Assembly: GCA_013376995.1 (NCBI GenBank)
Contig: JACAAZ010000009.1
Location: 62,001-126,000, forward strand
Direction: 5' to 3'
Length of the DNA stretch: 64,000 nt
DNA from: Bacteroidota bacterium
Lineage (GTDB): Bacteria > Bacteroidota > Bacteroidia > Bacteroidales > UBA4417
Below the pieces are notes generated by a model. The model did no database searches, was not told the origin of the DNA, and was given only the letters and a program-made list of their open reading frames with translations. Positions within the stretch are counted from its first letter, which is position 1; the number at the start of each line of letters is the position of its first letter. Positions 1 to 64,000 of this stretch are shown here, piece by piece. A program made the translations under genes and the position numbers.

Positions 1-105
1 ACTAAAGCTGACGAAAATACAACTCAGCTTTCAAAGAGATTTTTTTTGAAAATAGCATCAGAACCGGATGAAATTCCGGGCACAACATTTATAACAACAG
101 GAATA

Positions 106-813
106 TTATACTGCCAGTGAAAGAGCAAGTTCGCTCATCTGGGTGAAATTCAACTGTCTTTCCTCAGCCGGTACATGCTCCCCGGTGATAAGATGATCAC
201 TGACAGTTAAAAGCGCTAGTGCTTCTACTCCAAACCTTGCAGCCAGGAGGTACAAACCGGCTGATTCCATCTCAACTGCAAGTGTGGAATGCCTGCGCCA
301 TACTGCATAGCTGTCACCATTCACAGTTTCATGGTAAAATAAATCAGAGGAAAGGATATTCCCAACTTTCAAGTCCAGGCCGCGATTCTTTGCATTTTCA
401 GCTGCTTTCTGAGCGAGACGGAAACTAGCAGTTGGTGCAAAAGTCATCCCTGAGAATGTTTTGGAAACAATTGCGGAATCTGTGGATGCAGAAATACCCA
501 TCACCAGGTCCCTGACCTTAATTTCTTCAATAAGTCCCCCACAAGTACCAACGCGAATAAGCGTTTTAACTCCATAATCAACAATCAGCTCATTAACATA
601 GATCATATGGGACGGAAGCCCCATTCCGGTACCCTGCACCGACACTCTACGTCCTTGATAATAACCGGTAAACCCCAGCATTCCCCTTACATTATTGTAG
701 CAGACTGCGTTTTCAAGAAGGTTTTCTGCAATATGCTTTGCTCTGAGGGGATCCCCGGGAAGTAGCACGAAATCAGCTATTTCACCAGGTTTTGCTTCAA
801 GATGTATGCTCAT
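106..813 (-). CDS. deoD: Purine nucleoside phosphorylase, DeoD type
   Basis: 235-residue cytosolic enzyme that phosphorolyses purine (deoxy)nucleosides to free base and (deoxy)ribose-1-phosphate in purine salvage. The N-terminal phosphate-binding segment [10 protein letters not shown] is followed by [11 protein letters not shown], the phosphate-binding RVGTCGG, VEMESAG (nucleoside ribose contact) and VSDHLITGE with the catalytic Asp; length and order match the hexameric DeoD family. The ATG at 813 ([10 protein letters not shown]) was chosen over an in-frame upstream extension because the family starts here and a TATATTTG -7 box lies 20 nt upstream. It follows purL on the same strand after a 64-nt gap, so purine synthesis and salvage genes are adjacent. 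Function is known from the family; substrate range is inferred. Confidence 0.9.
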
Positions 814-833
814 TTGTATTTTGAATAAGGGCG

Positions 834-841
834 CAAATATA
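834..841 (-). promoter_or_regulatory. Putative -7 box of deoD
   Basis: The minus strand reads TATATTTG, matching the Bacteroidota TAnnTTTG -7 consensus, about 20 nt before the deoD ATG. A CTTTG (860-864) lies 18 nt further upstream, at the spacing expected of a -33 element. It implies deoD can be transcribed independently of purL. Confidence 0.55.
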
Positions 842-877
842 CGCACATTCCAAGATTTACAAAGGAAGTGATCATAT

Positions 878-3800
878 TTACATTTTCTCCCAAATCCACT
901 CCCTGGCATTCACAAATGCTTCAATCCAGGGTGTAACCTGATCCGACTTTCTGACTGACGGGTAATAAGCCCATTGCCAGGGATATATCGATCTCTCAAG
1001 GTGGGGCATCATGACCAGATGACGGCCATCATCCGATACAAGGCTGGCTGCATCATACATGGATCCGTTCGGATTGCCGGGGAATCCCGAAAAGGAATAT
1101 TTAGCCGGAATCTGGTAGTCCTTTTCATCTTTTGGGAATTCAAATTTCCCTTCTCCATGGGCCACCCAAATACCCAGCCTTGTTCCCGCAAGGGTCTTCA
1201 AGAGTACTGAATTGTTTTCTACAATATCAACAGTTAAAAATGAGGATTCATACTTATGGGTATCGTTATGCAGCATTCTAGGTTTAACATCATGTCCGGC
1301 ATTCAGCAATCCAAGCTCTATCATGAGTTGGCAACCATTGCATACGCCCAGCGATAAAGTGTCTTCTCTTGCATAAAAGGCATCGAGTGACTGTTTAGCT
1401 TTTTGATTGTAGATGAAAGCACCGGCCCAACCTTTGGCTGAACCCAAAACATCGGAATTGGAAAACCCGCCTACAAATACTATAAAATTTATATCCTCCA
1501 GGGTTTCACGACCTGTGACAAGGTCAGTCATGTGCACATCCTTTACATCAAAACCTGCAAGATGCAATGCCCAGGCCATCTCCCGATCGCCATTCGATCC
1601 TTTTTCGCGGATAATTGCTGCCTTGATTCCAGATTTTAATTTCCTGGAAGGATTGATGCCATATTGCTGAATGTTCCCGGCAAATCCTTCCTTGAATGCA
1701 AATGACCTTTCCTGCAGTTTGTAATTTGCAAAGCGTTCAGCTGCCTTTTGTTCACCGGATTGCCTGCGGTCAAGCAGCCAGGATGAACGGAACCAGTCAT
1801 CACGAAGTTCATCTATACTGAAGGTGTATTCAGTCCCTCCATCAAAAACAAAGAGTGATCTCTGCAGTATTGGCTTCCCTAGTTTATAAAATTCGATCCC
1901 AAGTTCATGAAGGAAAATGCTAACGAAATCAACATCATTTACCTGTACTACAACAGCAGGATTTTCAGCAAAAAGCTTATGAATAAGATCCTTACCTTTC
2001 AATACTGAAAGGTCGACTGAAATGCCAATTCCCGGTTGCGAAAAACACATTTCGAGCAAAGCCGTCACGAGCCCACCGGAAGAAATATCATGTCCCGCCA
2101 GGATCATTCCTTTGCTGATCAATGCCTGCAGAGCGTTGAAAGCATTCCTGAAATATACAGGATCAGCGGCATCAGGTACTTCTGTCCCAAGGAAATTAAG
2201 GGATTGGGCAAAACTGCTGCCTCCCAGTTTGAGTTCCGAACGGGAAAAGTCAATGTAAAGTAAGGATGATGTAAATTCAGGCTTAAGAACAGGAGAAACA
2301 CAGGCCTTGATATCACTGACTTCACCAACCGCGGTAATGATAACAGTGCCTGGAGCGAGGACAGTTTCGCCATCAGGGTATTTCTGGGTCATCGACAGCG
2401 AATCTTTCCCGGTAGGAATATTGACCCCCAACCCAATGGCAAAGCTACTTGCAGCTTCAACAGCCTTGTAAAGGCGTGCATCTTCCCCTGGATTTTTGCA
2501 GGGCCACATCCAGTTAGCAGAGAGTGACACAGCATCCAGGCCACCAGTTAATGGTGCCCAGACAATATTGGTTAGGGATTCAGCAATAGCAAGCCTCGAA
2601 CCTTTTTCAACATCCACCAGACCACTAACCGGAGCATGGCCCAGCGAGGTTGCTATTCCTTTTTCCCCCTGGAAATCCAGGGCAACCACAGCTGCATTAT
2701 TCAGCGGAAGCTGTAATGGCCCGGCACATTGCTGCAAGGCTATACGGCCGGTTACAGAACGGTCAACTTTGTTCGTCAGCCAATCCTTGCAGGCAACTGC
2801 CTCCAACTGAAGCACACGGCTTATATATTCGCTGAGCTTTTCAGCCTGGTAAGTAATCCCGGAATAGTTATTCCCGATACTGACATCTTTGATAATCGTT
2901 TTTGGAGGCTTGCCAAAAAGATGTTCAAGTTTCAGATCGAGAGGCTTAACAGCAGTTTCAGGATCAGAAAAAGTAAACTGCATATCCCCGGTAATTTCAC
3001 CAACTTCATAATAGGGAGCTCTTTCTCTTTCGGCCACTTTACGCATCTTTTCAGAATCCTCCGGATGCAAAACCAAACCCATCCTCTCCTGCGATTCATT
3101 TCCTATGATTTCTCGATCTGACAAAGTAGGATCTCCAACGGGAAGTTTCGCAATGTTAATGTAACCACCCTGCTCTTCAACCAGTTCTGAAAGTGAGTTC
3201 AAGTGCCCACCAGCTCCATGGTCATGCACGGAAATAATGGGATTGATGTCGCTCTCTGACATTGAACGGATGGCATTGTAAACTCTTTTTTGCATTTCAG
3301 GGTTTGAACGCTGCACTGCATTAAGTTCTATTCCGCTGTGATACTCGCCGGTTGCTACGGATGACACTGCTCCTCCTCCCATTCCAATCCTGTAATTGTC
3401 ACCTCCCATTACAACGATCTTGTCACCTGGCCGGGGATGGCCTTTCAGGCAATCATCCTTTTTGGCATAACCGATTCCGCCGGCGAGCATGATGACTTTG
3501 TCAAAACCGAATCTCTTACGATCCTCAAAATGTTCAAAAGTGAGCACAGAACCACAAATTACAGGTTGTCCGAACTTGTTACCGAAATCGCTGGCACCAT
3601 TCGAAGCTTTTATTAGAATTTCTTCTGGTGTCTGGTAAAGCCAGGGCCTTGCGGGCGTTGCCTGCTCCCATGCCCTGTCACTTTCGGTTCGGGGGTAGGA
3701 AGTCATGTAAACAGCAGTTCCGGCAATGGGTATTGAGCCTTTACCACCGGCCATGCGATCACGGATTTCACCACCGCTTCCGGTTGCAGCACCATTGAAT

Positions 3801-4567
3801 GGTTCTACAGTAGTGGGGAAATTGTGGGTTTCGGCTTTTAAAGAGATAACGGTATCAACTGCCTTGATTCCGAAATAATCAGGAATTTCCTTTTTATCCG
3901 GGGCAAACTGTTCAGCCTGAGGGCCCTCAATAAAGGCAACGTTGTCGCTGTATGCTGATACGATATGGCCCGGGTGCATTTTAGAGGTCTTGCGTATCAT
4001 CTGGAAAAGGCTTTCCGTCATTTCTGCACCATCAATGATGAATGTGCCGTTGAAGATTTTATGTCGGCAATGTTCAGAATTCACCTGGGAGAAACCAAAT
4101 ACCTCACTATCGGTGAGGCTTCGGCCAAGTTTGGAACTTACTTCCTGCAAATAAGCTACTTCGTCAGGGCTCAAGGCCAGGCCTTCTGCTTTGTTGTAAG
4201 CTGAAATATCGTCAATGAGTTTAACGGGTTCGGGCTTAATAAGGATGGTAAAGATATCCTGGTCCAGCCCGGTATAAAGGCGGGTAAGCATAGGATCATG
4301 AACTGCAGAAGCATCAGGTACAGGGATGAATTCTTCAATCCTAAGGATTCCGCTGATTCCCATGTTCTGTGTAATTTCAACGGCATTGGTGCTCCAGGGG
4401 CTGATCATTTCCTTCCGGGGCCCAATAAAAAACCCGGCTATGGTTTTGTCGTCCAGGAGCCGGGCGTTGCCAAACAGCCATTCCAGTTTTAGTATATCTG
4501 AGGCTGCGGGATCAGCGGAATAATGCACCGCATAAAGGTTCCCGGGGTTTCTGAAGAAGAGTATCAT
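878..4567 (-). CDS. purL: Phosphoribosylformylglycinamidine synthase, single-chain PurL
   Basis: 1229-residue enzyme converting FGAR, ATP and glutamine to FGAM in de novo purine synthesis. It is the large form: an N-terminal PurS-like domain, two AIR-synthase-like ATPase halves and a C-terminal class I glutaminase in one chain. Visible motifs are [40 protein letters not shown], the second-half HDISSGGL, and the glutaminase nucleophile in GVCNGCQ (Cys1076) with the later MMPHLERS supplying His and Glu. The ATG at 4567 (MILFFRNPG) is preferred to an upstream TTG because the family begins here and a TATCTTTG box lies 20 nt upstream. Full length, no frameshift seen. deoD follows on the same strand. 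Confidence 0.95.
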
Positions 4568-4586
4568 GGGATCGGATTTCAAGGTG

Positions 4587-4594
4587 CAAAGATA
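4587..4594 (-). promoter_or_regulatory. Putative -7 box of purL
   Basis: The minus strand reads TATCTTTG, a full TAnnTTTG match, 20 nt before the purL ATG. No clear -33 element was seen at the usual spacing. No purine riboswitch fold was recognised in the short leader. Confidence 0.5.
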
Positions 4595-4690
4595 AGAATT
4601 CTGAAAATGGATAGTTGAGTAAAGTAAATTCTTACTTTTATAATTGAAAATTTAGTTATCAGTATATATGAATAAGAACTATCATTTATT

Positions 4691-4899
4691 ATCAGTTAAA
4701 TCTGCGAAATCTGCGTCAAAAAAATTAACGACGCAGATTCTCACTGAAAAGCACTGATTGTTTTATGAAGAATTCTTATCAGTCCGTCAGCTGACGGATC
4801 TGCGCAATCAACGTCTAAAAAAGACGCAGATCTGCACTTAAATGCGCTGATTGATTTATTGAGAAATTGTTAATCAGTTAAATCTGCGAAATCTGCGTC
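4691..4899. repeat. ATCTGCG-family repeat cluster upstream of the GxxExxY gene
   Basis: An identical 27-nt unit (begins ATCAGTTAAATCTGCG, ends ATCTGCGTC) occurs at 4691-4717 and 4873-4899. Inverted GACGCAGAT copies occur at 4730-4738 and 4823-4831. A third direct copy at 4778-4804 reads ATCAGT, then a 14-bp palindrome CCGTCAGCTGACGG (4784-4797), then ATCTGCG. The rest of the gap between purL and the next gene is AT-rich, with no gene seen. Function unknown; REP-like or a degenerate mobile palindrome. Confidence 0.75.
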
Positions 4900-4944
4900 T
4901 AAAAAAGGGACTATTGATATTATTCATTTTAATTTTTGTTTTTT

Positions 4945-5358
4945 ATGGTTAATACTTATTTGCATTCTGAATTAACAGGTTTGATCCTGAAAGCATTCTA
5001 TAAAGTATACAACACTCTTGGATATGGCTTCCTGGAGAAGGTTTATCAAAATTCAATGCTATTTGAATTAGAATCGATGGGAATTTCTTGTAGTGATGAG
5101 TTACCCATCAAGGCATACTATGAAGAAAAATTAGTAGGCACCTATTGCGCTGACATACTTGTGGATGGTCTTGTCATTGTGGAGTTGAAAGCCATTGAGA
5201 AGATAGCTCCTGAACATGAGGCTCAACTGGTTAATTATTTGAAAGCCACACAAATTGAGGTCGGCCTTTTATTGAACTTCGGGCCAAAACCACAGCATGT
5301 CAGAAGAGTGTTAACCAGTGAATATTTACGGAAGATTAAGGCTGCAGAAACACGCTGA
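4945..5358 (+). CDS. GxxExxY family protein (PD-(D/E)xK-like)
   Basis: 137-residue small protein. The naming motif is visible as GFLEKVY around residues 28-34, and a later D..(x)n..ELK pattern (CADILVDG, VIVELKA) resembles a PD-(D/E)xK nuclease core, which is how the family is classified (PDDEXK_3-like). No biochemical function is established for the family as far as I know. The ATG at 4945 is preferred to a TTG nine bases upstream. The gene sits alone, just after a cluster of ATCTGCG repeats and before a helicase with its own promoter. A role in nucleic-acid processing, perhaps of those repeats, is only inferred from this placement. Confidence 0.85.
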   Translation: MVNTYLHSELTGLILKAFYKVYNTLGYGFLEKVYQNSMLFELESMGISCSDELPIKAYYEEKLVGTYCADILVDGLVIVELKAIEKIAPEHEAQLVNYLKATQIEVGLLLNFGPKPQHVRRVLTSEYLRKIKAAETR

Positions 5359-5472
5359 TAATTCGGAATTGATCCTTCCAGTCCATTTGCCTGAATTCTA
5401 TCCAATTAAATAAAACTCATTGAAAATCAACCCATAAGTTACCTTTTCCCTGTTTTATCCGGGAATAAAGAG

Positions 5473-5480
5473 TACCTTTG
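5473..5480 (+). promoter_or_regulatory. Putative -7 box of the DEAD-box helicase gene
   Basis: TACCTTTG, a full TAnnTTTG match, ends 18 nt before the ATG at 5499, giving a very short leader. A cold-shock type long leader, common for DEAD helicases elsewhere, is therefore not seen. Confidence 0.5.
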
Positions 5481-5498
5481 CCGCACAAATAATAATGA

Positions 5499-7361
5499 AT
5501 GAAGAATTTTGATGAACTCGGCCTGCAGGAAAACCTGCTCAAAGCCGTGAAAGAACTGGGTTTCGAAAACCCAATGCCTGTCCAGGAAGCCCTAATCCCC
5601 CGAATCCTTAACAATGACACTGACCTCGTAGGCCTGGCTCAAACCGGCACCGGCAAGACTGCAGCGTTTGGATTGCCCCTGCTGCAGATGATCGACCCAA
5701 AATCCAAAACCACCCAGGCGATAATCCTGAGCCCCACCCGGGAGCTTTGTGTACAGATTGCCAATGACCTGCGAAGTTTTGCAAAATATATGCCCGATAT
5801 CCATGTAGTTGCCATCTATGGCGGCGCAGGATTTGAAGGACAGGTAAAGGAATTGAAAGCCGGAGCCCATATCATTGCAGCAACTCCCGGCCGTATGCTG
5901 GATATGATCATGCGTAAAAAAGCTGATTTGTCAGGTATTAAATGGCTCATCCTTGATGAAGCAGATGAAATGCTCAATATGGGATTTGAAGAAGAGGTAC
6001 GTGGAATTATTGAAAGTGCATCCACCGAAAGGCATACCTTCCTATTCTCGGCTACTATGCCAAAAGAAGTGGAACAGATCGCCCTCCAGTACATGCACAA
6101 GCCTGAAACCATCAGCGTAGGCCAACGTAACAAAGGTGCAGCAAATGTAAAGCACAACTATTATGTGGCTCATGCAAAGGACAGGTATAATATCCTGAAA
6201 CGAATTGCTGATTACCACCCGGAAATGTATGCCATTGTCTTTTGCCGCACTCGACAGGAGACCCAGGAAATATCTTCCTCACTCATCCGTGACGGGTATA
6301 ATGCAGATGCACTTCATGGTGATCTCTCCCAGGCACAGCGCGACCATGTAATGAACAAATTCCGCCAGCGCCACCTTTCCATCCTGGTTGCTACCGATGT
6401 AGCAGCACGTGGAATTGATGTTGATGACCTTACCCATGTAATCAATTACAACCTTCCTGATGAGCAGGATAGTTACATCCATAGAAGCGGTCGAACAGGC
6501 CGGGCAGGTAAATCCGGGACCTGTATATCCATTGTGAACCTGAAAGAAAAAAGCAGGATCAGGCAACTGGAAAAACAGGTTGGAAAAGAATTCAACCAGG
6601 CTAAGATCCCCAGCGGCACCCAGGTCTGTGAAAAGCAGCTCTATTACCTGATCGACAGGATGGAGAACGTAGTTGTGAACGAAGAAGAGATTATGCCATT
6701 CCTGCCGGTTATTTTTAAGAAACTTCAGTGGCTGAGCAGCGAAGAACTTATCAAGCGTTTTGTATCCGTTGAGTTCAACCGTTTCCTTGATTATTACAGG
6801 GAAGCTTCTGACCTGAATGTAGATGAAAGCAGGGAAAGAGACAGGAGTGAACGTTCATCCCGCGAAAACTTTACCTGGCTGTTCATGAGCATAGGCCGCA
6901 AGGATGGAGTACTTCCCCCGAAATTGCTAGGACTTATTAATGATTATACCCGCAAGCGCGATCTTCGAATCGGCAAAATTGATATAGGTGACACCTTTTC
7001 CTTTATCCAGGTGGATTCGGATTATGTACCTCAGTTCCTGAAAGCCTTTGAGGGCAAAACTATTAATGACAGGCCAATCCGCGTAGATGTTTCTGAGGAA
7101 CAGGACCGACAGGGAAGGCCATCATCAAGGGGCCGCTCTGAAGGAGGAAGAAGTGAAGGTGGCCGTGGAGAAAGAGGATATGGAAAAAGGGAAGGCCGCA
7201 GTTACGAAAGCCGTGGCGGTGACAGCCGTAGCAGTGACAGTCGTGGCGGATCCCGTCGTTTCGAAGACTCCAAACCCGGTGGAAAAAAGAAATTTGCACC
7301 TCCTCGTGAATCATCACGTGGCGATGAAAAGTCGAAGTTCGGGAAGAAGAAGAAATGGTAA
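5499..7361 (+). CDS. DEAD-box ATP-dependent RNA helicase with DbpA-like RNA-binding domain
   Basis: 620-residue cytosolic helicase, DeaD/CsdA-like, expected to remodel structured RNA in ribosome assembly or mRNA decay. A Q-motif region is followed by AQTGTGKT (about residue 48, ATP binding), PTRELCVQ, DEADEML (about 153, Walker B), FSATMP and HRSGRTGRAG (about 328). Residues 457-535 resemble the DbpA/CsdA RRM-like RNA-binding domain. The tail (about 540-620) is low-complexity Arg/Gly/Ser then Lys-rich, typical of Bacteroidota homologues. The start at 5499 is supported by the -7 box just upstream. It is convergent with trxB, with a 91-nt hairpin between them. Which paralogue (deaD, dbpA, rhlE) it is cannot be settled from sequence alone. 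Confidence 0.9.
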   Translation: MKNFDELGLQENLLKAVKELGFENPMPVQEALIPRILNNDTDLVGLAQTGTGKTAAFGLPLLQMIDPKSKTTQAIILSPTRELCVQIANDLRSFAKYMPDIHVVAIYGGAGFEGQVKELKAGAHIIAATPGRMLDMIMRKKADLSGIKWLILDEADEMLNMGFEEEVRGIIESASTERHTFLFSATMPKEVEQIALQYMHKPETISVGQRNKGAANVKHNYYVAHAKDRYNILKRIADYHPEMYAIVFCRTRQETQEISSSLIRDGYNADALHGDLSQAQRDHVMNKFRQRHLSILVATDVAARGIDVDDLTHVINYNLPDEQDSYIHRSGRTGRAGKSGTCISIVNLKEKSRIRQLEKQVGKEFNQAKIPSGTQVCEKQLYYLIDRMENVVVNEEEIMPFLPVIFKKLQWLSSEELIKRFVSVEFNRFLDYYREASDLNVDESRERDRSERSSRENFTWLFMSIGRKDGVLPPKLLGLINDYTRKRDLRIGKIDIGDTFSFIQVDSDYVPQFLKAFEGKTINDRPIRVDVSEEQDRQGRPSSRGRSEGGRSEGGRGERGYGKREGRSYESRGGDSRSSDSRGGSRRFEDSKPGGKKKFAPPRESSRGDEKSKFGKKKKW

Positions 7362-7383
7362 GTTTTGTCCTCAGAGTTTAGAA

Positions 7384-7474
7384 TGGAACGCGGATAACGC
7401 GGAAAACAAGCGCGGATTAAAACGGATTGATTTCCGTGTTAATCCGCGCTTTTATTCGCGTCATCCGCGTTCCA
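7384..7474. repeat. 91-nt near-perfect inverted repeat (GCGGAT family) between convergent genes
   Basis: Arms of about 41 nt begin TGGAACGCGGATAACGCG and end with its near-complement CATCCGCGTTCCA; inside lie GCGCGGATTAA and TTAATCCGCGC. It starts 22 nt after the helicase stop and ends 3 nt before the trxB stop. It has no adjacent T-run, so it looks more like a REP-type palindrome than a classical terminator, though it could stop or protect both transcripts. Confidence 0.8.
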
Positions 7475-7477
7475 ATT

Positions 7478-8419
7478 TTACTCCCTTATCGCTAACCATC
7501 GTTCGGCTTCGATAGCCGCCATACACCCTGTACCAGCTGCAGTAACAGCCTGCCGGTAAACATGATCCTGCACATCACCGGCTGCAAAAACTCCTTCAAT
7601 ATTAGTCCTTGTGCTGCCGGGTATCGTTTTGATATAACCTTGTTCGTCAAGTTCAACTTGTCCCTTGAATATTTCTGTATTAGGCTGGTGCCCAATGGCA
7701 ACAAAGAAACCCTGGATATCAATCTGCCTCAGGCCACCTGTTTTATTGTTCCCGATCATTGCGCCTGTAACCACTTTACCATCACCCACAATCTCTTTAG
7801 TGGAAGAATTCCATAATATCTCAATATTGGGGGCATTCAGAACCCTGTGCTGCATAGCCTTTGAAGCTCTCAGCTCATCCCTCCTGACAATCAGGTAAAC
7901 TTTCTTACACATTTTGGCAAGGTAGGAGGCCTCTTCACAGGCTGTATCCCCTCCCCCGACAACGGCAACATCCTGTCCGCGGAAAAAGAATCCGTCGCAG
8001 GTTGCACAGGCGCTGACGCCATTCCCATTATATCTCTTTTCAGATTCCAGGCCCAGCCATTTTGCTGTGGCTCCTGTGGCAATGATCACTGTTTCTGCAA
8101 ATATTTCCTTGCGGTCATCAGTAACAACCTTGAAAGGCTTCTTCGAGAAATCAACATTATCGATAATACCAAACCGGATATCAGAACCAAACCTTTCAGC
8201 CTGGTTTTTCAGATCTTCCATCATTTCAGGGCCGGTTATTCCTTTCGGATATCCAGGGAAATTATCAACTTCGGTAGTGGTGGTAAGCTGCCCACCCATT
8301 TGCAGACCTGTATATACAACAGGTTTAAGGTCAGCACGTGCAGCATAGATGGCGGCAGTATAACCGGCAGGACCGGAACCAATGATCAGGCATTCAAGAG
8401 GTTTGTTTTCAGCACTCAT
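7478..8419 (-). CDS. trxB: Thioredoxin-disulfide reductase
   Basis: 313-residue FAD/NADPH flavoenzyme that reduces thioredoxin in the cytosol. The N-terminal FAD-binding IIGSGPAGYTAAIYAAR, the redox-active CATC in the NADPH domain (about residues 136-139), the NADPH-binding VVGGGDTACEEA and the C-terminal FAD motif GVFAAGDVQD are all present; length is normal. The ATG at 8419 (MSAENKPLE) is preferred to an in-frame extension starting at 8473, whose extra residues are not family-like. A TATCTTTG box lies about 165 nt upstream on the minus strand. It faces the helicase gene tail to tail and shows no operon partner. Confidence 0.95.
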   Translation of the reverse strand: MSAENKPLECLIIGSGPAGYTAAIYAARADLKPVVYTGLQMGGQLTTTTEVDNFPGYPKGITGPEMMEDLKNQAERFGSDIRFGIIDNVDFSKKPFKVVTDDRKEIFAETVIIATGATAKWLGLESEKRYNGNGVSACATCDGFFFRGQDVAVVGGGDTACEEASYLAKMCKKVYLIVRRDELRASKAMQHRVLNAPNIEILWNSSTKEIVGDGKVVTGAMIGNNKTGGLRQIDIQGFFVAIGHQPNTEIFKGQVELDEQGYIKTIPGSTRTNIEGVFAAGDVQDHVYRQAVTAAGTGCMAAIEAERWLAIRE

Positions 8420-8988
8420 ATCTGGGATAATAGGATTAAAGAGTAAAAGTAAAGTTTTTCCCAAGCCTGACACATATTATACCAATCAGAAAAAGCAGAA
8501 ATTCCTCAACCTGGCGCCTGCCGTTTGCTGCCAAATTGACTGATGAATATCAATGTGTGAGAATCTCCCGATATTTTATTTTGCAAAGATAAACGCAGCA
8601 GGGAGAAGTGATAAAGCGATACGCGATTGATTTTGATTATAGAAACAACTAATTTCCATCTATGCGACAACCATATCCTGTTTGAAAATGTTTACTAATG
8701 TAGATGCTGCATTTCCCTCCTGGGAAAGTAAAATATACTTTTCTGGTGGTTTTGCTGGAAACTGCTGAAATAGAAATAATAACAGAGTTTATTCTGAAAA
8801 GTATTGAATTGTAAAGAAGACATGGCCCAGTTAGAGTGGATGTCATCTTTTCAATACTTGATATTTCAGAGTGGACTCATAATTCGAATTCTGGTTAATT
8901 ATGATTTATTGGCATACCATACTGCGGTATTAGCGTTATCATGTTTAGAACAGGAATCCAAACTGAATATTAACCTAAAACCATAGAA
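8420..8988. other. Intergenic region upstream of trxB
   Basis: AT-rich, with no convincing gene: open frames here are short and have no family features. It holds the presumed trxB promoter (8584-8591). Nothing else was recognised. Confidence 0.6.
8584..8591 (-). promoter_or_regulatory. Putative -7 box of trxB
   Basis: The minus strand reads TATCTTTG, a full consensus match, about 165 nt before the trxB ATG, implying a longish leader. No -33 match at standard spacing. Confidence 0.4.
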
Positions 8989-9132
8989 ATGAAACCCATA
9001 ATTGATGTCAAACCTACCAGCCAAAAGCTAAAAGAACTGCTTCAGAAACATGACAAGCAGAAAGCAGAACATGCTTTAATTCAATACAATCATTATGAAA
9101 GGACCCGGTGTATTCCCGGGATCAAGGCTTAA
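8989..9132 (+). CDS. Small hypothetical protein (47 aa)
   Basis: ATG at 8989 opens 47 codons to TAA at 9130-9132. The product is hydrophilic and Lys/Gln/His-rich (MKPIIDVKPTSQKLKELLQ), with a predicted amphipathic helix in the first half and a C-terminal TRCIPGIKA. It is preceded by an A-rich stretch (CCATAGAA), usual before starts in this phylum. Nothing in it identifies a function. It could be a real small protein or chance; the helix-like composition is the only argument for it. Confidence 0.35.
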   Translation: MKPIIDVKPTSQKLKELLQKHDKQKAEHALIQYNHYERTRCIPGIKA

Positions 9133-9321
9133 AGATTATAAATTTAGATTTTAGGAAGAATTCCGGAGTATTTACCATTATTACAGCAACCAGGTCCGGA
9201 AATCAGAAAAACATGAATACAATTAAATGGGCAACTACAATCTTTTCTTTCTAAAAAGTAAAGAATCAGTTACCCATATTGGAAATAAATGTTATCTTTA
9301 CCTTTTTGATTTACAGGGCAT

Positions 9322-9329
9322 TATATTTG
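9322..9329 (+). promoter_or_regulatory. Putative -7 box of the 55-aa gene
   Basis: TATATTTG, a full TAnnTTTG match, 18 nt before the ATG at 9348, which supports that small gene being real. Confidence 0.5.
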
Positions 9330-9347
9330 CCCATAAAGACAGGAACC

Positions 9348-9515
9348 ATGAGCGAAAAAAAGGCAGTTGTATTTGAATCCCCCAACCTTAGCAAGTTGCA
9401 GTCTGTAGTTATAGATAGCAAGACCACCATATATATAGCGTTGGATGCAGATCCGGTTGAGGCTAAAAACAGGTATCTCACCCGTATCAATCGTAAGGCA
9501 ATAACCCTTTCCTAA
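9348..9515 (+). CDS. Small hypothetical protein (55 aa)
   Basis: 55 residues beginning MSEKKAVVFESPNLSKLQ, with a beta-like stretch VVIDSKTTIYIAL and a basic C-terminal part (RYLTRINRKAITLS). The ATG at 9348 is chosen over an upstream in-frame ATG because a TATATTTG box sits 18 nt before it and falls inside the longer frame. No signal peptide or membrane segment. I do not recognise the family. It lies between another small frame and the Cys-rich membrane protein gene on the opposite strand, which gives no functional hint. Confidence 0.5.
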   Translation: MSEKKAVVFESPNLSKLQSVVIDSKTTIYIALDADPVEAKNRYLTRINRKAITLS

Positions 9516-9675
9516 AAGGAAAAGGATTCCTCACTGGCAGTAAATTCAAAACTGTTTATGCAGGGCCTTTAAAGGTTTCCTGCAATCAGACCTGTTCAAT
9601 TACAATCAAATGTTCAGGCAAAAGGAATCTTAAGAACCTGAATATGGTTCAGCATCACCCGTAACAGTTTGAAAA

Positions 9676-10050
9676 TTAGGGTTTGACCTTCTTCGCAGTA
9701 TCCTCTGAAACTTGCTTGGGGCAACATTTCATCATATTGTCATGTTGCATGCAATTCTTATCCATATCACAGCTGCCCTTGCACATCCCTGGAGGGCAAC
9801 CAGGTCCGCAATCCATACCCTGGTGACAACGATTCATCATCATTTCATGGCATTCACCGGGACCTCCCTGATGGCAATGACGCATTTTGCATATCCCACC
9901 GGCAACAAAACCAATGAATAATAAAAAGCCAACGGTAAGGAAGAACCAGGAAATATAACAGAAGAATTTCCCCAGCTCTTCTTTTTTTGTTTTGGCAAGC
10001 AGCAAAGTACCTGCGAGGATGGCAAACAAAGAGATAACTAACAAATGCAT
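9676..10050 (-). CDS. Two-helix membrane protein with Cys/His/Met-rich tail
   Basis: 124 residues. Residues 1-20 (MHLLVISLFAILAGTLLLA) and about 31-53 form two hydrophobic helices, followed by a tail of about 70 residues dense in Cys, His and Met: CKMRHCHQ, ECHEMMMNRCHQ, CGPGCPPGMC, CDMDKNCMQHDNMMKCCP. Such clusters suggest binding of soft metals (Cu, Zn or Hg) at the membrane, but no named family is recognised and no known CxxC metal-transporter core is present. The gene is monocistronic with a TATATTTG box about 86 nt upstream. Metal handling is an inference from composition only. Confidence 0.75.
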   Translation of the reverse strand: MHLLVISLFAILAGTLLLAKTKKEELGKFFCYISWFFLTVGFLLFIGFVAGGICKMRHCHQGGPGECHEMMMNRCHQGMDCGPGCPPGMCKGSCDMDKNCMQHDNMMKCCPKQVSEDTAKKVKP

Positions 10051-10453
10051 AATTGTTTAGTTTTTAGATTGATAGCTCTATTAAATCCTTGCTTTAGCTG
10101 ACTGTAAAATATGTTTCTCAGCAAATGGATGAATACAAATATAAGCTATAAATTGGTAATTGAGAAAACCGGCAAATACGTTGAAACCATAAGGTTATTT
10201 GTTTGAATTATAAGGTTATGACCCTATTTCAAAATTCAAATTGTATATTTGATATTTGACAATTTGCATTCAATATTTCCAATTCAATGGCAATAATCCA
10301 GTTTCATATGTCGTTAAGAACAGTATAACGATATAAATCCCCCCTGAATATCGCAACATAAACTACCCTCCCATTCATACGTAGTTTTCTTTCCTTAGAC
10401 TTGTATTTGATTGATAATCATTGATTTAGCATATTCATTAAGCTAATAACGAT
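10051..10453. other. AT-rich divergent intergenic region
   Basis: Lies between the Cys-rich gene (minus) and a secreted hypothetical (plus). It holds a minus-strand TATATTTG (10136-10143), a plus-strand TATATTTG (10244-10251) inside a CAAATTG...CAATTTG inverted repeat, and two ATAAGGTTAT copies near 10190 and 10210. No gene seen. Confidence 0.5.
10136..10143 (-). promoter_or_regulatory. Putative -7 box of the Cys-rich membrane protein gene
   Basis: The minus strand reads TATATTTG, 86 nt before the ATG at 10050. Full match to the -7 consensus; no -33 match at standard spacing. Confidence 0.4.
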
Positions 10454-10876
10454 ATGACTATGAGAACAACTTTCAGTATCATCCTCATTGCACTGAGCCT
10501 GTCAGCATTTAGTCAGGAAAAGGAATCCCCTATACATGATGTCGATGACAACGCTGCCAATACTGCTATTAAGGATTACATTTCATCGATGAATTTAACC
10601 ATTGACTTCCAACAACAAAGAAGTGACTCAGAAGCAGTTTTCCACGTCATTAAACCTGAATTCATCGCCACTCCGGATCTTTTCCTAACCTATGTTCAGT
10701 CCAGGTTCAACCTCCAAACCGCCGCCAGGAATTATAAAGTCATCAAAGAATGGAACATAGAAACTGATGGAGAAGGAAACCTATACTCCAAATGTGTCCG
10801 TGTAAAACACTGGCTCGTCTGGGCCATAATAGCAATGCCAACCGGAGATGTGCTTTTCTCTGCTTCGAAAAAATAA
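10454..10876 (+). CDS. Secreted hypothetical protein (140 aa)
   Basis: 140 residues with a signal peptide (MTMRTTFSIILIALSLSAFSQ, likely cleavage around SAFS|Q), so periplasmic or exported. The mature part is about 120 residues, mixed alpha/beta, with no recognised motif, ending VLFSASKK. The start could also be the second ATG at 10460. The neighbours are unrelated and no operon is evident. Real gene judged from signal peptide, length and codon usage; function unknown. Confidence 0.7.
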   Translation: MTMRTTFSIILIALSLSAFSQEKESPIHDVDDNAANTAIKDYISSMNLTIDFQQQRSDSEAVFHVIKPEFIATPDLFLTYVQSRFNLQTAARNYKVIKEWNIETDGEGNLYSKCVRVKHWLVWAIIAMPTGDVLFSASKK

Positions 10877-11026
10877 CATTCCAATTAACCAAACATTTAT
10901 TTCATCTTATCCATACAATTTAATTAAGTATAGATTCCAGTATAATCCCATAAATGTCAATCCATTAGAACTATTTATGATATCTATTCTTCCGAACTGA
11001 GTGAATATAAACCAAAATCTTTCGTG

Positions 11027-11725
11027 ATGGAAATTGAAAAAGAGCCCCGGAATTATTATGATTATTTCGTTCAAAAAGTAAGAATTGAACAAGAAAAGAT
11101 CAAACTAAACAGGAATTTCGACGAATTTGATATCCGCACTCCTTTCAGAGAATATTTCAAAACGTTCGACTGCCTGGAAGTTGAAGACGGGTGGCAGATT
11201 GATTGCTATTATGCTCATAGTAATACCGGAGGAAAGCCTGTGATATACGTTCGAAAACCGGATGAAGATATTGATGAGCTGTTGAGTCGCATTGATAATA
11301 AAAGATATATGTATGATCACAGGATTTTTGAGTACTGCCAATCGGTTAATACCATTGATCATTTAAAAGTTACCGACATCGAAAAAGGCTTGTTCCAACT
11401 GTTGATGTTGGATATGATAGGGGAAGATTTTGCAATATATTGGCATGCCGGGTACGGACGAAAGACTATGATATGTTCAAAACGAGAATTGTATGAGATC
11501 AGCGAGAAAATATTAGATAAAGAGAGAAAATCTGAGATTGAGAAAGCTAACGATTTTCCTACCATTGAAGAAAGCAAAGACTGCATCACCTACAGAATCT
11601 TGACATTTAATTCGTGGAGAGGACTCGCAGAGGAATCGTACAGCATCAAAAAGGCATTTCCTCATAAAATATCATTGATTGAAGCAAAAATATTAGTTAG
11701 CTATGATTGTGGGCTAAGGTATTAG
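11027..11725 (+). CDS. Hypothetical protein (232 aa)
   Basis: Soluble, acidic protein of 232 residues (MEIEKEPRNYYDYFVQKV...). A GTG three bases upstream is an alternative start. There is no signal peptide, membrane segment or recognised catalytic motif. The middle (about residues 60-180) has an alpha/beta look with many aromatic residues (IYWHAGYGRKTMI). It stands alone between a secreted hypothetical and the pseudouridine operon, with about 225 nt on the downstream side. I do not recognise the family; possibly an uncharacterised DUF. Confidence 0.65.
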   Translation: MEIEKEPRNYYDYFVQKVRIEQEKIKLNRNFDEFDIRTPFREYFKTFDCLEVEDGWQIDCYYAHSNTGGKPVIYVRKPDEDIDELLSRIDNKRYMYDHRIFEYCQSVNTIDHLKVTDIEKGLFQLLMLDMIGEDFAIYWHAGYGRKTMICSKRELYEISEKILDKERKSEIEKANDFPTIEESKDCITYRILTFNSWRGLAEESYSIKKAFPHKISLIEAKILVSYDCGLRY

Positions 11726-11877
11726 AAAGCTATCGTTCGAATAACACGTTAATGTAATTGCGACCAGGATTTTCCCGGGAGGTCCGGAAAAAATGAGCAC
11801 CTGCTTCTTTGGGCAGTTCCAACTGCAACTGCTCTGCACTGTTTTCATCCAGCTAATACAAATCCCGGGTTTTGAAG

Positions 11878-11885
11878 TATATTTG
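11878..11885 (+). promoter_or_regulatory. Putative -7 box of the psuK-psuG operon
   Basis: TATATTTG, a full consensus match, 65 nt before the psuK ATG at 11951. No strong -33 element at the usual spacing. Confidence 0.4.
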
Positions 11886-11950
11886 AGCTCACTCACAAAC
11901 TGCTTGCGAGGGATTTATTTCCCTGTAAATCAATTGATTTATTGAAGACT

Positions 11951-12844
11951 ATGCTTAAAACACTCGTTATCGGGGCTCAGAATATTGATATTTTTGCGCA
12001 TGCGGAATCTGATTGCACGCTAAATGATTCAAATAGCGCAAGGATTTATATGGCCTTCGGTGGCGTTGCCTGCAACATAGTCACAAACATAGCTTTACTG
12101 GGGAATAAAGTCTCGTTTCTTACGGTATTCGGGAACGATACTTTCAGCTCACCGGCCAAAACTAATTTGCAGAACTTAAGTATAGATATACACCAAAGCC
12201 TTGATGTTAAAAACGAAAGAAATAGCATCTATATGGCAGTTATGGATAAGGATAATGATCTCTTTATCGGGTTAAACGACATGGCAATAACTGACCATTT
12301 AAACGTTGCTTTCTTTGAGGAAAAAGCCGACTTCATTTCCGGTTTTGATCTCCTGGTACTCGATACCAATTTAAGACAGGATGCCCTTGAATATTTGCTG
12401 AAGACATACTCAGATAAGCAGTTGATCCTGGATGCCGTCAGCGCTGAAAAGGTTGTTAAACTTAATGGCTTGCTCCAATACATAACCTTATTAAAGTTAA
12501 ATGTCAGAGAGTTAAAAGCGCTGTCGGACAAAGAATCGGTTGAAGAAAGAGTGGATGATCTGCTAAATCGGGGATTAGAGAAAATACTCCTCACCAATTC
12601 GGGGAATGAGATCATCTATAAATCAACGGTTGAACAAATTAATGCTATGCCGCTTGAAGTGACAGAAATTGTAAATACTTCGGGAGCGGGAGATGCTTTT
12701 TTGGGTGGGTTTGTTCATGGACTTATGCATAAAATGAGTTCGTCTCAATGCCTGGAAATTGCTAAAAAATCAGCATACCTGACCCTTCGGTCCTCAAGCT
12801 CAACCAATACTAATATTTCCCTGTCAGAAATAGAAAAGTTATGA
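11951..12844 (+). CDS. psuK: Pseudouridine kinase (PfkB family)
   Basis: 297-residue cytosolic kinase that phosphorylates pseudouridine to pseudouridine 5'-phosphate. The PfkB/ribokinase fold is recognisable from the N-terminal VIGAQNIDIFA, the Gly-rich FGGVACNIVTNIALLG and the C-terminal NTSGAGDAFLGGF, which carries the catalytic Asp and anion hole. The specific call comes from the next gene, psuG, whose ATG overlaps this stop (ATGA type), indicating translational coupling. The ATG at 11951 is preferred to a TTG at 11942. There is no N-terminal HTH extension. On its own it could only be called a PfkB sugar/nucleoside kinase. Confidence 0.88.
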   Translation: MLKTLVIGAQNIDIFAHAESDCTLNDSNSARIYMAFGGVACNIVTNIALLGNKVSFLTVFGNDTFSSPAKTNLQNLSIDIHQSLDVKNERNSIYMAVMDKDNDLFIGLNDMAITDHLNVAFFEEKADFISGFDLLVLDTNLRQDALEYLLKTYSDKQLILDAVSAEKVVKLNGLLQYITLLKLNVRELKALSDKESVEERVDDLLNRGLEKILLTNSGNEIIYKSTVEQINAMPLEVTEIVNTSGAGDAFLGGFVHGLMHKMSSSQCLEIAKKSAYLTLRSSSSTNTNISLSEIEKL

Positions 12845-13764
12845 TGGAAAAATACCTTGAATGCAGTAAAGAAGTAGCTGTCGCAATAGAAAAAGGCTTA
12901 CCCCTGGTGGCATTGGAATCAACGATTATTTCGCATGGGATGCCTTATCCTGAGAATGTCGAAACAGCTTTGAATTGCGAAAGGATCATTCGTGAGAATG
13001 GTGCAGTTCCTGCAACCATCGCAATTTTAAACGGGAGATTGAAAGTCGGATTGAGTAATGAAGAAATCGATTTTCTCGGGAAAGAAGGTGTTAAAATTCA
13101 AAAAACATCCCGAAGAGATATTGCATATAATGTGATGAGAAAAATAAACGGGGCTACAACTGTCAGTGCTACCATGTTTATTGCAGCCCTTGCCGGAATA
13201 AAGGTATTTGCAACCGGTGGCATTGGCGGTGTTCACCGTGGAGCGGAAAATACCATGGATATCAGTGCCGATCTGGAAGAACTGGCCATGACCGACGTAG
13301 CTGTAATTTCAGCAGGGGCAAAAAGCATCCTTGATTTAGGATTGACACTTGAATACCTGGAGACCAAAGGAGTACCGGTAATTGGTTATAAAACAGAAGT
13401 TCTGCCTGCTTTTTACAGCGAAACAAGTGATTTCAAAGTTAACTTCCGGATTGATACTCCAGAAGATATTGCCAGGTTAATAAAAACTAAATACGATTTG
13501 GGCTTAAAAGGCGGGATATTGATTGCAAACCCGGTTCCTGGCAAGGATTCAATGGATAAAACCCTAATCGATAATGCAATTCAGGAAGCGATTACAGAGA
13601 TGAATGAACTTGGAATCAAAGGCAAAGAAACCACACCTTATTTACTGAGCAAAATCGCTTCTATAACGAAAGGGAGATCACTTGCCTCGAATATCGCTTT
13701 AGTCTATAACAACTGTAAACTTGGTGCTGAAATAAGTGTTCAGTTAACGAAAATCAGCAGTTAA
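12841..13764 (+). CDS. psuG: Pseudouridine-5'-phosphate glycosidase
   Basis: 307-residue enzyme cleaving the C-C glycosidic bond of pseudouridine 5'-phosphate to uracil and ribose 5-phosphate. Family landmarks: ALESTIISHGMPYPEN near the N-terminus, TGGIGGVHRGAE, and AGAKSILD, where Lys161 corresponds to the Schiff-base lysine of the family; a Mn-binding acidic segment MDISADLEEL follows the Gly-rich loop. It overlaps psuK by four bases (start ATG at 12841; a second ATG at 12844 is possible). Together the two genes recover uracil and ribose from modified RNA. Full length and apparently intact; the next feature is the convergent tRNA-Pro. Confidence 0.95.
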   Translation: MMEKYLECSKEVAVAIEKGLPLVALESTIISHGMPYPENVETALNCERIIRENGAVPATIAILNGRLKVGLSNEEIDFLGKEGVKIQKTSRRDIAYNVMRKINGATTVSATMFIAALAGIKVFATGGIGGVHRGAENTMDISADLEELAMTDVAVISAGAKSILDLGLTLEYLETKGVPVIGYKTEVLPAFYSETSDFKVNFRIDTPEDIARLIKTKYDLGLKGGILIANPVPGKDSMDKTLIDNAIQEAITEMNELGIKGKETTPYLLSKIASITKGRSLASNIALVYNNCKLGAEISVQLTKISS

Positions 13765-13812
13765 AGCAAGGCTCATTCCTGCTTGCGTTTAGGAAGCTAC
13801 CGGAAATAAAAA

Positions 13813-13830
13813 AAGGTGCCGAAGCACCTT
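13813..13830 (-). terminator. Rho-independent terminator of the tRNA-Pro transcript
   Basis: The minus strand reads AAGGTGC-TTCG-GCACCTT followed by a T-rich run (TTTTTATTT), a 7-bp stem with a stable tetraloop, starting 7 nt past the tRNA 3' end. It may also act on the convergent psuK-psuG transcript, but its plus-strand T-run is weaker. Confidence 0.8.
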
Positions 13831-13837
13831 AATTTTG

Positions 13838-13911
13838 TCGGAGTGGTCAGACTCGAACTGACGACCACTTGCACCCCATGCAAGTACGCTAGCCAACTGC
13901 GCCACACCCCG
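13838..13911 (-). tRNA. tRNA-Pro (anticodon GGG)
   Basis: 74-nt tRNA. Acceptor CGGGGTG pairs with CACTCCG plus discriminator A; the D arm contains AGTTGGCTA; the anticodon stem is CTTGC/GCAAG around loop ATGGGGT with anticodon GGG; the T arm is GTCAG-TTCGAGT-CTGAC. CCA is not encoded. A terminator follows, and a degenerate second copy lies just upstream in the same transcript. Confidence 0.95.
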
Positions 13912-13929
13912 AACAATATTTTTTAAAGA

Positions 13930-14025
13930 ACGAATTCATACTTGAACTGACGACCATCCCGACCTCTGTCGGGATACGATAGCCAACGGAGTTTACCTCG
14001 TCAAAAATGACGAGACCACACCCCG
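13930..14025 (-). pseudogene. Degenerate tRNA-Pro copy interrupted by two palindromes
   Basis: Read on the minus strand, this begins TTGTTCGGGGTGTGG exactly as the functional tRNA does and keeps GTTGGCTA and GGTCGTCAGTTC. The D-stem segment is replaced by a stretch containing the hairpin CTCGTCATTTTTGACGAG (13997-14014). The whole anticodon arm is replaced by the palindrome at 13956-13975 (ATCCCGAC-AGAG-GTCGGGAT). The 3' T stem and acceptor are decayed. It lies between the promoter and the functional tRNA, so it should be transcribed as a leader. Confidence 0.85.
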
Positions 14026-14038
14026 AACAATCAGTGCG

Positions 14039-14071
14039 CAAAAGTAATTATTTTTTCTCTTTAATTCCAAA
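14039..14071 (-). promoter_or_regulatory. Promoter of the tRNA-Pro transcript
   Basis: The minus strand shows TTTGG (14067-14071), a 20-nt spacer, then TACTTTTG (14039-14046), matching the -33/-7 Bacteroidota promoter. It ends 13 nt before the degenerate tRNA copy, which therefore becomes the 5' part of the tRNA-Pro precursor. Confidence 0.65.
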
Positions 14072-14553
14072 TCAAATTGAACTGCCGAATTAATGAAGGA
14101 AAGCAACTACATGCTATATTATGCTTAGACTTCATAACTATTTTCTTTACTCTGCTTGAAAAGTTGTTGTACACTAATTATCTGTGGGAATTCCTTAAGA
14201 TATAACTCATTCGAATGTTCCTTTCCTCCTATCCAACTGACTTTATCCAAAAAAGTCCTCTCATTCATCTTGTTGATAGAAAGGTATTCTTATTTCTTCC
14301 TTCTTTTTACCAAATCATTAAACAATTTCACCAACAACAAAACACATTACATGGAGGTTAACCTTCTCCATTAAGCAAAATTCAAAAACCTGAAAAAAAT
14401 AAAGTGTCATTAGCATTCTCATTTCAGGCTAGCATAAGAAAGTTGTGCAAGTTAACACAAGTGCTAAAGTGGGACAGATAAATACAAAGAGGCTTCCCTG
14501 CATAGAGAAGAATCTTTGTATTTATCAATTTTCAAACTGGTTAATAAAGGTCC
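14072..14553. other. Intergenic region after the tRNA locus
   Basis: AT-rich. A 72-codon plus-strand frame at 14156-14374 has poor composition for a protein and is not called. A short inverted repeat CAAAGA...TCTTTG around 14486-14518 (ATACAAAGA / TCTTTGTAT) lies just past the FISUMP gene's stop side and could end that transcript. Confidence 0.5.
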
Positions 14554-16041
14554 CTAATCTCTAATACATCGGACACTAAAACCGTTTGTTTTATTTGAAC
14601 CATAGTGGTAGATATCTACGATATAGTATATCATAGAACGGCTCGAGGCAGAAGTAGCATCAAACTGCGTAGATGACCACCAGTCTCCTTCACTTCCAAG
14701 GTTCAAAAAGCCCGTAAAATTGACACATCCATTGTAACATATCAGGCCGGCAGGAATACCAGAGAAACCACTTGTATTTGTAGCTCCATTGTTGGGGCTG
14801 GTCCATATCAAGGCAGCCTTCATTTTTCCTCCAGCAATAGTTTGACCACCTAAAAACGTTTCTAGTGTATTCCATTCCCAATCAGCCGGAACATGCCAAC
14901 CAGTAGGGCAGAGGTTACGGCTGTCATTCACGGCAAACCAATTATATAGCGCTCCGTATGTGGATTTATTTGTAAAAGGGTCGTTATTGTACCAGCAGTA
15001 AGCGCCAGTTGTAAGACTACTCCATGTTGAACCGTTTGTTATATTTGGAATAACATCACCGTTGCGGTAATGCGTGACCTTAAGATTTTCTGCCATCCAT
15101 TCTTGATCACCTATCTTAACGGTAAGATATCCATTTCCGTCTATATCTATTACATTGCTGCTATATCCATTTCCAGTTCCAAGAAATGTCCAGGCAGAAC
15201 CGTTATAAAAATAATAACCTGAATTTGCATCGGTCTGGTATACCAATAAACCCGTAGCAGGTGAATTGATCTGGGTAATTTGTGCTGCAGTCATGCGGGG
15301 CGGCAGCAATCCTTTATTCGATGAAGAAATTTCTACAATGGCTGAACTGTTTGGAGTGTTCGTGCCAATACCTACATTACCGGAAATACTAGTATTCCCG
15401 TTAATTTTTGCTGTTCCATTCACGTCTAGCGTGGCAGCTGGAGATGTTGTTCCGATCCCTACATTCCCATTATTAGAGATTCGCATTACTTCTGATAATG
15501 GATTTCCGGTCTTAAACAATATTCTCCCCAATTCATTAAATTCAAGCTGGTCGCTGGAACGATTAAACACAATACGGTGAAAATCATCCAGGCTCCTAAT
15601 TTGACCATTATCTGTAAAAAAGAGCTCGTTATTGGGACTTGCATTGGAACCATTACTTATTTGAATACCTCCGGCATTTGTTACATCAAGAGGTTTTGAT
15701 GGTGTAGTAGTGCCTATACCAACTTTGCCATTGAGATAATAAAGATTCGAATTAAAGGTAGACCATGGGCTATTAAAAGACTGCCATTGGGGCGAGGAAG
15801 GAGATCCGGCATTTGTATAAAAAGTGGCATCATCGGTACAAAAGATCATCAGCCCGTTTGCAGGACTAACGATAGCATTTCGCTGTAAAGCAGTCATGCG
15901 GGGAGCAAGAAACCCCTTAGCGGTCGATTTCACATCCAGCATAGCTGAATTGTCAGGATTGCTGCCATCAGTATTGATAGCTACCTGGGCAGAAACATTC
16001 AATCCTGCTACCACGAGAAAAATAAAAATTTGGGTTTCCAT
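14554..16041 (-). CDS. Secreted FISUMP-domain protein with tail-fibre-like repeats
   Basis: 495 residues starting METQIFIFLVVAGLNVSAQ, a signal peptide; a TTG nine bases upstream is the alternative start. The N-terminal third to half holds repeats of the form GNVGIGTTSPAATLDVNG (three VGIGT(T/N)TP-type copies), familiar from trimeric tail-fibre and adhesin shafts. Two copies of a KGFLAPRMT / KGLLPPRMTAAQ segment frame them. The last 190 residues are a FISUMP (Fibrobacter paralogous) domain: KIGDQEWMAENLK, GALYNWFAV, LCPTGWHVP and the C-terminal FSVRCIRD. No T9SS C-terminal domain is seen. Likely a surface or outer-membrane-associated protein; the role of the FISUMP domain is unknown. Confidence 0.88.
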   Translation of the reverse strand: METQIFIFLVVAGLNVSAQVAINTDGSNPDNSAMLDVKSTAKGFLAPRMTALQRNAIVSPANGLMIFCTDDATFYTNAGSPSSPQWQSFNSPWSTFNSNLYYLNGKVGIGTTTPSKPLDVTNAGGIQISNGSNASPNNELFFTDNGQIRSLDDFHRIVFNRSSDQLEFNELGRILFKTGNPLSEVMRISNNGNVGIGTTSPAATLDVNGTAKINGNTSISGNVGIGTNTPNSSAIVEISSSNKGLLPPRMTAAQITQINSPATGLLVYQTDANSGYYFYNGSAWTFLGTGNGYSSNVIDIDGNGYLTVKIGDQEWMAENLKVTHYRNGDVIPNITNGSTWSSLTTGAYCWYNNDPFTNKSTYGALYNWFAVNDSRNLCPTGWHVPADWEWNTLETFLGGQTIAGGKMKAALIWTSPNNGATNTSGFSGIPAGLICYNGCVNFTGFLNLGSEGDWWSSTQFDATSASSRSMIYYIVDIYHYGSNKTNGFSVRCIRD

Positions 16042-16472
16042 ACTTGACAAGATTTATGAAAAAGAACTCTTCCTTACTTGGAAGAGCAGGAATTCAATTC
16101 ATATAAATGTATGTGCTACGTGTAATTGAGCAGACAAGACCGGCAAGAAATGCGGGTTCTGATAGTAACTTAATATTTAACTTATTCGTAAATATACATC
16201 TTATTATCTATATATTTACATATAAATGGTAATTTATTTGCCGCTAAATGGCAAAATCCAAATGCCAGGTAACATTTTAACATCTAAACGAATCATCCTT
16301 GAAGTGGCGAGGACGAATGATATAAACAAAAGAAGTATAAAGCGAAGGCAACACTGATGCGTGTGTTACCCAACCACGTTTTGGTTCAGGAGGAAACCTG
16401 ACTTACTAAGCAGTAGTTAATTATTAATTGAAGGGAATTACAACGTATTGCGAATCCGGTCCTCCTCTGCCA
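16042..16472. other. Intergenic region upstream of the FISUMP gene
   Basis: AT-rich, about 430 nt between two minus-strand genes, so it should contain the FISUMP gene promoter. No TAnnTTTG box was found at a convincing position, and no gene or repeat was recognised. Confidence 0.45.
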
Positions 16473-17909
16473 TTAGAGATTCATTAAGTCTGAAGGGGTT
16501 TCAGGCATCGATATAATTTCCTTAGATTGAGAGTCCAAAAGGATCATTACAGGAGTGGCAAGAATGAAATAATCACTTGCAACCTTGCTTCTCACTCCTT
16601 CTGCTGCCCTAAGATGAGTCCAGGCTGGTAATACAGGTACTTTCTGATTCCATTTGGCAATCTCGGTATCGGTTTCGTCAAGACTTATGGCAACAGTGCT
16701 AATACGATTCCTGTTTTCAGGCTTTTGCAGCCATGGATATATCGCATCAACTGTTTGTGCACAGTGGCTGCAATCGGCTGACCAGAATAAAAGCAATATC
16801 CGTGATGTGGAGGGATGATAATCATATAGCCTGAAGTTGTTCCCGGATACATCCTTCAATTCAAAATCCGGGGCTTTGCTTCCCTTTACCAATGATTGCA
16901 TTCCTTTCAACCTCCTCTCAATCTCCATCCGCTTTGATGTGAGGCAATTGGGATCATCTAGGTATGGTTGCAATACTTTCATGCCTATAGGGATATTGTT
17001 GCTTTCAAATCCCCTGTAGAAATAATCTACCATCCAGCCATAGACAACAGGGCTTCCTTGTTTTGCTTTCTCAATGGCTGATCTTGCTGCCGCAGGTATC
17101 AACGAATCCCTTAATGCCACCGTAGTAGCCATCTGCCCGTGAAGGTTCACAAAAGCATTCATCCAGTCATTCAACTGCGTGGTTTTTGTGATCAGGGGAT
17201 CTTTAAGATCGATACCATCAAAATAGTGAGCGATCATCTGGAGGAGACGCTCTGTTTCAGTTCCCTTCCATAACAGTTCAGGAACAAACTGGAACCTGTA
17301 AAGGCTACTCACAAACAGATCTTTATCAGTTGCCACCTGCTCGTCCAACCATTTATTATAGGCCTGGCGCCGCATTTCATATTCCTTGATCCCTTGCCGG
17401 TAAAACTCCGAATTAGGGTCATCATAATTCATCAGGAATTGCTGAAGCACTCCCAGCTTTTCCTTTTTCTGGCCATTATCTTTGGAAAACCTTGCAAAGG
17501 CAGCATTCTCTTTCTCACCTTGTTGAAACCAGGTACTATCCGGGTTATTGGAAGCCAATGGGTTAACCCAGAGTTCGAGATCCTGCTGGTTTATCATGAT
17601 ATATTTCTCGGAAGGATAGGGTGTACTTTCAGGCTTTTCCTTATAATCGAAACGAACGACGAATTCGCCGGGAAGTTTATCTTTTGGCACCATCAGTGAA
17701 GCAATTGTACCATTATTAACTCCTTTAACATCAGTAAAGGGTTTCATGGTTCCACTGGGAGTCATCCCCATGATGCTGATATCGCTGGCGTTGACTCCCC
17801 GAAGGTGTATGGTAATGGATACATCACGAACCTGGGCAAGGAGGCTGAAGTATGATGTAAGAAATAGGAAGAAAGCAATACAAATCCTTGACAGAAATCT
17901 CTTTGACAT
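16473..17909 (-). CDS. Exported thioredoxin-like (TlpA/AhpC-TSA) protein
   Basis: 478 residues with an N-terminal signal peptide or anchor (MSKRFLSRICIAFFLFLTSYFSLLAQ). Residues about 25-120 look like a DUF4369-type beta domain and 120-340 are helical (DUF5106-like). The C-terminal 140 residues are a thioredoxin fold: KGSKAPDFELKD, LLLFWSADCSHC with the CSHC redox pair (about 380-383), and the cis-Pro in ATPVMILLD. Such Bacteroidota proteins act as periplasmic disulfide reductases, often in cytochrome or surface-protein maturation; the substrate here is unknown. A TAGATTTG box sits about 23 nt upstream. It is divergent from the S9 peptidase gene. Confidence 0.85.
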   Translation of the reverse strand: MSKRFLSRICIAFFLFLTSYFSLLAQVRDVSITIHLRGVNASDISIMGMTPSGTMKPFTDVKGVNNGTIASLMVPKDKLPGEFVVRFDYKEKPESTPYPSEKYIMINQQDLELWVNPLASNNPDSTWFQQGEKENAAFARFSKDNGQKKEKLGVLQQFLMNYDDPNSEFYRQGIKEYEMRRQAYNKWLDEQVATDKDLFVSSLYRFQFVPELLWKGTETERLLQMIAHYFDGIDLKDPLITKTTQLNDWMNAFVNLHGQMATTVALRDSLIPAAARSAIEKAKQGSPVVYGWMVDYFYRGFESNNIPIGMKVLQPYLDDPNCLTSKRMEIERRLKGMQSLVKGSKAPDFELKDVSGNNFRLYDYHPSTSRILLLFWSADCSHCAQTVDAIYPWLQKPENRNRISTVAISLDETDTEIAKWNQKVPVLPAWTHLRAAEGVRSKVASDYFILATPVMILLDSQSKEIISMPETPSDLMNL

Positions 17910-17931
17910 ACATATCTAATTTAATAATAAA

Positions 17932-17939
17932 CAAATCTA
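17932..17939 (-). promoter_or_regulatory. Putative -7 box of the thioredoxin-like gene
   Basis: The minus strand reads TAGATTTG, a TAnnTTTG match, 23 nt before the ATG at 17909. Confidence 0.45.
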
Positions 17940-18067
17940 AATAATTTTCAGGAGCTCATTTTGAAACAAAATATACATGGAGTAAATTATCAGATATCTC
18001 TACCTGAACTTATATTAATTATCTGATAAATAGTTATTCCTATGAATCGGAATCTTCAAATCTTCCC

Positions 18068-18125
18068 TTTAGTCAGCGGGTGACACACAAAGCCATCCTG
18101 CAGGCCTGGTCACCTGCTGACTAAA
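18068..18125. repeat. 17-bp inverted repeat, 24-nt loop
   Basis: Left arm TTTAGTCAGCGGGTGAC, right arm GTCACCTGCTGACTAAA; 16 Watson-Crick pairs and one G-T. The loop contains CCTGCAGG, itself a palindrome. No T-run follows on either strand and no gene ends here, so a terminator is unlikely. It looks like a REP/MITE-type element or a regulatory hairpin in the S9 peptidase leader. Confidence 0.75.
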
Positions 18126-18254
18126 AGCTCCCCGCTTGTTCTGCGTTCCTTCTTTCCTGAATTTGCTTATCTTTACTTAGTTTTCCCCATCTGTTCAGAC
18201 CTCTGAAAAATTGCATCTACTGAAAACAATATACATTTCCTAATAATTTTCCAT

Positions 18255-20405
18255 ATGAAAAACGCACTGCTTTTCCTGGCTACACTGATGATTTTCAGCG
18301 CCTGCCAAAAAAATTCAACCACCCACAAACCCTATAACTGGCCCACCGTGAAAGCTCCTGTCTGTGAAAAGAAAGCCAAAGAACTCATTGCCTTCGGCGA
18401 TAAACGTGTTGATAATTACTACTGGCTGGATGAATATTTCAGGAAAGGCCCCGACAGCACTAAGGTTGTCGACTACCTGAAAGCTGAAAATGCCTACCTC
18501 GACACTATGATGAGCGGGCTGAAACCCTTCCAGGAAAACCTCTACAACGAAATGAAAGCCCGCATTAAGGAGAAGGATGAAAGCGTTCCCTGGTTCAGAA
18601 ACGGTTACTATTACTATAACCGGATGGAAGAAGGCAAGGAATATTATGCTTTCTGCAGGAAAAAAGGTAGCCTGGATGCCAAAGAAGAAGTCCTGCTGGA
18701 TGTGAATAAAATGGCAGAAGGACACAATTACTTCAGCGCAAGCGGGTTTGATGTGAGCCCAGACAATAAACTCCTGGCCTACGGGATCGACACAGTTTCA
18801 CGCAGGCAGTACACCCTTTATGTAAAAAACCTGGAAACAGGTGAAATCACTTTACAGGTAGCCGGAAAAACCAGCGGCAGCCCTGTTTGGGCAGCTGATA
18901 ATAAAACCATGTTCTATGTGTGGAACAACCCCCAGACCCTGCTCACCGAAAAGATCATGAGGCATGTTTGCTGTACTCCGGAATCGCAGGATAAAGTTGT
19001 TTATACGGAGAAAGATCCTTCCAATTACATTGGTGTTGGAAGAAGCAAATCTGATGAGTACATTTTCATTTCCTCTTCAGCTACCATGTCGTCAGAAGTC
19101 AGATTTATCAAATCTTCAGAACCGGATGCTGACTTTAAGGTTTTCCAGCCCAGGATGAAGGATGTAATCTATTCTGTTGATCAGCTGAATGATAAGTTTA
19201 TCATCGTCACCAACATGGAAGCATTGAATTTCAGGTTGATGGAGTGTCCACTCGACAAAACAGAAAAAGCAAACTGGACCGATCTCATTCCTCACCGCAA
19301 GGATGTACTTCTCGAAGGAGCCGAACCTTTCAAGAACTTCCTTGTCATTACTGAGCGGAAAGATGGATTGATCCAATTGAGGATCAGGGACCTTAAAACC
19401 GGCAAAGATTCTTACCTGCCTTTTGAAGAACCTGCATATCGGGCATCACTGGATGCAAACCCTGAATACAATTCTGAAATACTCAGGTATAACTATACTT
19501 CTCTTACAACCCCGGCCTCCGTTTATGATTTCAACATGCAAAGCGGGGAGAAAAAACTCATGAAGCAGCAGGAAATCATAGGCGGCTATGACAAAAGTGA
19601 TTATGTGTCGGAACGTCTTTATGCAACTGCGAAGGATGGCACGAAAGTCCCAATTTCACTGGTTTACAAAAAAGGAACTGAAAAGGACGGAAATGCGCCT
19701 TTACTTCTTTATGGATATGGCTCCTATGGATTCAGTATGGATGCCAGTTTCAGTTCTTCACGCCTGAGCCTTCTCAACCGGGGGTTTGTATATGCAATAG
19801 CACACATCCGCGGCGGTCAGGAAATGGGAAGATCATGGTATGAAGATGGAAAACTGATGAAGAAGATGAACACATTCACTGACTTTATTGCCTGTGCTGA
19901 TTTCCTGGTTGCATCGAAGTTCACTTCACCCCAGCATTTGTATGCCATGGGCGGAAGTGCCGGAGGGCTTCTGATGGGTGCCATCACGAATCTTCGTCCT
20001 GACTTATGGCATGGCGTAGTTGCCCAGGTTCCTTTTGTTGATGTTCTGACTACTATGAGCGATCCTTCCATTCCACTTACCACCAATGAATACGATGAGT
20101 GGGGAAATCCTGCTAACAAGGATGCCTACTTCTATATGAAATCCTACTCACCCTACGACAATGTTGAAAAGAAAGCCTACCCAAACATGCTTGTAATGAC
20201 GGGCCTACATGATTCGCAGGTACAGTATTTCGAACCAGCCAAATGGGTTGCCAAACTCCGCGAGATGAAAACTGACAACAATATACTGTTACTTCATACG
20301 GATATGTCAGTCGGGCATGGCGGGGCATCCGGGAGGTTCAAGTACCTGAAGGATGTGGCTTTGCAATATTCATTTATATTTGCGCTGGAAGGTATTACAC
20401 AATAG
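18255..20405 (+). CDS. S9A prolyl oligopeptidase family / oligopeptidase B-like lipoprotein
   Basis: 716 residues. The first 17 (MKNALLFLATLMIFSAC) form a lipoprotein signal with the lipobox Cys at the end, so it is probably anchored in the envelope. An N-terminal seven-bladed propeller follows, and the C-terminal 250 residues form the alpha/beta hydrolase. The catalytic triad is visible: Ser568 in GGSAGG, Asp653 in LHDSQVQY and His688 in GHGGASGR. The oligopeptidase B-like YGSYGFSMD and RGGQEMG segments are present. It should cleave short peptides, perhaps after basic residues as oligopeptidase B does; that specificity is inferred. A TPR regulator gene follows after 70 nt on the same strand. 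Confidence 0.9.
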   Translation: MKNALLFLATLMIFSACQKNSTTHKPYNWPTVKAPVCEKKAKELIAFGDKRVDNYYWLDEYFRKGPDSTKVVDYLKAENAYLDTMMSGLKPFQENLYNEMKARIKEKDESVPWFRNGYYYYNRMEEGKEYYAFCRKKGSLDAKEEVLLDVNKMAEGHNYFSASGFDVSPDNKLLAYGIDTVSRRQYTLYVKNLETGEITLQVAGKTSGSPVWAADNKTMFYVWNNPQTLLTEKIMRHVCCTPESQDKVVYTEKDPSNYIGVGRSKSDEYIFISSSATMSSEVRFIKSSEPDADFKVFQPRMKDVIYSVDQLNDKFIIVTNMEALNFRLMECPLDKTEKANWTDLIPHRKDVLLEGAEPFKNFLVITERKDGLIQLRIRDLKTGKDSYLPFEEPAYRASLDANPEYNSEILRYNYTSLTTPASVYDFNMQSGEKKLMKQQEIIGGYDKSDYVSERLYATAKDGTKVPISLVYKKGTEKDGNAPLLLYGYGSYGFSMDASFSSSRLSLLNRGFVYAIAHIRGGQEMGRSWYEDGKLMKKMNTFTDFIACADFLVASKFTSPQHLYAMGGSAGGLLMGAITNLRPDLWHGVVAQVPFVDVLTTMSDPSIPLTTNEYDEWGNPANKDAYFYMKSYSPYDNVEKKAYPNMLVMTGLHDSQVQYFEPAKWVAKLREMKTDNNILLLHTDMSVGHGGASGRFKYLKDVALQYSFIFALEGITQ

Positions 20406-20475
20406 ATACTCTTTCGAGGTTTTGTTGGTAGATTGCCGCTAAGGAAGTTCCATAAAATGAACAACAGCTATAATC

Positions 20476-22209
20476 ATGAAATTTGATAAGCCGTTAAGGT
20501 GTCTATTTGTTTTATTATTTTGTTGCCTGGCGGCACCGATGACAGCACAGGATAAATTCCGGGTGGATAGCCTATTGAATCAATTAAATGTTCTGAAAGA
20601 AATTCAGCCGAGAATTGAAGTACTTCTTGCCCTATCATCTGAATATGAAAGCACAAACCTGAAGATTTCCCTTCGGTATGCTCAAAAAGCTTCAGCCTTA
20701 GCGTATGAATCGAACGAAATTAAACTCCAGGTCTCAGCCCTGATGAGTGAATCCTTTATCTACTATTCTCTTTCCGACCTGAAAAATGCTATGGAAACTG
20801 CGCTGAAGGCTAAGGAAATATGCGAAAAGAATGACCTCAAGCTGGACCTGGCCATAGCGCTTGATGCTATTGGCATGATCTATTATGATATCGGCGATAA
20901 AAAGAAATGCTCGCAATATTACTTTCAAAGCCTGAAGTACTACGAGGCATCCAGCTATAAGGTTGGTATTGCCAAATCTTTATCAAGGATTGGTATTTTG
21001 TACCTCGACCAGAAGGATTATAAAACAGCCCTTGGGTATTTCAACAAGTCATTGGTGATAGCAAAAGAATTGAATGTGCAAGATGGGATTGCGAGTATCC
21101 TCAATAACATAGCGAATATATACATAGGACTTGAAGACAATAATAAAGCACTTGAAATCCTTTCGGAATCGCTTAAATTCAGCGTAGAAAGCAAGAATCC
21201 CAATATGGTTGCCTCGAACTATGTGAATAAAGGCAAAGTTTACTATAATCTCAAAGAATATCCTTCTGCCTTGAAATATGACCAGTTAGCGCTCAAATTG
21301 TTCGATACGCTTGGTAACCTTAACAGGCAGGCAACCTGTCACATAAGGATAGGTGAAGTAGAACTTGCATTAAAGCAGTACGACCTAAGCCTTGTAAATG
21401 CATCGACTGCTTTGAAAATCGGAACAGAGCAAGGATTCAAACAGATCATGTACGAATCTTCCCAGTTGCTTCATAAGATATACCTTGCCAGGAATGACAT
21501 AGTTTCAGCCTATAAGTATACCATCCTGGAGAACCAATGGAAGGATAGCCTGGCACTAAATGAAAAGGCAAAGAACCTCGCAAGCCTTGAACTGCAATAC
21601 CAATTCGACAAGCGGGAACAACAGGAATTAGCCGCCAGGCAACGCAGGACTATTTTTGCTGTGGGTGTCATTGCGTTCCTTGTACTTGGCATCATTATCA
21701 TTCTATTGATTTTAAATCAGTTAAGATTAAAAGCAAAGAAATCCCGGCTCGAAAAAATTAGCCTTGAGAAAGAACTGGATTTTAAGAAGAAAGAGCTGAC
21801 ATTCAATGTGATGTCGTTGATGAAGCAGAATGAAATGCTTGCGGAGATTTCCCGGAAGATCATCCAGATACAGAAGGAAGCAGAACATGAGGAAACGCGC
21901 GATGCCTTGAAAAAAGTCGGTAAGGAGATTCAGAAAAGCTCTGAGGATGAAACACTGAAAGAGTTTTCGTTGCGTTTCAAGGAAGTACATAAAGATTTCT
22001 ATGACGCCCTGTTGCACAAGTTCCCTGATCTTACCCCCAGCGAGTTAAAACTTTGTGCATTTCTCAAACTGAATATGACAACTAAAGAGATATCCGAACT
22101 CACAGGGCAGCGCCTCAACACTCTTGAAAATGCACGTTACCGGCTCCGGATGAAGCTGGGTATTTCCAATTCTGAAGTTAACCTGGTCACTTTCCTGGCT
22201 CAGATCTGA
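20476..22209 (+). CDS. TPR membrane protein with C-terminal LuxR-type HTH
   Basis: 577 residues: signal peptide (ending PMTAQ), about 330 residues of tetratricopeptide repeats (for example ALGYFNKSLVIAKEL, ALEILSESLKFS) on the far side of the membrane, one transmembrane helix (about 393-415), a cytosolic coiled coil (about 420-490), and a C-terminal HTH of about 58 residues (TPSELKLCAFLKLNMTTKEISELT). This sensor-regulator layout is common in Bacteroidota. The protein is presumed to bind DNA from the membrane in response to a periplasmic signal; neither ligand nor target is known. A similar gene lies at 54572-56383, so the giant-protein cluster has such a regulator on both sides. Confidence 0.88.
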   Translation: MKFDKPLRCLFVLLFCCLAAPMTAQDKFRVDSLLNQLNVLKEIQPRIEVLLALSSEYESTNLKISLRYAQKASALAYESNEIKLQVSALMSESFIYYSLSDLKNAMETALKAKEICEKNDLKLDLAIALDAIGMIYYDIGDKKKCSQYYFQSLKYYEASSYKVGIAKSLSRIGILYLDQKDYKTALGYFNKSLVIAKELNVQDGIASILNNIANIYIGLEDNNKALEILSESLKFSVESKNPNMVASNYVNKGKVYYNLKEYPSALKYDQLALKLFDTLGNLNRQATCHIRIGEVELALKQYDLSLVNASTALKIGTEQGFKQIMYESSQLLHKIYLARNDIVSAYKYTILENQWKDSLALNEKAKNLASLELQYQFDKREQQELAARQRRTIFAVGVIAFLVLGIIIILLILNQLRLKAKKSRLEKISLEKELDFKKKELTFNVMSLMKQNEMLAEISRKIIQIQKEAEHEETRDALKKVGKEIQKSSEDETLKEFSLRFKEVHKDFYDALLHKFPDLTPSELKLCAFLKLNMTTKEISELTGQRLNTLENARYRLRMKLGISNSEVNLVTFLAQI

Positions 22210-22652
22210 TTACTGATTCCACGAATAAATAGAACGCGGATAACGCTGATTGAATCGCGGATTTCCGCTGATTTTGATAGAATCTTATTTCCCGCGGTTA
22301 TCCGCTCATTCTAATCCGCGTAGTTCGCATTCCAATTCTCAATCATCTGAATCACTCAATCCTTTTCACCTACCTTTTGGACATAATTATTAAACTTAAT
22401 CTATCTGTCTAAATATCAATATTTTCCAATATATTTCTATTCAAAATGTTCGCAATGCTCAGGTAAAATAGAGGCGCTTTTATACCCATACTGAGGTTTT
22501 ATAGGGGTACATATTTATTGTATTCGATATTTCTAACCGCATATTTGCGATGGGTTTTGATTGAGCCTTTCTAAAGCTTACTTCTTCTTTCCAATTGAAC
22601 TTTGATTTGAAACTCAATTACTATTAAAAAGAGTCCTGGTAAAAAATACTAT
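22210..22652. other. Intergenic region with a GCGGAT-family element
   Basis: The left part (22232-22334) is a degenerate GCGGAT palindrome; the right part is AT-rich with a CATATTTG (22540-22547), one base off the -7 consensus. No gene is seen before the 61-codon frame. Confidence 0.5.
22232..22334. repeat. Degenerate GCGGAT-family palindrome
   Basis: Left arm contains GAACGCGGATAACGC and ATCGCGGATTTCCGC; right arm contains CGCGGTTATCCGC and TAATCCGCG ending CGCATTCC. It is clearly related in words and layout to the 7384-7474 hairpin but less symmetric. It begins about 23 nt after the upstream stop codon, just as that one does. Confidence 0.65.
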
Positions 22653-22838
22653 ATGAAAACTAATAAACAAGGTGCAAGGCAGAAAGAAGAAGAAGCTTTG
22701 AAGGTTGAACCTACTGACCTGGAAACATTCATCCGTAAAAAACAGCTTCAAAACCAGATACTTAAAAAAATTACGGAAGAGCTTGGAGACCAAAACAGTC
22801 CACTGAATAAAGCTAAGGATTCAAAATCCGTTGCTTAG
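22653..22838 (+). CDS. Small hydrophilic hypothetical protein (61 aa)
   Basis: 61 residues, highly charged (MKTNKQGARQKEEEALKVEP), with a probable helix in the middle (FIRKKQLQNQILKKITEEL). No signal peptide or recognised motif. An A-rich stretch (GGTAAAAAATACTAT) precedes the ATG, as usual for starts here. It lies 100 nt before the first giant secreted protein and could be its small transcriptional companion or a chance frame; the helical, Lys/Glu-biased composition favours a gene. Confidence 0.45.
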   Translation: MKTNKQGARQKEEEALKVEPTDLETFIRKKQLQNQILKKITEELGDQNSPLNKAKDSKSVA

Positions 22839-22938
22839 AAATCCGACAGCCAGGTTTTTCGAAGACATTACATTACGATCTCATTGTCCCGCATACCAAA
22901 AACCCAAACTATAGATCATTAACCCAAACTTATCCAAA

Positions 22939-25900
22939 ATGAAAAAGTATTTACTAATAGCATTTCTCTGCATTTTCATAAGTGCGTTAAGTCATGCTCA
23001 ACTCACAGGGGTAAAGAATATCCCTGTGGACTATTCCACGATAGCTCTTGCTATTAGTGACCTTAACAGCCAGGGCGTCGGCCCCGGAGGTGTTTTGTTC
23101 ACAATTGACTCACTCTACACTGAAACTTTTACATCTCCAACAGCTGGAAAAATAACTGCAACCGGGACCCTATCAAATCCAATTACTTTCCAAAAAAAAG
23201 GTTCAGGCGCTAATCCTTTGATTACAGCAGGAGTTGGCACCACAACAACCCTGGATGGGATAATTGTAATTGCAGGTGGTGATTATATCACTTTCGATGG
23301 AATTGACCTGAAAGAGAATTCAGCAAATACAACCGCTACTACCCAGATGGAATGGGGATACGCCATCCTGAAAGCTTCTGCTACCGATGGAGCACAGAAT
23401 ATTACCATCAGGAATTGTACTGTAACACTCAATAAAGCTAACACAGCTACAGTGGGCATTTATGCAAACAATCACCTAACATCAGCCTTAACTGCACTTA
23501 CTGTAACCAGTACCAGCGGAGCTAATTCGAACCTGAAGATTTACAATAATACCATTAACAACTGTTATTCAGGGATCTCTGTAACCGGATTCAGTGATGT
23601 GGTTGCCAATGCTTTTGCATTTTATGATCAGAACAATGAAATTGGAAAGGACGGCGCAAACACTATTGGCAGTTTCGGGGGATCGACCGTAGCTTCCTAT
23701 GGAATCTATACCAAATACCAGAATAACCTGAAAGTAGCAAACAATACAATTAACGGATCAGTTACCGGAACCGGTAGCTGTTCAGGCATCCAATTGGATG
23801 CGTCTTCCAATGCTAGTCTTGAACTTTATGGAAATACTGTTAAAATTGCCTATGCCGGAACCAGCGGCACTTTTAACGGGATTTTTGATAATATGGGTAC
23901 AACCGCTACCAATAACCTGGTCGATATACACGATAACACCGTTACACAATGCACTATGCCCCTGGCTACCACGGGTTCATGCAACTATATCAATATCCAG
24001 CATGCAGGCGTGCCATTCAGCTTTCATGGCAACTCCGTGACTTCCAATACCTATGGCTCCACTTCAACAACTAGCCTTGGACAAATTGCTTATATCTACC
24101 TCTTTGGCAATCCGGCCACGCTTTCAACAGTGGATGTTTACAGCAATGAAGTCAGCAATAATACAAGACCCCAGATAACGGCAGGAAGTGCTGTTACTTA
24201 CCTCTATTATATGGGATTAAAAGGCAGTGTCCAGAACACCTATAATAATGCTGCCATTAATAATACTTTTACTTCAACTGGCCAGACACATGGATATTAT
24301 GTAGCTAATGCTTCAGCAACAAAAAACATCTATGGCAATACTCTGAATGGACTTACTTCAGGTGGTATTTCATATGGAATATATGTAGCAAGTGGTTCTA
24401 ATGCGAATATTTATCGCAACAAAATCCAGAATATCACTACATATTTGAATACAACAGCCAGTGCAACTTTGGTAGCCGGGATCTATATTGGTAACGGCAC
24501 TTCATTGCTTTCTGTGAATGTCTATAATAATATGATTTCTGAAATCTTTGCACCTTCAGGTACTTATGCTAAATCAGTTGGGGGAATAGTATTGTTCAAC
24601 AGTGCAGCAACAACTGATATAATTGGAATCTATGATAATACTGTTTACCTGACAGGTACCGGGGCAGCAGGATTTGGAAGTTCTGCCTTTTACGTTCATT
24701 CGAACAGCGCACCAACGTCTAATCCCAATTTTGACCTTAGGGGAAATATCTTTGTGAACAATTGTACTCCGGGGACTGGAGGACTCGTAGTTGCTTTCAG
24801 GACAAATTCAACTGATAATTCAAAATACTCAAGCCTGTCAAATAATAATGATTTTTGGGCCGGGACTCCCGATGCATCCCATCTCATTTTAAATGATGGT
24901 ACCAACAGTTTTCAGACGTTAGCAAGTTTCAAAGCGTGGGTTTATCCCAATGAAACCGTTTCTGTTACTGAGAATCCTTCTTTCGTAAATGTTGTTACTT
25001 CTCCATTTGATCTGCATCTTAACCCTGCGGTAGCCACCCAATGTGAATCAGCCGGACAGGTTATATCAACACCTGTATCCATAACCACTGATTTTGATGG
25101 GAATGGCCGTTTCCCAAATTCAGGTTACCCTGTTGGAACCGGCACTCCATTTAACCCTGATCTTGGGGCTGATGAAATTGGCGGTTTACAGAATGATATT
25201 ACAGGCCCGTGGATACAATATACCCCCCTGGGAAATGCGCCAAACGGAAGTGCCAGGGTTCTTACTGCCACCATCCAGGATGCATCAGGCATGCCAACTT
25301 CAGGAACAGGGCTTCCCAGGCTTTACTGGAGAATCAACAGTGGTTCATGGAATTCTGCACAAGCGGTTTTTGTCTCAGGAAATTCGTATAACTTTACTTT
25401 TGGGGCAGGATCCAACTTCAATGATGTTGTATCCTATTATATCGTTGCACAGGATCTGGTCAGCACATCAAATGTTGGTTCATCGCCTTCACCGGGAGCC
25501 ACAGGATATACTTCTAATCCGCCTGCATGCAGCACTCCCCCTAATGCACCCTCGACCTACACAAACCTGGGGGCAATTACAGGCACTTTCCATGTTGGCG
25601 TTGGAAAAACCTATACTACAATAACAGCTGCTATTAATGATCTGAATTTTAAGACCAGGACAGGCCCGGTAACCTTTTTGCTTGATGATGCTACCTATCC
25701 ATCAGAAACTATTCCTATTACCATCACATCTTCAGCAGGAGCAAGCGCGGTGAATACAGTAACTATAAAACCTAACGCTGCCAACACGGTTCTGATTTCA
25801 GGAATAAATACACATGCTGTTGGAAGTGATGTCGAAGGTATATTCCTTATTAAGGGTGCACAGTATATCACAATAGACGGCTCCAATACAGGTACGCTCA

Positions 25901-28353
25901 GTTTGACTGAAAACCAGGCTATGACCATCGAAAACACAGACTATTCAGGAAATACTTCTGTTTTAGCTTTCTCAAATAGTCCAGGTGCCGGAACTTCGCA
26001 TATCAAAATTCAGAATTGCGTTATCCAGGCTGTAACATCGCTGGTATGGGCTACCTCGGTTGTTACGTTTAGTAATACAAACGGGGGGTATGATAATATT
26101 ATTCTCAATAACAACATTATCAGGCAGGGGAAATTTGGGATGACAATTTATGGAACAGCTACAAGCCCTGCTAACAATATCCAGGTAACAAACAATGTCA
26201 TTGGTTCCGCTGATGATTCCAAATCTATTACCTGGAGAGGTGTGGATGCACAATATTGCAATAACCTGCTTGTCCAGGGAAATGAAATAATGGGGCAACC
26301 ATCCGGTAACCAACAATTCAGTATGGTCGGGATTAATTTTGATCATTGTACAAATTCAAAAATCAACAAGAACATTGTACACGACTGGATACTGAATGAT
26401 ATTTCGGTATTTAGTGTAGGCATCTCCTATTTTGATTTAAGTTCATCTCATGGAGAAATTACGAATAACCTGGTTTACAATGTGGCAGCTTATGGATCAA
26501 ACCTGAGTCCTACCCAGGCTGGCGCTCGTGGCATGGACATAGAGCGGACAAGCGACTTGCTTATTGCTAATAACACAGTTAGGTTAAATGGCGCATACCT
26601 GGGTGATGGTGATGGTTCGGGAGTCAATCCGGGAACAACTTCCAGTTGTATATATTTCGCAAGTGTGGCCTCAGGCGTTGACTTCAGAAACAATATCCTC
26701 AACAACTCTATGACACGCCTGCCAGGAGCTTCTTCTCCTTACACTAACACTTATGCTATTGCCTGTGGCGGTGGAAACAACCCTTTCACCTATTGTGATA
26801 ATAACGACTATTTCGGTGATGGTGTCAACCCCTATGTAGGCTATGCGAACTCTGTTACCATGCAGTTTTTGAATGACTGGAAGTTATGGACTGCCAAAGA
26901 TTGGTCCTCTATTAATGATGATCCGCGTTTAACCTCGACTACCAACCTGCTCCCACTTACCGGTTCCCCTGTAATAGGAACAGCTGTTCATTTAACTTCC
27001 GTACCCGATGACATTCTTGGAGTAACCAGGAATGCTTTTGCTCCAACTATGGGAGCCTATGAACTTCCTGTTTATCCTGTTACCTTTAATTTGGATATGT
27101 CGACGGCAGCAGGCTTCACTCCCGGAACCGATCTTGTATATATAGCAGGAAACTTCCCGGGTGCATCCAGCTGGAACCAGCCAGGTACAAACCCGAATCT
27201 ATTGATGTCCCAGGTCGGAACTACGCTCACCTACACACTTACCTTGTACTTGCCGGTAAGGGCTTATGAATACAAGTATTTTAAAAATGCCGGCTGGTCA
27301 GGCGGCGAATATGCGGGTGGCACAAACCGTTCAGCTACAATTACAACTACTACAATAGTCAATGACACCTGGGGCGGTTTGATCAATTGGGCTAACCTCC
27401 AATGGCCAGGGACAGGTTCGATAAATTTCGGAGGATCTTATGATGTATATGCCCAGGTTTACATTCCAAATGGTATTACAGCATCTTCAGGTGCTACCTA
27501 TGGTTTGCAGGCATGGATTGGATACAGTACTACAAATACTGATCCTGGCACCTGGACAGATTGGGTGCCGGCGTCTTTCTCAGGTCAAGCATATGACAAT
27601 GATGAGTTCAAAGCCGACCTTGGCTCTGCAATTACAGGATCAGGAACCTATTATTATGCAAGCAGGTTCCAGTATGGCAATAACCCATATGTGTATGGAG
27701 GATTCAATGGCGGATACTGGAATGGAACTTCGAACATTTCAGGAGTATTGAATATTGCAGCCCCTCCGACAAAGACCCTGAATGTTAAGCTCTTCCTTGA
27801 AGGATTGTATAACACTTCTACTTCTTTAATGAACCAGGCACAAAGTATATCAGGGCCACAATTTGGTTCTGGTATCGCTGACCAGGTGACTGTTGAACTT
27901 CATAATGCTGTTGCCCCATATGGAGTGGCTTATTCCTCAAATAATGTAAATCTTCTTACTACTGGAAACCTCTCGGTAAATAGTGTTCCCGGAGCATTGT
28001 CAGGATCTTTCTACATCGTAATCAAACATCGCAATAGTATTGAAACCTGGAGTGCAGCACCAATCGTTATTGGCATGACCAGCCCGGTAAGCTATGATTT
28101 TAGCTCTTCCTCTGCCCAGGCATTTGGAAACAACCTGAAGTTGATGGGGACTATATATGCTATTTATGCCGGAGATGCAAACCTGGATGGTGTGGTTGAC
28201 GGATCGGATATGGCCGCCATTGACAATGCCAGCACATCGATCCTGATCGGGTACCAGACAGAGGACGTAAATGGAGATGGTGTTGTAGACGGTTCTGATA
28301 TGGCGATCATTGATAACAATGCTACTTCGATTGTACAGGTAATGAAACCTTAG
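22939..28353 (+). CDS. Giant secreted beta-helix protein with CBM-like domain and dockerin-like C-terminus
   Basis: 1804 residues. The signal peptide (ending SALSHAQ) is followed by a parallel beta-helix region (about 60-720, many NNTI / YNNTV / GNTVKI turns), a Fn3/Ig-like stretch (about 750-870) and a second beta-helix (about 875-1370). Then comes a cassette shared with its neighbours: a CBM20/E-set-like domain (about 1379-1480, FNLDMSTAAGFTPG to YEYKYFKNAGW), one W-x-N-L-Q module (about 1483-1608) and the common C-terminal module (about 1611-1804). That module has KHRNSIETWS and two calcium-loop motifs, DANLDGVVDGSD and DVNGDGVVDGSD. No T9SS type A domain. Probably an extracellular polysaccharide-binding or lyase-like protein, but no catalytic residues were recognised in the helices. 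AACCCAAAC precedes the start. Confidence 0.85.
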   Translation: MKKYLLIAFLCIFISALSHAQLTGVKNIPVDYSTIALAISDLNSQGVGPGGVLFTIDSLYTETFTSPTAGKITATGTLSNPITFQKKGSGANPLITAGVGTTTTLDGIIVIAGGDYITFDGIDLKENSANTTATTQMEWGYAILKASATDGAQNITIRNCTVTLNKANTATVGIYANNHLTSALTALTVTSTSGANSNLKIYNNTINNCYSGISVTGFSDVVANAFAFYDQNNEIGKDGANTIGSFGGSTVASYGIYTKYQNNLKVANNTINGSVTGTGSCSGIQLDASSNASLELYGNTVKIAYAGTSGTFNGIFDNMGTTATNNLVDIHDNTVTQCTMPLATTGSCNYINIQHAGVPFSFHGNSVTSNTYGSTSTTSLGQIAYIYLFGNPATLSTVDVYSNEVSNNTRPQITAGSAVTYLYYMGLKGSVQNTYNNAAINNTFTSTGQTHGYYVANASATKNIYGNTLNGLTSGGISYGIYVASGSNANIYRNKIQNITTYLNTTASATLVAGIYIGNGTSLLSVNVYNNMISEIFAPSGTYAKSVGGIVLFNSAATTDIIGIYDNTVYLTGTGAAGFGSSAFYVHSNSAPTSNPNFDLRGNIFVNNCTPGTGGLVVAFRTNSTDNSKYSSLSNNNDFWAGTPDASHLILNDGTNSFQTLASFKAWVYPNETVSVTENPSFVNVVTSPFDLHLNPAVATQCESAGQVISTPVSITTDFDGNGRFPNSGYPVGTGTPFNPDLGADEIGGLQNDITGPWIQYTPLGNAPNGSARVLTATIQDASGMPTSGTGLPRLYWRINSGSWNSAQAVFVSGNSYNFTFGAGSNFNDVVSYYIVAQDLVSTSNVGSSPSPGATGYTSNPPACSTPPNAPSTYTNLGAITGTFHVGVGKTYTTITAAINDLNFKTRTGPVTFLLDDATYPSETIPITITSSAGASAVNTVTIKPNAANTVLISGINTHAVGSDVEGIFLIKGAQYITIDGSNTGTLSLTENQAMTIENTDYSGNTSVLAFSNSPGAGTSHIKIQNCVIQAVTSLVWATSVVTFSNTNGGYDNIILNNNIIRQGKFGMTIYGTATSPANNIQVTNNVIGSADDSKSITWRGVDAQYCNNLLVQGNEIMGQPSGNQQFSMVGINFDHCTNSKINKNIVHDWILNDISVFSVGISYFDLSSSHGEITNNLVYNVAAYGSNLSPTQAGARGMDIERTSDLLIANNTVRLNGAYLGDGDGSGVNPGTTSSCIYFASVASGVDFRNNILNNSMTRLPGASSPYTNTYAIACGGGNNPFTYCDNNDYFGDGVNPYVGYANSVTMQFLNDWKLWTAKDWSSINDDPRLTSTTNLLPLTGSPVIGTAVHLTSVPDDILGVTRNAFAPTMGAYELPVYPVTFNLDMSTAAGFTPGTDLVYIAGNFPGASSWNQPGTNPNLLMSQVGTTLTYTLTLYLPVRAYEYKYFKNAGWSGGEYAGGTNRSATITTTTIVNDTWGGLINWANLQWPGTGSINFGGSYDVYAQVYIPNGITASSGATYGLQAWIGYSTTNTDPGTWTDWVPASFSGQAYDNDEFKADLGSAITGSGTYYYASRFQYGNNPYVYGGFNGGYWNGTSNISGVLNIAAPPTKTLNVKLFLEGLYNTSTSLMNQAQSISGPQFGSGIADQVTVELHNAVAPYGVAYSSNNVNLLTTGNLSVNSVPGALSGSFYIVIKHRNSIETWSAAPIVIGMTSPVSYDFSSSSAQAFGNNLKLMGTIYAIYAGDANLDGVVDGSDMAAIDNASTSILIGYQTEDVNGDGVVDGSDMAIIDNNATSIVQVMKP

Positions 28354-28406
28354 AAGGAATTTAATCTATTTGAACCAAGTATCCATTTTAATATTCAAGA
28401 ATCAAA

Positions 28407-28430
28407 GGGGCGGGCTTAAAAGCCTGCCCT
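28407..28430 (+). terminator. Hairpin after the first giant gene
   Basis: GGGCGGGCTT and AGCCTGCCC form a 9-bp stem about 55 nt after the stop, without a T-run. It could be an RNA-stability hairpin, with the real terminator being the next hairpin at 28496. Confidence 0.45.
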
Positions 28431-28495
28431 AATGTTAAAACACTATCAATACTTGTTTGGGTTTGGGTCAAAAACCGTTATAGGATTGATATGAA

Positions 28496-28530
28496 ACGGT
28501 TCCAACAATCATGTTGGAATCGTTTTTTTA
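28496..28530 (+). terminator. Rho-independent terminator
   Basis: ACGGTTCCAACA and TGTTGGAATCGT form a 12-bp stem (one G-T) around a short loop (ATCA), followed by TTTTTTTA. Classical terminator, about 140 nt after the giant gene's stop. Confidence 0.85.
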
Positions 28531-28777
28531 TATGCCGATTAAAGAATATTGGGTTATTATTAATCCTCTTAGCACTTTTTGTAATGAATTAAATCAACGA
28601 TGAAGAACCTGAGTTCAACGAATAATAATCTATGTTCAATGCCAGATAACAGGATTGACAATGCAGAGTAAGATGATATCAATGCATAGTAATTGGGAAA
28701 CAATGCCGGGTAACAGCTTAACAATCGAGAGTAATCTGAGATAAATGAAGAGTAATAATGAAATCAATGAAGTGTAA

Positions 28778-28882
28778 GATGGCATCAATGAAGAGTGAGA
28801 TGGCATCAATGCAGAGCTAGATGGCATCAATGAAGAGTGAGATGGCATCAATGCAGAGTGAGATGGCATCAATGAAGAGCTA
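28778..28882. repeat. 21-bp tandem repeat (five exact-length units)
   Basis: Units at 28778, 28799, 28820, 28841 and 28862 read GATGGCATCAATG then AAGAGTGA or CAGAGCTA. Two positions alternate (A/C after ATG, GTGA/GCTA at the end), suggesting a 42-bp higher-order unit in the past. Decayed units (AATGCAGAGTAAG, AATGAAGAGTAAT) extend back to about 28630. A minus-strand frame through it encodes MPSHSSL heptads, likely a by-product of the 21-bp period. Confidence 0.85.
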
Positions 28883-28969
28883 GAAGACAGTTATACGGAG
28901 AAAAGTATTATCAGATAGATAAATTTAATTTTTCATTAGAGTGATTCTTTCAGACTGAAAGATTAACCG

Positions 28970-29015
28970 GGAACGCGGCTGACGCGGTTTTGCCCGCAGA
29001 TCACTGCGGAATTAA
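28970..29015. repeat. GCGGAT-family remnant
   Basis: GGAACGCGGCTGACGCGG followed by CCGCAGATCACTGCGG resembles half of the 7384-7474 hairpin, without a convincing second arm. Probably a decayed copy of that family. Confidence 0.45.
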
Positions 29016-29171
29016 TCATAAATATTCAGCACTTTCCCGCGCTTCAATTCCTCGGAATCAGCTTTTCGCCGATACATAGTATTGATTGATTTTGATTCTG
29101 ATTTCCTGGTCAGCAAAAAAAAAATTTAACTCCCTGAAAATCTGCAATCGTTTGCGGTATTTTTTCTAACC

Positions 29172-29179
29172 TATATTTG
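29172..29179 (+). promoter_or_regulatory. Putative -7 box of the giant amylase gene
   Basis: TATATTTG, a full TAnnTTTG match, 47 nt before the ATG at 29227. The AACCCAAAC leader motif (29187-29195) follows and would lie at or near the RNA 5' end. Confidence 0.5.
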
Positions 29180-29226
29180 CTTTATTAACCCAAACCAGAT
29201 TTACCAAAACCTTATCTCTTAATTAA

Positions 29227-32200
29227 ATGAAAACTTTTTTACTCCAACGCAAATCAGCGTTTCTATTGCTATTTGTACTTTTTCTTATTTGCGGAATTCT
29301 TACTCCTACCTTATCCAGGGCAGATATTTATCAACCAGAAGGGTTAAACATGCCCGGCAGCTGGAATTCCTGGATAAATCCTCCCAGCAATTTGGCCATA
29401 GCAAATAATAGCCAGGTATCCGGAGGAAGACTTACTAAAATTACATCAGGAACAAGCCGATGGCAAACCATTTTCAGTGTCGCAGCCACCGGTGGCGATT
29501 TCACGGCAGGAACCTATTCCTGGTTGTTTACCAGTGGTCCGTCCGCCAATGCTTTTGCCAATAAATGGGCCAATGTAAATGTTACCATGAATACTGTGCA
29601 GACCTATGTCAAGGAAGGGTCAACCAACAACTCTATCACCCTGGTTAATGGTAAATGGTATACCATGAACTGGAAAGACAATGGTTATGCAAATACTGAA
29701 GGCATATTCATGGAAACCTCTGCACAACCGGTTACACTTTCGTCGCTTTCTGTTCCATCCGGCATCCTGCAGGGCCAAACAGCAACTATTACTCTCACAA
29801 CTGCTGCCTCACCTTCAACTGAGGAAAAATTCTACCTGCGCTACTCAATCGATAACTGGGCAACATCTTCCGTGGTCACTTTTTCGATGAGCGGGAGTTC
29901 CGGCACTGCTGTCATTCCTGCCCAGGCATCAGGTATTACAGTTCAATATTATGCTTTCTCTTCAACAGTTGCAGGCATAAGCAGCAATTATGACATGTAT
30001 ACGCTTAAATTCAATAATAATTCAGGAACAAATTTCAGCTATACCGTAGCTGGGTTGAGTAATTTAGCGAATATCCTAACCTTTTCATTCCCTCAGCAAA
30101 CTACCTCTGCAACAATCAATTCCACTTCCGGAACCGTAAGCATTGAAGTTGCCTATGGGACGGTACTTACAAGCCTCACTCCTACCATCACCGTATCTCC
30201 GGGTGCAACTATAAATCCCCTCAGTGGCGTTGCACAAAACTTCTCTTCACCATTTAATTATATTGTTACTGCCCAGAATGGGACTACAACCAAAACCTGG
30301 ACCATCACTGTAACCACCGCTGCACCACCTGCAGCCCAGTATGGGTTGCGTGATGACGCTGGAGTTAATCTTCCTACTCTCACTTATTGGTACACCGGCC
30401 AGTTAACGGATATCACGGAAAAGGGGTCACAGTTCAACAATAAAAATCTTGGTTCTTTAAATGCGCTCTATTTAAAAGGGTCGACAATAAAATCCTGGAA
30501 AACAACTGGTGGTGACGTTTCAGGGGCCCAGTTCAAATATAAAGTCTGGGCAGTAGGAGGAACAGAACCTGCAACTTATACCGAACGGGCGGTTGCCTGG
30601 ACCAGTGATGACGGAAGTGGAAACCAAACCTGGTCAGCATTCGGGGCTGAAATAGGAATTACGAATGGCCTTACATCTGGAAACTACAACCTTAAAATCC
30701 TTTTCAGCATAACCGGAACGGGGGTCGCCGGAACCACAACCGATGGAGCTTATACCGCCACATTCACCTATGAACAGTTTAGCAGCCTGGCAGAGATCGT
30801 TTCTTTCAGTCTGCCGCAACAAGCTTCACCAGCAACAATCACTTCAGCTGCCGGCACTGTTAATATGCAGGTAGTTTACGGGACTTCATTAACAAACCTG
30901 GCGCCGGCCATTGCTGTTTCACCTGGGGCGACCATGACACCTGCCAGCGGAGTTGCCCGCGACTTTACCACACCCAAAACCTACCTGGTTACTGCTGAGA
31001 ATGGCACCACAACCAAAACCTGGACTGCAACCATTACTGTTGCATCAACTGCAATTTCTTGGGCAAACCTGCAATTCCCCGGTACAGCCAATATTGCCCT
31101 GGGCCAGAATTTTGATGTGTATGGACAGGTTCTGGTCAGCGGTGTTTCAGGGCAACCAACACAAGTTCCCGGCCTGCAGGCATGGGTGGGTTATAGTACT
31201 ACCAACACGGATCCCAGCACCTGGACAAACTGGATCTCAGCCGGATACAAGGGAGCTGCCGGCCCCAACGATGAATTTAAAGCGAATATCGGCACCTCAC
31301 TACCTTCGAATGGTACTTACTACTATGCAACCCGTTACAAACTAAACGGCGGCAGCTATGTATATGGGGGATATTCAGCCACGGGCGGTGGTTTCTGGAA
31401 TGGTACCACTTACATCAATGGCACAGTAACTGTTACTTCTCCTTCTATTACCTGGGTAAACCTCCAGTGGCCAGGAAGCCAATCTATAGAGCCTTCCCAG
31501 TTATTTAATGTTTATGGAAGGGCATGGATACAAGGATACAGCGGTGGATCCACACAATTCCCTACACTACAGGCATGGATTGGTTATAGTACTACCAACA
31601 CGGATCCCAGTACCTGGACAAACTGGATAAGTGCAGGTTACAACGGGGCAAGCGGCAATAACGATGAATTCCTGGCTAACCTGGGTGCAGTTATGAATAC
31701 AAACGGAACGTATTATTATGCAACCCGCTTCAAAGTATATAACCAGGCTTATGTTTACGGAGGATTTTCTGATAGTGGCGGTGGTTTCTGGAACGGAACT
31801 ACTAATATTAACGGAGTGCTTACCGTTGGCATCAATATAGACTGCAATGCATATAATGGTGCAGCATACTGCACCCCGCCAATGCCTCACGACAATGACT
31901 CGGTTACACTCTATTTTGATGCTACAAAAGGCAATGCAGCCTTGCTGAATTATGCCGGTGATGTATATGCCCATACTGCTGTCCTGACCAATCTGAGCAG
32001 CGGCCCTTCTGACTGGCGTTATGTAAAATCAAACTGGGGCGTGAATACTCCTGATACCAAACTAACCCGTATCTCCCAGAATTTATATAAACTTACTATT
32101 AACACTCCCAGGAGTTATTACAATGTCCCTGCCGGTGAAACCATCCAGAAAATGGTATTTGTCTTCAGGAGCGATCTGCCTCAAGCAGGTGGCTCCTACC

Positions 32201-35200
32201 TTGAGCAAAGAAATTCCGACGGATCTGATATAAGTATAAGGGTTTATGATAATAGCGTAAAGGTGAGGTTCAATAACCCACTTTCCAAACAGGTAATCCT
32301 GAATCCTGCCACCACTATACCTGTATGCGTTTCTGCCATTGGAAATACAAGCATATCATTGTATGCAAATAATACTCTCCTAAAACAACAGTCATCTGCC
32401 TCGCTCTCTTACATGCTCCTGATGACGCAATTGCAATCCGGTCAGAACTGGTTGAAAGCAGTTGCTTCCAATGGCAGCATTCAATCACGCGATTCCATTG
32501 AGATTTATCTCCGCGGCCCGGTGGTTATCGCTGATCTTCCATCTGGAGCAAAGAACGGGATCAACTATGTTAATGACAGCACAGTAACACTGGTACTTCA
32601 TGATCCTACAGGCTTCAAACAATATGTTTATGTAATTGGTGAATATGGCAACTGGCAGCTTAGCAACAATAATTACATGAACCGGACACCGGATGGAAAA
32701 CGCTACTGGCTTACCCTGACCCACCTGCAACCTGGTCATGAATATGCTTACCAGTACCTGGTTGACGGCGATTTGAAATTGGCAGATCCTTATGCTGAAA
32801 AGGTTCTGGATCCCTGGAATGATCAATGGATTTCTCCTTCCATCTATCCAAATCTCAAACCTTATCCTACAGGTTTAACTGACGGAGTTGTCTCAGTATT
32901 GCAAACTGCGCGTCCGCAATACAACTGGCAGGTTACCAATTTCACCCCCGCAGCTCTTAACAACAGCCAGTCGGATATGGTGGTTTATGAATTGCTCCTC
33001 CGCGATTTTACTGCTGAACATACGCTTGCAGCTGCAAAACAAAAACTGGATTATCTCAAGGAACTGGGCGTAAACACGGTCGAACTAATGCCCGTAGCAG
33101 AATTCGATGGCAACGACAGCTGGGGGTATTCAACCAATTTCTTTTTTGCCGCAGATAAAGCATACGGTACCCGCGAAGACCTGAAAGCATTCGTTGACGC
33201 TGCACATCAGCGTGGAATATCAGTGGTGCTTGATATGGTTGTGAATCATGCCTTTGGATTAAATCCCATGGTTAAGATGTACTGGAATTCTACTACAAAT
33301 CAGCCTTCAGCAGATAACCCATGGTTCAACCAGCAATCACCTCATCCTTACAGTGTAGGATATGACTTTAACCACGAAAGCGGGCATACGAGGCAATTCT
33401 TCAAGGATGTATTTCAATACTGGCTTACAGAATACAAGGTGGATGGCTTCAGGCTGGATCTATCAAAGGGACTAACACAGACATACTCCGGCAATGACCT
33501 GGGAATCTGGAACTCCTATGATCAAAGCCGGATTAACATCCTGAATGACTACAAGGCGCACATAAAATGGGTAAATCCTAATGCTTATGTTATCCTCGAG
33601 CATTTCGCCAACAATGACGAAGAAACAGTTCTGGCCAATTCAGGTTTCCTGCTTTGGAGTGCAATGCATAACAATTACAAGCAGGTGGCCATGGGATGGC
33701 AAACCAATTCAAATGTTTCATGGGCTTACCATGGAAACCGCGGATGGTCCTATCCAAACCTGGTTGACTATATGGAAACCCATGATGAAGAGAGGATGCT
33801 TTACGAAGCCCTGAACAATGGAAATTCAAGCAATCCAGCCTACGATATAAAATACTTTGCCAACGGATTGCATCACCAGGAACAGGGAATTGTACTCTTC
33901 ATGGGTATCCCGGGCCCTAAAATGCTTTATGAATTCCAGGAGATGGGTTACGATTACAGCAAGTTTTACGGTGGATCCAATGTTGCAGCAAAACCACCCA
34001 GATGGGATTATCTTGATGTACCTGGCAGGGAAAAGCTGAACAGGGTGGTTTCTGCAATGGCTGCATTGCGAAAGACCGATGCTTTCCGCTATGGTAATTT
34101 TAGCTCTGACCTGGCACTGGACGGAAAAAAGATCTGGATAACTCATAGCAGCATGGATGTTATAATCACCGTCAATATGGGTGTTGGAGGATTTATCATG
34201 GCACCCGGGTTTACCCATGCAGGAACCTGGTACGACTATTTCACCGGGCAGCCTTTCACTGTTACAGATCCCGGAGGGCATTATTTCTATTACAACCCTG
34301 GCGATTACAGGGTTTTTACCAGCCAGCCGATGCCTAAGCCATTTTTCGACCTGAATGTGACTGTTGTTGACGGACAGGCAAGTAATCCTATGCAGGATGT
34401 AAATGTCCGGCTGAGCAATTCAGGAAGCAGGATAACAGGGGCTAATGGGCTGGCAAGTTTCACTGCCTTACCAAAAAGAGACTATATAACAGCGCAAAAA
34501 TTTGGCTGGCATACACAGACAGTTGATACACTTATCGGTGCCAACACAAACCTCACGATAACCCTGCAACAAGGCTGGGATCCTGCCATGGGCTGGGTAA
34601 ATCTCCAGGCTCCGGGTACAGGTAGTATTCAGCCAGGGAATGATTTCAACGTGTATGCCCAGGTTTGGATAGATGGAGTAACGACACAGGCAACTGCTGA
34701 CACTTCGGTTCATGCATGGATAGGATATAGCACCACCAATTCGGATCCTTCAACATGGACCAACTGGGTTCCTGCAACCTATCACGCAGCTGCAGGTAAC
34801 AATGATGAATACTCTGCCAATATCGGTAGCCTGATCATGACAGAGGGCACCTACTATTATGCCAGCCGTTTCAGGAAAGGGAGCAGCCCTTATGCTTATG
34901 GTGGCTTTGCAGGCGGAGTTGGTGGGTTCTGGAATGGAACGACCAATGTATCAGGAGTGCTGGGAGTTCATAATATCCCTCAACCTATAATCGGATGGGC
35001 AAACCTTCAGCATCCGGGCACAGGATCTATTACACCCGGACAGGATTATAATGTTTATGCCCAGGCCTGGATTGAAAATATCACGGGGCAGGCAACTGCA
35101 ACTCCCGGCTTACAGGCATGGATAGGATACAGTACAACAAATACGAATCCTGCCACCTGGACCAACTGGGTTCCGGCTACATACAGCTCAGCAGTTGGAA

Positions 35201-36366
35201 ATAATGACGAGTTCACAGCTAATCTCGGAACATTGTCCTTACCTGCCGGCACATATTATTATGCCAGCCGTTTCAAGTACAACACAGGTAACTATGTTTA
35301 CGGAGGATATTCGGCAACAACCGGGGGATTCTGGGACGGAGCATCAAATACTAACGGGGTACTGACAATTTCGAACAGCGCACAGAGTGTAATAAATTGG
35401 GCTAACCTTCAATGGCCTGGTGATGGAACCATTGCCGGTGGAGGAGATTTCAGCGTGTATGGCCAGGTTTACGTTGCTGGTTTCACAGGCCAGCCTGCGC
35501 AATTGGCAGGATTGCAGGCATGGGTAGGATATAGCACCCTGAACTCTGATCCTTCAACATGGACTACCTGGGTACCCGCATCGTATAATGTAGCAGTAGG
35601 AAACAATGATGAGTTTCAGCTGAATCTCGGGCCACTCATCACTTCGGCAGGGACTTATTACTATGCATTCAGGTACAGGCTTAACTCAGGCAGCTATTAC
35701 TATGGAGGATATTCTGCAGGAGGAGGAGGATTCTGGAATGGTACTTCTTATAGTGCGGGAGTCCTTACTGTAACCTCATCCTTATTCAAAACACTGCACC
35801 TTAAACTTTATCTTGAAGGTTTGTACAATTCCGGAACTGGTGCAATGATGGAGGCACTAGGAACTTCCGGACCTCAGTTTGGCAGTGGAGTCGCTGACAA
35901 GGTAAATATTGAACTGCATAACGCCGTGTCACCCTATGCCACTGAATACACCTTGAACAACTGCACCCTTATGACAGATGGAACACTCTCTGTTACAAAT
36001 GTTCCTGCCGGAATAACAGGCTCATACTATCTTGTTGTAAAACACAGGAATAGCCTGGAAACATGGAGTAACTCAGCGGTTTCATTTGGCAGTAGCCCTG
36101 TCACCTATGATTTCTCAACCTCCGCTTCAAAAGCCTATGGAAATAACCTTAAATCCCTGGGCCCAATCTTCGCCATATATGGCGGTGATGCCACCCAGGA
36201 TGGAGTTGTTGACGGATCAGATATGGCAGCAATTGACAATGCCAGCACAGCTATTCTTACCGGTTATTTTGTTGAAGATGTTAATGGAGATGGAGTGGTT
36301 GATGGTTCTGATATGGCATTGATCGATAACAATTCTACGGCTATCGTGCAGGTACTGAAACCATAA
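29227..36366 (+). CDS. Giant secreted GH13 amylase-type protein with five W-x-N-L-Q modules and dockerin-like C-terminus
   Basis: 2379 residues. A signal peptide (to about residue 32) and an N-terminal beta domain are followed by two DUF5018-like repeats (about 277-365 and 516-605), two W-x-N-L-Q modules (about 610-865), a CBM-like segment (about 870-1020) and an E-set/CBM48-like domain (about 1110-1200). The GH13 catalytic domain (about 1250-1690) keeps all key residues: DMVVNH (Asp1336, His1341), GFRLD (nucleophile Asp1411), ILEH (acid/base Glu1458) and THDEE (His1519, Asp1520). A carboxypeptidase-regulatory-like domain (about 1707-1785), three more W-x-N-L-Q modules (about 1788-2180) and the common C-terminal module (about 2187-2379, two calcium loops) complete it. 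It is expected to hydrolyse or rearrange alpha-glucans outside the cell; the exact linkage cannot be read from sequence. Confidence 0.88.
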   Translation: MKTFLLQRKSAFLLLFVLFLICGILTPTLSRADIYQPEGLNMPGSWNSWINPPSNLAIANNSQVSGGRLTKITSGTSRWQTIFSVAATGGDFTAGTYSWLFTSGPSANAFANKWANVNVTMNTVQTYVKEGSTNNSITLVNGKWYTMNWKDNGYANTEGIFMETSAQPVTLSSLSVPSGILQGQTATITLTTAASPSTEEKFYLRYSIDNWATSSVVTFSMSGSSGTAVIPAQASGITVQYYAFSSTVAGISSNYDMYTLKFNNNSGTNFSYTVAGLSNLANILTFSFPQQTTSATINSTSGTVSIEVAYGTVLTSLTPTITVSPGATINPLSGVAQNFSSPFNYIVTAQNGTTTKTWTITVTTAAPPAAQYGLRDDAGVNLPTLTYWYTGQLTDITEKGSQFNNKNLGSLNALYLKGSTIKSWKTTGGDVSGAQFKYKVWAVGGTEPATYTERAVAWTSDDGSGNQTWSAFGAEIGITNGLTSGNYNLKILFSITGTGVAGTTTDGAYTATFTYEQFSSLAEIVSFSLPQQASPATITSAAGTVNMQVVYGTSLTNLAPAIAVSPGATMTPASGVARDFTTPKTYLVTAENGTTTKTWTATITVASTAISWANLQFPGTANIALGQNFDVYGQVLVSGVSGQPTQVPGLQAWVGYSTTNTDPSTWTNWISAGYKGAAGPNDEFKANIGTSLPSNGTYYYATRYKLNGGSYVYGGYSATGGGFWNGTTYINGTVTVTSPSITWVNLQWPGSQSIEPSQLFNVYGRAWIQGYSGGSTQFPTLQAWIGYSTTNTDPSTWTNWISAGYNGASGNNDEFLANLGAVMNTNGTYYYATRFKVYNQAYVYGGFSDSGGGFWNGTTNINGVLTVGINIDCNAYNGAAYCTPPMPHDNDSVTLYFDATKGNAALLNYAGDVYAHTAVLTNLSSGPSDWRYVKSNWGVNTPDTKLTRISQNLYKLTINTPRSYYNVPAGETIQKMVFVFRSDLPQAGGSYLEQRNSDGSDISIRVYDNSVKVRFNNPLSKQVILNPATTIPVCVSAIGNTSISLYANNTLLKQQSSASLSYMLLMTQLQSGQNWLKAVASNGSIQSRDSIEIYLRGPVVIADLPSGAKNGINYVNDSTVTLVLHDPTGFKQYVYVIGEYGNWQLSNNNYMNRTPDGKRYWLTLTHLQPGHEYAYQYLVDGDLKLADPYAEKVLDPWNDQWISPSIYPNLKPYPTGLTDGVVSVLQTARPQYNWQVTNFTPAALNNSQSDMVVYELLLRDFTAEHTLAAAKQKLDYLKELGVNTVELMPVAEFDGNDSWGYSTNFFFAADKAYGTREDLKAFVDAAHQRGISVVLDMVVNHAFGLNPMVKMYWNSTTNQPSADNPWFNQQSPHPYSVGYDFNHESGHTRQFFKDVFQYWLTEYKVDGFRLDLSKGLTQTYSGNDLGIWNSYDQSRINILNDYKAHIKWVNPNAYVILEHFANNDEETVLANSGFLLWSAMHNNYKQVAMGWQTNSNVSWAYHGNRGWSYPNLVDYMETHDEERMLYEALNNGNSSNPAYDIKYFANGLHHQEQGIVLFMGIPGPKMLYEFQEMGYDYSKFYGGSNVAAKPPRWDYLDVPGREKLNRVVSAMAALRKTDAFRYGNFSSDLALDGKKIWITHSSMDVIITVNMGVGGFIMAPGFTHAGTWYDYFTGQPFTVTDPGGHYFYYNPGDYRVFTSQPMPKPFFDLNVTVVDGQASNPMQDVNVRLSNSGSRITGANGLASFTALPKRDYITAQKFGWHTQTVDTLIGANTNLTITLQQGWDPAMGWVNLQAPGTGSIQPGNDFNVYAQVWIDGVTTQATADTSVHAWIGYSTTNSDPSTWTNWVPATYHAAAGNNDEYSANIGSLIMTEGTYYYASRFRKGSSPYAYGGFAGGVGGFWNGTTNVSGVLGVHNIPQPIIGWANLQHPGTGSITPGQDYNVYAQAWIENITGQATATPGLQAWIGYSTTNTNPATWTNWVPATYSSAVGNNDEFTANLGTLSLPAGTYYYASRFKYNTGNYVYGGYSATTGGFWDGASNTNGVLTISNSAQSVINWANLQWPGDGTIAGGGDFSVYGQVYVAGFTGQPAQLAGLQAWVGYSTLNSDPSTWTTWVPASYNVAVGNNDEFQLNLGPLITSAGTYYYAFRYRLNSGSYYYGGYSAGGGGFWNGTSYSAGVLTVTSSLFKTLHLKLYLEGLYNSGTGAMMEALGTSGPQFGSGVADKVNIELHNAVSPYATEYTLNNCTLMTDGTLSVTNVPAGITGSYYLVVKHRNSLETWSNSAVSFGSSPVTYDFSTSASKAYGNNLKSLGPIFAIYGGDATQDGVVDGSDMAAIDNASTAILTGYFVEDVNGDGVVDGSDMALIDNNSTAIVQVLKP
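31054..31836 (+). repeat. Tandem pair of W-x-N-L-Q modules, near-identical in part at DNA level
   Basis: Two roughly 130-codon modules start at 31054 (SWANLQFPG) and 31447 (TWVNLQWPG). Each continues to QAWIGYST-type, TWTNWI, NDEF, YYYATR and GGFWNGTT signatures. A stretch of about 30 nt around 31191 and 31583 (GGTTATAGTACTACCAACAC...) is almost identical in both copies, pointing to recent duplication or gene conversion. Confidence 0.8.
34588..35778 (+). repeat. Triplet of W-x-N-L-Q modules
   Basis: Three consecutive modules starting near 34588 (GWVNLQAPG), 34990 (GWANLQHPG) and 35390 (NWANLQWPG). All keep the same signature order (QAWIGYST, TWTNWVPA, NNDE, YYYA.R, GGFW) at about 400-nt spacing. 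They separate the catalytic half of the protein from the shared C-terminal module. Confidence 0.8.
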
Positions 36367-36779
36367 TTCAATCTCTGATGTAAATCCTGAATGATATGAA
36401 CTGCTCTAATCTTATCAGAATGCCAGGATAATACTTCTCTCAAAAAAGTAGTGGTGTCTTAAGTGCTTGATTCATAAGTCAATTTAATAAGAACAAAGGC
36501 TGTCAGCAACAGGCAGCCTTTGTTCTTTGTTGTAGCCTTCATGTATCATAAGATAGAAATGTGAAAAAATGTAGTCCGGATTTCTGAATTCAAACTTCTT
36601 TTTTTAAAATTTCAGAAAAAGTCTGTATAAATTTACGACTGGAAAAGAGAAGCCATGCCTTCAGTCCTTCCTGTGTACCCTCCGGGAAAGCTCTTACAGG
36701 TAATTTTGAAGAAGAATGTGATCCATAATCATGGATAGGCCATACCCTACTCAAATCAATAACCAAAACCCAAAATAAA
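36367..36779. other. Gap between second and third giant genes
   Basis: Holds a strong terminator (36491-36530) and an AT-rich leader ending in AACCCAAAA (36767-36775) just before the next ATG. No gene or clear TAnnTTTG box. Confidence 0.6.
36491..36530 (+). terminator. Rho-independent terminator
   Basis: GAACAAAGGCTG (36491-36502) and CAGCCTTTGTTC (36514-36525) form a perfect 12-bp stem followed by TTTGTTGT. It separates transcription of the amylase-type gene from the next giant gene. Confidence 0.8.
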
Positions 36780-39700
36780 ATGAAACATTTCTTACCATCA
36801 TTCATGCTGTTGCTGACGCTTTTGTTTGCTTCAGCCAGTTATTCCCAGGTTAGCCTGTCTGCTTCAGGAGGGCCTTCTTCAGGGACGTATTCTACTCTAA
36901 AAGCTGCTTTTGATGATATCAATAGTGGCTTGCACACCGGGAACATAACGATTACGATTACCGGTGCTACTACCGAAACTGCTTCTGCAATGTTAAATTC
37001 AAGCGGAACAGGTTCTTCCAACTATTCAAGCGTCCTTATCCAACCTTCGGGCACATCCAGTATTACAGGTGCTATCAATGGACATCTTATTGATCTAAAT
37101 GGGGCCGATAATGTAGTAATCAATGGTCTGAATGCTAATGGAAACTCACTGGTAATCACCAATACAAGCATCATCAATTCCAGTACCATCCGGTTATGGA
37201 ATGACGCAATGAACAACCTTGTTACAAATTGCACGATACTTGGTTCTGCGCAATTGTTTGGTGTTGTTTACTTTGGCTCAGGCATTTCCACAGGAAACGA
37301 TAACAACGCAGTTAGTAACTGTAATATAGGGCCTGCAGGGGCAAATAATCCCACAAACGGTATATATTCTTTGGGCAACAGTACTATCATTGACAATAGC
37401 GGCAATGTTATCAGCAATAACAACATTTACGATTACTTCAACACATCCGCTTCCAGCTATGGAATTCAGCTAAATTCATTCAATTCAGGCTGGACAATCA
37501 GCGGAAACAGATTATTCCAAACGGCTAACCGGGTATATACGACAGCCAGCAGTCATTACGGTATAAATATTATGTCCGGTTCAGGGTATATCGTCACGGA
37601 TAATGTGATTGGCTATGCAAATGCGAATGGGACTGGTACAACCAACATGATCGGTCTTACCTCAGGTTCGCTTGGAGGAACATTCCCAAGCGCCTATACT
37701 GTTGGAGGCGCAGCCAATCAAACCAAGTATGTGGCAATTTATGGATCCTTTACTGCCGCTGGAGCGGTTTCGTCTATTCAAAACAATACAATTGCTGGAT
37801 TTGCACTTTACACTTCAGTTAGCACTTCTACCTCTTATGGGGCATTCTGTGGAATCGGTGTTGCTTCCGGAAATGTTAATGTCGGAACTGTTACCGGGAA
37901 TACGATCGGGACACCTGCAAGTACGATTTATATAGCCTGCACAGCTTCTGGCGGTGCAATTGCCGGCATCTATGTAAATACCAACAATACAGCAGTCATT
38001 CAGAATAATCTCATTCAGAACCTTGATGCCATGGGTGCTCTTAGCACAACCTGTGGCTCTATCAATGGTATTAACGTTGAAGGATCAGGAGGTACTGTAA
38101 TTGTTTCAGGAAACACCATCGGAAATTCCACGAATTCGAATCTCAGGATGGGAAATCTTCTGAGTGGCACGAACCTTTCCAATGTCGGAACAACCTTCAG
38201 TACGGCAACAGGTTCCGCTACATTCCAGGGTATCAGGAATGCACAAACAGGCACAGTGACAATTGGCACACAGGTATCTCCTAATGTTATCCAAAATCTA
38301 AGTTTAAATTCCTCTGCAACAGGAGCCTATACAAGGGGAATTTATTCTGCTGGAGGTAGTAATAACATCTCCTACAATACAATAACAAATCTGAGCTCAG
38401 CAACATCAGGTGCCAGTTACAGTTTGACTGCGCTTTCCACTGTTGGAATTCTTAGTAGTGCCGGAATTTCATCCTCAATCTCCAAAAATTTGATCAGCAA
38501 CATCAGCATAACCAACACGGGTGCATCTGGTTATACACTGGCTGGGATTGTCTATACAGCTCCTGTAACAGCAATAACAGTTTCAAAAAACAAAATCTGG
38601 GGACTAAGCAATGGAAGTACTTCTGTTTCAGCAACTGCTCCTGCAACCGCCATTGGAATATATATCCGTGACGGAGGTGGTGTAAATACTAGTATCGATA
38701 ATAATATGATCTCGCTTGGGAATGGCCAATCTTCTAATACTTCGTTTATTGGAATCTGGCCCCAATATAATACTTCAACTCCAACCACACTTAAGCTCTA
38801 TTATAATACCATCAACATTGAAGGAACGGTTATTTCCGGGGCTGCTCCCACATTCTGCCTTCAGAGAGGTGATATTTCAACCACCACTGCCTATACCGTT
38901 TATACCATAGACGCAAAGAACAATATATTCAGCAATACGCGTGCAGGGGGAACCGGTAAACATTACACCCTCTCCAACAACTATCCGTCTGTAGCAAGTT
39001 CAGCAACCGGTTGGCCTGCAAATGCGTCCAACTACAATGTACTGAATGGAAATGCTGCAACAATCGGTTACTGGTCGGCAGACAAGAACATTGCAGACTG
39101 GAAGACTGCTTCAGCTTGTGATGGCAACAGCCTTTCTGGAGTTACTGCAACCTTTAATAATACGGCAACAGGAGACCTGCATATGAATATGGGCTCAACT
39201 GCCACTTATATTGAATCAGGCGGTGTTGCTATTTCGGGATTTTCAAATGATTATGATGGTGATGTAAGGCCAGGTCCTGCAGGTTCTGTAAATGGCGGAG
39301 CTACTGCACCTGATATGGGAGCTGATGAATTTGACGGTGTTCCTTTCGTACATGTAATCTTTAATGTTGATATGAGTACCGCACAAGGCTTCATCCCTGG
39401 TTCAGATGTAGTTTACCTGACAGGTACTTTGACTGGTTGGGTTCAACCGGGAGATCCCGGAAGCATCCTGATGACCCAGGTAGGAAGCACACTTATTTAT
39501 ACTGCCAACGTAGTCCTGGCACCTGGTACATACCAGTACAAATATTTCAAAAATGCAGGATGGACCGGTGGTGAATGGAACGGAGGTTCAGATCGTTCTG
39601 TTAGCTTTACTAGCGGAACAACCTATAATGATACATGGGGAGGAGCAATAAACTGGGCGAACCTTCAGTGGCCTGCTGTCGGCAACATCAGTCTTGGTGG

Positions 39701-40907
39701 AGCTTTTGATGTTTACGCCCAGGCTTATATCCCAAACGGGATTACTGCTGCAACAGGAGCAACCTATGGTTTGCAGGCATGGATAGGATTCAGTACTGTC
39801 AATGATGATCCAAGTACATGGACGAACTGGATTCCAGCTCCATTCAATGGCCAAGCCTTTGATAATGACGAATTCAAAGCCGATCTCGGCACTGCGCTTA
39901 CCAGCGTAGGAACCTACTATTATGCATCACGTTTCAAGTTTGGAAACCAACCTTACCTTTATGGTGGATTCAATGGAGGATACTGGAACGGTACCACCAA
40001 TGTTTCCGGTGTTCTTACCATTGCTCCCCAACTTCCAATACTCACTACTGATGCAGTTACAGGTATTACTTCCAACTCAGCAGTCAGCGGTGGGAATATT
40101 ACATCCGACGGAGGGGATGCCATTACCGCCCGCGGTGTCTGCTGGAATACTACCGGCAACCCTTCCATTGCTGACTTCATCACCACCAATGGCACGGGAT
40201 CAGGAATCTTCACCAGCAACCTGGGTGGATTAACTCCGGGCACACCTTATTACATCAGGGCTTATGCCACAAATTCAGGAGGCACAGCTTATGGTAATGA
40301 GGTGACATTTACAACTGTAGGCAGTGGATCAAAAATCCTTATACTTAAGCTTTTCCTAGAAAGCTTATATTCTGGTGGAATTTCTATGAACCAGGCTTTG
40401 GGAACAGCCGGTCCGGAATTTGGCAGCGGAATAGCAGACAAAATTACTGTCGAACTTCATAGTGATGCCTCCCCATATTCTCTTGTCTACGACTTTCCGA
40501 ATATTAACCTTCTTACCAACGGGACAGCGACTATCACATCTCTGCCTGTTACACTTAACGGGACCTACTATGTTGTTGTTAAAAACAGGAACAGCATTGA
40601 GACCTGGAGTACCTCGGCCATTTCATTTGCCGGTTCAGTTGTTAATTATGACTTCAGCACTTCCATTTCAAAGGCTTATGGCGACAATCTGAAACCAGTT
40701 GGCTCAGTATTCGTCATTTATGCTGGTGATGCAACCCAGGACGGTGTTGTAGACGGCTCAGATATGGCTTCGATTGACAATGCCAGTACATCCCTGCTGG
40801 TCGGGTATTTCAGCGAGGATGTAAACGGCGATGGTATTGTTGACGGATCAGATATGGCTGTGATCGACAATAATGCAACAAGTATTGTTTCTGTCAAAAA
40901 GCCCTGA
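36780..40907 (+). CDS. Giant secreted beta-helix protein with CBM-like domain and dockerin-like C-terminus
   Basis: 1375 residues. The signal peptide (ending SASYSQ) is followed by a long Ser/Asn/Gly-rich parallel beta-helix (about 30-850, repeated NNNIY / GNTIG / NNLIQN turns). It then carries the cassette shared with the other giants: CBM20/E-set-like domain (about 860-955, FNVDMSTAQGFIPG), one W-x-N-L-Q module (about 957-1080), an inserted Fn3-like domain (about 1083-1180, GLTPGTPYYIRAYA), and the common C-terminal module (about 1184-1375). The last has KNRNSIETWS and the calcium loops DATQDGVVDGSD and DVNGDGIVDGSD. The Fn3-like insertion between cassette domains is unique to this member. 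No catalytic residues recognised; surface glycan binding is inferred. Confidence 0.85.
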   Translation: MKHFLPSFMLLLTLLFASASYSQVSLSASGGPSSGTYSTLKAAFDDINSGLHTGNITITITGATTETASAMLNSSGTGSSNYSSVLIQPSGTSSITGAINGHLIDLNGADNVVINGLNANGNSLVITNTSIINSSTIRLWNDAMNNLVTNCTILGSAQLFGVVYFGSGISTGNDNNAVSNCNIGPAGANNPTNGIYSLGNSTIIDNSGNVISNNNIYDYFNTSASSYGIQLNSFNSGWTISGNRLFQTANRVYTTASSHYGINIMSGSGYIVTDNVIGYANANGTGTTNMIGLTSGSLGGTFPSAYTVGGAANQTKYVAIYGSFTAAGAVSSIQNNTIAGFALYTSVSTSTSYGAFCGIGVASGNVNVGTVTGNTIGTPASTIYIACTASGGAIAGIYVNTNNTAVIQNNLIQNLDAMGALSTTCGSINGINVEGSGGTVIVSGNTIGNSTNSNLRMGNLLSGTNLSNVGTTFSTATGSATFQGIRNAQTGTVTIGTQVSPNVIQNLSLNSSATGAYTRGIYSAGGSNNISYNTITNLSSATSGASYSLTALSTVGILSSAGISSSISKNLISNISITNTGASGYTLAGIVYTAPVTAITVSKNKIWGLSNGSTSVSATAPATAIGIYIRDGGGVNTSIDNNMISLGNGQSSNTSFIGIWPQYNTSTPTTLKLYYNTINIEGTVISGAAPTFCLQRGDISTTTAYTVYTIDAKNNIFSNTRAGGTGKHYTLSNNYPSVASSATGWPANASNYNVLNGNAATIGYWSADKNIADWKTASACDGNSLSGVTATFNNTATGDLHMNMGSTATYIESGGVAISGFSNDYDGDVRPGPAGSVNGGATAPDMGADEFDGVPFVHVIFNVDMSTAQGFIPGSDVVYLTGTLTGWVQPGDPGSILMTQVGSTLIYTANVVLAPGTYQYKYFKNAGWTGGEWNGGSDRSVSFTSGTTYNDTWGGAINWANLQWPAVGNISLGGAFDVYAQAYIPNGITAATGATYGLQAWIGFSTVNDDPSTWTNWIPAPFNGQAFDNDEFKADLGTALTSVGTYYYASRFKFGNQPYLYGGFNGGYWNGTTNVSGVLTIAPQLPILTTDAVTGITSNSAVSGGNITSDGGDAITARGVCWNTTGNPSIADFITTNGTGSGIFTSNLGGLTPGTPYYIRAYATNSGGTAYGNEVTFTTVGSGSKILILKLFLESLYSGGISMNQALGTAGPEFGSGIADKITVELHSDASPYSLVYDFPNINLLTNGTATITSLPVTLNGTYYVVVKNRNSIETWSTSAISFAGSVVNYDFSTSISKAYGDNLKPVGSVFVIYAGDATQDGVVDGSDMASIDNASTSLLVGYFSEDVNGDGIVDGSDMAVIDNNATSIVSVKKP

Positions 40908-40955
40908 TTACTTTAATACGGATTTTATTGATCCGGCTTGATTAATGATTTTGAG

Positions 40956-41010
40956 TGAAACTGTCTTAAACAAGGTATAAACACCTGTCTTTAAGACAGT
41001 TTCGCTTTTT
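40956..41010 (+). terminator. Rho-independent terminator
   Basis: GTGAAACTGTCTTAAA and TTTAAGACAGTTTCGC form a 16-bp stem (one G-T) enclosing a small inner hairpin (AGGT/ACCT), followed by TTTTT. Confidence 0.8.
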
Positions 41011-41271
41011 AGAAAAAAGGCTCTTGAATTGTTTTCTCTCTGAGAAAGAATACTATTTCTCAGCATGAACTCAACCATGAATCCATAACCCTGTCAAAAT
41101 ATTTAAAAAAAAATGAACAATTTGTAATTTTTTCATTATCTTTCGGCTTGAAAGGGAGAATAATGATATTGTATTGTTCCTCAATCAGTAATTCATTATA
41201 GCTTAGTAGAAGTATTAGATTCATTTTTTGTAATTAATTTCTTGTTTTTAAACGTTAATGAACAAATAATC

Positions 41272-41297
41272 CTTGAATAAAGTCATCTTTATTCAAG
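41272..41297. repeat. 11-bp perfect inverted repeat
   Basis: CTTGAATAAAG-TCAT-CTTTATTCAAG. No T-run and no gene end nearby, so it is either a leader hairpin or a palindromic unit. Confidence 0.6.
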
Positions 41298-41390
41298 ACG
41301 ATATATCCAGTTAGAAGAACACCCTCTAAAAGCTTACTTTTGAATGGATTGCATTGTTAACTATCGTTCGCTTGTCTGCTGTTATTAATT

Positions 41391-41427
41391 CCATACGCAT
41401 AAATGGCGACTCCATTTATGGGTATGG
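41391..41427. repeat. 37-nt imperfect palindrome
   Basis: CCATAC-G-CATAAATGG, loop CGACT, CCATTTATG-G-GTATGG: 15 paired bases with one G/G mismatch. Resembles a REP-type palindromic unit; about 170 nt before the next start codon. Confidence 0.7.
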
Positions 41428-41598
41428 GATACTATTATTTAACCGGCTCTGCAACTGCCCGCAAACTTTCTGCTGATTATACTTCTTGGCTTTCTACCTC
41501 ATTATTAATCACTTCTATATTTTTGCTTGGAATGCTAGTTTAATCCTTTATTAAAAAATTCTTTACAATTCCCTTTTTATAACCAAAACCCAAACATT

Positions 41599-44500
41599 AT
41601 GAAAAAGTTGTTACAATTAAGTTTCATGCTACTTCTCTTATGCGGAGTCAGCATGGCGCAGAAAACAAAGATTCTTACTGCTCTCAGTGAGAGCGTCGAA
41701 TCTACTGGTGGTAACTCATCAGTCGGGCTTTTAGGTGTTACACCTAATGATGCTCCTATGGCCAGTACATCAGCAATTGTATTGCCAACTGACGGAGGCA
41801 CGTCACAAAACAGCCGTGCTCCTAGCAATTACTTTAAATACCAGCGCACTGAATACCTGATTACTCCTGCCGAAATGGCAACAAGTGGCCTGGTGACAAG
41901 TACGGCTATCGATGCAATCGGTTTCCTGGTGCAGGCAGCTGGTGTTGGCACACTGAGCGGAACTCTGAATATTTACCTGAAAAACACGTCAGATGCTACG
42001 TATACTTTAGGCTCTACCTGGACCACTACCGGTTTCACACAGGTTAGTACGAATGCCACCTATACAATCCCCATTAATGCAAATTATTTTCTCATCCCGT
42101 TTACAGGCGGCTCTACTTTTACTTATACCGGAGGTGGCGTATATGTAGCATGGGAATATAGTTCTCCCAGCGGAACAATTGGGTCAACCCCTGTAACACA
42201 TTATTGCAATTCAACTGGTCTTGTAAACGGACTTTATGGAGGCAGAGGTACTTCAATGCCTACTACTTTAGCAGCAAGCTCTTTTAGGCCAGCTACTTTC
42301 TTCAGTACTGTTCCTGAGACAGATATCATTAATATTACGAACCTTTATCCTGCAGGTAAAGTTCCAACTCCTTTCGGAACACCATCTCCTATCAGTGTAA
42401 GGGTTGCAAATGTATCAGATGTTTCATCTGCCACCTATGATCTGACTGTTACTGTTCAGGATGCTGTTACCTATGTAACCAGGTACACTTCTACTCAATC
42501 AGGTATTACGTTAGCTGCTGGCACTGTTGGTACCACTACTTTTAACGGATGGACCCCAACGATTTCAGAAAATGTAATAATTTTTGCAACTGCTACACCT
42601 GCAGCGGGTGAGACTTATACACTTAATAACTCCTCTTTAACGTATTCGTGTAATGTGAATACAAATCTTTTCTCATATAACTATAGTACAGCTTCGCCAC
42701 CGACAGGTTATGGATTCACAGCTCCGGGATATGCAATATTTGCGTCCAAATTTACCATGAATGGGGCTGGGCAAATACCAGGTGCGAACTTAGTTATCGC
42801 AAATAGTTCAACGATAACAGGGAACAGTATATCAGCAGTAGTGCTTAACAGTGCAGGGGTGATTGTTGCAACTTCTGCTAGTTATACACTTCTTGCTACT
42901 GATGTCGGGCTTACTAAAAACTTTACTTTCCCCACTCCTCCTGCCTTTACCAATGAAGTGTTTTATGTCGGAATGCTCACTTCTTCCGCTGCTACTACAT
43001 ACTATCCTATGGGTATGTTCAATGAAATTCCTTCAAGGGGTGGTATAAATTATACATTCCCTGCTACAGGTGGTACACCAACTGAAACTGTATTCAATTA
43101 CCGGTATGGAATTGAAGCTCAGGTTGCTCCTGTTGCTGGTGTAGTAAATCCAGGAGCATTGTCTGTTACCCCGGTAAGTACAACCCAGATCAATCTTGGT
43201 TGGAGCCTTAATCCAAGCAATGAGAATGTATTGCTGGCATGGAGTACGGATGGTGTTTTCGGAACTCCTGTAAATGGAACAGCTTATGTTGCCGGCAATA
43301 CGATTGTTGGTGGAGGAACTGTTCTGCAATACAATAATAGCACATCTTTCAGCCATACCGGATTAGCTCCCGGCACACATTATTATTACAAGATATGGTC
43401 AGGCAACGGAACCGCTTTTTCATCAGGTGTAGCCGGAAATGCATTTACCATCTGCAATTCTTCAGCTGCGCCATGGACAGAAAATTTTGAGCTGGCTACC
43501 TTCCCTCCAAGTTGCTGGACGAAAAGCGCATCACCAACATGGTTGAGGTCTTCAGCATGTAGTGGTTACGGAGTTGGAACCGCTTCAGCAAAAGCAGATT
43601 TCTTTAATATTTCAAGCGCGGTTCCATTCGACCTGGTTTCTTTACCCTATACTTCCGGTTCGCTGGTCAGTCCTATCCTGAAATTTGATTATGCTTATGC
43701 TGGTTATGATGATACAGGCGGACCCTATATTGATAAGCTGGATATATATTATTCCACCAACAATGGTGTAAGCTATACCTTATTATTAGATATGCCAGGT
43801 GGGCTTACCGGTATACTTAACACTTACGGGCCTACCTCATTGGCTACCGCTTTTGTGCCAACTTCTGCTCAATGGGCTTCACAGACATTAGCTTTGCCTG
43901 CAGGAACCAATTACATTAAGTTTACTGCTACCAGCGCTTATGGAAATAACCTCTACCTGGATAATGTTTCCGTGCAGGAAGCTCCTCTGTGTAATGTGCC
44001 CACTGCTCTTAACACAAGTGCTGTAACACAAACCACTGCGACCATTTCATGGACAGCTTCATCATCCAATCCTTCAGGTGGTTATCAATATGAAGTTCGT
44101 ACAAGTGGAGCCGGAGGAAGTGGAACTACGGGTCTTGTACTTTCCGGCACTACCCCGGCAGGAGTTGTAACAGCTAACCTTACTGGTTTAACAGCTGCAA
44201 CAAGTTATTCTTTATATGTTCGGTCAAATTGTGGCAGCGGGAGCTTCAGTGCATGGGCAGGTCCATCATCCTTCACAACTCTTTGTGCAACTGCTACAAC
44301 TCCATTCATTGAAACTTTTGAAGTTGGCGAAATGCATCCCTGCTGGACAATAAGCGGAGGAACCTATAATTGGCAGCTAGTTTCAGGAACAGGATTAAGT
44401 GGATATGGCAATGGTAGCCGTGCCTTCTATGCCAATTTCTTTAATATCAGCAGCGGTAGCCAATTTCAACTCTATACACCTGAATTTAATTCTGGCACAT

Positions 44501-46083
44501 TATCAAATCCCACCCTGGAATTTGATTATGCATATGCAACTTATAGTGGTGAGTTAGATGAAATGGATGTTTACTATTCGACTAACGGGGGACTGACCTA
44601 TTCATTGTTGCTGGCTATGCCGGGCGGTGCTACGGGAATACTTAATACAGGCGGAACTACCACTTCACAATTTGTACCGACTGCTTCACAATGGGCTACA
44701 AAAGCTTTGCCCTTACCTGCCGGAACAAATAAGGTTGAATTCCGTGCAATAAGCGATTTTGGAAATAACCTCTTCTTAGATAATATTAAAATTAAAGAGG
44801 CTACAACCACTTTTAATGTAGATATGTCAACTGCAGCAGGTTTTACACCTGGCACTGATGTAGTTTACCTGACAGGGAACTTCCCGGGCGCAACCTGGAT
44901 CACACCCGGCGATCCAGGAAGCATGGTTATGTCGCAGGTTGGTTCATCACTCATCTATACCCGCACCCTGGCATTAGCACCTGGAACATATGAATACAAA
45001 TATTTCAAGAACTCCGGTTGGAGCGGTGGCGAGTATGCCGGTGGAGCCAACAGATCAATAACGGTTACTACTACAACTACAGTCAACAATACATGGGGAG
45101 GCTCAATCAATTGGGCGAACCTGCAATGGCCGGGAACCGGTTCCATTACTGTCGGCGGTGCGTATGATGTATACGCACAGGCTTATATTGCAGGCGTAAC
45201 ATCAGTTGCAGGAGCTACCTACGGCTTGCAGGCCTGGATTGGCTACAGTACCAGTAATACAGATCCAAGCACCTGGACCAACTGGATCCCTGCACCGTTC
45301 TTCGGGCAAGCCTATGATAATGATGAATTCAAAGTTGATCTTGGAAGCACATTACCTGTCGGAACCTATTATTATGCAAGCCGTTTCCAATTTGGGAGTC
45401 AACCTTTCCTCTATGGTGGATTCAGTGGAACGAATGGTGGATTCTGGGATGGAACCAACAACATCTCTGGTGTCTTAACTATTTCTGCTGTAACTACAAA
45501 GACCTTAAATCTGAAGGTTTACCTGGAGAGCTTGTACAATGTTGGTACAGGCTTTATGAACCAGGCTTTAGGAGCTGGATCCGCACCTGAATTTGGCAGT
45601 GGAATAGCAGATGTCGTGACCGTTGAGTTGCACAACCAGGCCTCTCCTTTCGACCTTGCTCATACCTTCAGTAATGTAAACCTGATGACTAATGGTACTT
45701 TGTCAGTTACAACTGTTCCAGGTTCAATATCCGGTTCTTATTATGTAGTTATTAAGCACAGGAACAGCATCGAAACCTGGAGTGCAGCACCTGTATCATT
45801 CGGCGTGCCAAGTCCTGTAAGCTATGATTTCACTACCGGTATTTCGCAAGCCTACGGTGATAACCTCAAGTCTATGGGTACAATTTATTCCATATTTGGA
45901 GGTGATGCCACCCAGGATGGAATAGTTGATGGTTCTGATATGGCTGCCATTGATAATGCTTCAACCTCCATTCTTACAGGATACGTTGTTGAAGATGTGA
46001 ATGGTGATGGCGTTGTTGATGGTTCAGATATGGCCTTGATCGACAATAATGCCACTAGTGTTATTTCTGTAAAACGTCCATAA
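41599..46083 (+). CDS. Giant secreted MAM/Fn3-domain protein with CBM-like domain and dockerin-like C-terminus
   Basis: 1494 residues. The signal peptide (ending GVSMAQ) is followed by beta-rich regions with Fn3-like domains (about 515-610 and 795-890, both with Thr-rich strands and Y.YKIW / YSLYVR). Two MAM-like jelly-roll domains (about 620-790 and 900-1065) share ENFE, CW, FDYAYA, YYSTN and GNNL(Y/F)LDN. The shared cassette ends the protein: CBM20/E-set-like domain (about 1073-1168, FNVDMSTAAGFTPG), one W-x-N-L-Q module (about 1170-1296) and the common C-terminal module (about 1301-1494) with KHRNSIETWS and loops DATQDGIVDGSD and DVNGDGVVDGSD. It lacks a T9SS type A domain. The adhesin-like head suggests surface binding rather than catalysis. 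Confidence 0.85.
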   Translation: MKKLLQLSFMLLLLCGVSMAQKTKILTALSESVESTGGNSSVGLLGVTPNDAPMASTSAIVLPTDGGTSQNSRAPSNYFKYQRTEYLITPAEMATSGLVTSTAIDAIGFLVQAAGVGTLSGTLNIYLKNTSDATYTLGSTWTTTGFTQVSTNATYTIPINANYFLIPFTGGSTFTYTGGGVYVAWEYSSPSGTIGSTPVTHYCNSTGLVNGLYGGRGTSMPTTLAASSFRPATFFSTVPETDIINITNLYPAGKVPTPFGTPSPISVRVANVSDVSSATYDLTVTVQDAVTYVTRYTSTQSGITLAAGTVGTTTFNGWTPTISENVIIFATATPAAGETYTLNNSSLTYSCNVNTNLFSYNYSTASPPTGYGFTAPGYAIFASKFTMNGAGQIPGANLVIANSSTITGNSISAVVLNSAGVIVATSASYTLLATDVGLTKNFTFPTPPAFTNEVFYVGMLTSSAATTYYPMGMFNEIPSRGGINYTFPATGGTPTETVFNYRYGIEAQVAPVAGVVNPGALSVTPVSTTQINLGWSLNPSNENVLLAWSTDGVFGTPVNGTAYVAGNTIVGGGTVLQYNNSTSFSHTGLAPGTHYYYKIWSGNGTAFSSGVAGNAFTICNSSAAPWTENFELATFPPSCWTKSASPTWLRSSACSGYGVGTASAKADFFNISSAVPFDLVSLPYTSGSLVSPILKFDYAYAGYDDTGGPYIDKLDIYYSTNNGVSYTLLLDMPGGLTGILNTYGPTSLATAFVPTSAQWASQTLALPAGTNYIKFTATSAYGNNLYLDNVSVQEAPLCNVPTALNTSAVTQTTATISWTASSSNPSGGYQYEVRTSGAGGSGTTGLVLSGTTPAGVVTANLTGLTAATSYSLYVRSNCGSGSFSAWAGPSSFTTLCATATTPFIETFEVGEMHPCWTISGGTYNWQLVSGTGLSGYGNGSRAFYANFFNISSGSQFQLYTPEFNSGTLSNPTLEFDYAYATYSGELDEMDVYYSTNGGLTYSLLLAMPGGATGILNTGGTTTSQFVPTASQWATKALPLPAGTNKVEFRAISDFGNNLFLDNIKIKEATTTFNVDMSTAAGFTPGTDVVYLTGNFPGATWITPGDPGSMVMSQVGSSLIYTRTLALAPGTYEYKYFKNSGWSGGEYAGGANRSITVTTTTTVNNTWGGSINWANLQWPGTGSITVGGAYDVYAQAYIAGVTSVAGATYGLQAWIGYSTSNTDPSTWTNWIPAPFFGQAYDNDEFKVDLGSTLPVGTYYYASRFQFGSQPFLYGGFSGTNGGFWDGTNNISGVLTISAVTTKTLNLKVYLESLYNVGTGFMNQALGAGSAPEFGSGIADVVTVELHNQASPFDLAHTFSNVNLMTNGTLSVTTVPGSISGSYYVVIKHRNSIETWSAAPVSFGVPSPVSYDFTTGISQAYGDNLKSMGTIYSIFGGDATQDGIVDGSDMAAIDNASTSILTGYVVEDVNGDGVVDGSDMALIDNNATSVISVKRP

Positions 46084-46130
46084 TTATGAATATGACAGGA
46101 GATTAACTCTCCTTGTTATGATTTTGCTAA

Positions 46131-46178
46131 TGTGCCCTGATGCGCCTGTAAAAATACTTTCAGGCTCTTTAGGGCACA
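46131..46178 (+). terminator. Hairpin after the fourth giant gene
   Basis: GTGCCCT (46132-46138) pairs with AGGGCAC (46171-46177), with an inner GCCTG...CAGGC extension. About 50 nt after the stop, no T-run; probable terminator or 3' stabiliser. Confidence 0.55.
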
Positions 46179-46277
46179 ATAGTTTAAAGCCTGCCTGATT
46201 ATTAAATTACTCAAACTAAATAAACCGCAGTAGTATATTTATCAAGCTGATTTGACACAATTGAGCATTATTCCTGC

Positions 46278-46324
46278 ACAAAAAGTAAGAGGAGCTGCCA
46301 AAACTTTCGTTTCGACAGCTCCTC
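46278..46324 (-). terminator. Terminator of the fifth giant gene
   Basis: On the minus strand GAGGAGCTG...CAGCTCCTC forms a 9-bp stem, followed by TTACTTTTTGTG. It starts about 20 nt after the stop codon. Confidence 0.7.
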
Positions 46325-46344
46325 CACTTTTAACTTAATATCTA

Positions 46345-49300
46345 TCAGGGTTTGATTACTTGTATTATACCGGTAGAATTATTATCCACGAGCGCCATAT
46401 CTGAAGAATCCACCTGGCCATCTCCATTAACATCAGTATCGAAATACCCGCGTAAAATAGCAGTACTGGCATTTTCAACCATTGCCATATCCGAACCATC
46501 TACAACTCCGTCCTGGTTAACATCCCCGCCATAAATCAGCGAATACAATCCAGTAACCCGCAAGTTGTTACCATAAGCTTGTGAAACTGAAGTAGTGAAA
46601 TCAAAATTTACAATACCGTTGCTGCTGAAATACAATGGATTTGCACTCCAGGTTTCAATGCTATTCCTGTGTCTCACAACAATATAATAAGAACCTTCAA
46701 CACTTTGAGGAATATTGGCAGTAATTGCTCCATCGGTACTCAAATTAAGGTTACTGAATGTATAGGCCAATGAAAATGGTGCTAATGATTCATGTAATTC
46801 AACATTAACCTTATCTGCAATGTTCCCGGTAAATTGATCACCGGCTTCTCCCCTGGCCTTATTCATTATGCCATTTCCAGAGTATAGTCCCTGGAGCAGG
46901 ACTTTAAGGTTCAAGGCCTTACCACTTTGCACGACCATGGTTAACAGGTTTGAACTTGCCGGGTTTCCCTGGGAACACAATGCGCTGGAAGTAAGAATAC
47001 AATTTACCTGATCGTTGTCAGCAGGAATATAGGCATACAAATCACTATTATCTCCAACAGGCAATCCGTTTACTTGCCACAAATAGGTTGGATTATTGCC
47101 GCCATTTTCCGGCACAGCCGAAAATGTCACAACATTCCCACTGGCAACAGGGTTAGAAGATGCAGAAATACTGATTCCTACCGCAGAAACAGGGTTAACA
47201 GCCAGTGTAATGGAGTTTGATTCGGCAGGGTTGCTACTTGCACAACTGACACTGGAGGTAAGGAAACATTTCACAACATCTGAATTTGCCGGTACATAGC
47301 TGTATGTTGAGGTCCCGCTAGCCACCTCAAGGCCATTGACTTGCCAGGCAAAAGAAGGAGTTTCGCCTCCATTAATTGGTGTTGCTATAAATGTAACCTC
47401 TGTTCCGGCGCATACTTCCGACGCAGATGCAGACACTCCAACGCTTACTACCTGCAGTGGGTTAACCTGCATGGAAATGGCATTGGAAATTGCAGGACTC
47501 CCATTGGAACAGATGATGCTGGATGAAAGCACACATCTTACGACATCCCCATCCGCGGGCATATAGGTAAAGCCCGAGCTTCCTGTTCCTGAATTTATTC
47601 CATTTACCTGCCATTGGTAAGCCGGAGTTGGACCTCCATTTACCGCGTTTGCTGTGAAGGTAACCATCGCTCCATCACACACCTGATTTGCTGATACTGT
47701 AATTCCAACACTTACCTCACTAACAGGGCTAACCTGCATTGCAATATAATTTGAAGATGCCGGGCTGCCATTGGCACATGAAATATTGGATGTGAGAATG
47801 CAGCTAACAACATCACCATTTAAAGGAATATAAGTAAAAGTAGAAGTTCCTGTTCCGGTGTTTGAGCCGTTAACCTGCCATTGGTAAGATGGTGATGTTC
47901 CCCCATTGATCGCTGCCGATGCAAAAGTCACTTCCGTGCCCGAACATACCTGGGTAGCGGTTGCTGAAATTCCAATGCTGACATCCTGCACAGGATTCAC
48001 ATGCATGGTTACAGCATTTGATATTGCCGGGTTTCCACTTGCGCAAGCCAGGTTTGATGTAAGGATACAGGTAACAATATCATTATCAATGGGTGTATAG
48101 CTGAAACTGCTGCTATTTGTTCCTGTGGCAACATTATTCACTTTCCACTGGTAGGATGGTGAAACCCCACCATTTACAGCCGTAGATGTGAATGTAATCA
48201 CAGTCCCGGCACACACCTGGTTATCGGATTCAACAATATTGATGCTGGCAGGAATAACAGGATTGACAGCAATTGTTGCCAAAGCTGAAGTTGCACAACT
48301 TCCCGGTGAAATACATCCTCCTTCTCCCCTCACATAATATGCAGTCGTTGATAAGGGAGATACCGTAATTGAGGTTCCGCTGCCGACAAAAGTACCCCCG
48401 CAGGAACCTGAATACCACAGCCAGTTGGTGGCGCTGTTGAGGTTACCAGATGAAATACTAAGAACTGTGCTCTCGCCGGCACAAATTGGATTCTTTGTCA
48501 CTGCTATTGTTGGCAGATCAGGATTCATGCAGGTTTCAGCAAGCTGGAATTCTCCGAGGCCAGATGAAGATAGCCCTGTTATTTGCGTGCTTGTGCTTGT
48601 CCTTGTACCTATTACCGGATAGCTCCAGACTGAAGCTGAATACCTGCCCGCAACAAGGCTGGCAGGCGTAGTGGATGCATCAAGGTCTCCAGCGGTAAAG
48701 TTAAATATAGCATTCAACGCTGAAAAAACAGCCCCTCCATTTGTAATAGACCAATACCTGTTAACAGACCTGTAAGGATTCAGCGATGAAGCCGAAACAC
48801 TCGGATGATCACCAGGCACCGTTTTGATTGTCAGAGAATTAGCAGAAGTAATACTACCAGTTGGGAAATTCAGGTTTACCGGGGCGTAAACCATGGCATC
48901 ACCTACTTCATAGGTTATATTGGATACTGCTGAGGCATTTGTCCAAATATACTTGGCGAGGTTTCCGTTTACATAGCCATTAGTTCGCGTCAGGCTTCCT
49001 CCGAAAACATAAACTGTATTGGTTCCTGTGGTCACAACTCCGTTAGTCAGGAAAATGTTATCAGCCCTGAATTGTTTCCCTGAAGCTGTGCACAGAATAC
49101 CAGAAGGGTTATCGATGGCAAGCTTCTTAAGCAGCGTGTTACTGCTGCCACCTACAAATTGTTGTACTGAACCGTTGAATTTAACAAGTGCCGTCGTGCC
49201 GGAATTGCTGTAGTCGAAGCCTCCATTGCAAACCCAGTTTCCTTTTACATCGAGTTCAGTACCGGATGCCATTTTTAAGGTAGCCCCGGACTGAATAGTA

Positions 49301-52300
49301 ATATCCTTACAGTTGGCTATTGTTACACTGCTGATATACGGCATATTTGTTACTCCGGTAGGGATCAATACATTCGTTGTGGCAGATGGGATAGCATTGC
49401 TGCACCAGTTGGATGCAGTATGCCAGTCGGTATTTGTTGTCCCTGTCCAGAAACCCTGACAATCTGTAACCTGAACATCATCAATTGCCCAGTAGTATTC
49501 CCAGCTGCCTGTATAATTCCATTTAAATTTTACCTGCGACTGGCCTCCAGCAGCATTGATAACAAATACAGCTGATGCAGGATTGGCAGTAGTTGATGTA
49601 TAGGTTTGCAGTAATACCCAGGTGCTTCCATTGTCAATTGAATAATATACTTTGCCGGCACTATTGGAATATTGCATGAAATAGTGATTAAACTGCAGTA
49701 CAACTGAAGAATAGCCGGAACAATTTATAGTTGGAGTTATCAGGTCGGAATTTTGTGTGTTTCCACTACCATATCCATCGCTGTTCAGGTATGCATAACT
49801 TCCATTTAAAGTTGGACCTGAGATGGTTCCAAATTTCCATACTTGTCCATTGCCAACATAATCTTTGATCTTCCAGCAACCTGGAAGCGAGGTAGTACTG
49901 AAGTTCTCAACGAAAGGAAGGCTGAATGGATTGCAATCTGTGGTCTCATTGGTGCTTACCCCGGCAGAATATTGATTGCTGCCATTAACTGACCAGATTT
50001 TGTAATAATAAGTTGTTGCAGGCGACAATAACGAATGATTGAAAGAACTGGCATTCCCGTTGAAGATGATCAGACCACCTCCTGCAAGGGTATTTCCTGC
50101 GGTATATATTGTACCATCCATAGGAGAGCCAAATACAGGTGAAGCAGACACAGCAACCATCACATTGTCGTCATTCACATTTTTGGTCCAGGTAAGGTTG
50201 ATTTGGGTAGGGCCTGCAGATGAAGCTATAAGATTTGAAGGATCAATCACGTTTACATTGATAAGGTCACTTTGCCAAAGTCCGCGTCCATATGTGGCAG
50301 CTTTAATCTTAGAATTGGCAGGAGTGGCATCATAATAGATCTCCATTTCCCTGACATCAACTGGTGGCAACCCATTGCTAAACAATACCCAATAAGGCAT
50401 TGCTGAATTCTTAAACCATACCCCTGTTTGATTTCCGATATAGATGCCTTCATTTGTGTTCTTATCATATACCAGGCAGTTAATAAATAATGAAGGAAGA
50501 TTGCCTGAAATATCAGTCCAACTGGCTCCTTTATCAATTGACTTGTAAATTTTATAGCCTGCAGTGGCATATACAATATTGGCATCTGTAGGATGGGCTT
50601 TGACATCTGTAGGCGTACTTCCACCGGGCAAAGCACATGAAGTCCATGTAACAGAAGCTGCTGCTGCGGTTGCATTATCCGATCTTTTCATAGCCCCGGA
50701 CCTGACAACATACAGAACATTAACATCTGCAGCAGACTGTTCAAGCACTTTGCAGACCGAGGTTTCACCACTTGAAATAGCTGTCCAGCTAACAGAAGAG
50801 GAAGGTGTTGCTTTTACATTATCGCAACGGAATACGTTTTCATATCCTGCGAACATAATGCTGGGATTTGTTCTATGCAGCATATAAGGTGTAACCCAGG
50901 ATCCTGATTCGTCGATGCTGATTCCATTGGTCCCGGTAGAAGCAATATTTGAATAGGAACCTGTCGGCCCCCCGCTGGAACGGCTTATAGCCCCCTGAAC
51001 ATAAGTATTGTAGCAATAATTTGTATTGCTATAATCAATAAGGCACTCCGTTCCATCACCTCCTCTTGTAGTATAAAATGAACTTGAATTCAGGGTTGCA
51101 GCAGATCCATTATCCTGGAATCCAACCAGGGTATAATTCGGGTTCGTTGCGCTTTGGCCCAATTTATAAACCTGGGAAATAGAAAGCCCACCTGAAATTT
51201 GTGTCCAATTGGTTCCTCCATTGCTGGTCCAGTAGATTCCACCGTCACAGCCAACGTAAAGTTTACCATTAAGTGGCGACCAACCATAACAATGCTGATC
51301 TGCATGAACGGAAGCTGCACACGAGGTTCCATAAGAATTCCCAACCCAATGACTGGTTATTGTCCAGGTAACACCTCCATTTGAGCTCTTCCAGTTGTTA
51401 ATGCTTCCAACGTAGACAATATTGGCGTTATTGGGATCAACAGTAACGCAAAGATCATAAGTGGATTGAGTACTTGTTCCACTGCCATCGCAGGAATAGT
51501 CAAAGATGTTAGGACTGGAAGACTGTATTGTAAAATTCTGCCCGTTGTCTGTCGAACGAAGTATTCCACCAAATGTATTGTCTGTAGATTTGATCTGAAC
51601 AAGATAAACATAAGATGAATTTGCTGGCGTAATACCGATTACCATCCTTGAACCGGCAGATGGGACTCCATTTGCAGCAGATATTTGTGTCCAGCTTTCT
51701 CCGGTATTGGATGACCGATAAAATCTCCCGCCTTCAGTAGCATAGACTACTGTTGGGTCTCCGGAATTGAACTTAATGTCTTTATAGTTACTTGTGTTCG
51801 ATGATTTCAGGACCCAGGTAGAGCCGCCATCAGTGGTCTTGTAAATGCCTGCACTGGTGGCTGCAATAATAGTGTTAGGATCAGATGGATGCATGACCAT
51901 TGCACCAACAACAACATTTCCCATGGTATTGCTTAACTGGTTCCAGGAAGTCCCTCCATCTATACTTTTAAAAACCCCAATTCCAGGAGCATCACCGGCA
52001 TCACGATCACCTGTTCCAATATAGATTATATTAGGATTAACAGGATTAACCAGTATGGATGACACGCCTAATTTGGGCAGGTTAGATGCCAGATTGGTCC
52101 ATGTAGTGCCTGCATCAGTAGTTTTCCAGAATCCTCCGGAAGGAGCACCAATATAAATCGTATTGGCATCAGTTGGATGAAAAGCAATGGCATTAATTCG
52201 CCCCATCCCTGTAGGCTGACCCGTGTTATTCACTGGGTAAGCAATCGGGCCCTGTAAAGCCCAGTTTCCTGAAGTAGAAGTAGAAGCATCAATCTCACTC

Positions 52301-52674
52301 ATGTACTTTTCATACTGATCTTTTACAAAACCGAAAGACTGCAGCTTACCATCCGGAAGTACGCGAGATTCGTTGATATACTCCCATCTTTTGAAAATAT
52401 AGTATCCATTACCTTCATATAACTCATTTTCACCTGCTTCTTCCTCATCCCTTTCAGATTTTCTTTCTTCTACAACCTGATGATTGTTCCAATAGCTATA
52501 AAAGGCGTTTTGCACATCCTGGAATTTTGAATTTGGATCTTGCATGAGATCATACCAGTGATATTTTGTTTCAGTCTTACCAGCTAGTGCATTTACCTGT
52601 GCTTGGATATGCTGAATGAAGAAAGTGGCTAAAAACAGTAAAGTAAAGGGCAGGATGAGTCGGTTGGCTTTCAT
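46345..52674 (-). CDS. Giant secreted Asp-box propeller protein with Ig-like repeats and dockerin-like C-terminus
   Basis: 2109 residues from the ATG at 52674, giving a clean signal peptide (MKANRLILPF... to HIQAQ); an ATG at 52701 is the alternative. About 140-800 is a sortilin/Asp-box (BNR) beta-propeller with about eight motifs such as KTTDAGTTW, KSIDGGTSW and KSSNGGVTW. A Fn3 domain (about 808-907), a MAM-like jelly roll, a long beta region (to about 1475), five Ig/PKD-like repeats of about 88 residues (1476-1915, each with YQW.VN and C.LTS.(L/I)(A/S)C) and the common C-terminal module (about 1920-2109) follow. The calcium loops are DVNQDGVVDGSD and DVNGDGQVDSSD. It has neither the W-x-N-L-Q nor the CBM-like domain. 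It lies downstream of a regulator and hybrid kinase on the same strand, facing the other four giants. Confidence 0.85.
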   Translation of the reverse strand: MKANRLILPFTLLFLATFFIQHIQAQVNALAGKTETKYHWYDLMQDPNSKFQDVQNAFYSYWNNHQVVEERKSERDEEEAGENELYEGNGYYIFKRWEYINESRVLPDGKLQSFGFVKDQYEKYMSEIDASTSTSGNWALQGPIAYPVNNTGQPTGMGRINAIAFHPTDANTIYIGAPSGGFWKTTDAGTTWTNLASNLPKLGVSSILVNPVNPNIIYIGTGDRDAGDAPGIGVFKSIDGGTSWNQLSNTMGNVVVGAMVMHPSDPNTIIAATSAGIYKTTDGGSTWVLKSSNTSNYKDIKFNSGDPTVVYATEGGRFYRSSNTGESWTQISAANGVPSAGSRMVIGITPANSSYVYLVQIKSTDNTFGGILRSTDNGQNFTIQSSSPNIFDYSCDGSGTSTQSTYDLCVTVDPNNANIVYVGSINNWKSSNGGVTWTITSHWVGNSYGTSCAASVHADQHCYGWSPLNGKLYVGCDGGIYWTSNGGTNWTQISGGLSISQVYKLGQSATNPNYTLVGFQDNGSAATLNSSSFYTTRGGDGTECLIDYSNTNYCYNTYVQGAISRSSGGPTGSYSNIASTGTNGISIDESGSWVTPYMLHRTNPSIMFAGYENVFRCDNVKATPSSSVSWTAISSGETSVCKVLEQSAADVNVLYVVRSGAMKRSDNATAAAASVTWTSCALPGGSTPTDVKAHPTDANIVYATAGYKIYKSIDKGASWTDISGNLPSLFINCLVYDKNTNEGIYIGNQTGVWFKNSAMPYWVLFSNGLPPVDVREMEIYYDATPANSKIKAATYGRGLWQSDLINVNVIDPSNLIASSAGPTQINLTWTKNVNDDNVMVAVSASPVFGSPMDGTIYTAGNTLAGGGLIIFNGNASSFNHSLLSPATTYYYKIWSVNGSNQYSAGVSTNETTDCNPFSLPFVENFSTTSLPGCWKIKDYVGNGQVWKFGTISGPTLNGSYAYLNSDGYGSGNTQNSDLITPTINCSGYSSVVLQFNHYFMQYSNSAGKVYYSIDNGSTWVLLQTYTSTTANPASAVFVINAAGGQSQVKFKWNYTGSWEYYWAIDDVQVTDCQGFWTGTTNTDWHTASNWCSNAIPSATTNVLIPTGVTNMPYISSVTIANCKDITIQSGATLKMASGTELDVKGNWVCNGGFDYSNSGTTALVKFNGSVQQFVGGSSNTLLKKLAIDNPSGILCTASGKQFRADNIFLTNGVVTTGTNTVYVFGGSLTRTNGYVNGNLAKYIWTNASAVSNITYEVGDAMVYAPVNLNFPTGSITSANSLTIKTVPGDHPSVSASSLNPYRSVNRYWSITNGGAVFSALNAIFNFTAGDLDASTTPASLVAGRYSASVWSYPVIGTRTSTSTQITGLSSSGLGEFQLAETCMNPDLPTIAVTKNPICAGESTVLSISSGNLNSATNWLWYSGSCGGTFVGSGTSITVSPLSTTAYYVRGEGGCISPGSCATSALATIAVNPVIPASINIVESDNQVCAGTVITFTSTAVNGGVSPSYQWKVNNVATGTNSSSFSYTPIDNDIVTCILTSNLACASGNPAISNAVTMHVNPVQDVSIGISATATQVCSGTEVTFASAAINGGTSPSYQWQVNGSNTGTGTSTFTYIPLNGDVVSCILTSNISCANGSPASSNYIAMQVSPVSEVSVGITVSANQVCDGAMVTFTANAVNGGPTPAYQWQVNGINSGTGSSGFTYMPADGDVVRCVLSSSIICSNGSPAISNAISMQVNPLQVVSVGVSASASEVCAGTEVTFIATPINGGETPSFAWQVNGLEVASGTSTYSYVPANSDVVKCFLTSSVSCASSNPAESNSITLAVNPVSAVGISISASSNPVASGNVVTFSAVPENGGNNPTYLWQVNGLPVGDNSDLYAYIPADNDQVNCILTSSALCSQGNPASSNLLTMVVQSGKALNLKVLLQGLYSGNGIMNKARGEAGDQFTGNIADKVNVELHESLAPFSLAYTFSNLNLSTDGAITANIPQSVEGSYYIVVRHRNSIETWSANPLYFSSNGIVNFDFTTSVSQAYGNNLRVTGLYSLIYGGDVNQDGVVDGSDMAMVENASTAILRGYFDTDVNGDGQVDSSDMALVDNNSTGIIQVIKP
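46930..48250 (-). repeat. Five tandem Ig/PKD-like repeats (about 264 bp each)
   Basis: Each unit encodes VSVGI.(A/V)SA..VC.G, then TF.A.(A/P).NGG..P.YQWQVNG and C.LTSS..C..G.PA.SN. The last unit has lost its first Cys (NPVASG), so its disulfide is likely absent. DNA similarity is moderate, so the duplication is not very recent. Confidence 0.75.
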
Positions 52675-52831
52675 AAATAAGATGGTCTTGAAAGATTTCA
52701 TAATTAAAAGAAAAGAGTACATTATTACTTCATGAAATGCAGAAGTAATCAATGGCTGGAACCAGGAATCAAAATTATCAAAGTAATGATAATTTCAGAA
52801 AAAGCAGAGTGCGGACAAATTGCGGACAAAA

Positions 52832-54520
52832 TCAGAGGAATCGCCTTATTACCTCCTGAAGATGATTAGGATCGATTGGTTTTATGAGATAATCGTCACA
52901 ACCAGCTTCCAGTGCTTTCTCTTTATCACCTGTCATCGCAAATGCAGTTTGGGCAATAATTGGAATTTCCGGGTAAAGTCTTTTGATTGCACTGGTAGCA
53001 TCGTACCCATTCATAAAGGGCAATTTTATGTCCATCAGGATCAATTGGACATAGGGATTATCTTTCATAAAATCGATCGCCTGCCTTCCATCTGTCACAT
53101 GATGGACGTTCAGGTTCATAAGCTTCAAAATCTCATCGATTAAAAGGAAGCTCGCCAAGTCATCCTCTACAACAAGGATAACTTTCCCGGAATGTTTGTT
53201 AATGAATACTGGCGGGATATCTTGTTTCTCAGCAATTACGAAATCAAAAGGAATTTCAGAAATAGGAATTGAAAAGAAGAAACTGCTCCCCTGCCCAAGA
53301 GTGCTGGTTAGCCATATCTTGCCTTTGAGCATTTCGACGATCTTCTGAGTTATTGCCAATCCAATCCCGGTGCCATCAGTATTCAGGCCTTCATAATTGA
53401 ACCGGGTGAACCGATTAAAAATTGCATGCTGATCTTCTTCAGGTATCCCGGTTCCTGTATCAACTACAGAAAATATTAACTGGCTGTCTATCTTGCTGCA
53501 ACTGAATGTAATCAATCCTTTTGATGTGAACTTGACAGCATTTCGGATCAGGTTGATCAGTACCTGTCTTAACCGCAATTGATCTGAATAAATTACCAGG
53601 CTTTCATCCGTCAGAAAGTAATTCAAATCAACTTCCGCCTTTCCCCTCTTCTTCATTTCAAGTGAGGTTACGGCTTTAATTTCATCAAACAAATCCCTGG
53701 CTCTGAAAGCCGAAAAACTCACACCCATTTCCCCTGCTTCAATCCTCGAAAGATCAATCAGGTCATTAACGAGGTTCATAAGGCTCGAACTGCTTGATTG
53801 AATAATACGGATATACTCTTCGCGTTTCGCTGGATTAAGATCCTTATCCAATAACCCTGAAAAACCTATAATTGAATTAACAGGAGTCCTAATTTCATGA
53901 GACATATTAGCCAGGAAAGCGGACTTAAGTTTATCTGATCTGATAGCCTTCTCTTTCTGAAATATAAAATCCTTCTTAATCCTTGACAAAATGAAGATCA
54001 TCAACAATGAATACAATAGAAAGCTAAGGTAAATATCTAGTGATCGAATAGAATTATCCGGGTAACTAAGAAGTTTAGCAATAGTGTGCTTCTCAATTAA
54101 AAAAAGTATGGCAATATTTAGAAAGTACGTGAATAGCATTATAATAAGCGCTCTTCCCTCCCAAACCCAGATAACCAGGGCTCCAAACGCAAAAATAAAA
54201 TAGAGGACAGGACCAAATGACAGAAATTTGGAATACCAGGTTAAATCGAGTAAGATCAAACCTACAACTGTCACAATGACCTTAGGAATGAATAAGTAAT
54301 TAGAGAACCTGATCAGGAAATAAATGCCGAACAAGATAATACTGCTACCTCCGGCAAAATAAACTGGTAAAATAGCTAGATTCAAAATCAAATGAAAGAG
54401 GCAGAGCATCAGAAGGAATATAGCAGCAACAAAACAGGTCATAGTCATGAAATACCTGTCCTGCTCTACTTCAGTTTTATTTCCAAGGATTGATGAGATA
54501 ACCAAATTGATTCTTTTCAT
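52832..54520 (-). CDS. Hybrid sensor histidine kinase/response regulator
   Basis: 562 residues. About seven hydrophobic helices fill residues 25-185, with no large extracytoplasmic sensor domain. HisKA carries the phospho-accepting His208 in MSHEIRTP; HATPase_c shows NLIRNAVKF (N box), DTGTGIP (G1) and [11 protein letters not shown] (G2). A C-terminal receiver (about 440-562) carries Asp497 in LMDIKLP and the conserved Lys in DDYLIKP. There is no DNA-binding output domain, so the phosphate probably passes to another protein. It starts 51 nt after the TPR-HTH gene and is followed after about 150 nt by the fifth giant gene, so control of that protein is plausible but unproven. Confidence 0.93.
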
Positions 54521-54571
54521 GATTTTACTTTTTTGAAATCTGGTGAAGACATTATTATTCTCACCATAGGC

Positions 54572-56383
54572 TTAGAACCGGCTGATATAATCCTCAAGGG
54601 AACTTTCCGATGGCAGGTTCATCTTTTTTCTTATCCTGTACCTTGTTTTCCGGATAGCTTCCTGGGTCACATTCAGAATGTTTGCAATCTGACTTCCGGA
54701 TAGATTTACTTTAAGGTAAGCGCAGAATTTCAATTCTGTTTTGGTCAATTCAGGATGAATGTTCTTAAGATTTGGGAAGAAGCCCTGGTGGATCATCGAG
54801 AATCGCTGATTAAACAGGTCAGATTCATCAAAATTTGCAGACTGCAGTTTGATACTGCTGATAAGCTTGTTAAGGGTTACACCGGAGACTGGTTCATTCC
54901 TATGACCTGTTAAGTCTTTAAGCTTTGTAGAATTAAGGTTCAACAATTCATTCTTCTGTTCAATCCCAATTGCAATACTCGTAAGTTCTCGTTCTTTTAC
55001 CTTCAACTCCTCTTCAATCTTCTCAATTTTCAGCTTGTTAATCTCCTCAGTTTTCTGAAACCGATCTATCTCCATTTCATTGAGCAACAACCTATTACTA
55101 TACAACACTTTATCTTTTCTGTGATTCCGCCTCTGGAGCACCAGGATAAGTGTGATGAGGCCAATTACAGAGGCTGATACTAATAATAACCCAATGTAAA
55201 GATAGCGTTCCTTTTTTGCTGAATGTAAAGCTAATCCTTGTAATTCAATAAGGGTGGACTTTTTATCATTTTGGTACTGAAGTTCTGTTGACTCCTTACT
55301 ATGCCTTATTTTACGTTGATAAACAGAATCCTGTAATATTAATGATTGATTGTACCGCTTAATTGCATCTGAGGTATTGCCAGTCAAGGTATCCACCCTG
55401 ATCAGGAATGATATTGCCTGCAGTTGGGTTTCCACATCGTCTGTAAGCTTGGAATACTCAATACTCTTTGCCAGGTAAATCCTGGCAGAATCAAGTTGCC
55501 TGTCTTTGATCTTGAGCTCACCGGTGTTTCCATATATTGTTGATAGCAATGCAGTATCACCGGTTTGCTCCGCAACTTTCGCAGCAGTTCTTAAATAATA
55601 GTAGGAAGAATCAATTTGATTTAACTCCTGGTGTAACGAAGCCAGGTTATAATAGATCACCGGAAGATTTACCATCTCTTTCGACGATTTCAACTCAGGT
55701 ATCACATAACTATAAATCTTCTTCGCTTCATTGACTTTCCCATGGGTTTGATATAAATAAGCAAGGTTGCCAAGGTTCTCCAGCTTATTCAATTTATTAT
55801 TCAACTTCTCATTCAAAGCAACCGCCTTTTTTAGGTATGCAACACCTGTATCATACTGTTCTGATTGCCCCTTGTAAAACCCAAGGATGTTATAAACCTT
55901 GGCAATTCCATTACTATCGCCAATTCCTTCACTAATGGCCAAACTTTTATAATACAGTTGTAATGCTAAATGCGAATCATCGGTTGCCAGGTGGACCGAG
56001 CCTATTCTTTCAATGCAACATGATTGAAGCTCCTTATCACCAATTGTTTCAGCGATTTTGAGTGCTTCAGAAAATTTATTAAGTGCTGAGCTATAAGTGT
56101 TCTTGTAGTAAGCTATATTCCCCAACTGAAACAAAACATTGGCCATTCCATTTTCGTACCCTGATCTCCTTGAGAGTTCACCCGCTTCATTTAAGGATTT
56201 TATAAGACTATCATTAGAAACCGAGGGATCGTCCTTTAAATTCCGCAATATGGTATTAATGCGCATGGTATCATTAGAATAGGATTTACGATTCTCAGTT
56301 AAATCCTTGTTATGCTCGTTATTACGGGTACATGAAAACAGCAGAATACAAAGAGTCAGAAGAGAAAATAATGCTTTTTTCAT
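54572..56383 (-). CDS. TPR lipoprotein-type membrane regulator with LuxR-type HTH
   Basis: 603 residues. The N-terminal MKKALFSLLTLCILLFSC is a lipoprotein signal (lipobox LLFSC). Tetratricopeptide repeats (about 60-330) are followed by one transmembrane helix (about 395-420), a coiled coil (about 425-500) and a C-terminal HTH (LTKTELKFCAYLKVNLSGSQIANILNV). It is the same layout as the regulator at 20476-22209, although this one carries a lipobox while the other has an ordinary signal peptide. It is first in a probable three-gene unit with the hybrid kinase and the fifth giant gene. It is divergent from the delta-60 repeat gene. Ligand and targets are unknown. Confidence 0.88.
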   Translation of the reverse strand: MKKALFSLLTLCILLFSCTRNNEHNKDLTENRKSYSNDTMRINTILRNLKDDPSVSNDSLIKSLNEAGELSRRSGYENGMANVLFQLGNIAYYKNTYSSALNKFSEALKIAETIGDKELQSCCIERIGSVHLATDDSHLALQLYYKSLAISEGIGDSNGIAKVYNILGFYKGQSEQYDTGVAYLKKAVALNEKLNNKLNKLENLGNLAYLYQTHGKVNEAKKIYSYVIPELKSSKEMVNLPVIYYNLASLHQELNQIDSSYYYLRTAAKVAEQTGDTALLSTIYGNTGELKIKDRQLDSARIYLAKSIEYSKLTDDVETQLQAISFLIRVDTLTGNTSDAIKRYNQSLILQDSVYQRKIRHSKESTELQYQNDKKSTLIELQGLALHSAKKERYLYIGLLLVSASVIGLITLILVLQRRNHRKDKVLYSNRLLLNEMEIDRFQKTEEINKLKIEKIEEELKVKERELTSIAIGIEQKNELLNLNSTKLKDLTGHRNEPVSGVTLNKLISSIKLQSANFDESDLFNQRFSMIHQGFFPNLKNIHPELTKTELKFCAYLKVNLSGSQIANILNVTQEAIRKTRYRIRKKMNLPSESSLEDYISRF

Positions 56384-56737
56384 TGCTGTTTGAAAGCAGA
56401 TTAGCAGTTTGGTTTGTGAATAATGATACCTCCGGAATTCAATATTCCTTTGAAAACAAGAAGTTCACTTAAAACTTAATAGTTTTGATTCTTGTAATTG
56501 AAAGAACCCTGATTGTGTTATAAGGATGTAAATATCGAAACTTTTAACATAAGTTAGTCATTAAAATTAGACATCAAACAGTCCCAAAGTAATTGTTGAG
56601 ATCGTTTTGAGTTTATTAATTAAAAAACCTTATACTAGCAACCTCTTAAACGCTACTCTGTTTATATGATAATAGTTGCAAATGGCTCTCGAATAACAGA
56701 AATCCATTTCTTTACTCAATAATAAAACTGATCCATT
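56384..56737. other. Divergent intergenic region
   Basis: AT-rich, with no TAnnTTTG match at a useful position on either strand and no repeat or gene recognised. It should contain the promoters of both flanking genes. Confidence 0.4.
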
Positions 56738-58345
56738 ATGCTAAAAACAACCTATATGAGCAATCCATTTACAATAATAGTTCTTGTTCTCTTTATTTTC
56801 AGTAACAGGCTCAGCAGCCAGAATATAGCCGGAACCCTTGATCTAACCTTTCAATCAAACGGAAAAGCAATTTATGACAAAGACCAATTTGATGTTTACC
56901 AGGATGTTAAGGTTCAGCCCGATGGTAAAATAGTGGCTGTCGGCAGTTCTATGGGATTAGACTATATCCCTTATATTATGGTTACCCGGTACCTCGAGAA
57001 TGGCAATTTCGATACCGCGTTCGGTGTGGAAGGCCACTATTCTTATTCAGCCCTTATCGAAGACGGAGCCTACAAATGCCTTATCCGGGACAATGGCAAA
57101 ATTCTTATTGGCGGATATTCTACCAATTATACCAACTGGGGTGCACTAATACTTCAATTGAATCCGGATGGAACCCCTGACCCAACATTTGGCAATTTCG
57201 GAGTGTCCTATATCGATCTTGGCCCTGGTGAAGACATGGTATCAGCTATGCAGCTTTTGGAAGACGGGAAGGTACTTATAGCCGGCTATTCTGAGAATAA
57301 TGAATTTAAGAAAGTTCCGGTTGTTGCCAGGTTAACAGAAACAGGAAGCCTGGATACTGCATTTGGCACTGCCGGCATTGCCCAGATCCCTGTTACTGAG
57401 ATTGATAATGAATTCTCCGCCCTTTGTATCCAGCCCGATGGTAAAATCGTTGCAGCAGGTCACATTTCAAATGGCACCAGTTGGTTCTCCTTGCTGATAG
57501 CTCGATTTGACCAGGATGGGAACCTGGATACTGCTTATGGTTCAGATGGCATTGTGAATATGAATCTGAACAATGTGGATGATGAATTTTTTGATATGAA
57601 CATCACCGAAACCGGTGAAGCTATTCTGACTGGTTTCACTGTTAGCCAGACAGATTATTACTACCACCTCCTGGTAATGAAATTCGATACAACAGGCAAA
57701 CCGGTGGCATCATTTGGTGATGCCGGAAAAGTTATCATGGGCAATGTACCTTATACATTTGGGGATGCAATGATGCTCCAAACGGATGGTAAAATCCTGG
57801 TCGCAGGCTGTACTGGTGAACTTCTGCCAGGAAACAATGACTGGGCATTGTGGCGCTTTAATCCGGATGGCAGTCCCGACGAATCCTTCGGAACACTGGG
57901 CCTTACAACAACAGAATTTTTCGGAAACGCAGATGAAGCATTAGGGATCGCACTTTATAATGATAAGATTATTCTTGCAGGCAAAACAAGAAATGCCACC
58001 AATTACCTTGATTTCGCCATTGCCCGTTACACAAATGATACAGAATACCACCTTTCCGTTCCTGACAAGTTGCGAGTCAACAACTTCTCTATTTCACCCA
58101 ATCCAGTTAAAAGAAACAGCAGCTTCATCCTGGAACTTAATGATGATATTGACAGGGGCATAAGGATCAATTTGATTGATATGAAAGGAAATACTACAGT
58201 TTTAAAGCCTATCTTCATAAACATGAATGGAACCAAACAAGTTAAGGTCAAGTTGCCCGGGGTAATCAATGCTGGAATATATAACCTAAGAATATCCTGC
58301 AAACCCAATTTAACCGAAACCTGTAAATTAGTAGTGATAGATTGA
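56738..58345 (+). CDS. Secreted delta-60 repeat protein with T9SS type A C-terminal domain
   Basis: 535 residues. The signal peptide ends near RLSSQ (an ATG at 56756 is an alternative start). Residues about 35-430 carry about seven delta-60 repeats: L(D/N)..F...G, then a (Q)PDGKI(V/L)(V/A)AG-type strand, a predicted propeller. The last 90 residues are a type IX secretion sorting domain: FSISPNPVKRNSSF, IDMKGN and the terminal GIYNLRIS...CKLVVID, so export across the outer membrane and surface attachment are expected. The function of the repeats is unknown. The next gene, 66 nt downstream on the same strand, is also a T9SS cargo and may be co-transcribed. Confidence 0.9.
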   Translation: MLKTTYMSNPFTIIVLVLFIFSNRLSSQNIAGTLDLTFQSNGKAIYDKDQFDVYQDVKVQPDGKIVAVGSSMGLDYIPYIMVTRYLENGNFDTAFGVEGHYSYSALIEDGAYKCLIRDNGKILIGGYSTNYTNWGALILQLNPDGTPDPTFGNFGVSYIDLGPGEDMVSAMQLLEDGKVLIAGYSENNEFKKVPVVARLTETGSLDTAFGTAGIAQIPVTEIDNEFSALCIQPDGKIVAAGHISNGTSWFSLLIARFDQDGNLDTAYGSDGIVNMNLNNVDDEFFDMNITETGEAILTGFTVSQTDYYYHLLVMKFDTTGKPVASFGDAGKVIMGNVPYTFGDAMMLQTDGKILVAGCTGELLPGNNDWALWRFNPDGSPDESFGTLGLTTTEFFGNADEALGIALYNDKIILAGKTRNATNYLDFAIARYTNDTEYHLSVPDKLRVNNFSISPNPVKRNSSFILELNDDIDRGIRINLIDMKGNTTVLKPIFINMNGTKQVKVKLPGVINAGIYNLRISCKPNLTETCKLVVID

Positions 58346-58411
58346 TCAATCCAACTCAGATTTTGTTAATTTCATAGAACAATCCGCAAGTCTATTTTAA
58401 TACCATTCAAT

Positions 58412-60949
58412 ATGAGAACCAAGCTCGCAATCACCCTGCTTGCAATACTTATTAGCAGCAATTTCCTAAATACAAAAGCCCAATCCTGGGAGAAGATCAA
58501 TACAGGCTTTAATTACATCCTTATGGGGATTGAATTCCCGGGGGGACAAAGCCAGATCGGGTTTGCGGGCGGAGAATCATTAACCTATATGGGTGATGGC
58601 ATCGTCATTAAAACTACCAATGGAGGTACAACCTGGACACAACTCTGGACAGGTTCACAGCAAGGCATTGAAGGCATTAGCTTCCCGGATCTGAATACGG
58701 GCTATATCGGGGGCTGGAGTGGTTATTTTGCCAAAACAACCAATGGCGGAACCTCCTGGACCCCGCAATCTCCTGGAAGTGACATCTATTATTATACGGA
58801 TGTAGTTTTTAAGGATACCGATCATGGTATTGTGACAGCTCAGACCAATTCAGGCGCAGGTGTGTATTATACAGGTAATGGAGGTACAACATGGGCTACT
58901 GCTACCGGCGTCAGTGGTGTCCCTTACGGAGCATGCCATGTAACAGGAAGCACTTACTACCTGGTTACCAATGGGGGAGATATACAACGCTCAACGAATG
59001 ACGGGGCCAGCTGGACAACTGTTTATTCAGCAGGAGGGCTATTGCTTGGCATCGACTTTTTTAATGACAATATTGGAATTGCAGCCGGGGAAGACGGTTG
59101 GATCTATAAGACTTATGATGGAGGAACAACCTGGCAATCCCAGCAAATTGCTTTTGGGCAGCCTCTCTGGCACGATTTTGCCTGGGAAACTCAAAATAAT
59201 GTTTATGCCGCCGGCACTCCCGAATTCATCTATAAATCATCCGACGGAGGCACAACCTGGAATGACGATTACCCACAAAGTACGTATGACCCGGCCCTTT
59301 ATGAAATACTATTTACCGCTGATGGAATAGGCTATGTTTGCGGTTCACAAGGTTGGTTCTACAGGAAAGCACCACAGGTAACTGCTCAATTTACTTCAGG
59401 AAACGCCAACATATGTGCTGGTGGAACCGTTCAATTCACGGATCAGTCAACCGGTTCTCCCACATCCTGGAATTGGACCTTTGCAGGAGGGACACCATCA
59501 ACATCCACCCTTCAGAACCCAATTGTAACCTACCAAAATCCCGGAGTATTCGATGTAAGCCTTACCGTTACAAGAGGTCCGGCAAGCAGCACCCAATCCA
59601 ATCCTGACATGATTCATGTTGATTCGCCGGTTACAATAGCTCCAACTCAGCCTGCCGGATCTTCCGAAATTTGTGGTCTGTCAACAAACAACTACACAAC
59701 AACTTCCGTTGCCAATGCGATATCCTATAACTGGAATGTCAACCCTTCTTCTGCCGGAGCGTTTACCGGAAATAGCCTTACGGGAACACTAACTGCAAGC
59801 AATACCTGGTCAGGAGCATTTACAATTAAGGTAGCAGGAGTTAGTGCCTGCGGGACAGGACCCTGGTCGGCAACTTTAGCAGGGAATCTCCATTTTCAGC
59901 CTAATGCTTACTTCCTCTTTTCAGGGGGTGGCTATTGCCCGGGGGAAAGCGGGTATGACGTAAAACTTGAGGATTCAGACCTGGGAGTAACTTATGAATT
60001 GTTCAGGGATGGAATTTCAACCGGCACAACTCTTGCTGGCACCGGGAATGAGTTGAATTTCGGCCCCCAGGTCACCGGCAGCTATACTATTGTGGGCACT
60101 GCCGGCCAGTGTACAGCCAATATGAATGGATCCTGTATAATCTACCAGCAAAACCTGCCAGGATCTGCATCTGTCCCAACGGGCCCTGGTGAAGCCTGCA
60201 ATAACAGCAGCGGAACCTACTCAGCAACATTGCCTGTTGATGCCACATCATTATCGTGGTCATTAAATCCGGCTGATGCCGGCACTGTTTCCCTCAGTAA
60301 TCTTCAGGCCACTGTTAGCTGGTCCCCTTCATTTACAGGCGTAGCCTCTTTATCGGTAGCAGGTGAAAACGAATGTGGAGCAGGAATAACCTCGGCCCCC
60401 CTTTCCATTACTGTAAACCCGGCTCCTTATCCTGTTGTTAGCGGTTCTCTGAATGTGTGTGCTAACGAAAATGAAGATTATACAACAAGTAATAATACCG
60501 GGTCAACTTATACATGGGGAGTATCAGGTGGCTCGTTGGTAAGCGGGCAGGGAACTGATGAGGTCACTGTTTTATGGGGAAATGCAGGAGCAGGTTCCAT
60601 TTATGTCACAGAAACCAATACAGATCAGTGTACAGGATCCGGTCAGGCAACAACTGTTGCAATCCAGGTTTGCACAGGTCTTCCTGAAACAGATAACAAT
60701 TCTTTATTTGTCTACCCGAATCCTGCAAAAGAGAGGATCTGCATCATCATGAACCAGGTGGGAGCCGAATGCCGGGAGATTTCTCTCTACTCTTCCTCTG
60801 GCAAGAAAGTAGTTTCGCAGTCAAACTGGAATGCAGCTACAGACAACATGATAATCCTGGATGTCAACCACTTGACACCGGGATATTATACACTCAGGCT
60901 GGAGATGAAAAATGGAAGTATACTACACAGGAAGGTGATGATCAGCTAG
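58412..60949 (+). CDS. Secreted YCF48/Asp-box and PKD protein with T9SS type A C-terminal domain
   Basis: 845 residues. The signal peptide ends NTKAQ. About 25-320 is a YCF48/Asp-box propeller (TNGGTTWTQLW, KTTNGGTSWTP, KTYDGGTTWQ, KSSDGGTTW), resembling the propeller of the fifth giant protein. A PKD domain (about 324-410, VQFTDQSTGSPTSWNWTF) and further PKD/Ig-like domains to about 755 follow. It ends in a T9SS type A sorting domain (about 765-845, VYPNPAKERI, LYSSSGKKV, PGYYTLRL and terminal HRKVMIS). It is expected on the surface or released by T9SS. Likely co-transcribed with the delta-60 gene upstream. Its 3' end faces a histidine kinase gene 18 nt away. Confidence 0.9.
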   Translation: MRTKLAITLLAILISSNFLNTKAQSWEKINTGFNYILMGIEFPGGQSQIGFAGGESLTYMGDGIVIKTTNGGTTWTQLWTGSQQGIEGISFPDLNTGYIGGWSGYFAKTTNGGTSWTPQSPGSDIYYYTDVVFKDTDHGIVTAQTNSGAGVYYTGNGGTTWATATGVSGVPYGACHVTGSTYYLVTNGGDIQRSTNDGASWTTVYSAGGLLLGIDFFNDNIGIAAGEDGWIYKTYDGGTTWQSQQIAFGQPLWHDFAWETQNNVYAAGTPEFIYKSSDGGTTWNDDYPQSTYDPALYEILFTADGIGYVCGSQGWFYRKAPQVTAQFTSGNANICAGGTVQFTDQSTGSPTSWNWTFAGGTPSTSTLQNPIVTYQNPGVFDVSLTVTRGPASSTQSNPDMIHVDSPVTIAPTQPAGSSEICGLSTNNYTTTSVANAISYNWNVNPSSAGAFTGNSLTGTLTASNTWSGAFTIKVAGVSACGTGPWSATLAGNLHFQPNAYFLFSGGGYCPGESGYDVKLEDSDLGVTYELFRDGISTGTTLAGTGNELNFGPQVTGSYTIVGTAGQCTANMNGSCIIYQQNLPGSASVPTGPGEACNNSSGTYSATLPVDATSLSWSLNPADAGTVSLSNLQATVSWSPSFTGVASLSVAGENECGAGITSAPLSITVNPAPYPVVSGSLNVCANENEDYTTSNNTGSTYTWGVSGGSLVSGQGTDEVTVLWGNAGAGSIYVTETNTDQCTGSGQATTVAIQVCTGLPETDNNSLFVYPNPAKERICIIMNQVGAECREISLYSSSGKKVVSQSNWNAATDNMIILDVNHLTPGYYTLRLEMKNGSILHRKVMIS

Positions 60950-60967
60950 TAGTATTGTAATGCTGTT

Positions 60968-61918
60968 TTACCCTTCAACTCCTGAAACAAGAGCGTCAAC
61001 GTTTATTGGAGTTAAAGGTGCTTTGCGATATGGTATTGCAAACCAGAATGTCGATCCTTTTCCAGGTTCACTTTCAGCCCACATGGTTCCGCCTAACAAT
61101 TCAACAAATTTCTGGGCTACACTTAGACCCAGGCCAAGTCCTCCATACTGGCGAGTCTGGCTTTCGTCCAATTGCCTGAAATTCTTGAAAATTACATCAA
61201 GTTTATCTTTTGAGAACCCAATACCTTCATCTTTCACATAGAATTCAACCATATTGTTGTTTCCAAAGCGATATCCGAGTTCGACAAACCCTTCTGTGCT
61301 GTATTTCAGGGCATTGCCAGCAAGGTTGTTCAATGTTCTACGAAGTTTATATCCGTCGGAAAAGATGGTAAAATCCGCATCTTTATTGCCCTTAACTACT
61401 TTTACCTGCATGTATTCTTTGCCGGCATGAGCCTTCTCCAGGTTGAGCCAGGTTGTTACAGCACCCAGGAGGTCATTCACTTTGACAGGTTCATCTTCAA
61501 CATGGGTTATCCCTGCCTCAGCCTGTGATATATCAAAAATATCATTCACAAGTTCCAGCATCGAATCAACATTGCGGTTGATGACATTTGCATATTTCAC
61601 CTTTTCGCTATCCGAAATGGCACTGTTGGCTATTAGACCGCAAAATCCCATGATAGCATGAAGCGGAGTGCGGATTTCGTGAGACATATTGCAGAGAAAT
61701 GCTGACTTCAGTCGGTCTGATTCCCCGGCTTTTTCACGATTGATGTGTAATTCATTTTTCACCCTCTCAAGTTCATCAACAAGGCTATCATTTTCTGTTG
61801 ACAGTCGCAAGGTTTCTTTCTTGATTGTCAATATCTTGTGGTATGATAATACAGCAACCACAACCATGATCAATATCAGGATAAGCAGTACCCAGTTTAT
61901 AAGAGAGGTAGTTTCCAT
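60968..61918 (-). CDS. Membrane sensor histidine kinase
   Basis: 316 residues. One N-terminal transmembrane helix (about 7-27, INWVLLILILIMVVVAVLSY) and a short coiled coil (about 35-68) are followed by HisKA with His80 in MSHEIRTP and HATPase_c with NLAGNALKY (N box), DEGIGFSKD (G1) and GLGLGLSVAQK (G2). There is no sensor domain outside the membrane and no receiver, so it must signal to a separate regulator, none of which is encoded next to it. A TAATTTTG box lies 48 nt upstream. Stand-alone transcription is likely. Confidence 0.9.
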   Translation of the reverse strand: METTSLINWVLLILILIMVVVAVLSYHKILTIKKETLRLSTENDSLVDELERVKNELHINREKAGESDRLKSAFLCNMSHEIRTPLHAIMGFCGLIANSAISDSEKVKYANVINRNVDSMLELVNDIFDISQAEAGITHVEDEPVKVNDLLGAVTTWLNLEKAHAGKEYMQVKVVKGNKDADFTIFSDGYKLRRTLNNLAGNALKYSTEGFVELGYRFGNNNMVEFYVKDEGIGFSKDKLDVIFKNFRQLDESQTRQYGGLGLGLSVAQKFVELLGGTMWAESEPGKGSTFWFAIPYRKAPLTPINVDALVSGVEG

Positions 61919-61965
61919 ACAAAGCGTTTCCTATTCTGCAGGTGATTTTTCCGTAGAGAAAGGTA

Positions 61966-61973
61966 CAAAATTA
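61966..61973 (-). promoter_or_regulatory. Putative -7 box of the histidine kinase gene
   Basis: The minus strand reads TAATTTTG, a TAnnTTTG match, 48 nt before the ATG at 61918. The AT-rich context makes a chance match possible. Confidence 0.35.
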
Positions 61974-62012
61974 AACTAGTCTGATCATAATACCTAAATA
62001 TTAACCAATTTA

Positions 62013-62651
62013 TCAGCCTTCAATCCTGTGAATTCCAACAGGATATTCTTTCGTAATGAGTGAAACCAACCTGTCATAATCCCCGGGATTTGCAACAAAA
62101 TCAAGCTTGTTAGTATCAATCAGTAATATTCGCATCCCTTGTTGCTGACGGATATAGTCAAAATATCCTTCCTGGATCTTAAGCAGATATTCATCCTGGA
62201 TATTCTGTTCGTAAGATCTGCCCCTGCTTCGTATGTTTTGCTGAAGGCGGTCTACATGTAAGTAAAGATACACCAGCAGATCTGGTTTGGGTAGCACATT
62301 ATCAATGATCGCGAATAACCTTGAATATAGTGTAAACTCGGCATCATTCAAAGTTTTGCGGGCAAAGATCAGTGATTTGTGAATAAAATAGTCTGCAATG
62401 GTGACAGGATGAAACATATCCTGGGTTGCTAGCTGGGTTTTCAATTGCTGGTACCTGTCAGCCAGGAAGGATAATTCCAGCGGAAAAGCATATCGTTCAG
62501 GGTCTTCATAAAATTTAGGCAGGAAAGAATTATCCTCAAATTGCTCAAGTATAAGTCGCGCACTGAATTGTGCGGCAAGTCGGGTTGACAGGGTGGTCTT
62601 GCCTGCGCCAATGTTACCTTCAATAGCAATGTAATTATAGGCTAGTGTCAT
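62013..62651 (-). CDS. Deoxynucleoside kinase (dAK/dGK family)
   Basis: 212 residues. Cytosolic salvage kinase phosphorylating deoxynucleosides with ATP. The P-loop GNIGAGKTT is at about 13-21, followed by an EQFEDN segment (substrate-contact Glu region), LADRYQQL, and the Arg-rich lid RGRSYEQNI near 145. Length and motif order fit the deoxyadenosine/deoxyguanosine kinases of Gram-positive and Bacteroidota genomes; which base is preferred cannot be read. The ATG at 62651 gives the usual short N-terminus. It is followed by a histidine kinase gene on the same strand and preceded by folK (131-nt gap), a common Bacteroidota neighbourhood. Confidence 0.9.
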   Translation of the reverse strand: MTLAYNYIAIEGNIGAGKTTLSTRLAAQFSARLILEQFEDNSFLPKFYEDPERYAFPLELSFLADRYQQLKTQLATQDMFHPVTIADYFIHKSLIFARKTLNDAEFTLYSRLFAIIDNVLPKPDLLVYLYLHVDRLQQNIRSRGRSYEQNIQDEYLLKIQEGYFDYIRQQQGMRILLIDTNKLDFVANPGDYDRLVSLITKEYPVGIHRIEG

Positions 62652-62782
62652 GAATCAATTACTTGATAATAAGTCGGGTAGGTCCTGATAATTTATGATT
62701 GTTGATCTTCCAATATTCTGTTAGTCCTTAATCATTCGTGATGAGCCGGTTTTATTCATCCTTAACCGGAGGTTGCTAAAGG

Positions 62783-63292
62783 TTAAATCAATGGCAAACT
62801 GTCTCTTTCACAACACATTACAACCTTTGTTCGATCCTTACACTCATCAAGGAGTTGCTGAATGCTCCTGCCACTAACAGGATGAATGTAACCCGCAGCA
62901 ATCTCAGCAAGAGGGACCAGTACAAATTTCCGGTCCTGCATCCGTGGATGAGGAATTCTCAACTCTTCTGAATTAATTATCCTGTCATCATACAAAAGAA
63001 TATCAATATCGATTTCTCTCGATTGGTAGGTTCCCCTTTGCCTGACTCTTCCCATTGAAATTTCAATATCAAGCAAAGTGCTTAAAAGTTTGTGAGGAGC
63101 CATTTCCGCCTTCAGCAGCAGTACCTGGTTATAAAACTGCTGATCGGCCTCAAAACCCCAGGGCTCGGTTTCATAAACTGATGAATACTCTTGAATGATC
63201 CCTGCCCTGGATTGTAATGCAACAAAAGCATCAGCCAAAGCTTTTAGCCTGTCACCCTTATTACTTCCTATTGATAAAAAGACTGAAGGCAT
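62783..63292 (-). CDS. folK: HPPK: 6-hydroxymethyl-7,8-dihydropterin pyrophosphokinase
   Basis: 169 residues. It transfers pyrophosphate from ATP to 6-hydroxymethyl-dihydropterin in folate synthesis. Motifs: FLSIGSNKGDR at the N-terminus, VYETEPWGF, FYNQVLLL and the HPPK signature RQRGTYQSREIDIDILLYDD, with the two Asp residues that bind Mg. The ATG at 63292 (MPSVFLSIGSN) is chosen over a 37-codon in-frame extension because the family starts here and a TACTTTTG box lies 19 nt upstream. Divergent from sppA, an arrangement I recall as common in this phylum. Confidence 0.95.
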   Translation of the reverse strand: MPSVFLSIGSNKGDRLKALADAFVALQSRAGIIQEYSSVYETEPWGFEADQQFYNQVLLLKAEMAPHKLLSTLLDIEISMGRVRQRGTYQSREIDIDILLYDDRIINSEELRIPHPRMQDRKFVLVPLAEIAAGYIHPVSGRSIQQLLDECKDRTKVVMCCERDSLPLI

Positions 63293-63310
63293 TTGTTCAT
63301 GTTGGTAAAT

Positions 63311-63318
63311 CAAAAGTA
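63311..63318 (-). promoter_or_regulatory. Putative -7 box of folK
   Basis: The minus strand reads TACTTTTG, a TAnnTTTG match, 19 nt before the folK ATG. It lies inside the rejected N-terminal extension, which supports the shorter start. Confidence 0.5.
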
Positions 63319-63473
63319 CGATATGCCATGCTATGACCTGACAAAGATTTATCAAATATGAAAAGGAAGTTTTCAACAAGCAATTCATTGCAATGTCAAT
63401 CATTTACTTCCATAAAGTTGTAACTTCGTAAAAAAGAAAGCGTCTGTTTGCTTAACCTTAAATACCTGTTTAT

Positions 63474-64000
63474 ATGAGAGAATTCTTCAAATTCATGTTC
63501 GCATCCATGCTAGGGTTTATTCTTGCCAGCCTGGTTGTGTTTGTTATTTTCTTTGCTATTGTGGCATCATTGATTTCTTTCACCAAAAAGGAAACTGTGA
63601 TAGTACCGGATAAAACCATCCTGATGCTATCCCTTGATACGCCAGTTAACGACCGGGCGCCAGAAAGTCCTTTTTCAACGTTTAACTTCAACGACATGAG
63701 TGCGTCCCGTCAGCTAGGGTTGGATGAAATCCTCAGTACATTGAAAAATGCAGCCAAAGATGATAAAGTAAAAGGCATTTACCTTGATCTTTCTGTAATT
63801 CCGGCTGGTATTGCAACAGTTGAAGAAATCAGGAACGGGCTTCTGGAATTTAAGAAATCCGGAAAATTCATCGTCAGTTATTCAGAAACGTATACTCAAA
63901 AATCATATTACCTGGCATCGGTCGCTGATAAGATCTGCCTTAATCCTGCCGGCAGCATGGAATTCAAGGGGATTTCAGGCGAAGTGGTCTTTTTCAAGGG
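63474..64000 (+). CDS. sppA: Signal peptide peptidase SppA, 67K type (truncated by window end)
   Basis: The first 176 residues of an open frame that runs off the window. It starts MREFFKFMFASMLGFILASL, with a membrane anchor at about residues 5-37. An N-terminal SppA/ClpP-like region follows: VKGIYLDLS, VEEIRNGLLEFKKSGKFIVSYSE, then the family segment YTQKSYYLASVADKICLNP, which in E. coli SppA holds the catalytic lysine (position by memory). The full protein should be near 590 residues, with the Ser nucleophile in the missing C-terminal half. It degrades cleaved signal peptides at the inner membrane. Divergent from folK. Confidence 0.93.
   Translation, partial: MREFFKFMFASMLGFILASLVVFVIFFAIVASLISFTKKETVIVPDKTILMLSLDTPVNDRAPESPFSTFNFNDMSASRQLGLDEILSTLKNAAKDDKVKGIYLDLSVIPAGIATVEEIRNGLLEFKKSGKFIVSYSETYTQKSYYLASVADKICLNPAGSMEFKGISGEVVFFK

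Follow-up and report, generated by a model that had tools for sequence, protein, structure and literature searches.

Why do five large proteins encoded next to one another in a Bacteroidota genome all end in the same domain? The genes lie in the window, the 64,000-nucleotide stretch of DNA that was analysed, and most of the ~40 proteins that carry this module across the genome are large and secreted. We propose, at a probability of roughly 0.6, that proteins tailed with the module—predicted to be an X-module–dockerin dyad (XDoc)—plug into cohesins, some of which are displayed through the T9SS.

A C-terminal module shared by five genes

All five reading frames are real, and each ends in a module of ~192 residues (191–194) that is 53–68% identical to the gene 1 copy (Table 1). 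The motif order given in the original prediction recurs in all five, as do its two calcium loops, which are 12 residues each (for example DATQDGVVDGSD and DVNGDGVVDGSD). The loops had been placed 30–35 residues apart; their starts are exactly 30 residues apart in every copy. The heads had been called unrelated. In part they are related: genes 1–4 have in common a second unit of ~105 residues starting WANLQ, and genes 1, 3 and 4 a (V/L)DMSTA.GF.PG(T/S)D-type unit, both recognised by eye in the translations. Pfam matched neither gene 3 nor the body of gene 1. By eye, the gene 1 body is β-helix-like. Gene 5 begins with ATG at 52674, followed by signal-peptide-like sequence.

Table 1. Genes, C-terminal modules and calcium loops (window coordinates).
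Feature	Coordinates	Strand	Description
Gene 1	22939..28353	+	1804 aa; signal-peptide-like start; C-terminal module
Module, gene 1	27772..28350	+	β part 27772-28170; dockerin part 28171-28350
Ca loops, gene 1	28174-28209; 28264-28299	+	
Gene 2	29227..36366	+	2379 aa; alpha-amylase and DUF5018 domains, repeats; C-terminal module
Module, gene 2	35788..36363	+	β part to 36183; dockerin part 36184-36363
Ca loops, gene 2	36187-36222; 36277-36312	+	
Gene 3	36780..40907	+	1375 aa; signal-peptide-like start; C-terminal module
Module, gene 3	40332..40904	+	β part to 40724; dockerin part 40725-40904
Ca loops, gene 3	40728-40763; 40818-40853	+	
Gene 4	41599..46083	+	1494 aa; fn3-type body; C-terminal module
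Module, gene 4	45499..46080	+	dockerin part 45901-46080
Ca loops, gene 4	45904-45939; 45994-46029	+	
Gene 5	46345..52674	-	Sortilin/BNR-type body; Ig-like repeats; C-terminal module
Module, gene 5	46348..46920	-	β part 46528-46920; dockerin part 46348-46527
Ca loops, gene 5	46489-46524; 46399-46434	-	

A profile built from the five modules found 40 matches in the 5.05-Mb genome, and of those outside the window the best has E = 3.5e-99, so chance is excluded. Thirty-nine of the 40 copies are C-terminal, not freely internal. Among named relatives, 120 of 125 modules end no more than 25 residues before the stop; three others have tails of 28–50 residues and two sit at contig ends. Proline is the final residue in 31 of the 40 modules here and in 111 of 120 in the named relatives. 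The module matched no described domain with an unrelated role. The module had been suggested to be a shared cassette for attachment, assembly or sorting. Its C-terminal position and its 40 copies support this and so, as set out below, do the cohesins encoded in this genome and the exchange of tails with T9SS sorting domains.

Predicted fold and symmetry of the loops

The loops had been likened to the dockerin type I pattern, and both Pfam and the predicted fold bear this out. Dockerin_1 (PF00404) matches all five isolated modules at E ≤ 1 (best 8.1e-10), the first at 26.4 bits against a cut-off of 22.9. When whole proteins were scanned with Pfam, only gene 5 passed (31.2); gene 1 fell slightly under (21.4), and genes 2–4 had no Dockerin_1 match at E ≤ 0.001. 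Residues of calcium-ligand type occupy loop positions 1, 3, 5, 9 and 12 in 97–100% of 154 modules, in both loops.

The β part had been said to match no familiar named domain. Neither Pfam nor NCBIfam has a named sequence family for it (for the module, NCBIfam gave nothing beyond a cellobiosidase CelK tail far below threshold and a second weak match), but its predicted fold is X-module-like. The AF2 model of the gene 4 module, taken as window positions 45487-46080, has a pLDDT of 97.2. Foldseek found three matches to it at E ≤ 1e-3 (4u3s, 4fl4 and 2b59), all XDoc-containing, with 197 columns aligned to 4u3s (TM 0.52/0.64). In a further structure comparison, all 10 of 10 matches at E ≤ 1e-3 were XDoc-containing chains; the TM-score of the model against XDoc is only ~0.5 (query length), with an rmsd of 5–6 Å. 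By predicted fold, then, the module would be an XDoc: an X-module-like β sandwich and, after it, a dockerin with two calcium-binding loops.

The two loops are most alike at particular positions. Loop-to-loop identity peaks at positions 10, 11, 13, 14 and 20 (z 12–18, 154 modules), with no excess at 2, 4, 6, 8, 15, 16 and 19, and the matched positions are those that contact cohesin in known dockerins. Sequence relatedness alone is weakened as an explanation because the peaks persist after clustering: in 22 representatives below 45% identity, the highest values are still at 10, 11 and 14 (z 6.7, 4.9 and 7.9). Moreover, the contact residues are genome-specific: LSV/LSV in 11 of 11 modules of one genome, GSA/GSA in 17 of 39 in the window's genome. 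Against a general symmetry, the modules of G001, G011 and G014 are mostly asymmetric among the types shown. Judging from the sequences, we read contact residues that are matched between halves and vary between genomes as suggesting species-coded docking. For the A. cellulolyticus cohesin–XDoc complex, excerpts of PMC5141474 place positions 11 and 12 (published numbering) centrally at the interface and describe binding in two orientations. Since the module halves here are near-copies at the contact positions, the plug can probably bind a cohesin either way round.

Could the module be a mere calcium-stabilised end cap without a partner? Stability alone would likewise require the conserved ligand positions, but it does not account for positions 10, 11 and 14, which agree between the halves and vary between genomes. 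We consider an end cap very improbable.

Cohesins, sorting domains and alternative readings

Cohesins are the usual receptors of dockerins, and a search for cohesin-like partners in this genome, which the original prediction had called for, gave 17 Pfam matches. Our own cohesin profile (52 rows, from cohesins of module-ended proteins) gave 26. Against the PDB this profile matched 37 sequences at E ≤ 0.1, of which 30 are named cohesin, scaffolding or anchoring protein; the others are two 'endoglucanase' entries, four NagJ chains, which we take to be cohesin-type, and one antibody chain. Three module-ended proteins have three cohesins each (83.5, 86.4 and 70.1 bits; one module has diverged). Some cohesins are on proteins that end in a T9SS sorting domain and whose genes adjoin multi-cohesin genes with a terminal module; a cohesin gene with a T9SS tail adjoins a cohesin gene with the module at ten loci in six genomes.

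We propose that the module is a C-terminal plug through which ~40 secreted proteins of this bacterium (a Bacteroidales, judging by its relatives), most of them large, would dock to cohesin sockets. Some of these would be on proteins whose T9SS sorting domain presumably places them at the cell surface. Others would be lined up on scaffold proteins with the plug at their own C-terminus; the scaffold could dock to the anchor, and cargo to the scaffold. With ~40 plugs and socket-type proteins in one genome, this bacterium probably has a surface protein complex of its own. The binding, the surface location and the export route of the cargo, which has no T9SS sorting domain, are what we infer.

Does the module travel with cohesin? 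Among 60 related genomes, at least four Pfam cohesin matches occur in eight of eight with the module and in two of 52 without it. Pfam cohesins are present in 14 of 23 named module genomes, or 15 counting an own-profile match in G460. Module and cohesin counts in these 23 genomes are uncorrelated (rho 0.05); without four Ignavibacteria, rho is 0.41 (p=0.085), and the counts are not independent because some cohesins lie on module proteins. Our profile gave 0–7 cohesin matches in seven genomes that belong to the same genus but lack the module.

The original prediction had proposed testing whether the module is absent without a given partner gene. Neither Pfam nor our profile detects a cohesin in the four Ignavibacteria (79, 16, 111 and 135 divergent modules), in the Bacteroidetes MAG G463 (17 modules) or in G467, G476 and G471 (2, 3 and 1 modules). 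In view of the module-rich Ignavibacteria and G463, we rejected detectable cohesin as an obligatory partner for the wider family. Such genomes would fit a module that docks to a non-cohesin receptor, for example an outer-membrane protein or another module copy, with cohesins serving plain dockerins; a plain Dockerin_1 inside the anchor protein L096 would fit as well. Module–cohesin co-occurrence in relatives, the neighbouring genes and the XDoc fold all argue against a receptor of this kind, which we think quite improbable.

Alternatively, the module could be a T9SS sorting signal in its own right, of a new class that replaces the usual C-terminal domain and is read by the T9SS, perhaps via its own shuttle protein, with cohesins secondary or unrelated. 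The C-terminal position and final proline would suit such a signal, as would the many copies in Ignavibacteria without cohesin. So would the tails. By home-made profiles none of 207 distinct module ORFs also ends in a T9SS type A or B domain (comparison set, 119 ORFs with type A and 12 with type B). The 42 ORFs with the gene 5 body, window included, were classed by home-made profiles: 30 end in type A, five in the module and six in neither, and one is cut. Of those whose end can be read, the closest (61% identical) comes from G042, a genome without modules. In module-less G002 and G013, a single-cohesin gene is paired with a three-cohesin gene and both have type A tails, whereas three-cohesin scaffolds in the window's genome have module tails. 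The pair is therefore independent of the module. This weakens the anchor–scaffold gene pair as a mark of the module, lowers the docking reading and raises that of a sorting signal. Four-cohesin genes also occur in G046, ending in neither module nor T9SS domain, and in G041, with the end cut off.

SprA is present in 24 of 25 module genomes, but the T9SS is near-universal in the relatives (TIGR04183 in 58 of 60), so its co-occurrence with the module says little. Genome-wide replacement of T9SS domains was rejected: type A matches number from 13 to at least 150 in each of 23 module genomes. Moreover, the module is predicted to fold as an XDoc, not as the Ig-like type A domain; its contact residues, specific to each genome and mirrored between the halves, are more in keeping with a co-evolving dockerin receptor than with a common secretion machine; and excerpts of PMC10202324 name T9SS C-terminal domains of types A, B and C only. 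A sorting signal of this kind seems to us unlikely, and docking to cohesin is the reading we prefer.

A combined role is also conceivable. Phylum-wide, in Bacteroidota and Ignavibacteria, XDoc dyads might act as a calcium-dependent signal for sorting as well as docking: a new class of T9SS-compatible C-terminal domain that would both export proteins and plug them into species-specific receptors. Cohesin would be only one receptor type, and Ignavibacteria with more than 100 copies would use a non-cohesin one. We hold this broader proposal to be unlikely.

Relation to known systems

The type II XDoc of cellulosomes (C. thermocellum ScaA/CipA and CipB; A. cellulolyticus ScaA; 2b59, 4u3s, 4wi0, 5k39) has the same β sandwich and two-loop dockerin, and is the only type of structure to match the module model at E ≤ 1e-3. 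In cellulosomes, XDoc attaches scaffoldins to cells; a few scaffoldins carry it, and they are anchored by surface proteins of Gram-positive bacteria. Here, by contrast, ~40 diverse proteins bear the module and some cohesin proteins have T9SS domains. T9SS C-terminal domains are like the module in being C-terminal, on the same bodies and many per genome, but the predicted fold differs and the module has calcium loops. None of the five window proteins matches TIGR04183/PF18962 or PF13585 (Pfam, NCBIfam). Peer et al., in 2009, reportedly described non-cellulosomal cohesins and dockerins outside cellulolytic Firmicutes.

A cohesin/dockerin complex has been inferred for 'Ca. Stygibacter' (Cloacimonadota, lake MAGs), which likewise has C-terminal dockerins on secreted enzymes and a tandem-cohesin scaffold; the scaffold ends in a domain assigned to surface attachment, with a T9SS review cited for it (PMC8542988, excerpts). 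That account, as excerpted, concerns a small number of dockerin proteins and a single scaffold, and mentions neither XDoc nor a 40-fold expansion nor an anchor–scaffold pair (PMC8542988). According to excerpts of the Melioribacter roseus genome paper, dockerin and scaffoldin domains are missing from all cellulases of that organism. A literature search across titles and abstract openings returned no title on XDoc in Bacteroidota, which does not establish its absence from print.

XDoc–cohesin docking is known mainly as the anchor of Gram-positive cellulosomes. If our preferred reading is true, it would be a general means by which T9SS bacteria assemble dozens of large proteins, the majority with no recognisable enzyme domain, into complexes on their surface, and would offer a large natural set of species-coded plug–socket pairs. 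It would also pose the question of how proteins lacking the T9SS sorting domain found on their homologues get across the outer membrane.

Cellulosome-type plant-polysaccharide cargo does not predominate: an enzyme-type body is present in seven of 27 scanned non-cohesin module proteins (the scan covered 32 of the 40 module proteins). The seven are an amylase, a GH57, an esterase, a papain, two C39-like bodies and one of BNR/sortilin type.

The C-terminal module and its predicted fold

All five giant window genes (genes 1–4, forward strand from 22939, 29227, 36780 and 41599; gene 5, reverse strand, 46345–52674) are open frames and, as originally observed, share a C-terminal tail: each ends in a module of 191–194 residues, made up of a beta part and a two-loop dockerin part. 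A profile of the five C-termini recovered 40 copies in the genome (5.05 Mb, 43 contigs; best E 2.5e-110), bearing out the expectation of many copies per genome. The stronger claim that the module is always C-terminal holds for 39 of these 40 copies, each of which we read and which end 0–17 residues before the stop, and fails for one internal copy. Proline is the exact last residue in 31 of the 40, counted from copy ends. Among 125 copies in relatives (77 named loci), 120 lie at most 25 residues from the stop, 111 of them proline-ended; three more have tails of 28–50 residues and two reach contig ends. Most of these relatives are MAGs of uncultured Bacteroidales or Bacteroidetes; a lake habitat for some is a guess from isolate names.

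Of 39 genome copies scoring at least 30 bits, 36 belong to proteins with a complete 5′ end. A simple script found a signal-peptide-like start in 34 of these, an AxA-Q type site in 19 and a lipobox in one, a pattern by which module proteins look like ordinary Sec cargo rather than lipoproteins.

The dockerin-type loops proposed at the outset are matched by Pfam Dockerin_1 in all five modules. Neither Pfam nor NCBIfam offers a named family for the beta part, as anticipated. The AlphaFold2 model of the module (75-row alignment; pLDDT 97.2, pTM 0.92) gave three Foldseek matches in the PDB at E≤1e-3 (4u3s, 4fl4 and 2b59), every one containing an X-module-dockerin dyad (XDoc). The match to 4u3s spans 197 columns with E 9.4e-6 and a TM of 0.52 by query and 0.64 by target; the next matches were an Ole e 1-type fold at E 0.003 and then transthyretins, at 0.015 or weaker. 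A divergent Ignavibacteria module, predicted separately (pLDDT 94.9; its other four models 77–83), gave ten matches at E≤1e-3, all XDoc-containing chains. With every such match containing an XDoc, the beta part is X-module-like, and the entire module an XDoc, by predicted fold. The placement of the two parts is not identical, because the rmsd to the XDoc matches is 5–6 Å. A PDB sequence search with the module found the dockerin half alone (cellulosomal dockerins, E 0.0014 and weaker). The predicted fold and the residue pattern give good support for an XDoc-like function of the module.

Loop symmetry and putative cohesin partners

Published work on XDocs (PMC5141474 and PMC5301203) places loop positions 11 and 12 at the centre of cohesin recognition and reports that the A. 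cellulolyticus XDoc binds in two orientations and that those of C. thermocellum have two distinct faces. With the first aspartate as position 1, we read these positions as 10 and 11. In 154 full modules (36 from the window genome), each loop 1 position was compared with the same loop 2 position against shuffles. Excess identity was highest at positions 10, 11, 13, 14 and 20 (z 12–18), less at 3, 5, 7, 17 and 18 (z 3–8) and absent at 2, 4, 6, 8, 9, 15, 16 and 19. Positions 10, 11 and 14 remain top (z 6.7, 4.9 and 7.9) in 22 representatives less than 45% identical in the beta part. Twenty Ignavibacteria copies gave a weaker, less specific excess (z 3.8 at 10, 3.5 at 14, 1.4 at 11), also seen at 9 (3.7) and 17 (3.5).

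The contact triads vary by genome: GSA/GSA in 17 of 39 modules of the window genome, LSV/LSV in 11 of 11 in another, and TGT/TGT in 4 of 8 and 4 of 6 in two others. Three genomes (G001, G011, G014) are mostly asymmetric among the triad types displayed, and 23 of the 194 copies tallied carry no genome assignment. A dual-binding dockerin that co-evolves with its partner would be expected to present such a mirror-image, species-coded surface. Pfam, loops and symmetry place the module in the dockerin family, with cohesin as its putative partner.

Candidate cohesin partners, sought elsewhere in the genome, are indeed there: 17 Pfam matches, 15 above the curated cut-off, with three cohesins each in two ~950-residue proteins and one of 706 residues (83.5, 86.4 and 70.1 bits). 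Our own profile, made from 52 cohesins of the window genome and its relatives, finds 26 copies. Against the PDB it matched 37 sequences at E≤0.1, the best being scaffoldin cohesins at 1e-12. Thirty are named cohesin, scaffolding or anchoring protein; the other seven are two 'endoglucanase' and four NagJ chains, which we take to be cohesin-type, and an antibody chain. Some proteins join one cohesin to a T9SS type A sorting domain, others join cohesin to a type B domain, and others carry one to four cohesins and end in the module. The module is not the sole dockerin type here: one type A protein, the anchor in the table, also has its own plain dockerin. Two of the four genes in the L098 cohesin cluster end in a diverged module (WVLVELR type).

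Features bearing on the putative module–cohesin system (G, genome, G000 carrying the window; C, contig; L, locus)
Feature	Location	Strand	Remark
TPR protein and hybrid histidine kinase	window 52832–56383	−	directly upstream of gene 5, same strand; possible regulator
Anchor protein with plain dockerin	L096 15457–18999	−	dockerin just before cohesin and T9SS domain
Four small cohesin genes	L098, G000 contig 1, 2009–11618		near contig end; one T9SS type A end, one module end
Sole internal module of genome	L113 12966–18968	−	603 residues after module
Cohesin + T9SS-tail/cohesin + module gene pairs	G000 C12, C22, C1; G054 C106; G014 C437; G456 C451, C57; G457 (twice); G412		
Gene 5 body paralogues	G000 C9 (L291), C10 (L257), C16 (L292), C39 (L270)		

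Co-occurrence across genomes

The module occurs in 8 of 60 relatives: five genomes of the same genus carry 40, 41, 36, 15 and 4 copies, its eleven other genomes have none, and G054, G018 and G055 have 41, 4 (weak) and 1. The original check asked whether it is absent without a given partner gene. Among the relatives, all eight module genomes are cohesin-positive; in module-rich Ignavibacteria no cohesin was detected. At least four Pfam cohesin matches were found in 8 of 8 module genomes versus 2 of 52 others (Fisher p 2e-8), and the rank correlation is 0.66 (0.62 allowing for genome size; 0.82 within the genus), statistics affected by shared ancestry and by cohesins sitting on module proteins.

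A 49-row module profile matches 55 of 395 genomes sampled from the phylum at E≤1e-3, with at most eight candidates scored per genome and part of the matches spanning dockerin columns only. Pfam cohesins occur in 14 of 23 named module genomes (completeness not given), and over all 23 the module and cohesin counts are uncorrelated (rho 0.05). Neither Pfam nor our profile finds a cohesin in four Ignavibacteria with 79, 16, 111 and 135 modules, or in G463 (17), G476 (3), G467 (2) and G471 (1). Our profile raised the count from 1 to 9 in G459 and from 0 to 1 in G460. Given these counts, cohesin suits the role of receptor within the Bacteroidales group and is no more than a candidate for it elsewhere. 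At seven Ignavibacteria loci (L194, L200, L203, L207, L210–L212), several module-ended genes lie side by side; the genomes concerned carry 16 to 135 copies, and no cohesin is detected in them.

Tail exchange, export and cargo

In the DNA analysed, none of 207 distinct module ORFs also bears a T9SS domain, versus 119 type A and 12 type B ORFs, by home-made profiles for these two types (63 and 7 seeds). The Sortilin/BNR-type body of gene 5 has 63 matches in 26 of the 60 genomes. We read the tails of 42 such ORFs (the window and 41 of the 62 matches outside it): 30 are type A-ended, five, all from module genomes, are module-ended, six have neither end by profile (L272 is type A-like by eye) and one is cut. 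The closest ORF whose end can be read (61% identity) belongs to G042, a genome without modules; a partial match in G014 (65%) runs off its contig. Paralogues in the window genome end in a type A domain on C10 and C16 and in neither on C9 and C39. Elsewhere, then, this body is typical T9SS cargo, and since the same body is type A-ended or module-ended, the module occupies the place of a sorting domain on it.

The scaffolds give a similar picture. A cohesin + T9SS-tail gene adjoins a cohesin + module gene at ten loci in six genomes (T9SS ends by Pfam for C12 and one C1-cluster gene, by eye elsewhere). We also read four single-cohesin/multi-cohesin pairs in module-less genomes. In two of the same genus (L294, G013; L295, G002), a single-cohesin gene lies beside a three-cohesin gene and both are type A-ended; the pair therefore occurs without the module. 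The four-cohesin gene of G046 ends in neither module nor T9SS domain, and the multi-cohesin gene of G041 is cut by its contig. Genomes that have the module and genomes that lack it differ in their scaffold tail, scaffolds being likened by gene-pair architecture. Judged by these tails, module and T9SS domain appear to substitute for each other on the scaffold, as on cargo.

Module genomes have the T9SS machine available, SprA being found in 24 of 25 and type A domains in all of 23, but nearly all relatives (58 of 60) carry type A domains anyway. T9SS may read the module itself, the module may ride out on the cohesin of a T9SS protein, or another route may serve.

XDoc–cohesin docking would here be recast as a putative T9SS-linked surface assembly in Bacteroidota. 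The closest published idea among those considered is a cohesin–dockerin complex inferred in Cloacimonadota, whose scaffold bears a C-terminal domain for attaching to the surface (PMC8542988). The cargo survey covered 32 of the 40 module proteins: 27 without cohesins (5 window, 22 others) and five more scanned as cohesin proteins. An enzyme-type body is present in seven of the 27 (amylase, GH57, esterase, papain, two C39-like, one BNR/sortilin type); the other 20 have beta-helix, kelch or DUF5122 propellers, BACON, GEVED, fn3 or Ig units, or nothing. Judged by its domains, this set bears little resemblance to a plant-fibre cellulosome.

By eye, the residues after the internal module end in two repeats resembling the Fibrobacter succinogenes major domain. 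Genes 1–4 (window 22939–46083) share a second repeated unit of ~105 residues, present several times in gene 2, with the pattern WANLQWPG ... LQAWIGYSTTN.DPSTWTNW ... GTYYYASRF ... GGFWNGT ... GVLT and no match in a Pfam scan. Immediately before it, genes 1, 3 and 4 carry a (V/L)DMSTA.GF.PG(T/S)D-type unit.
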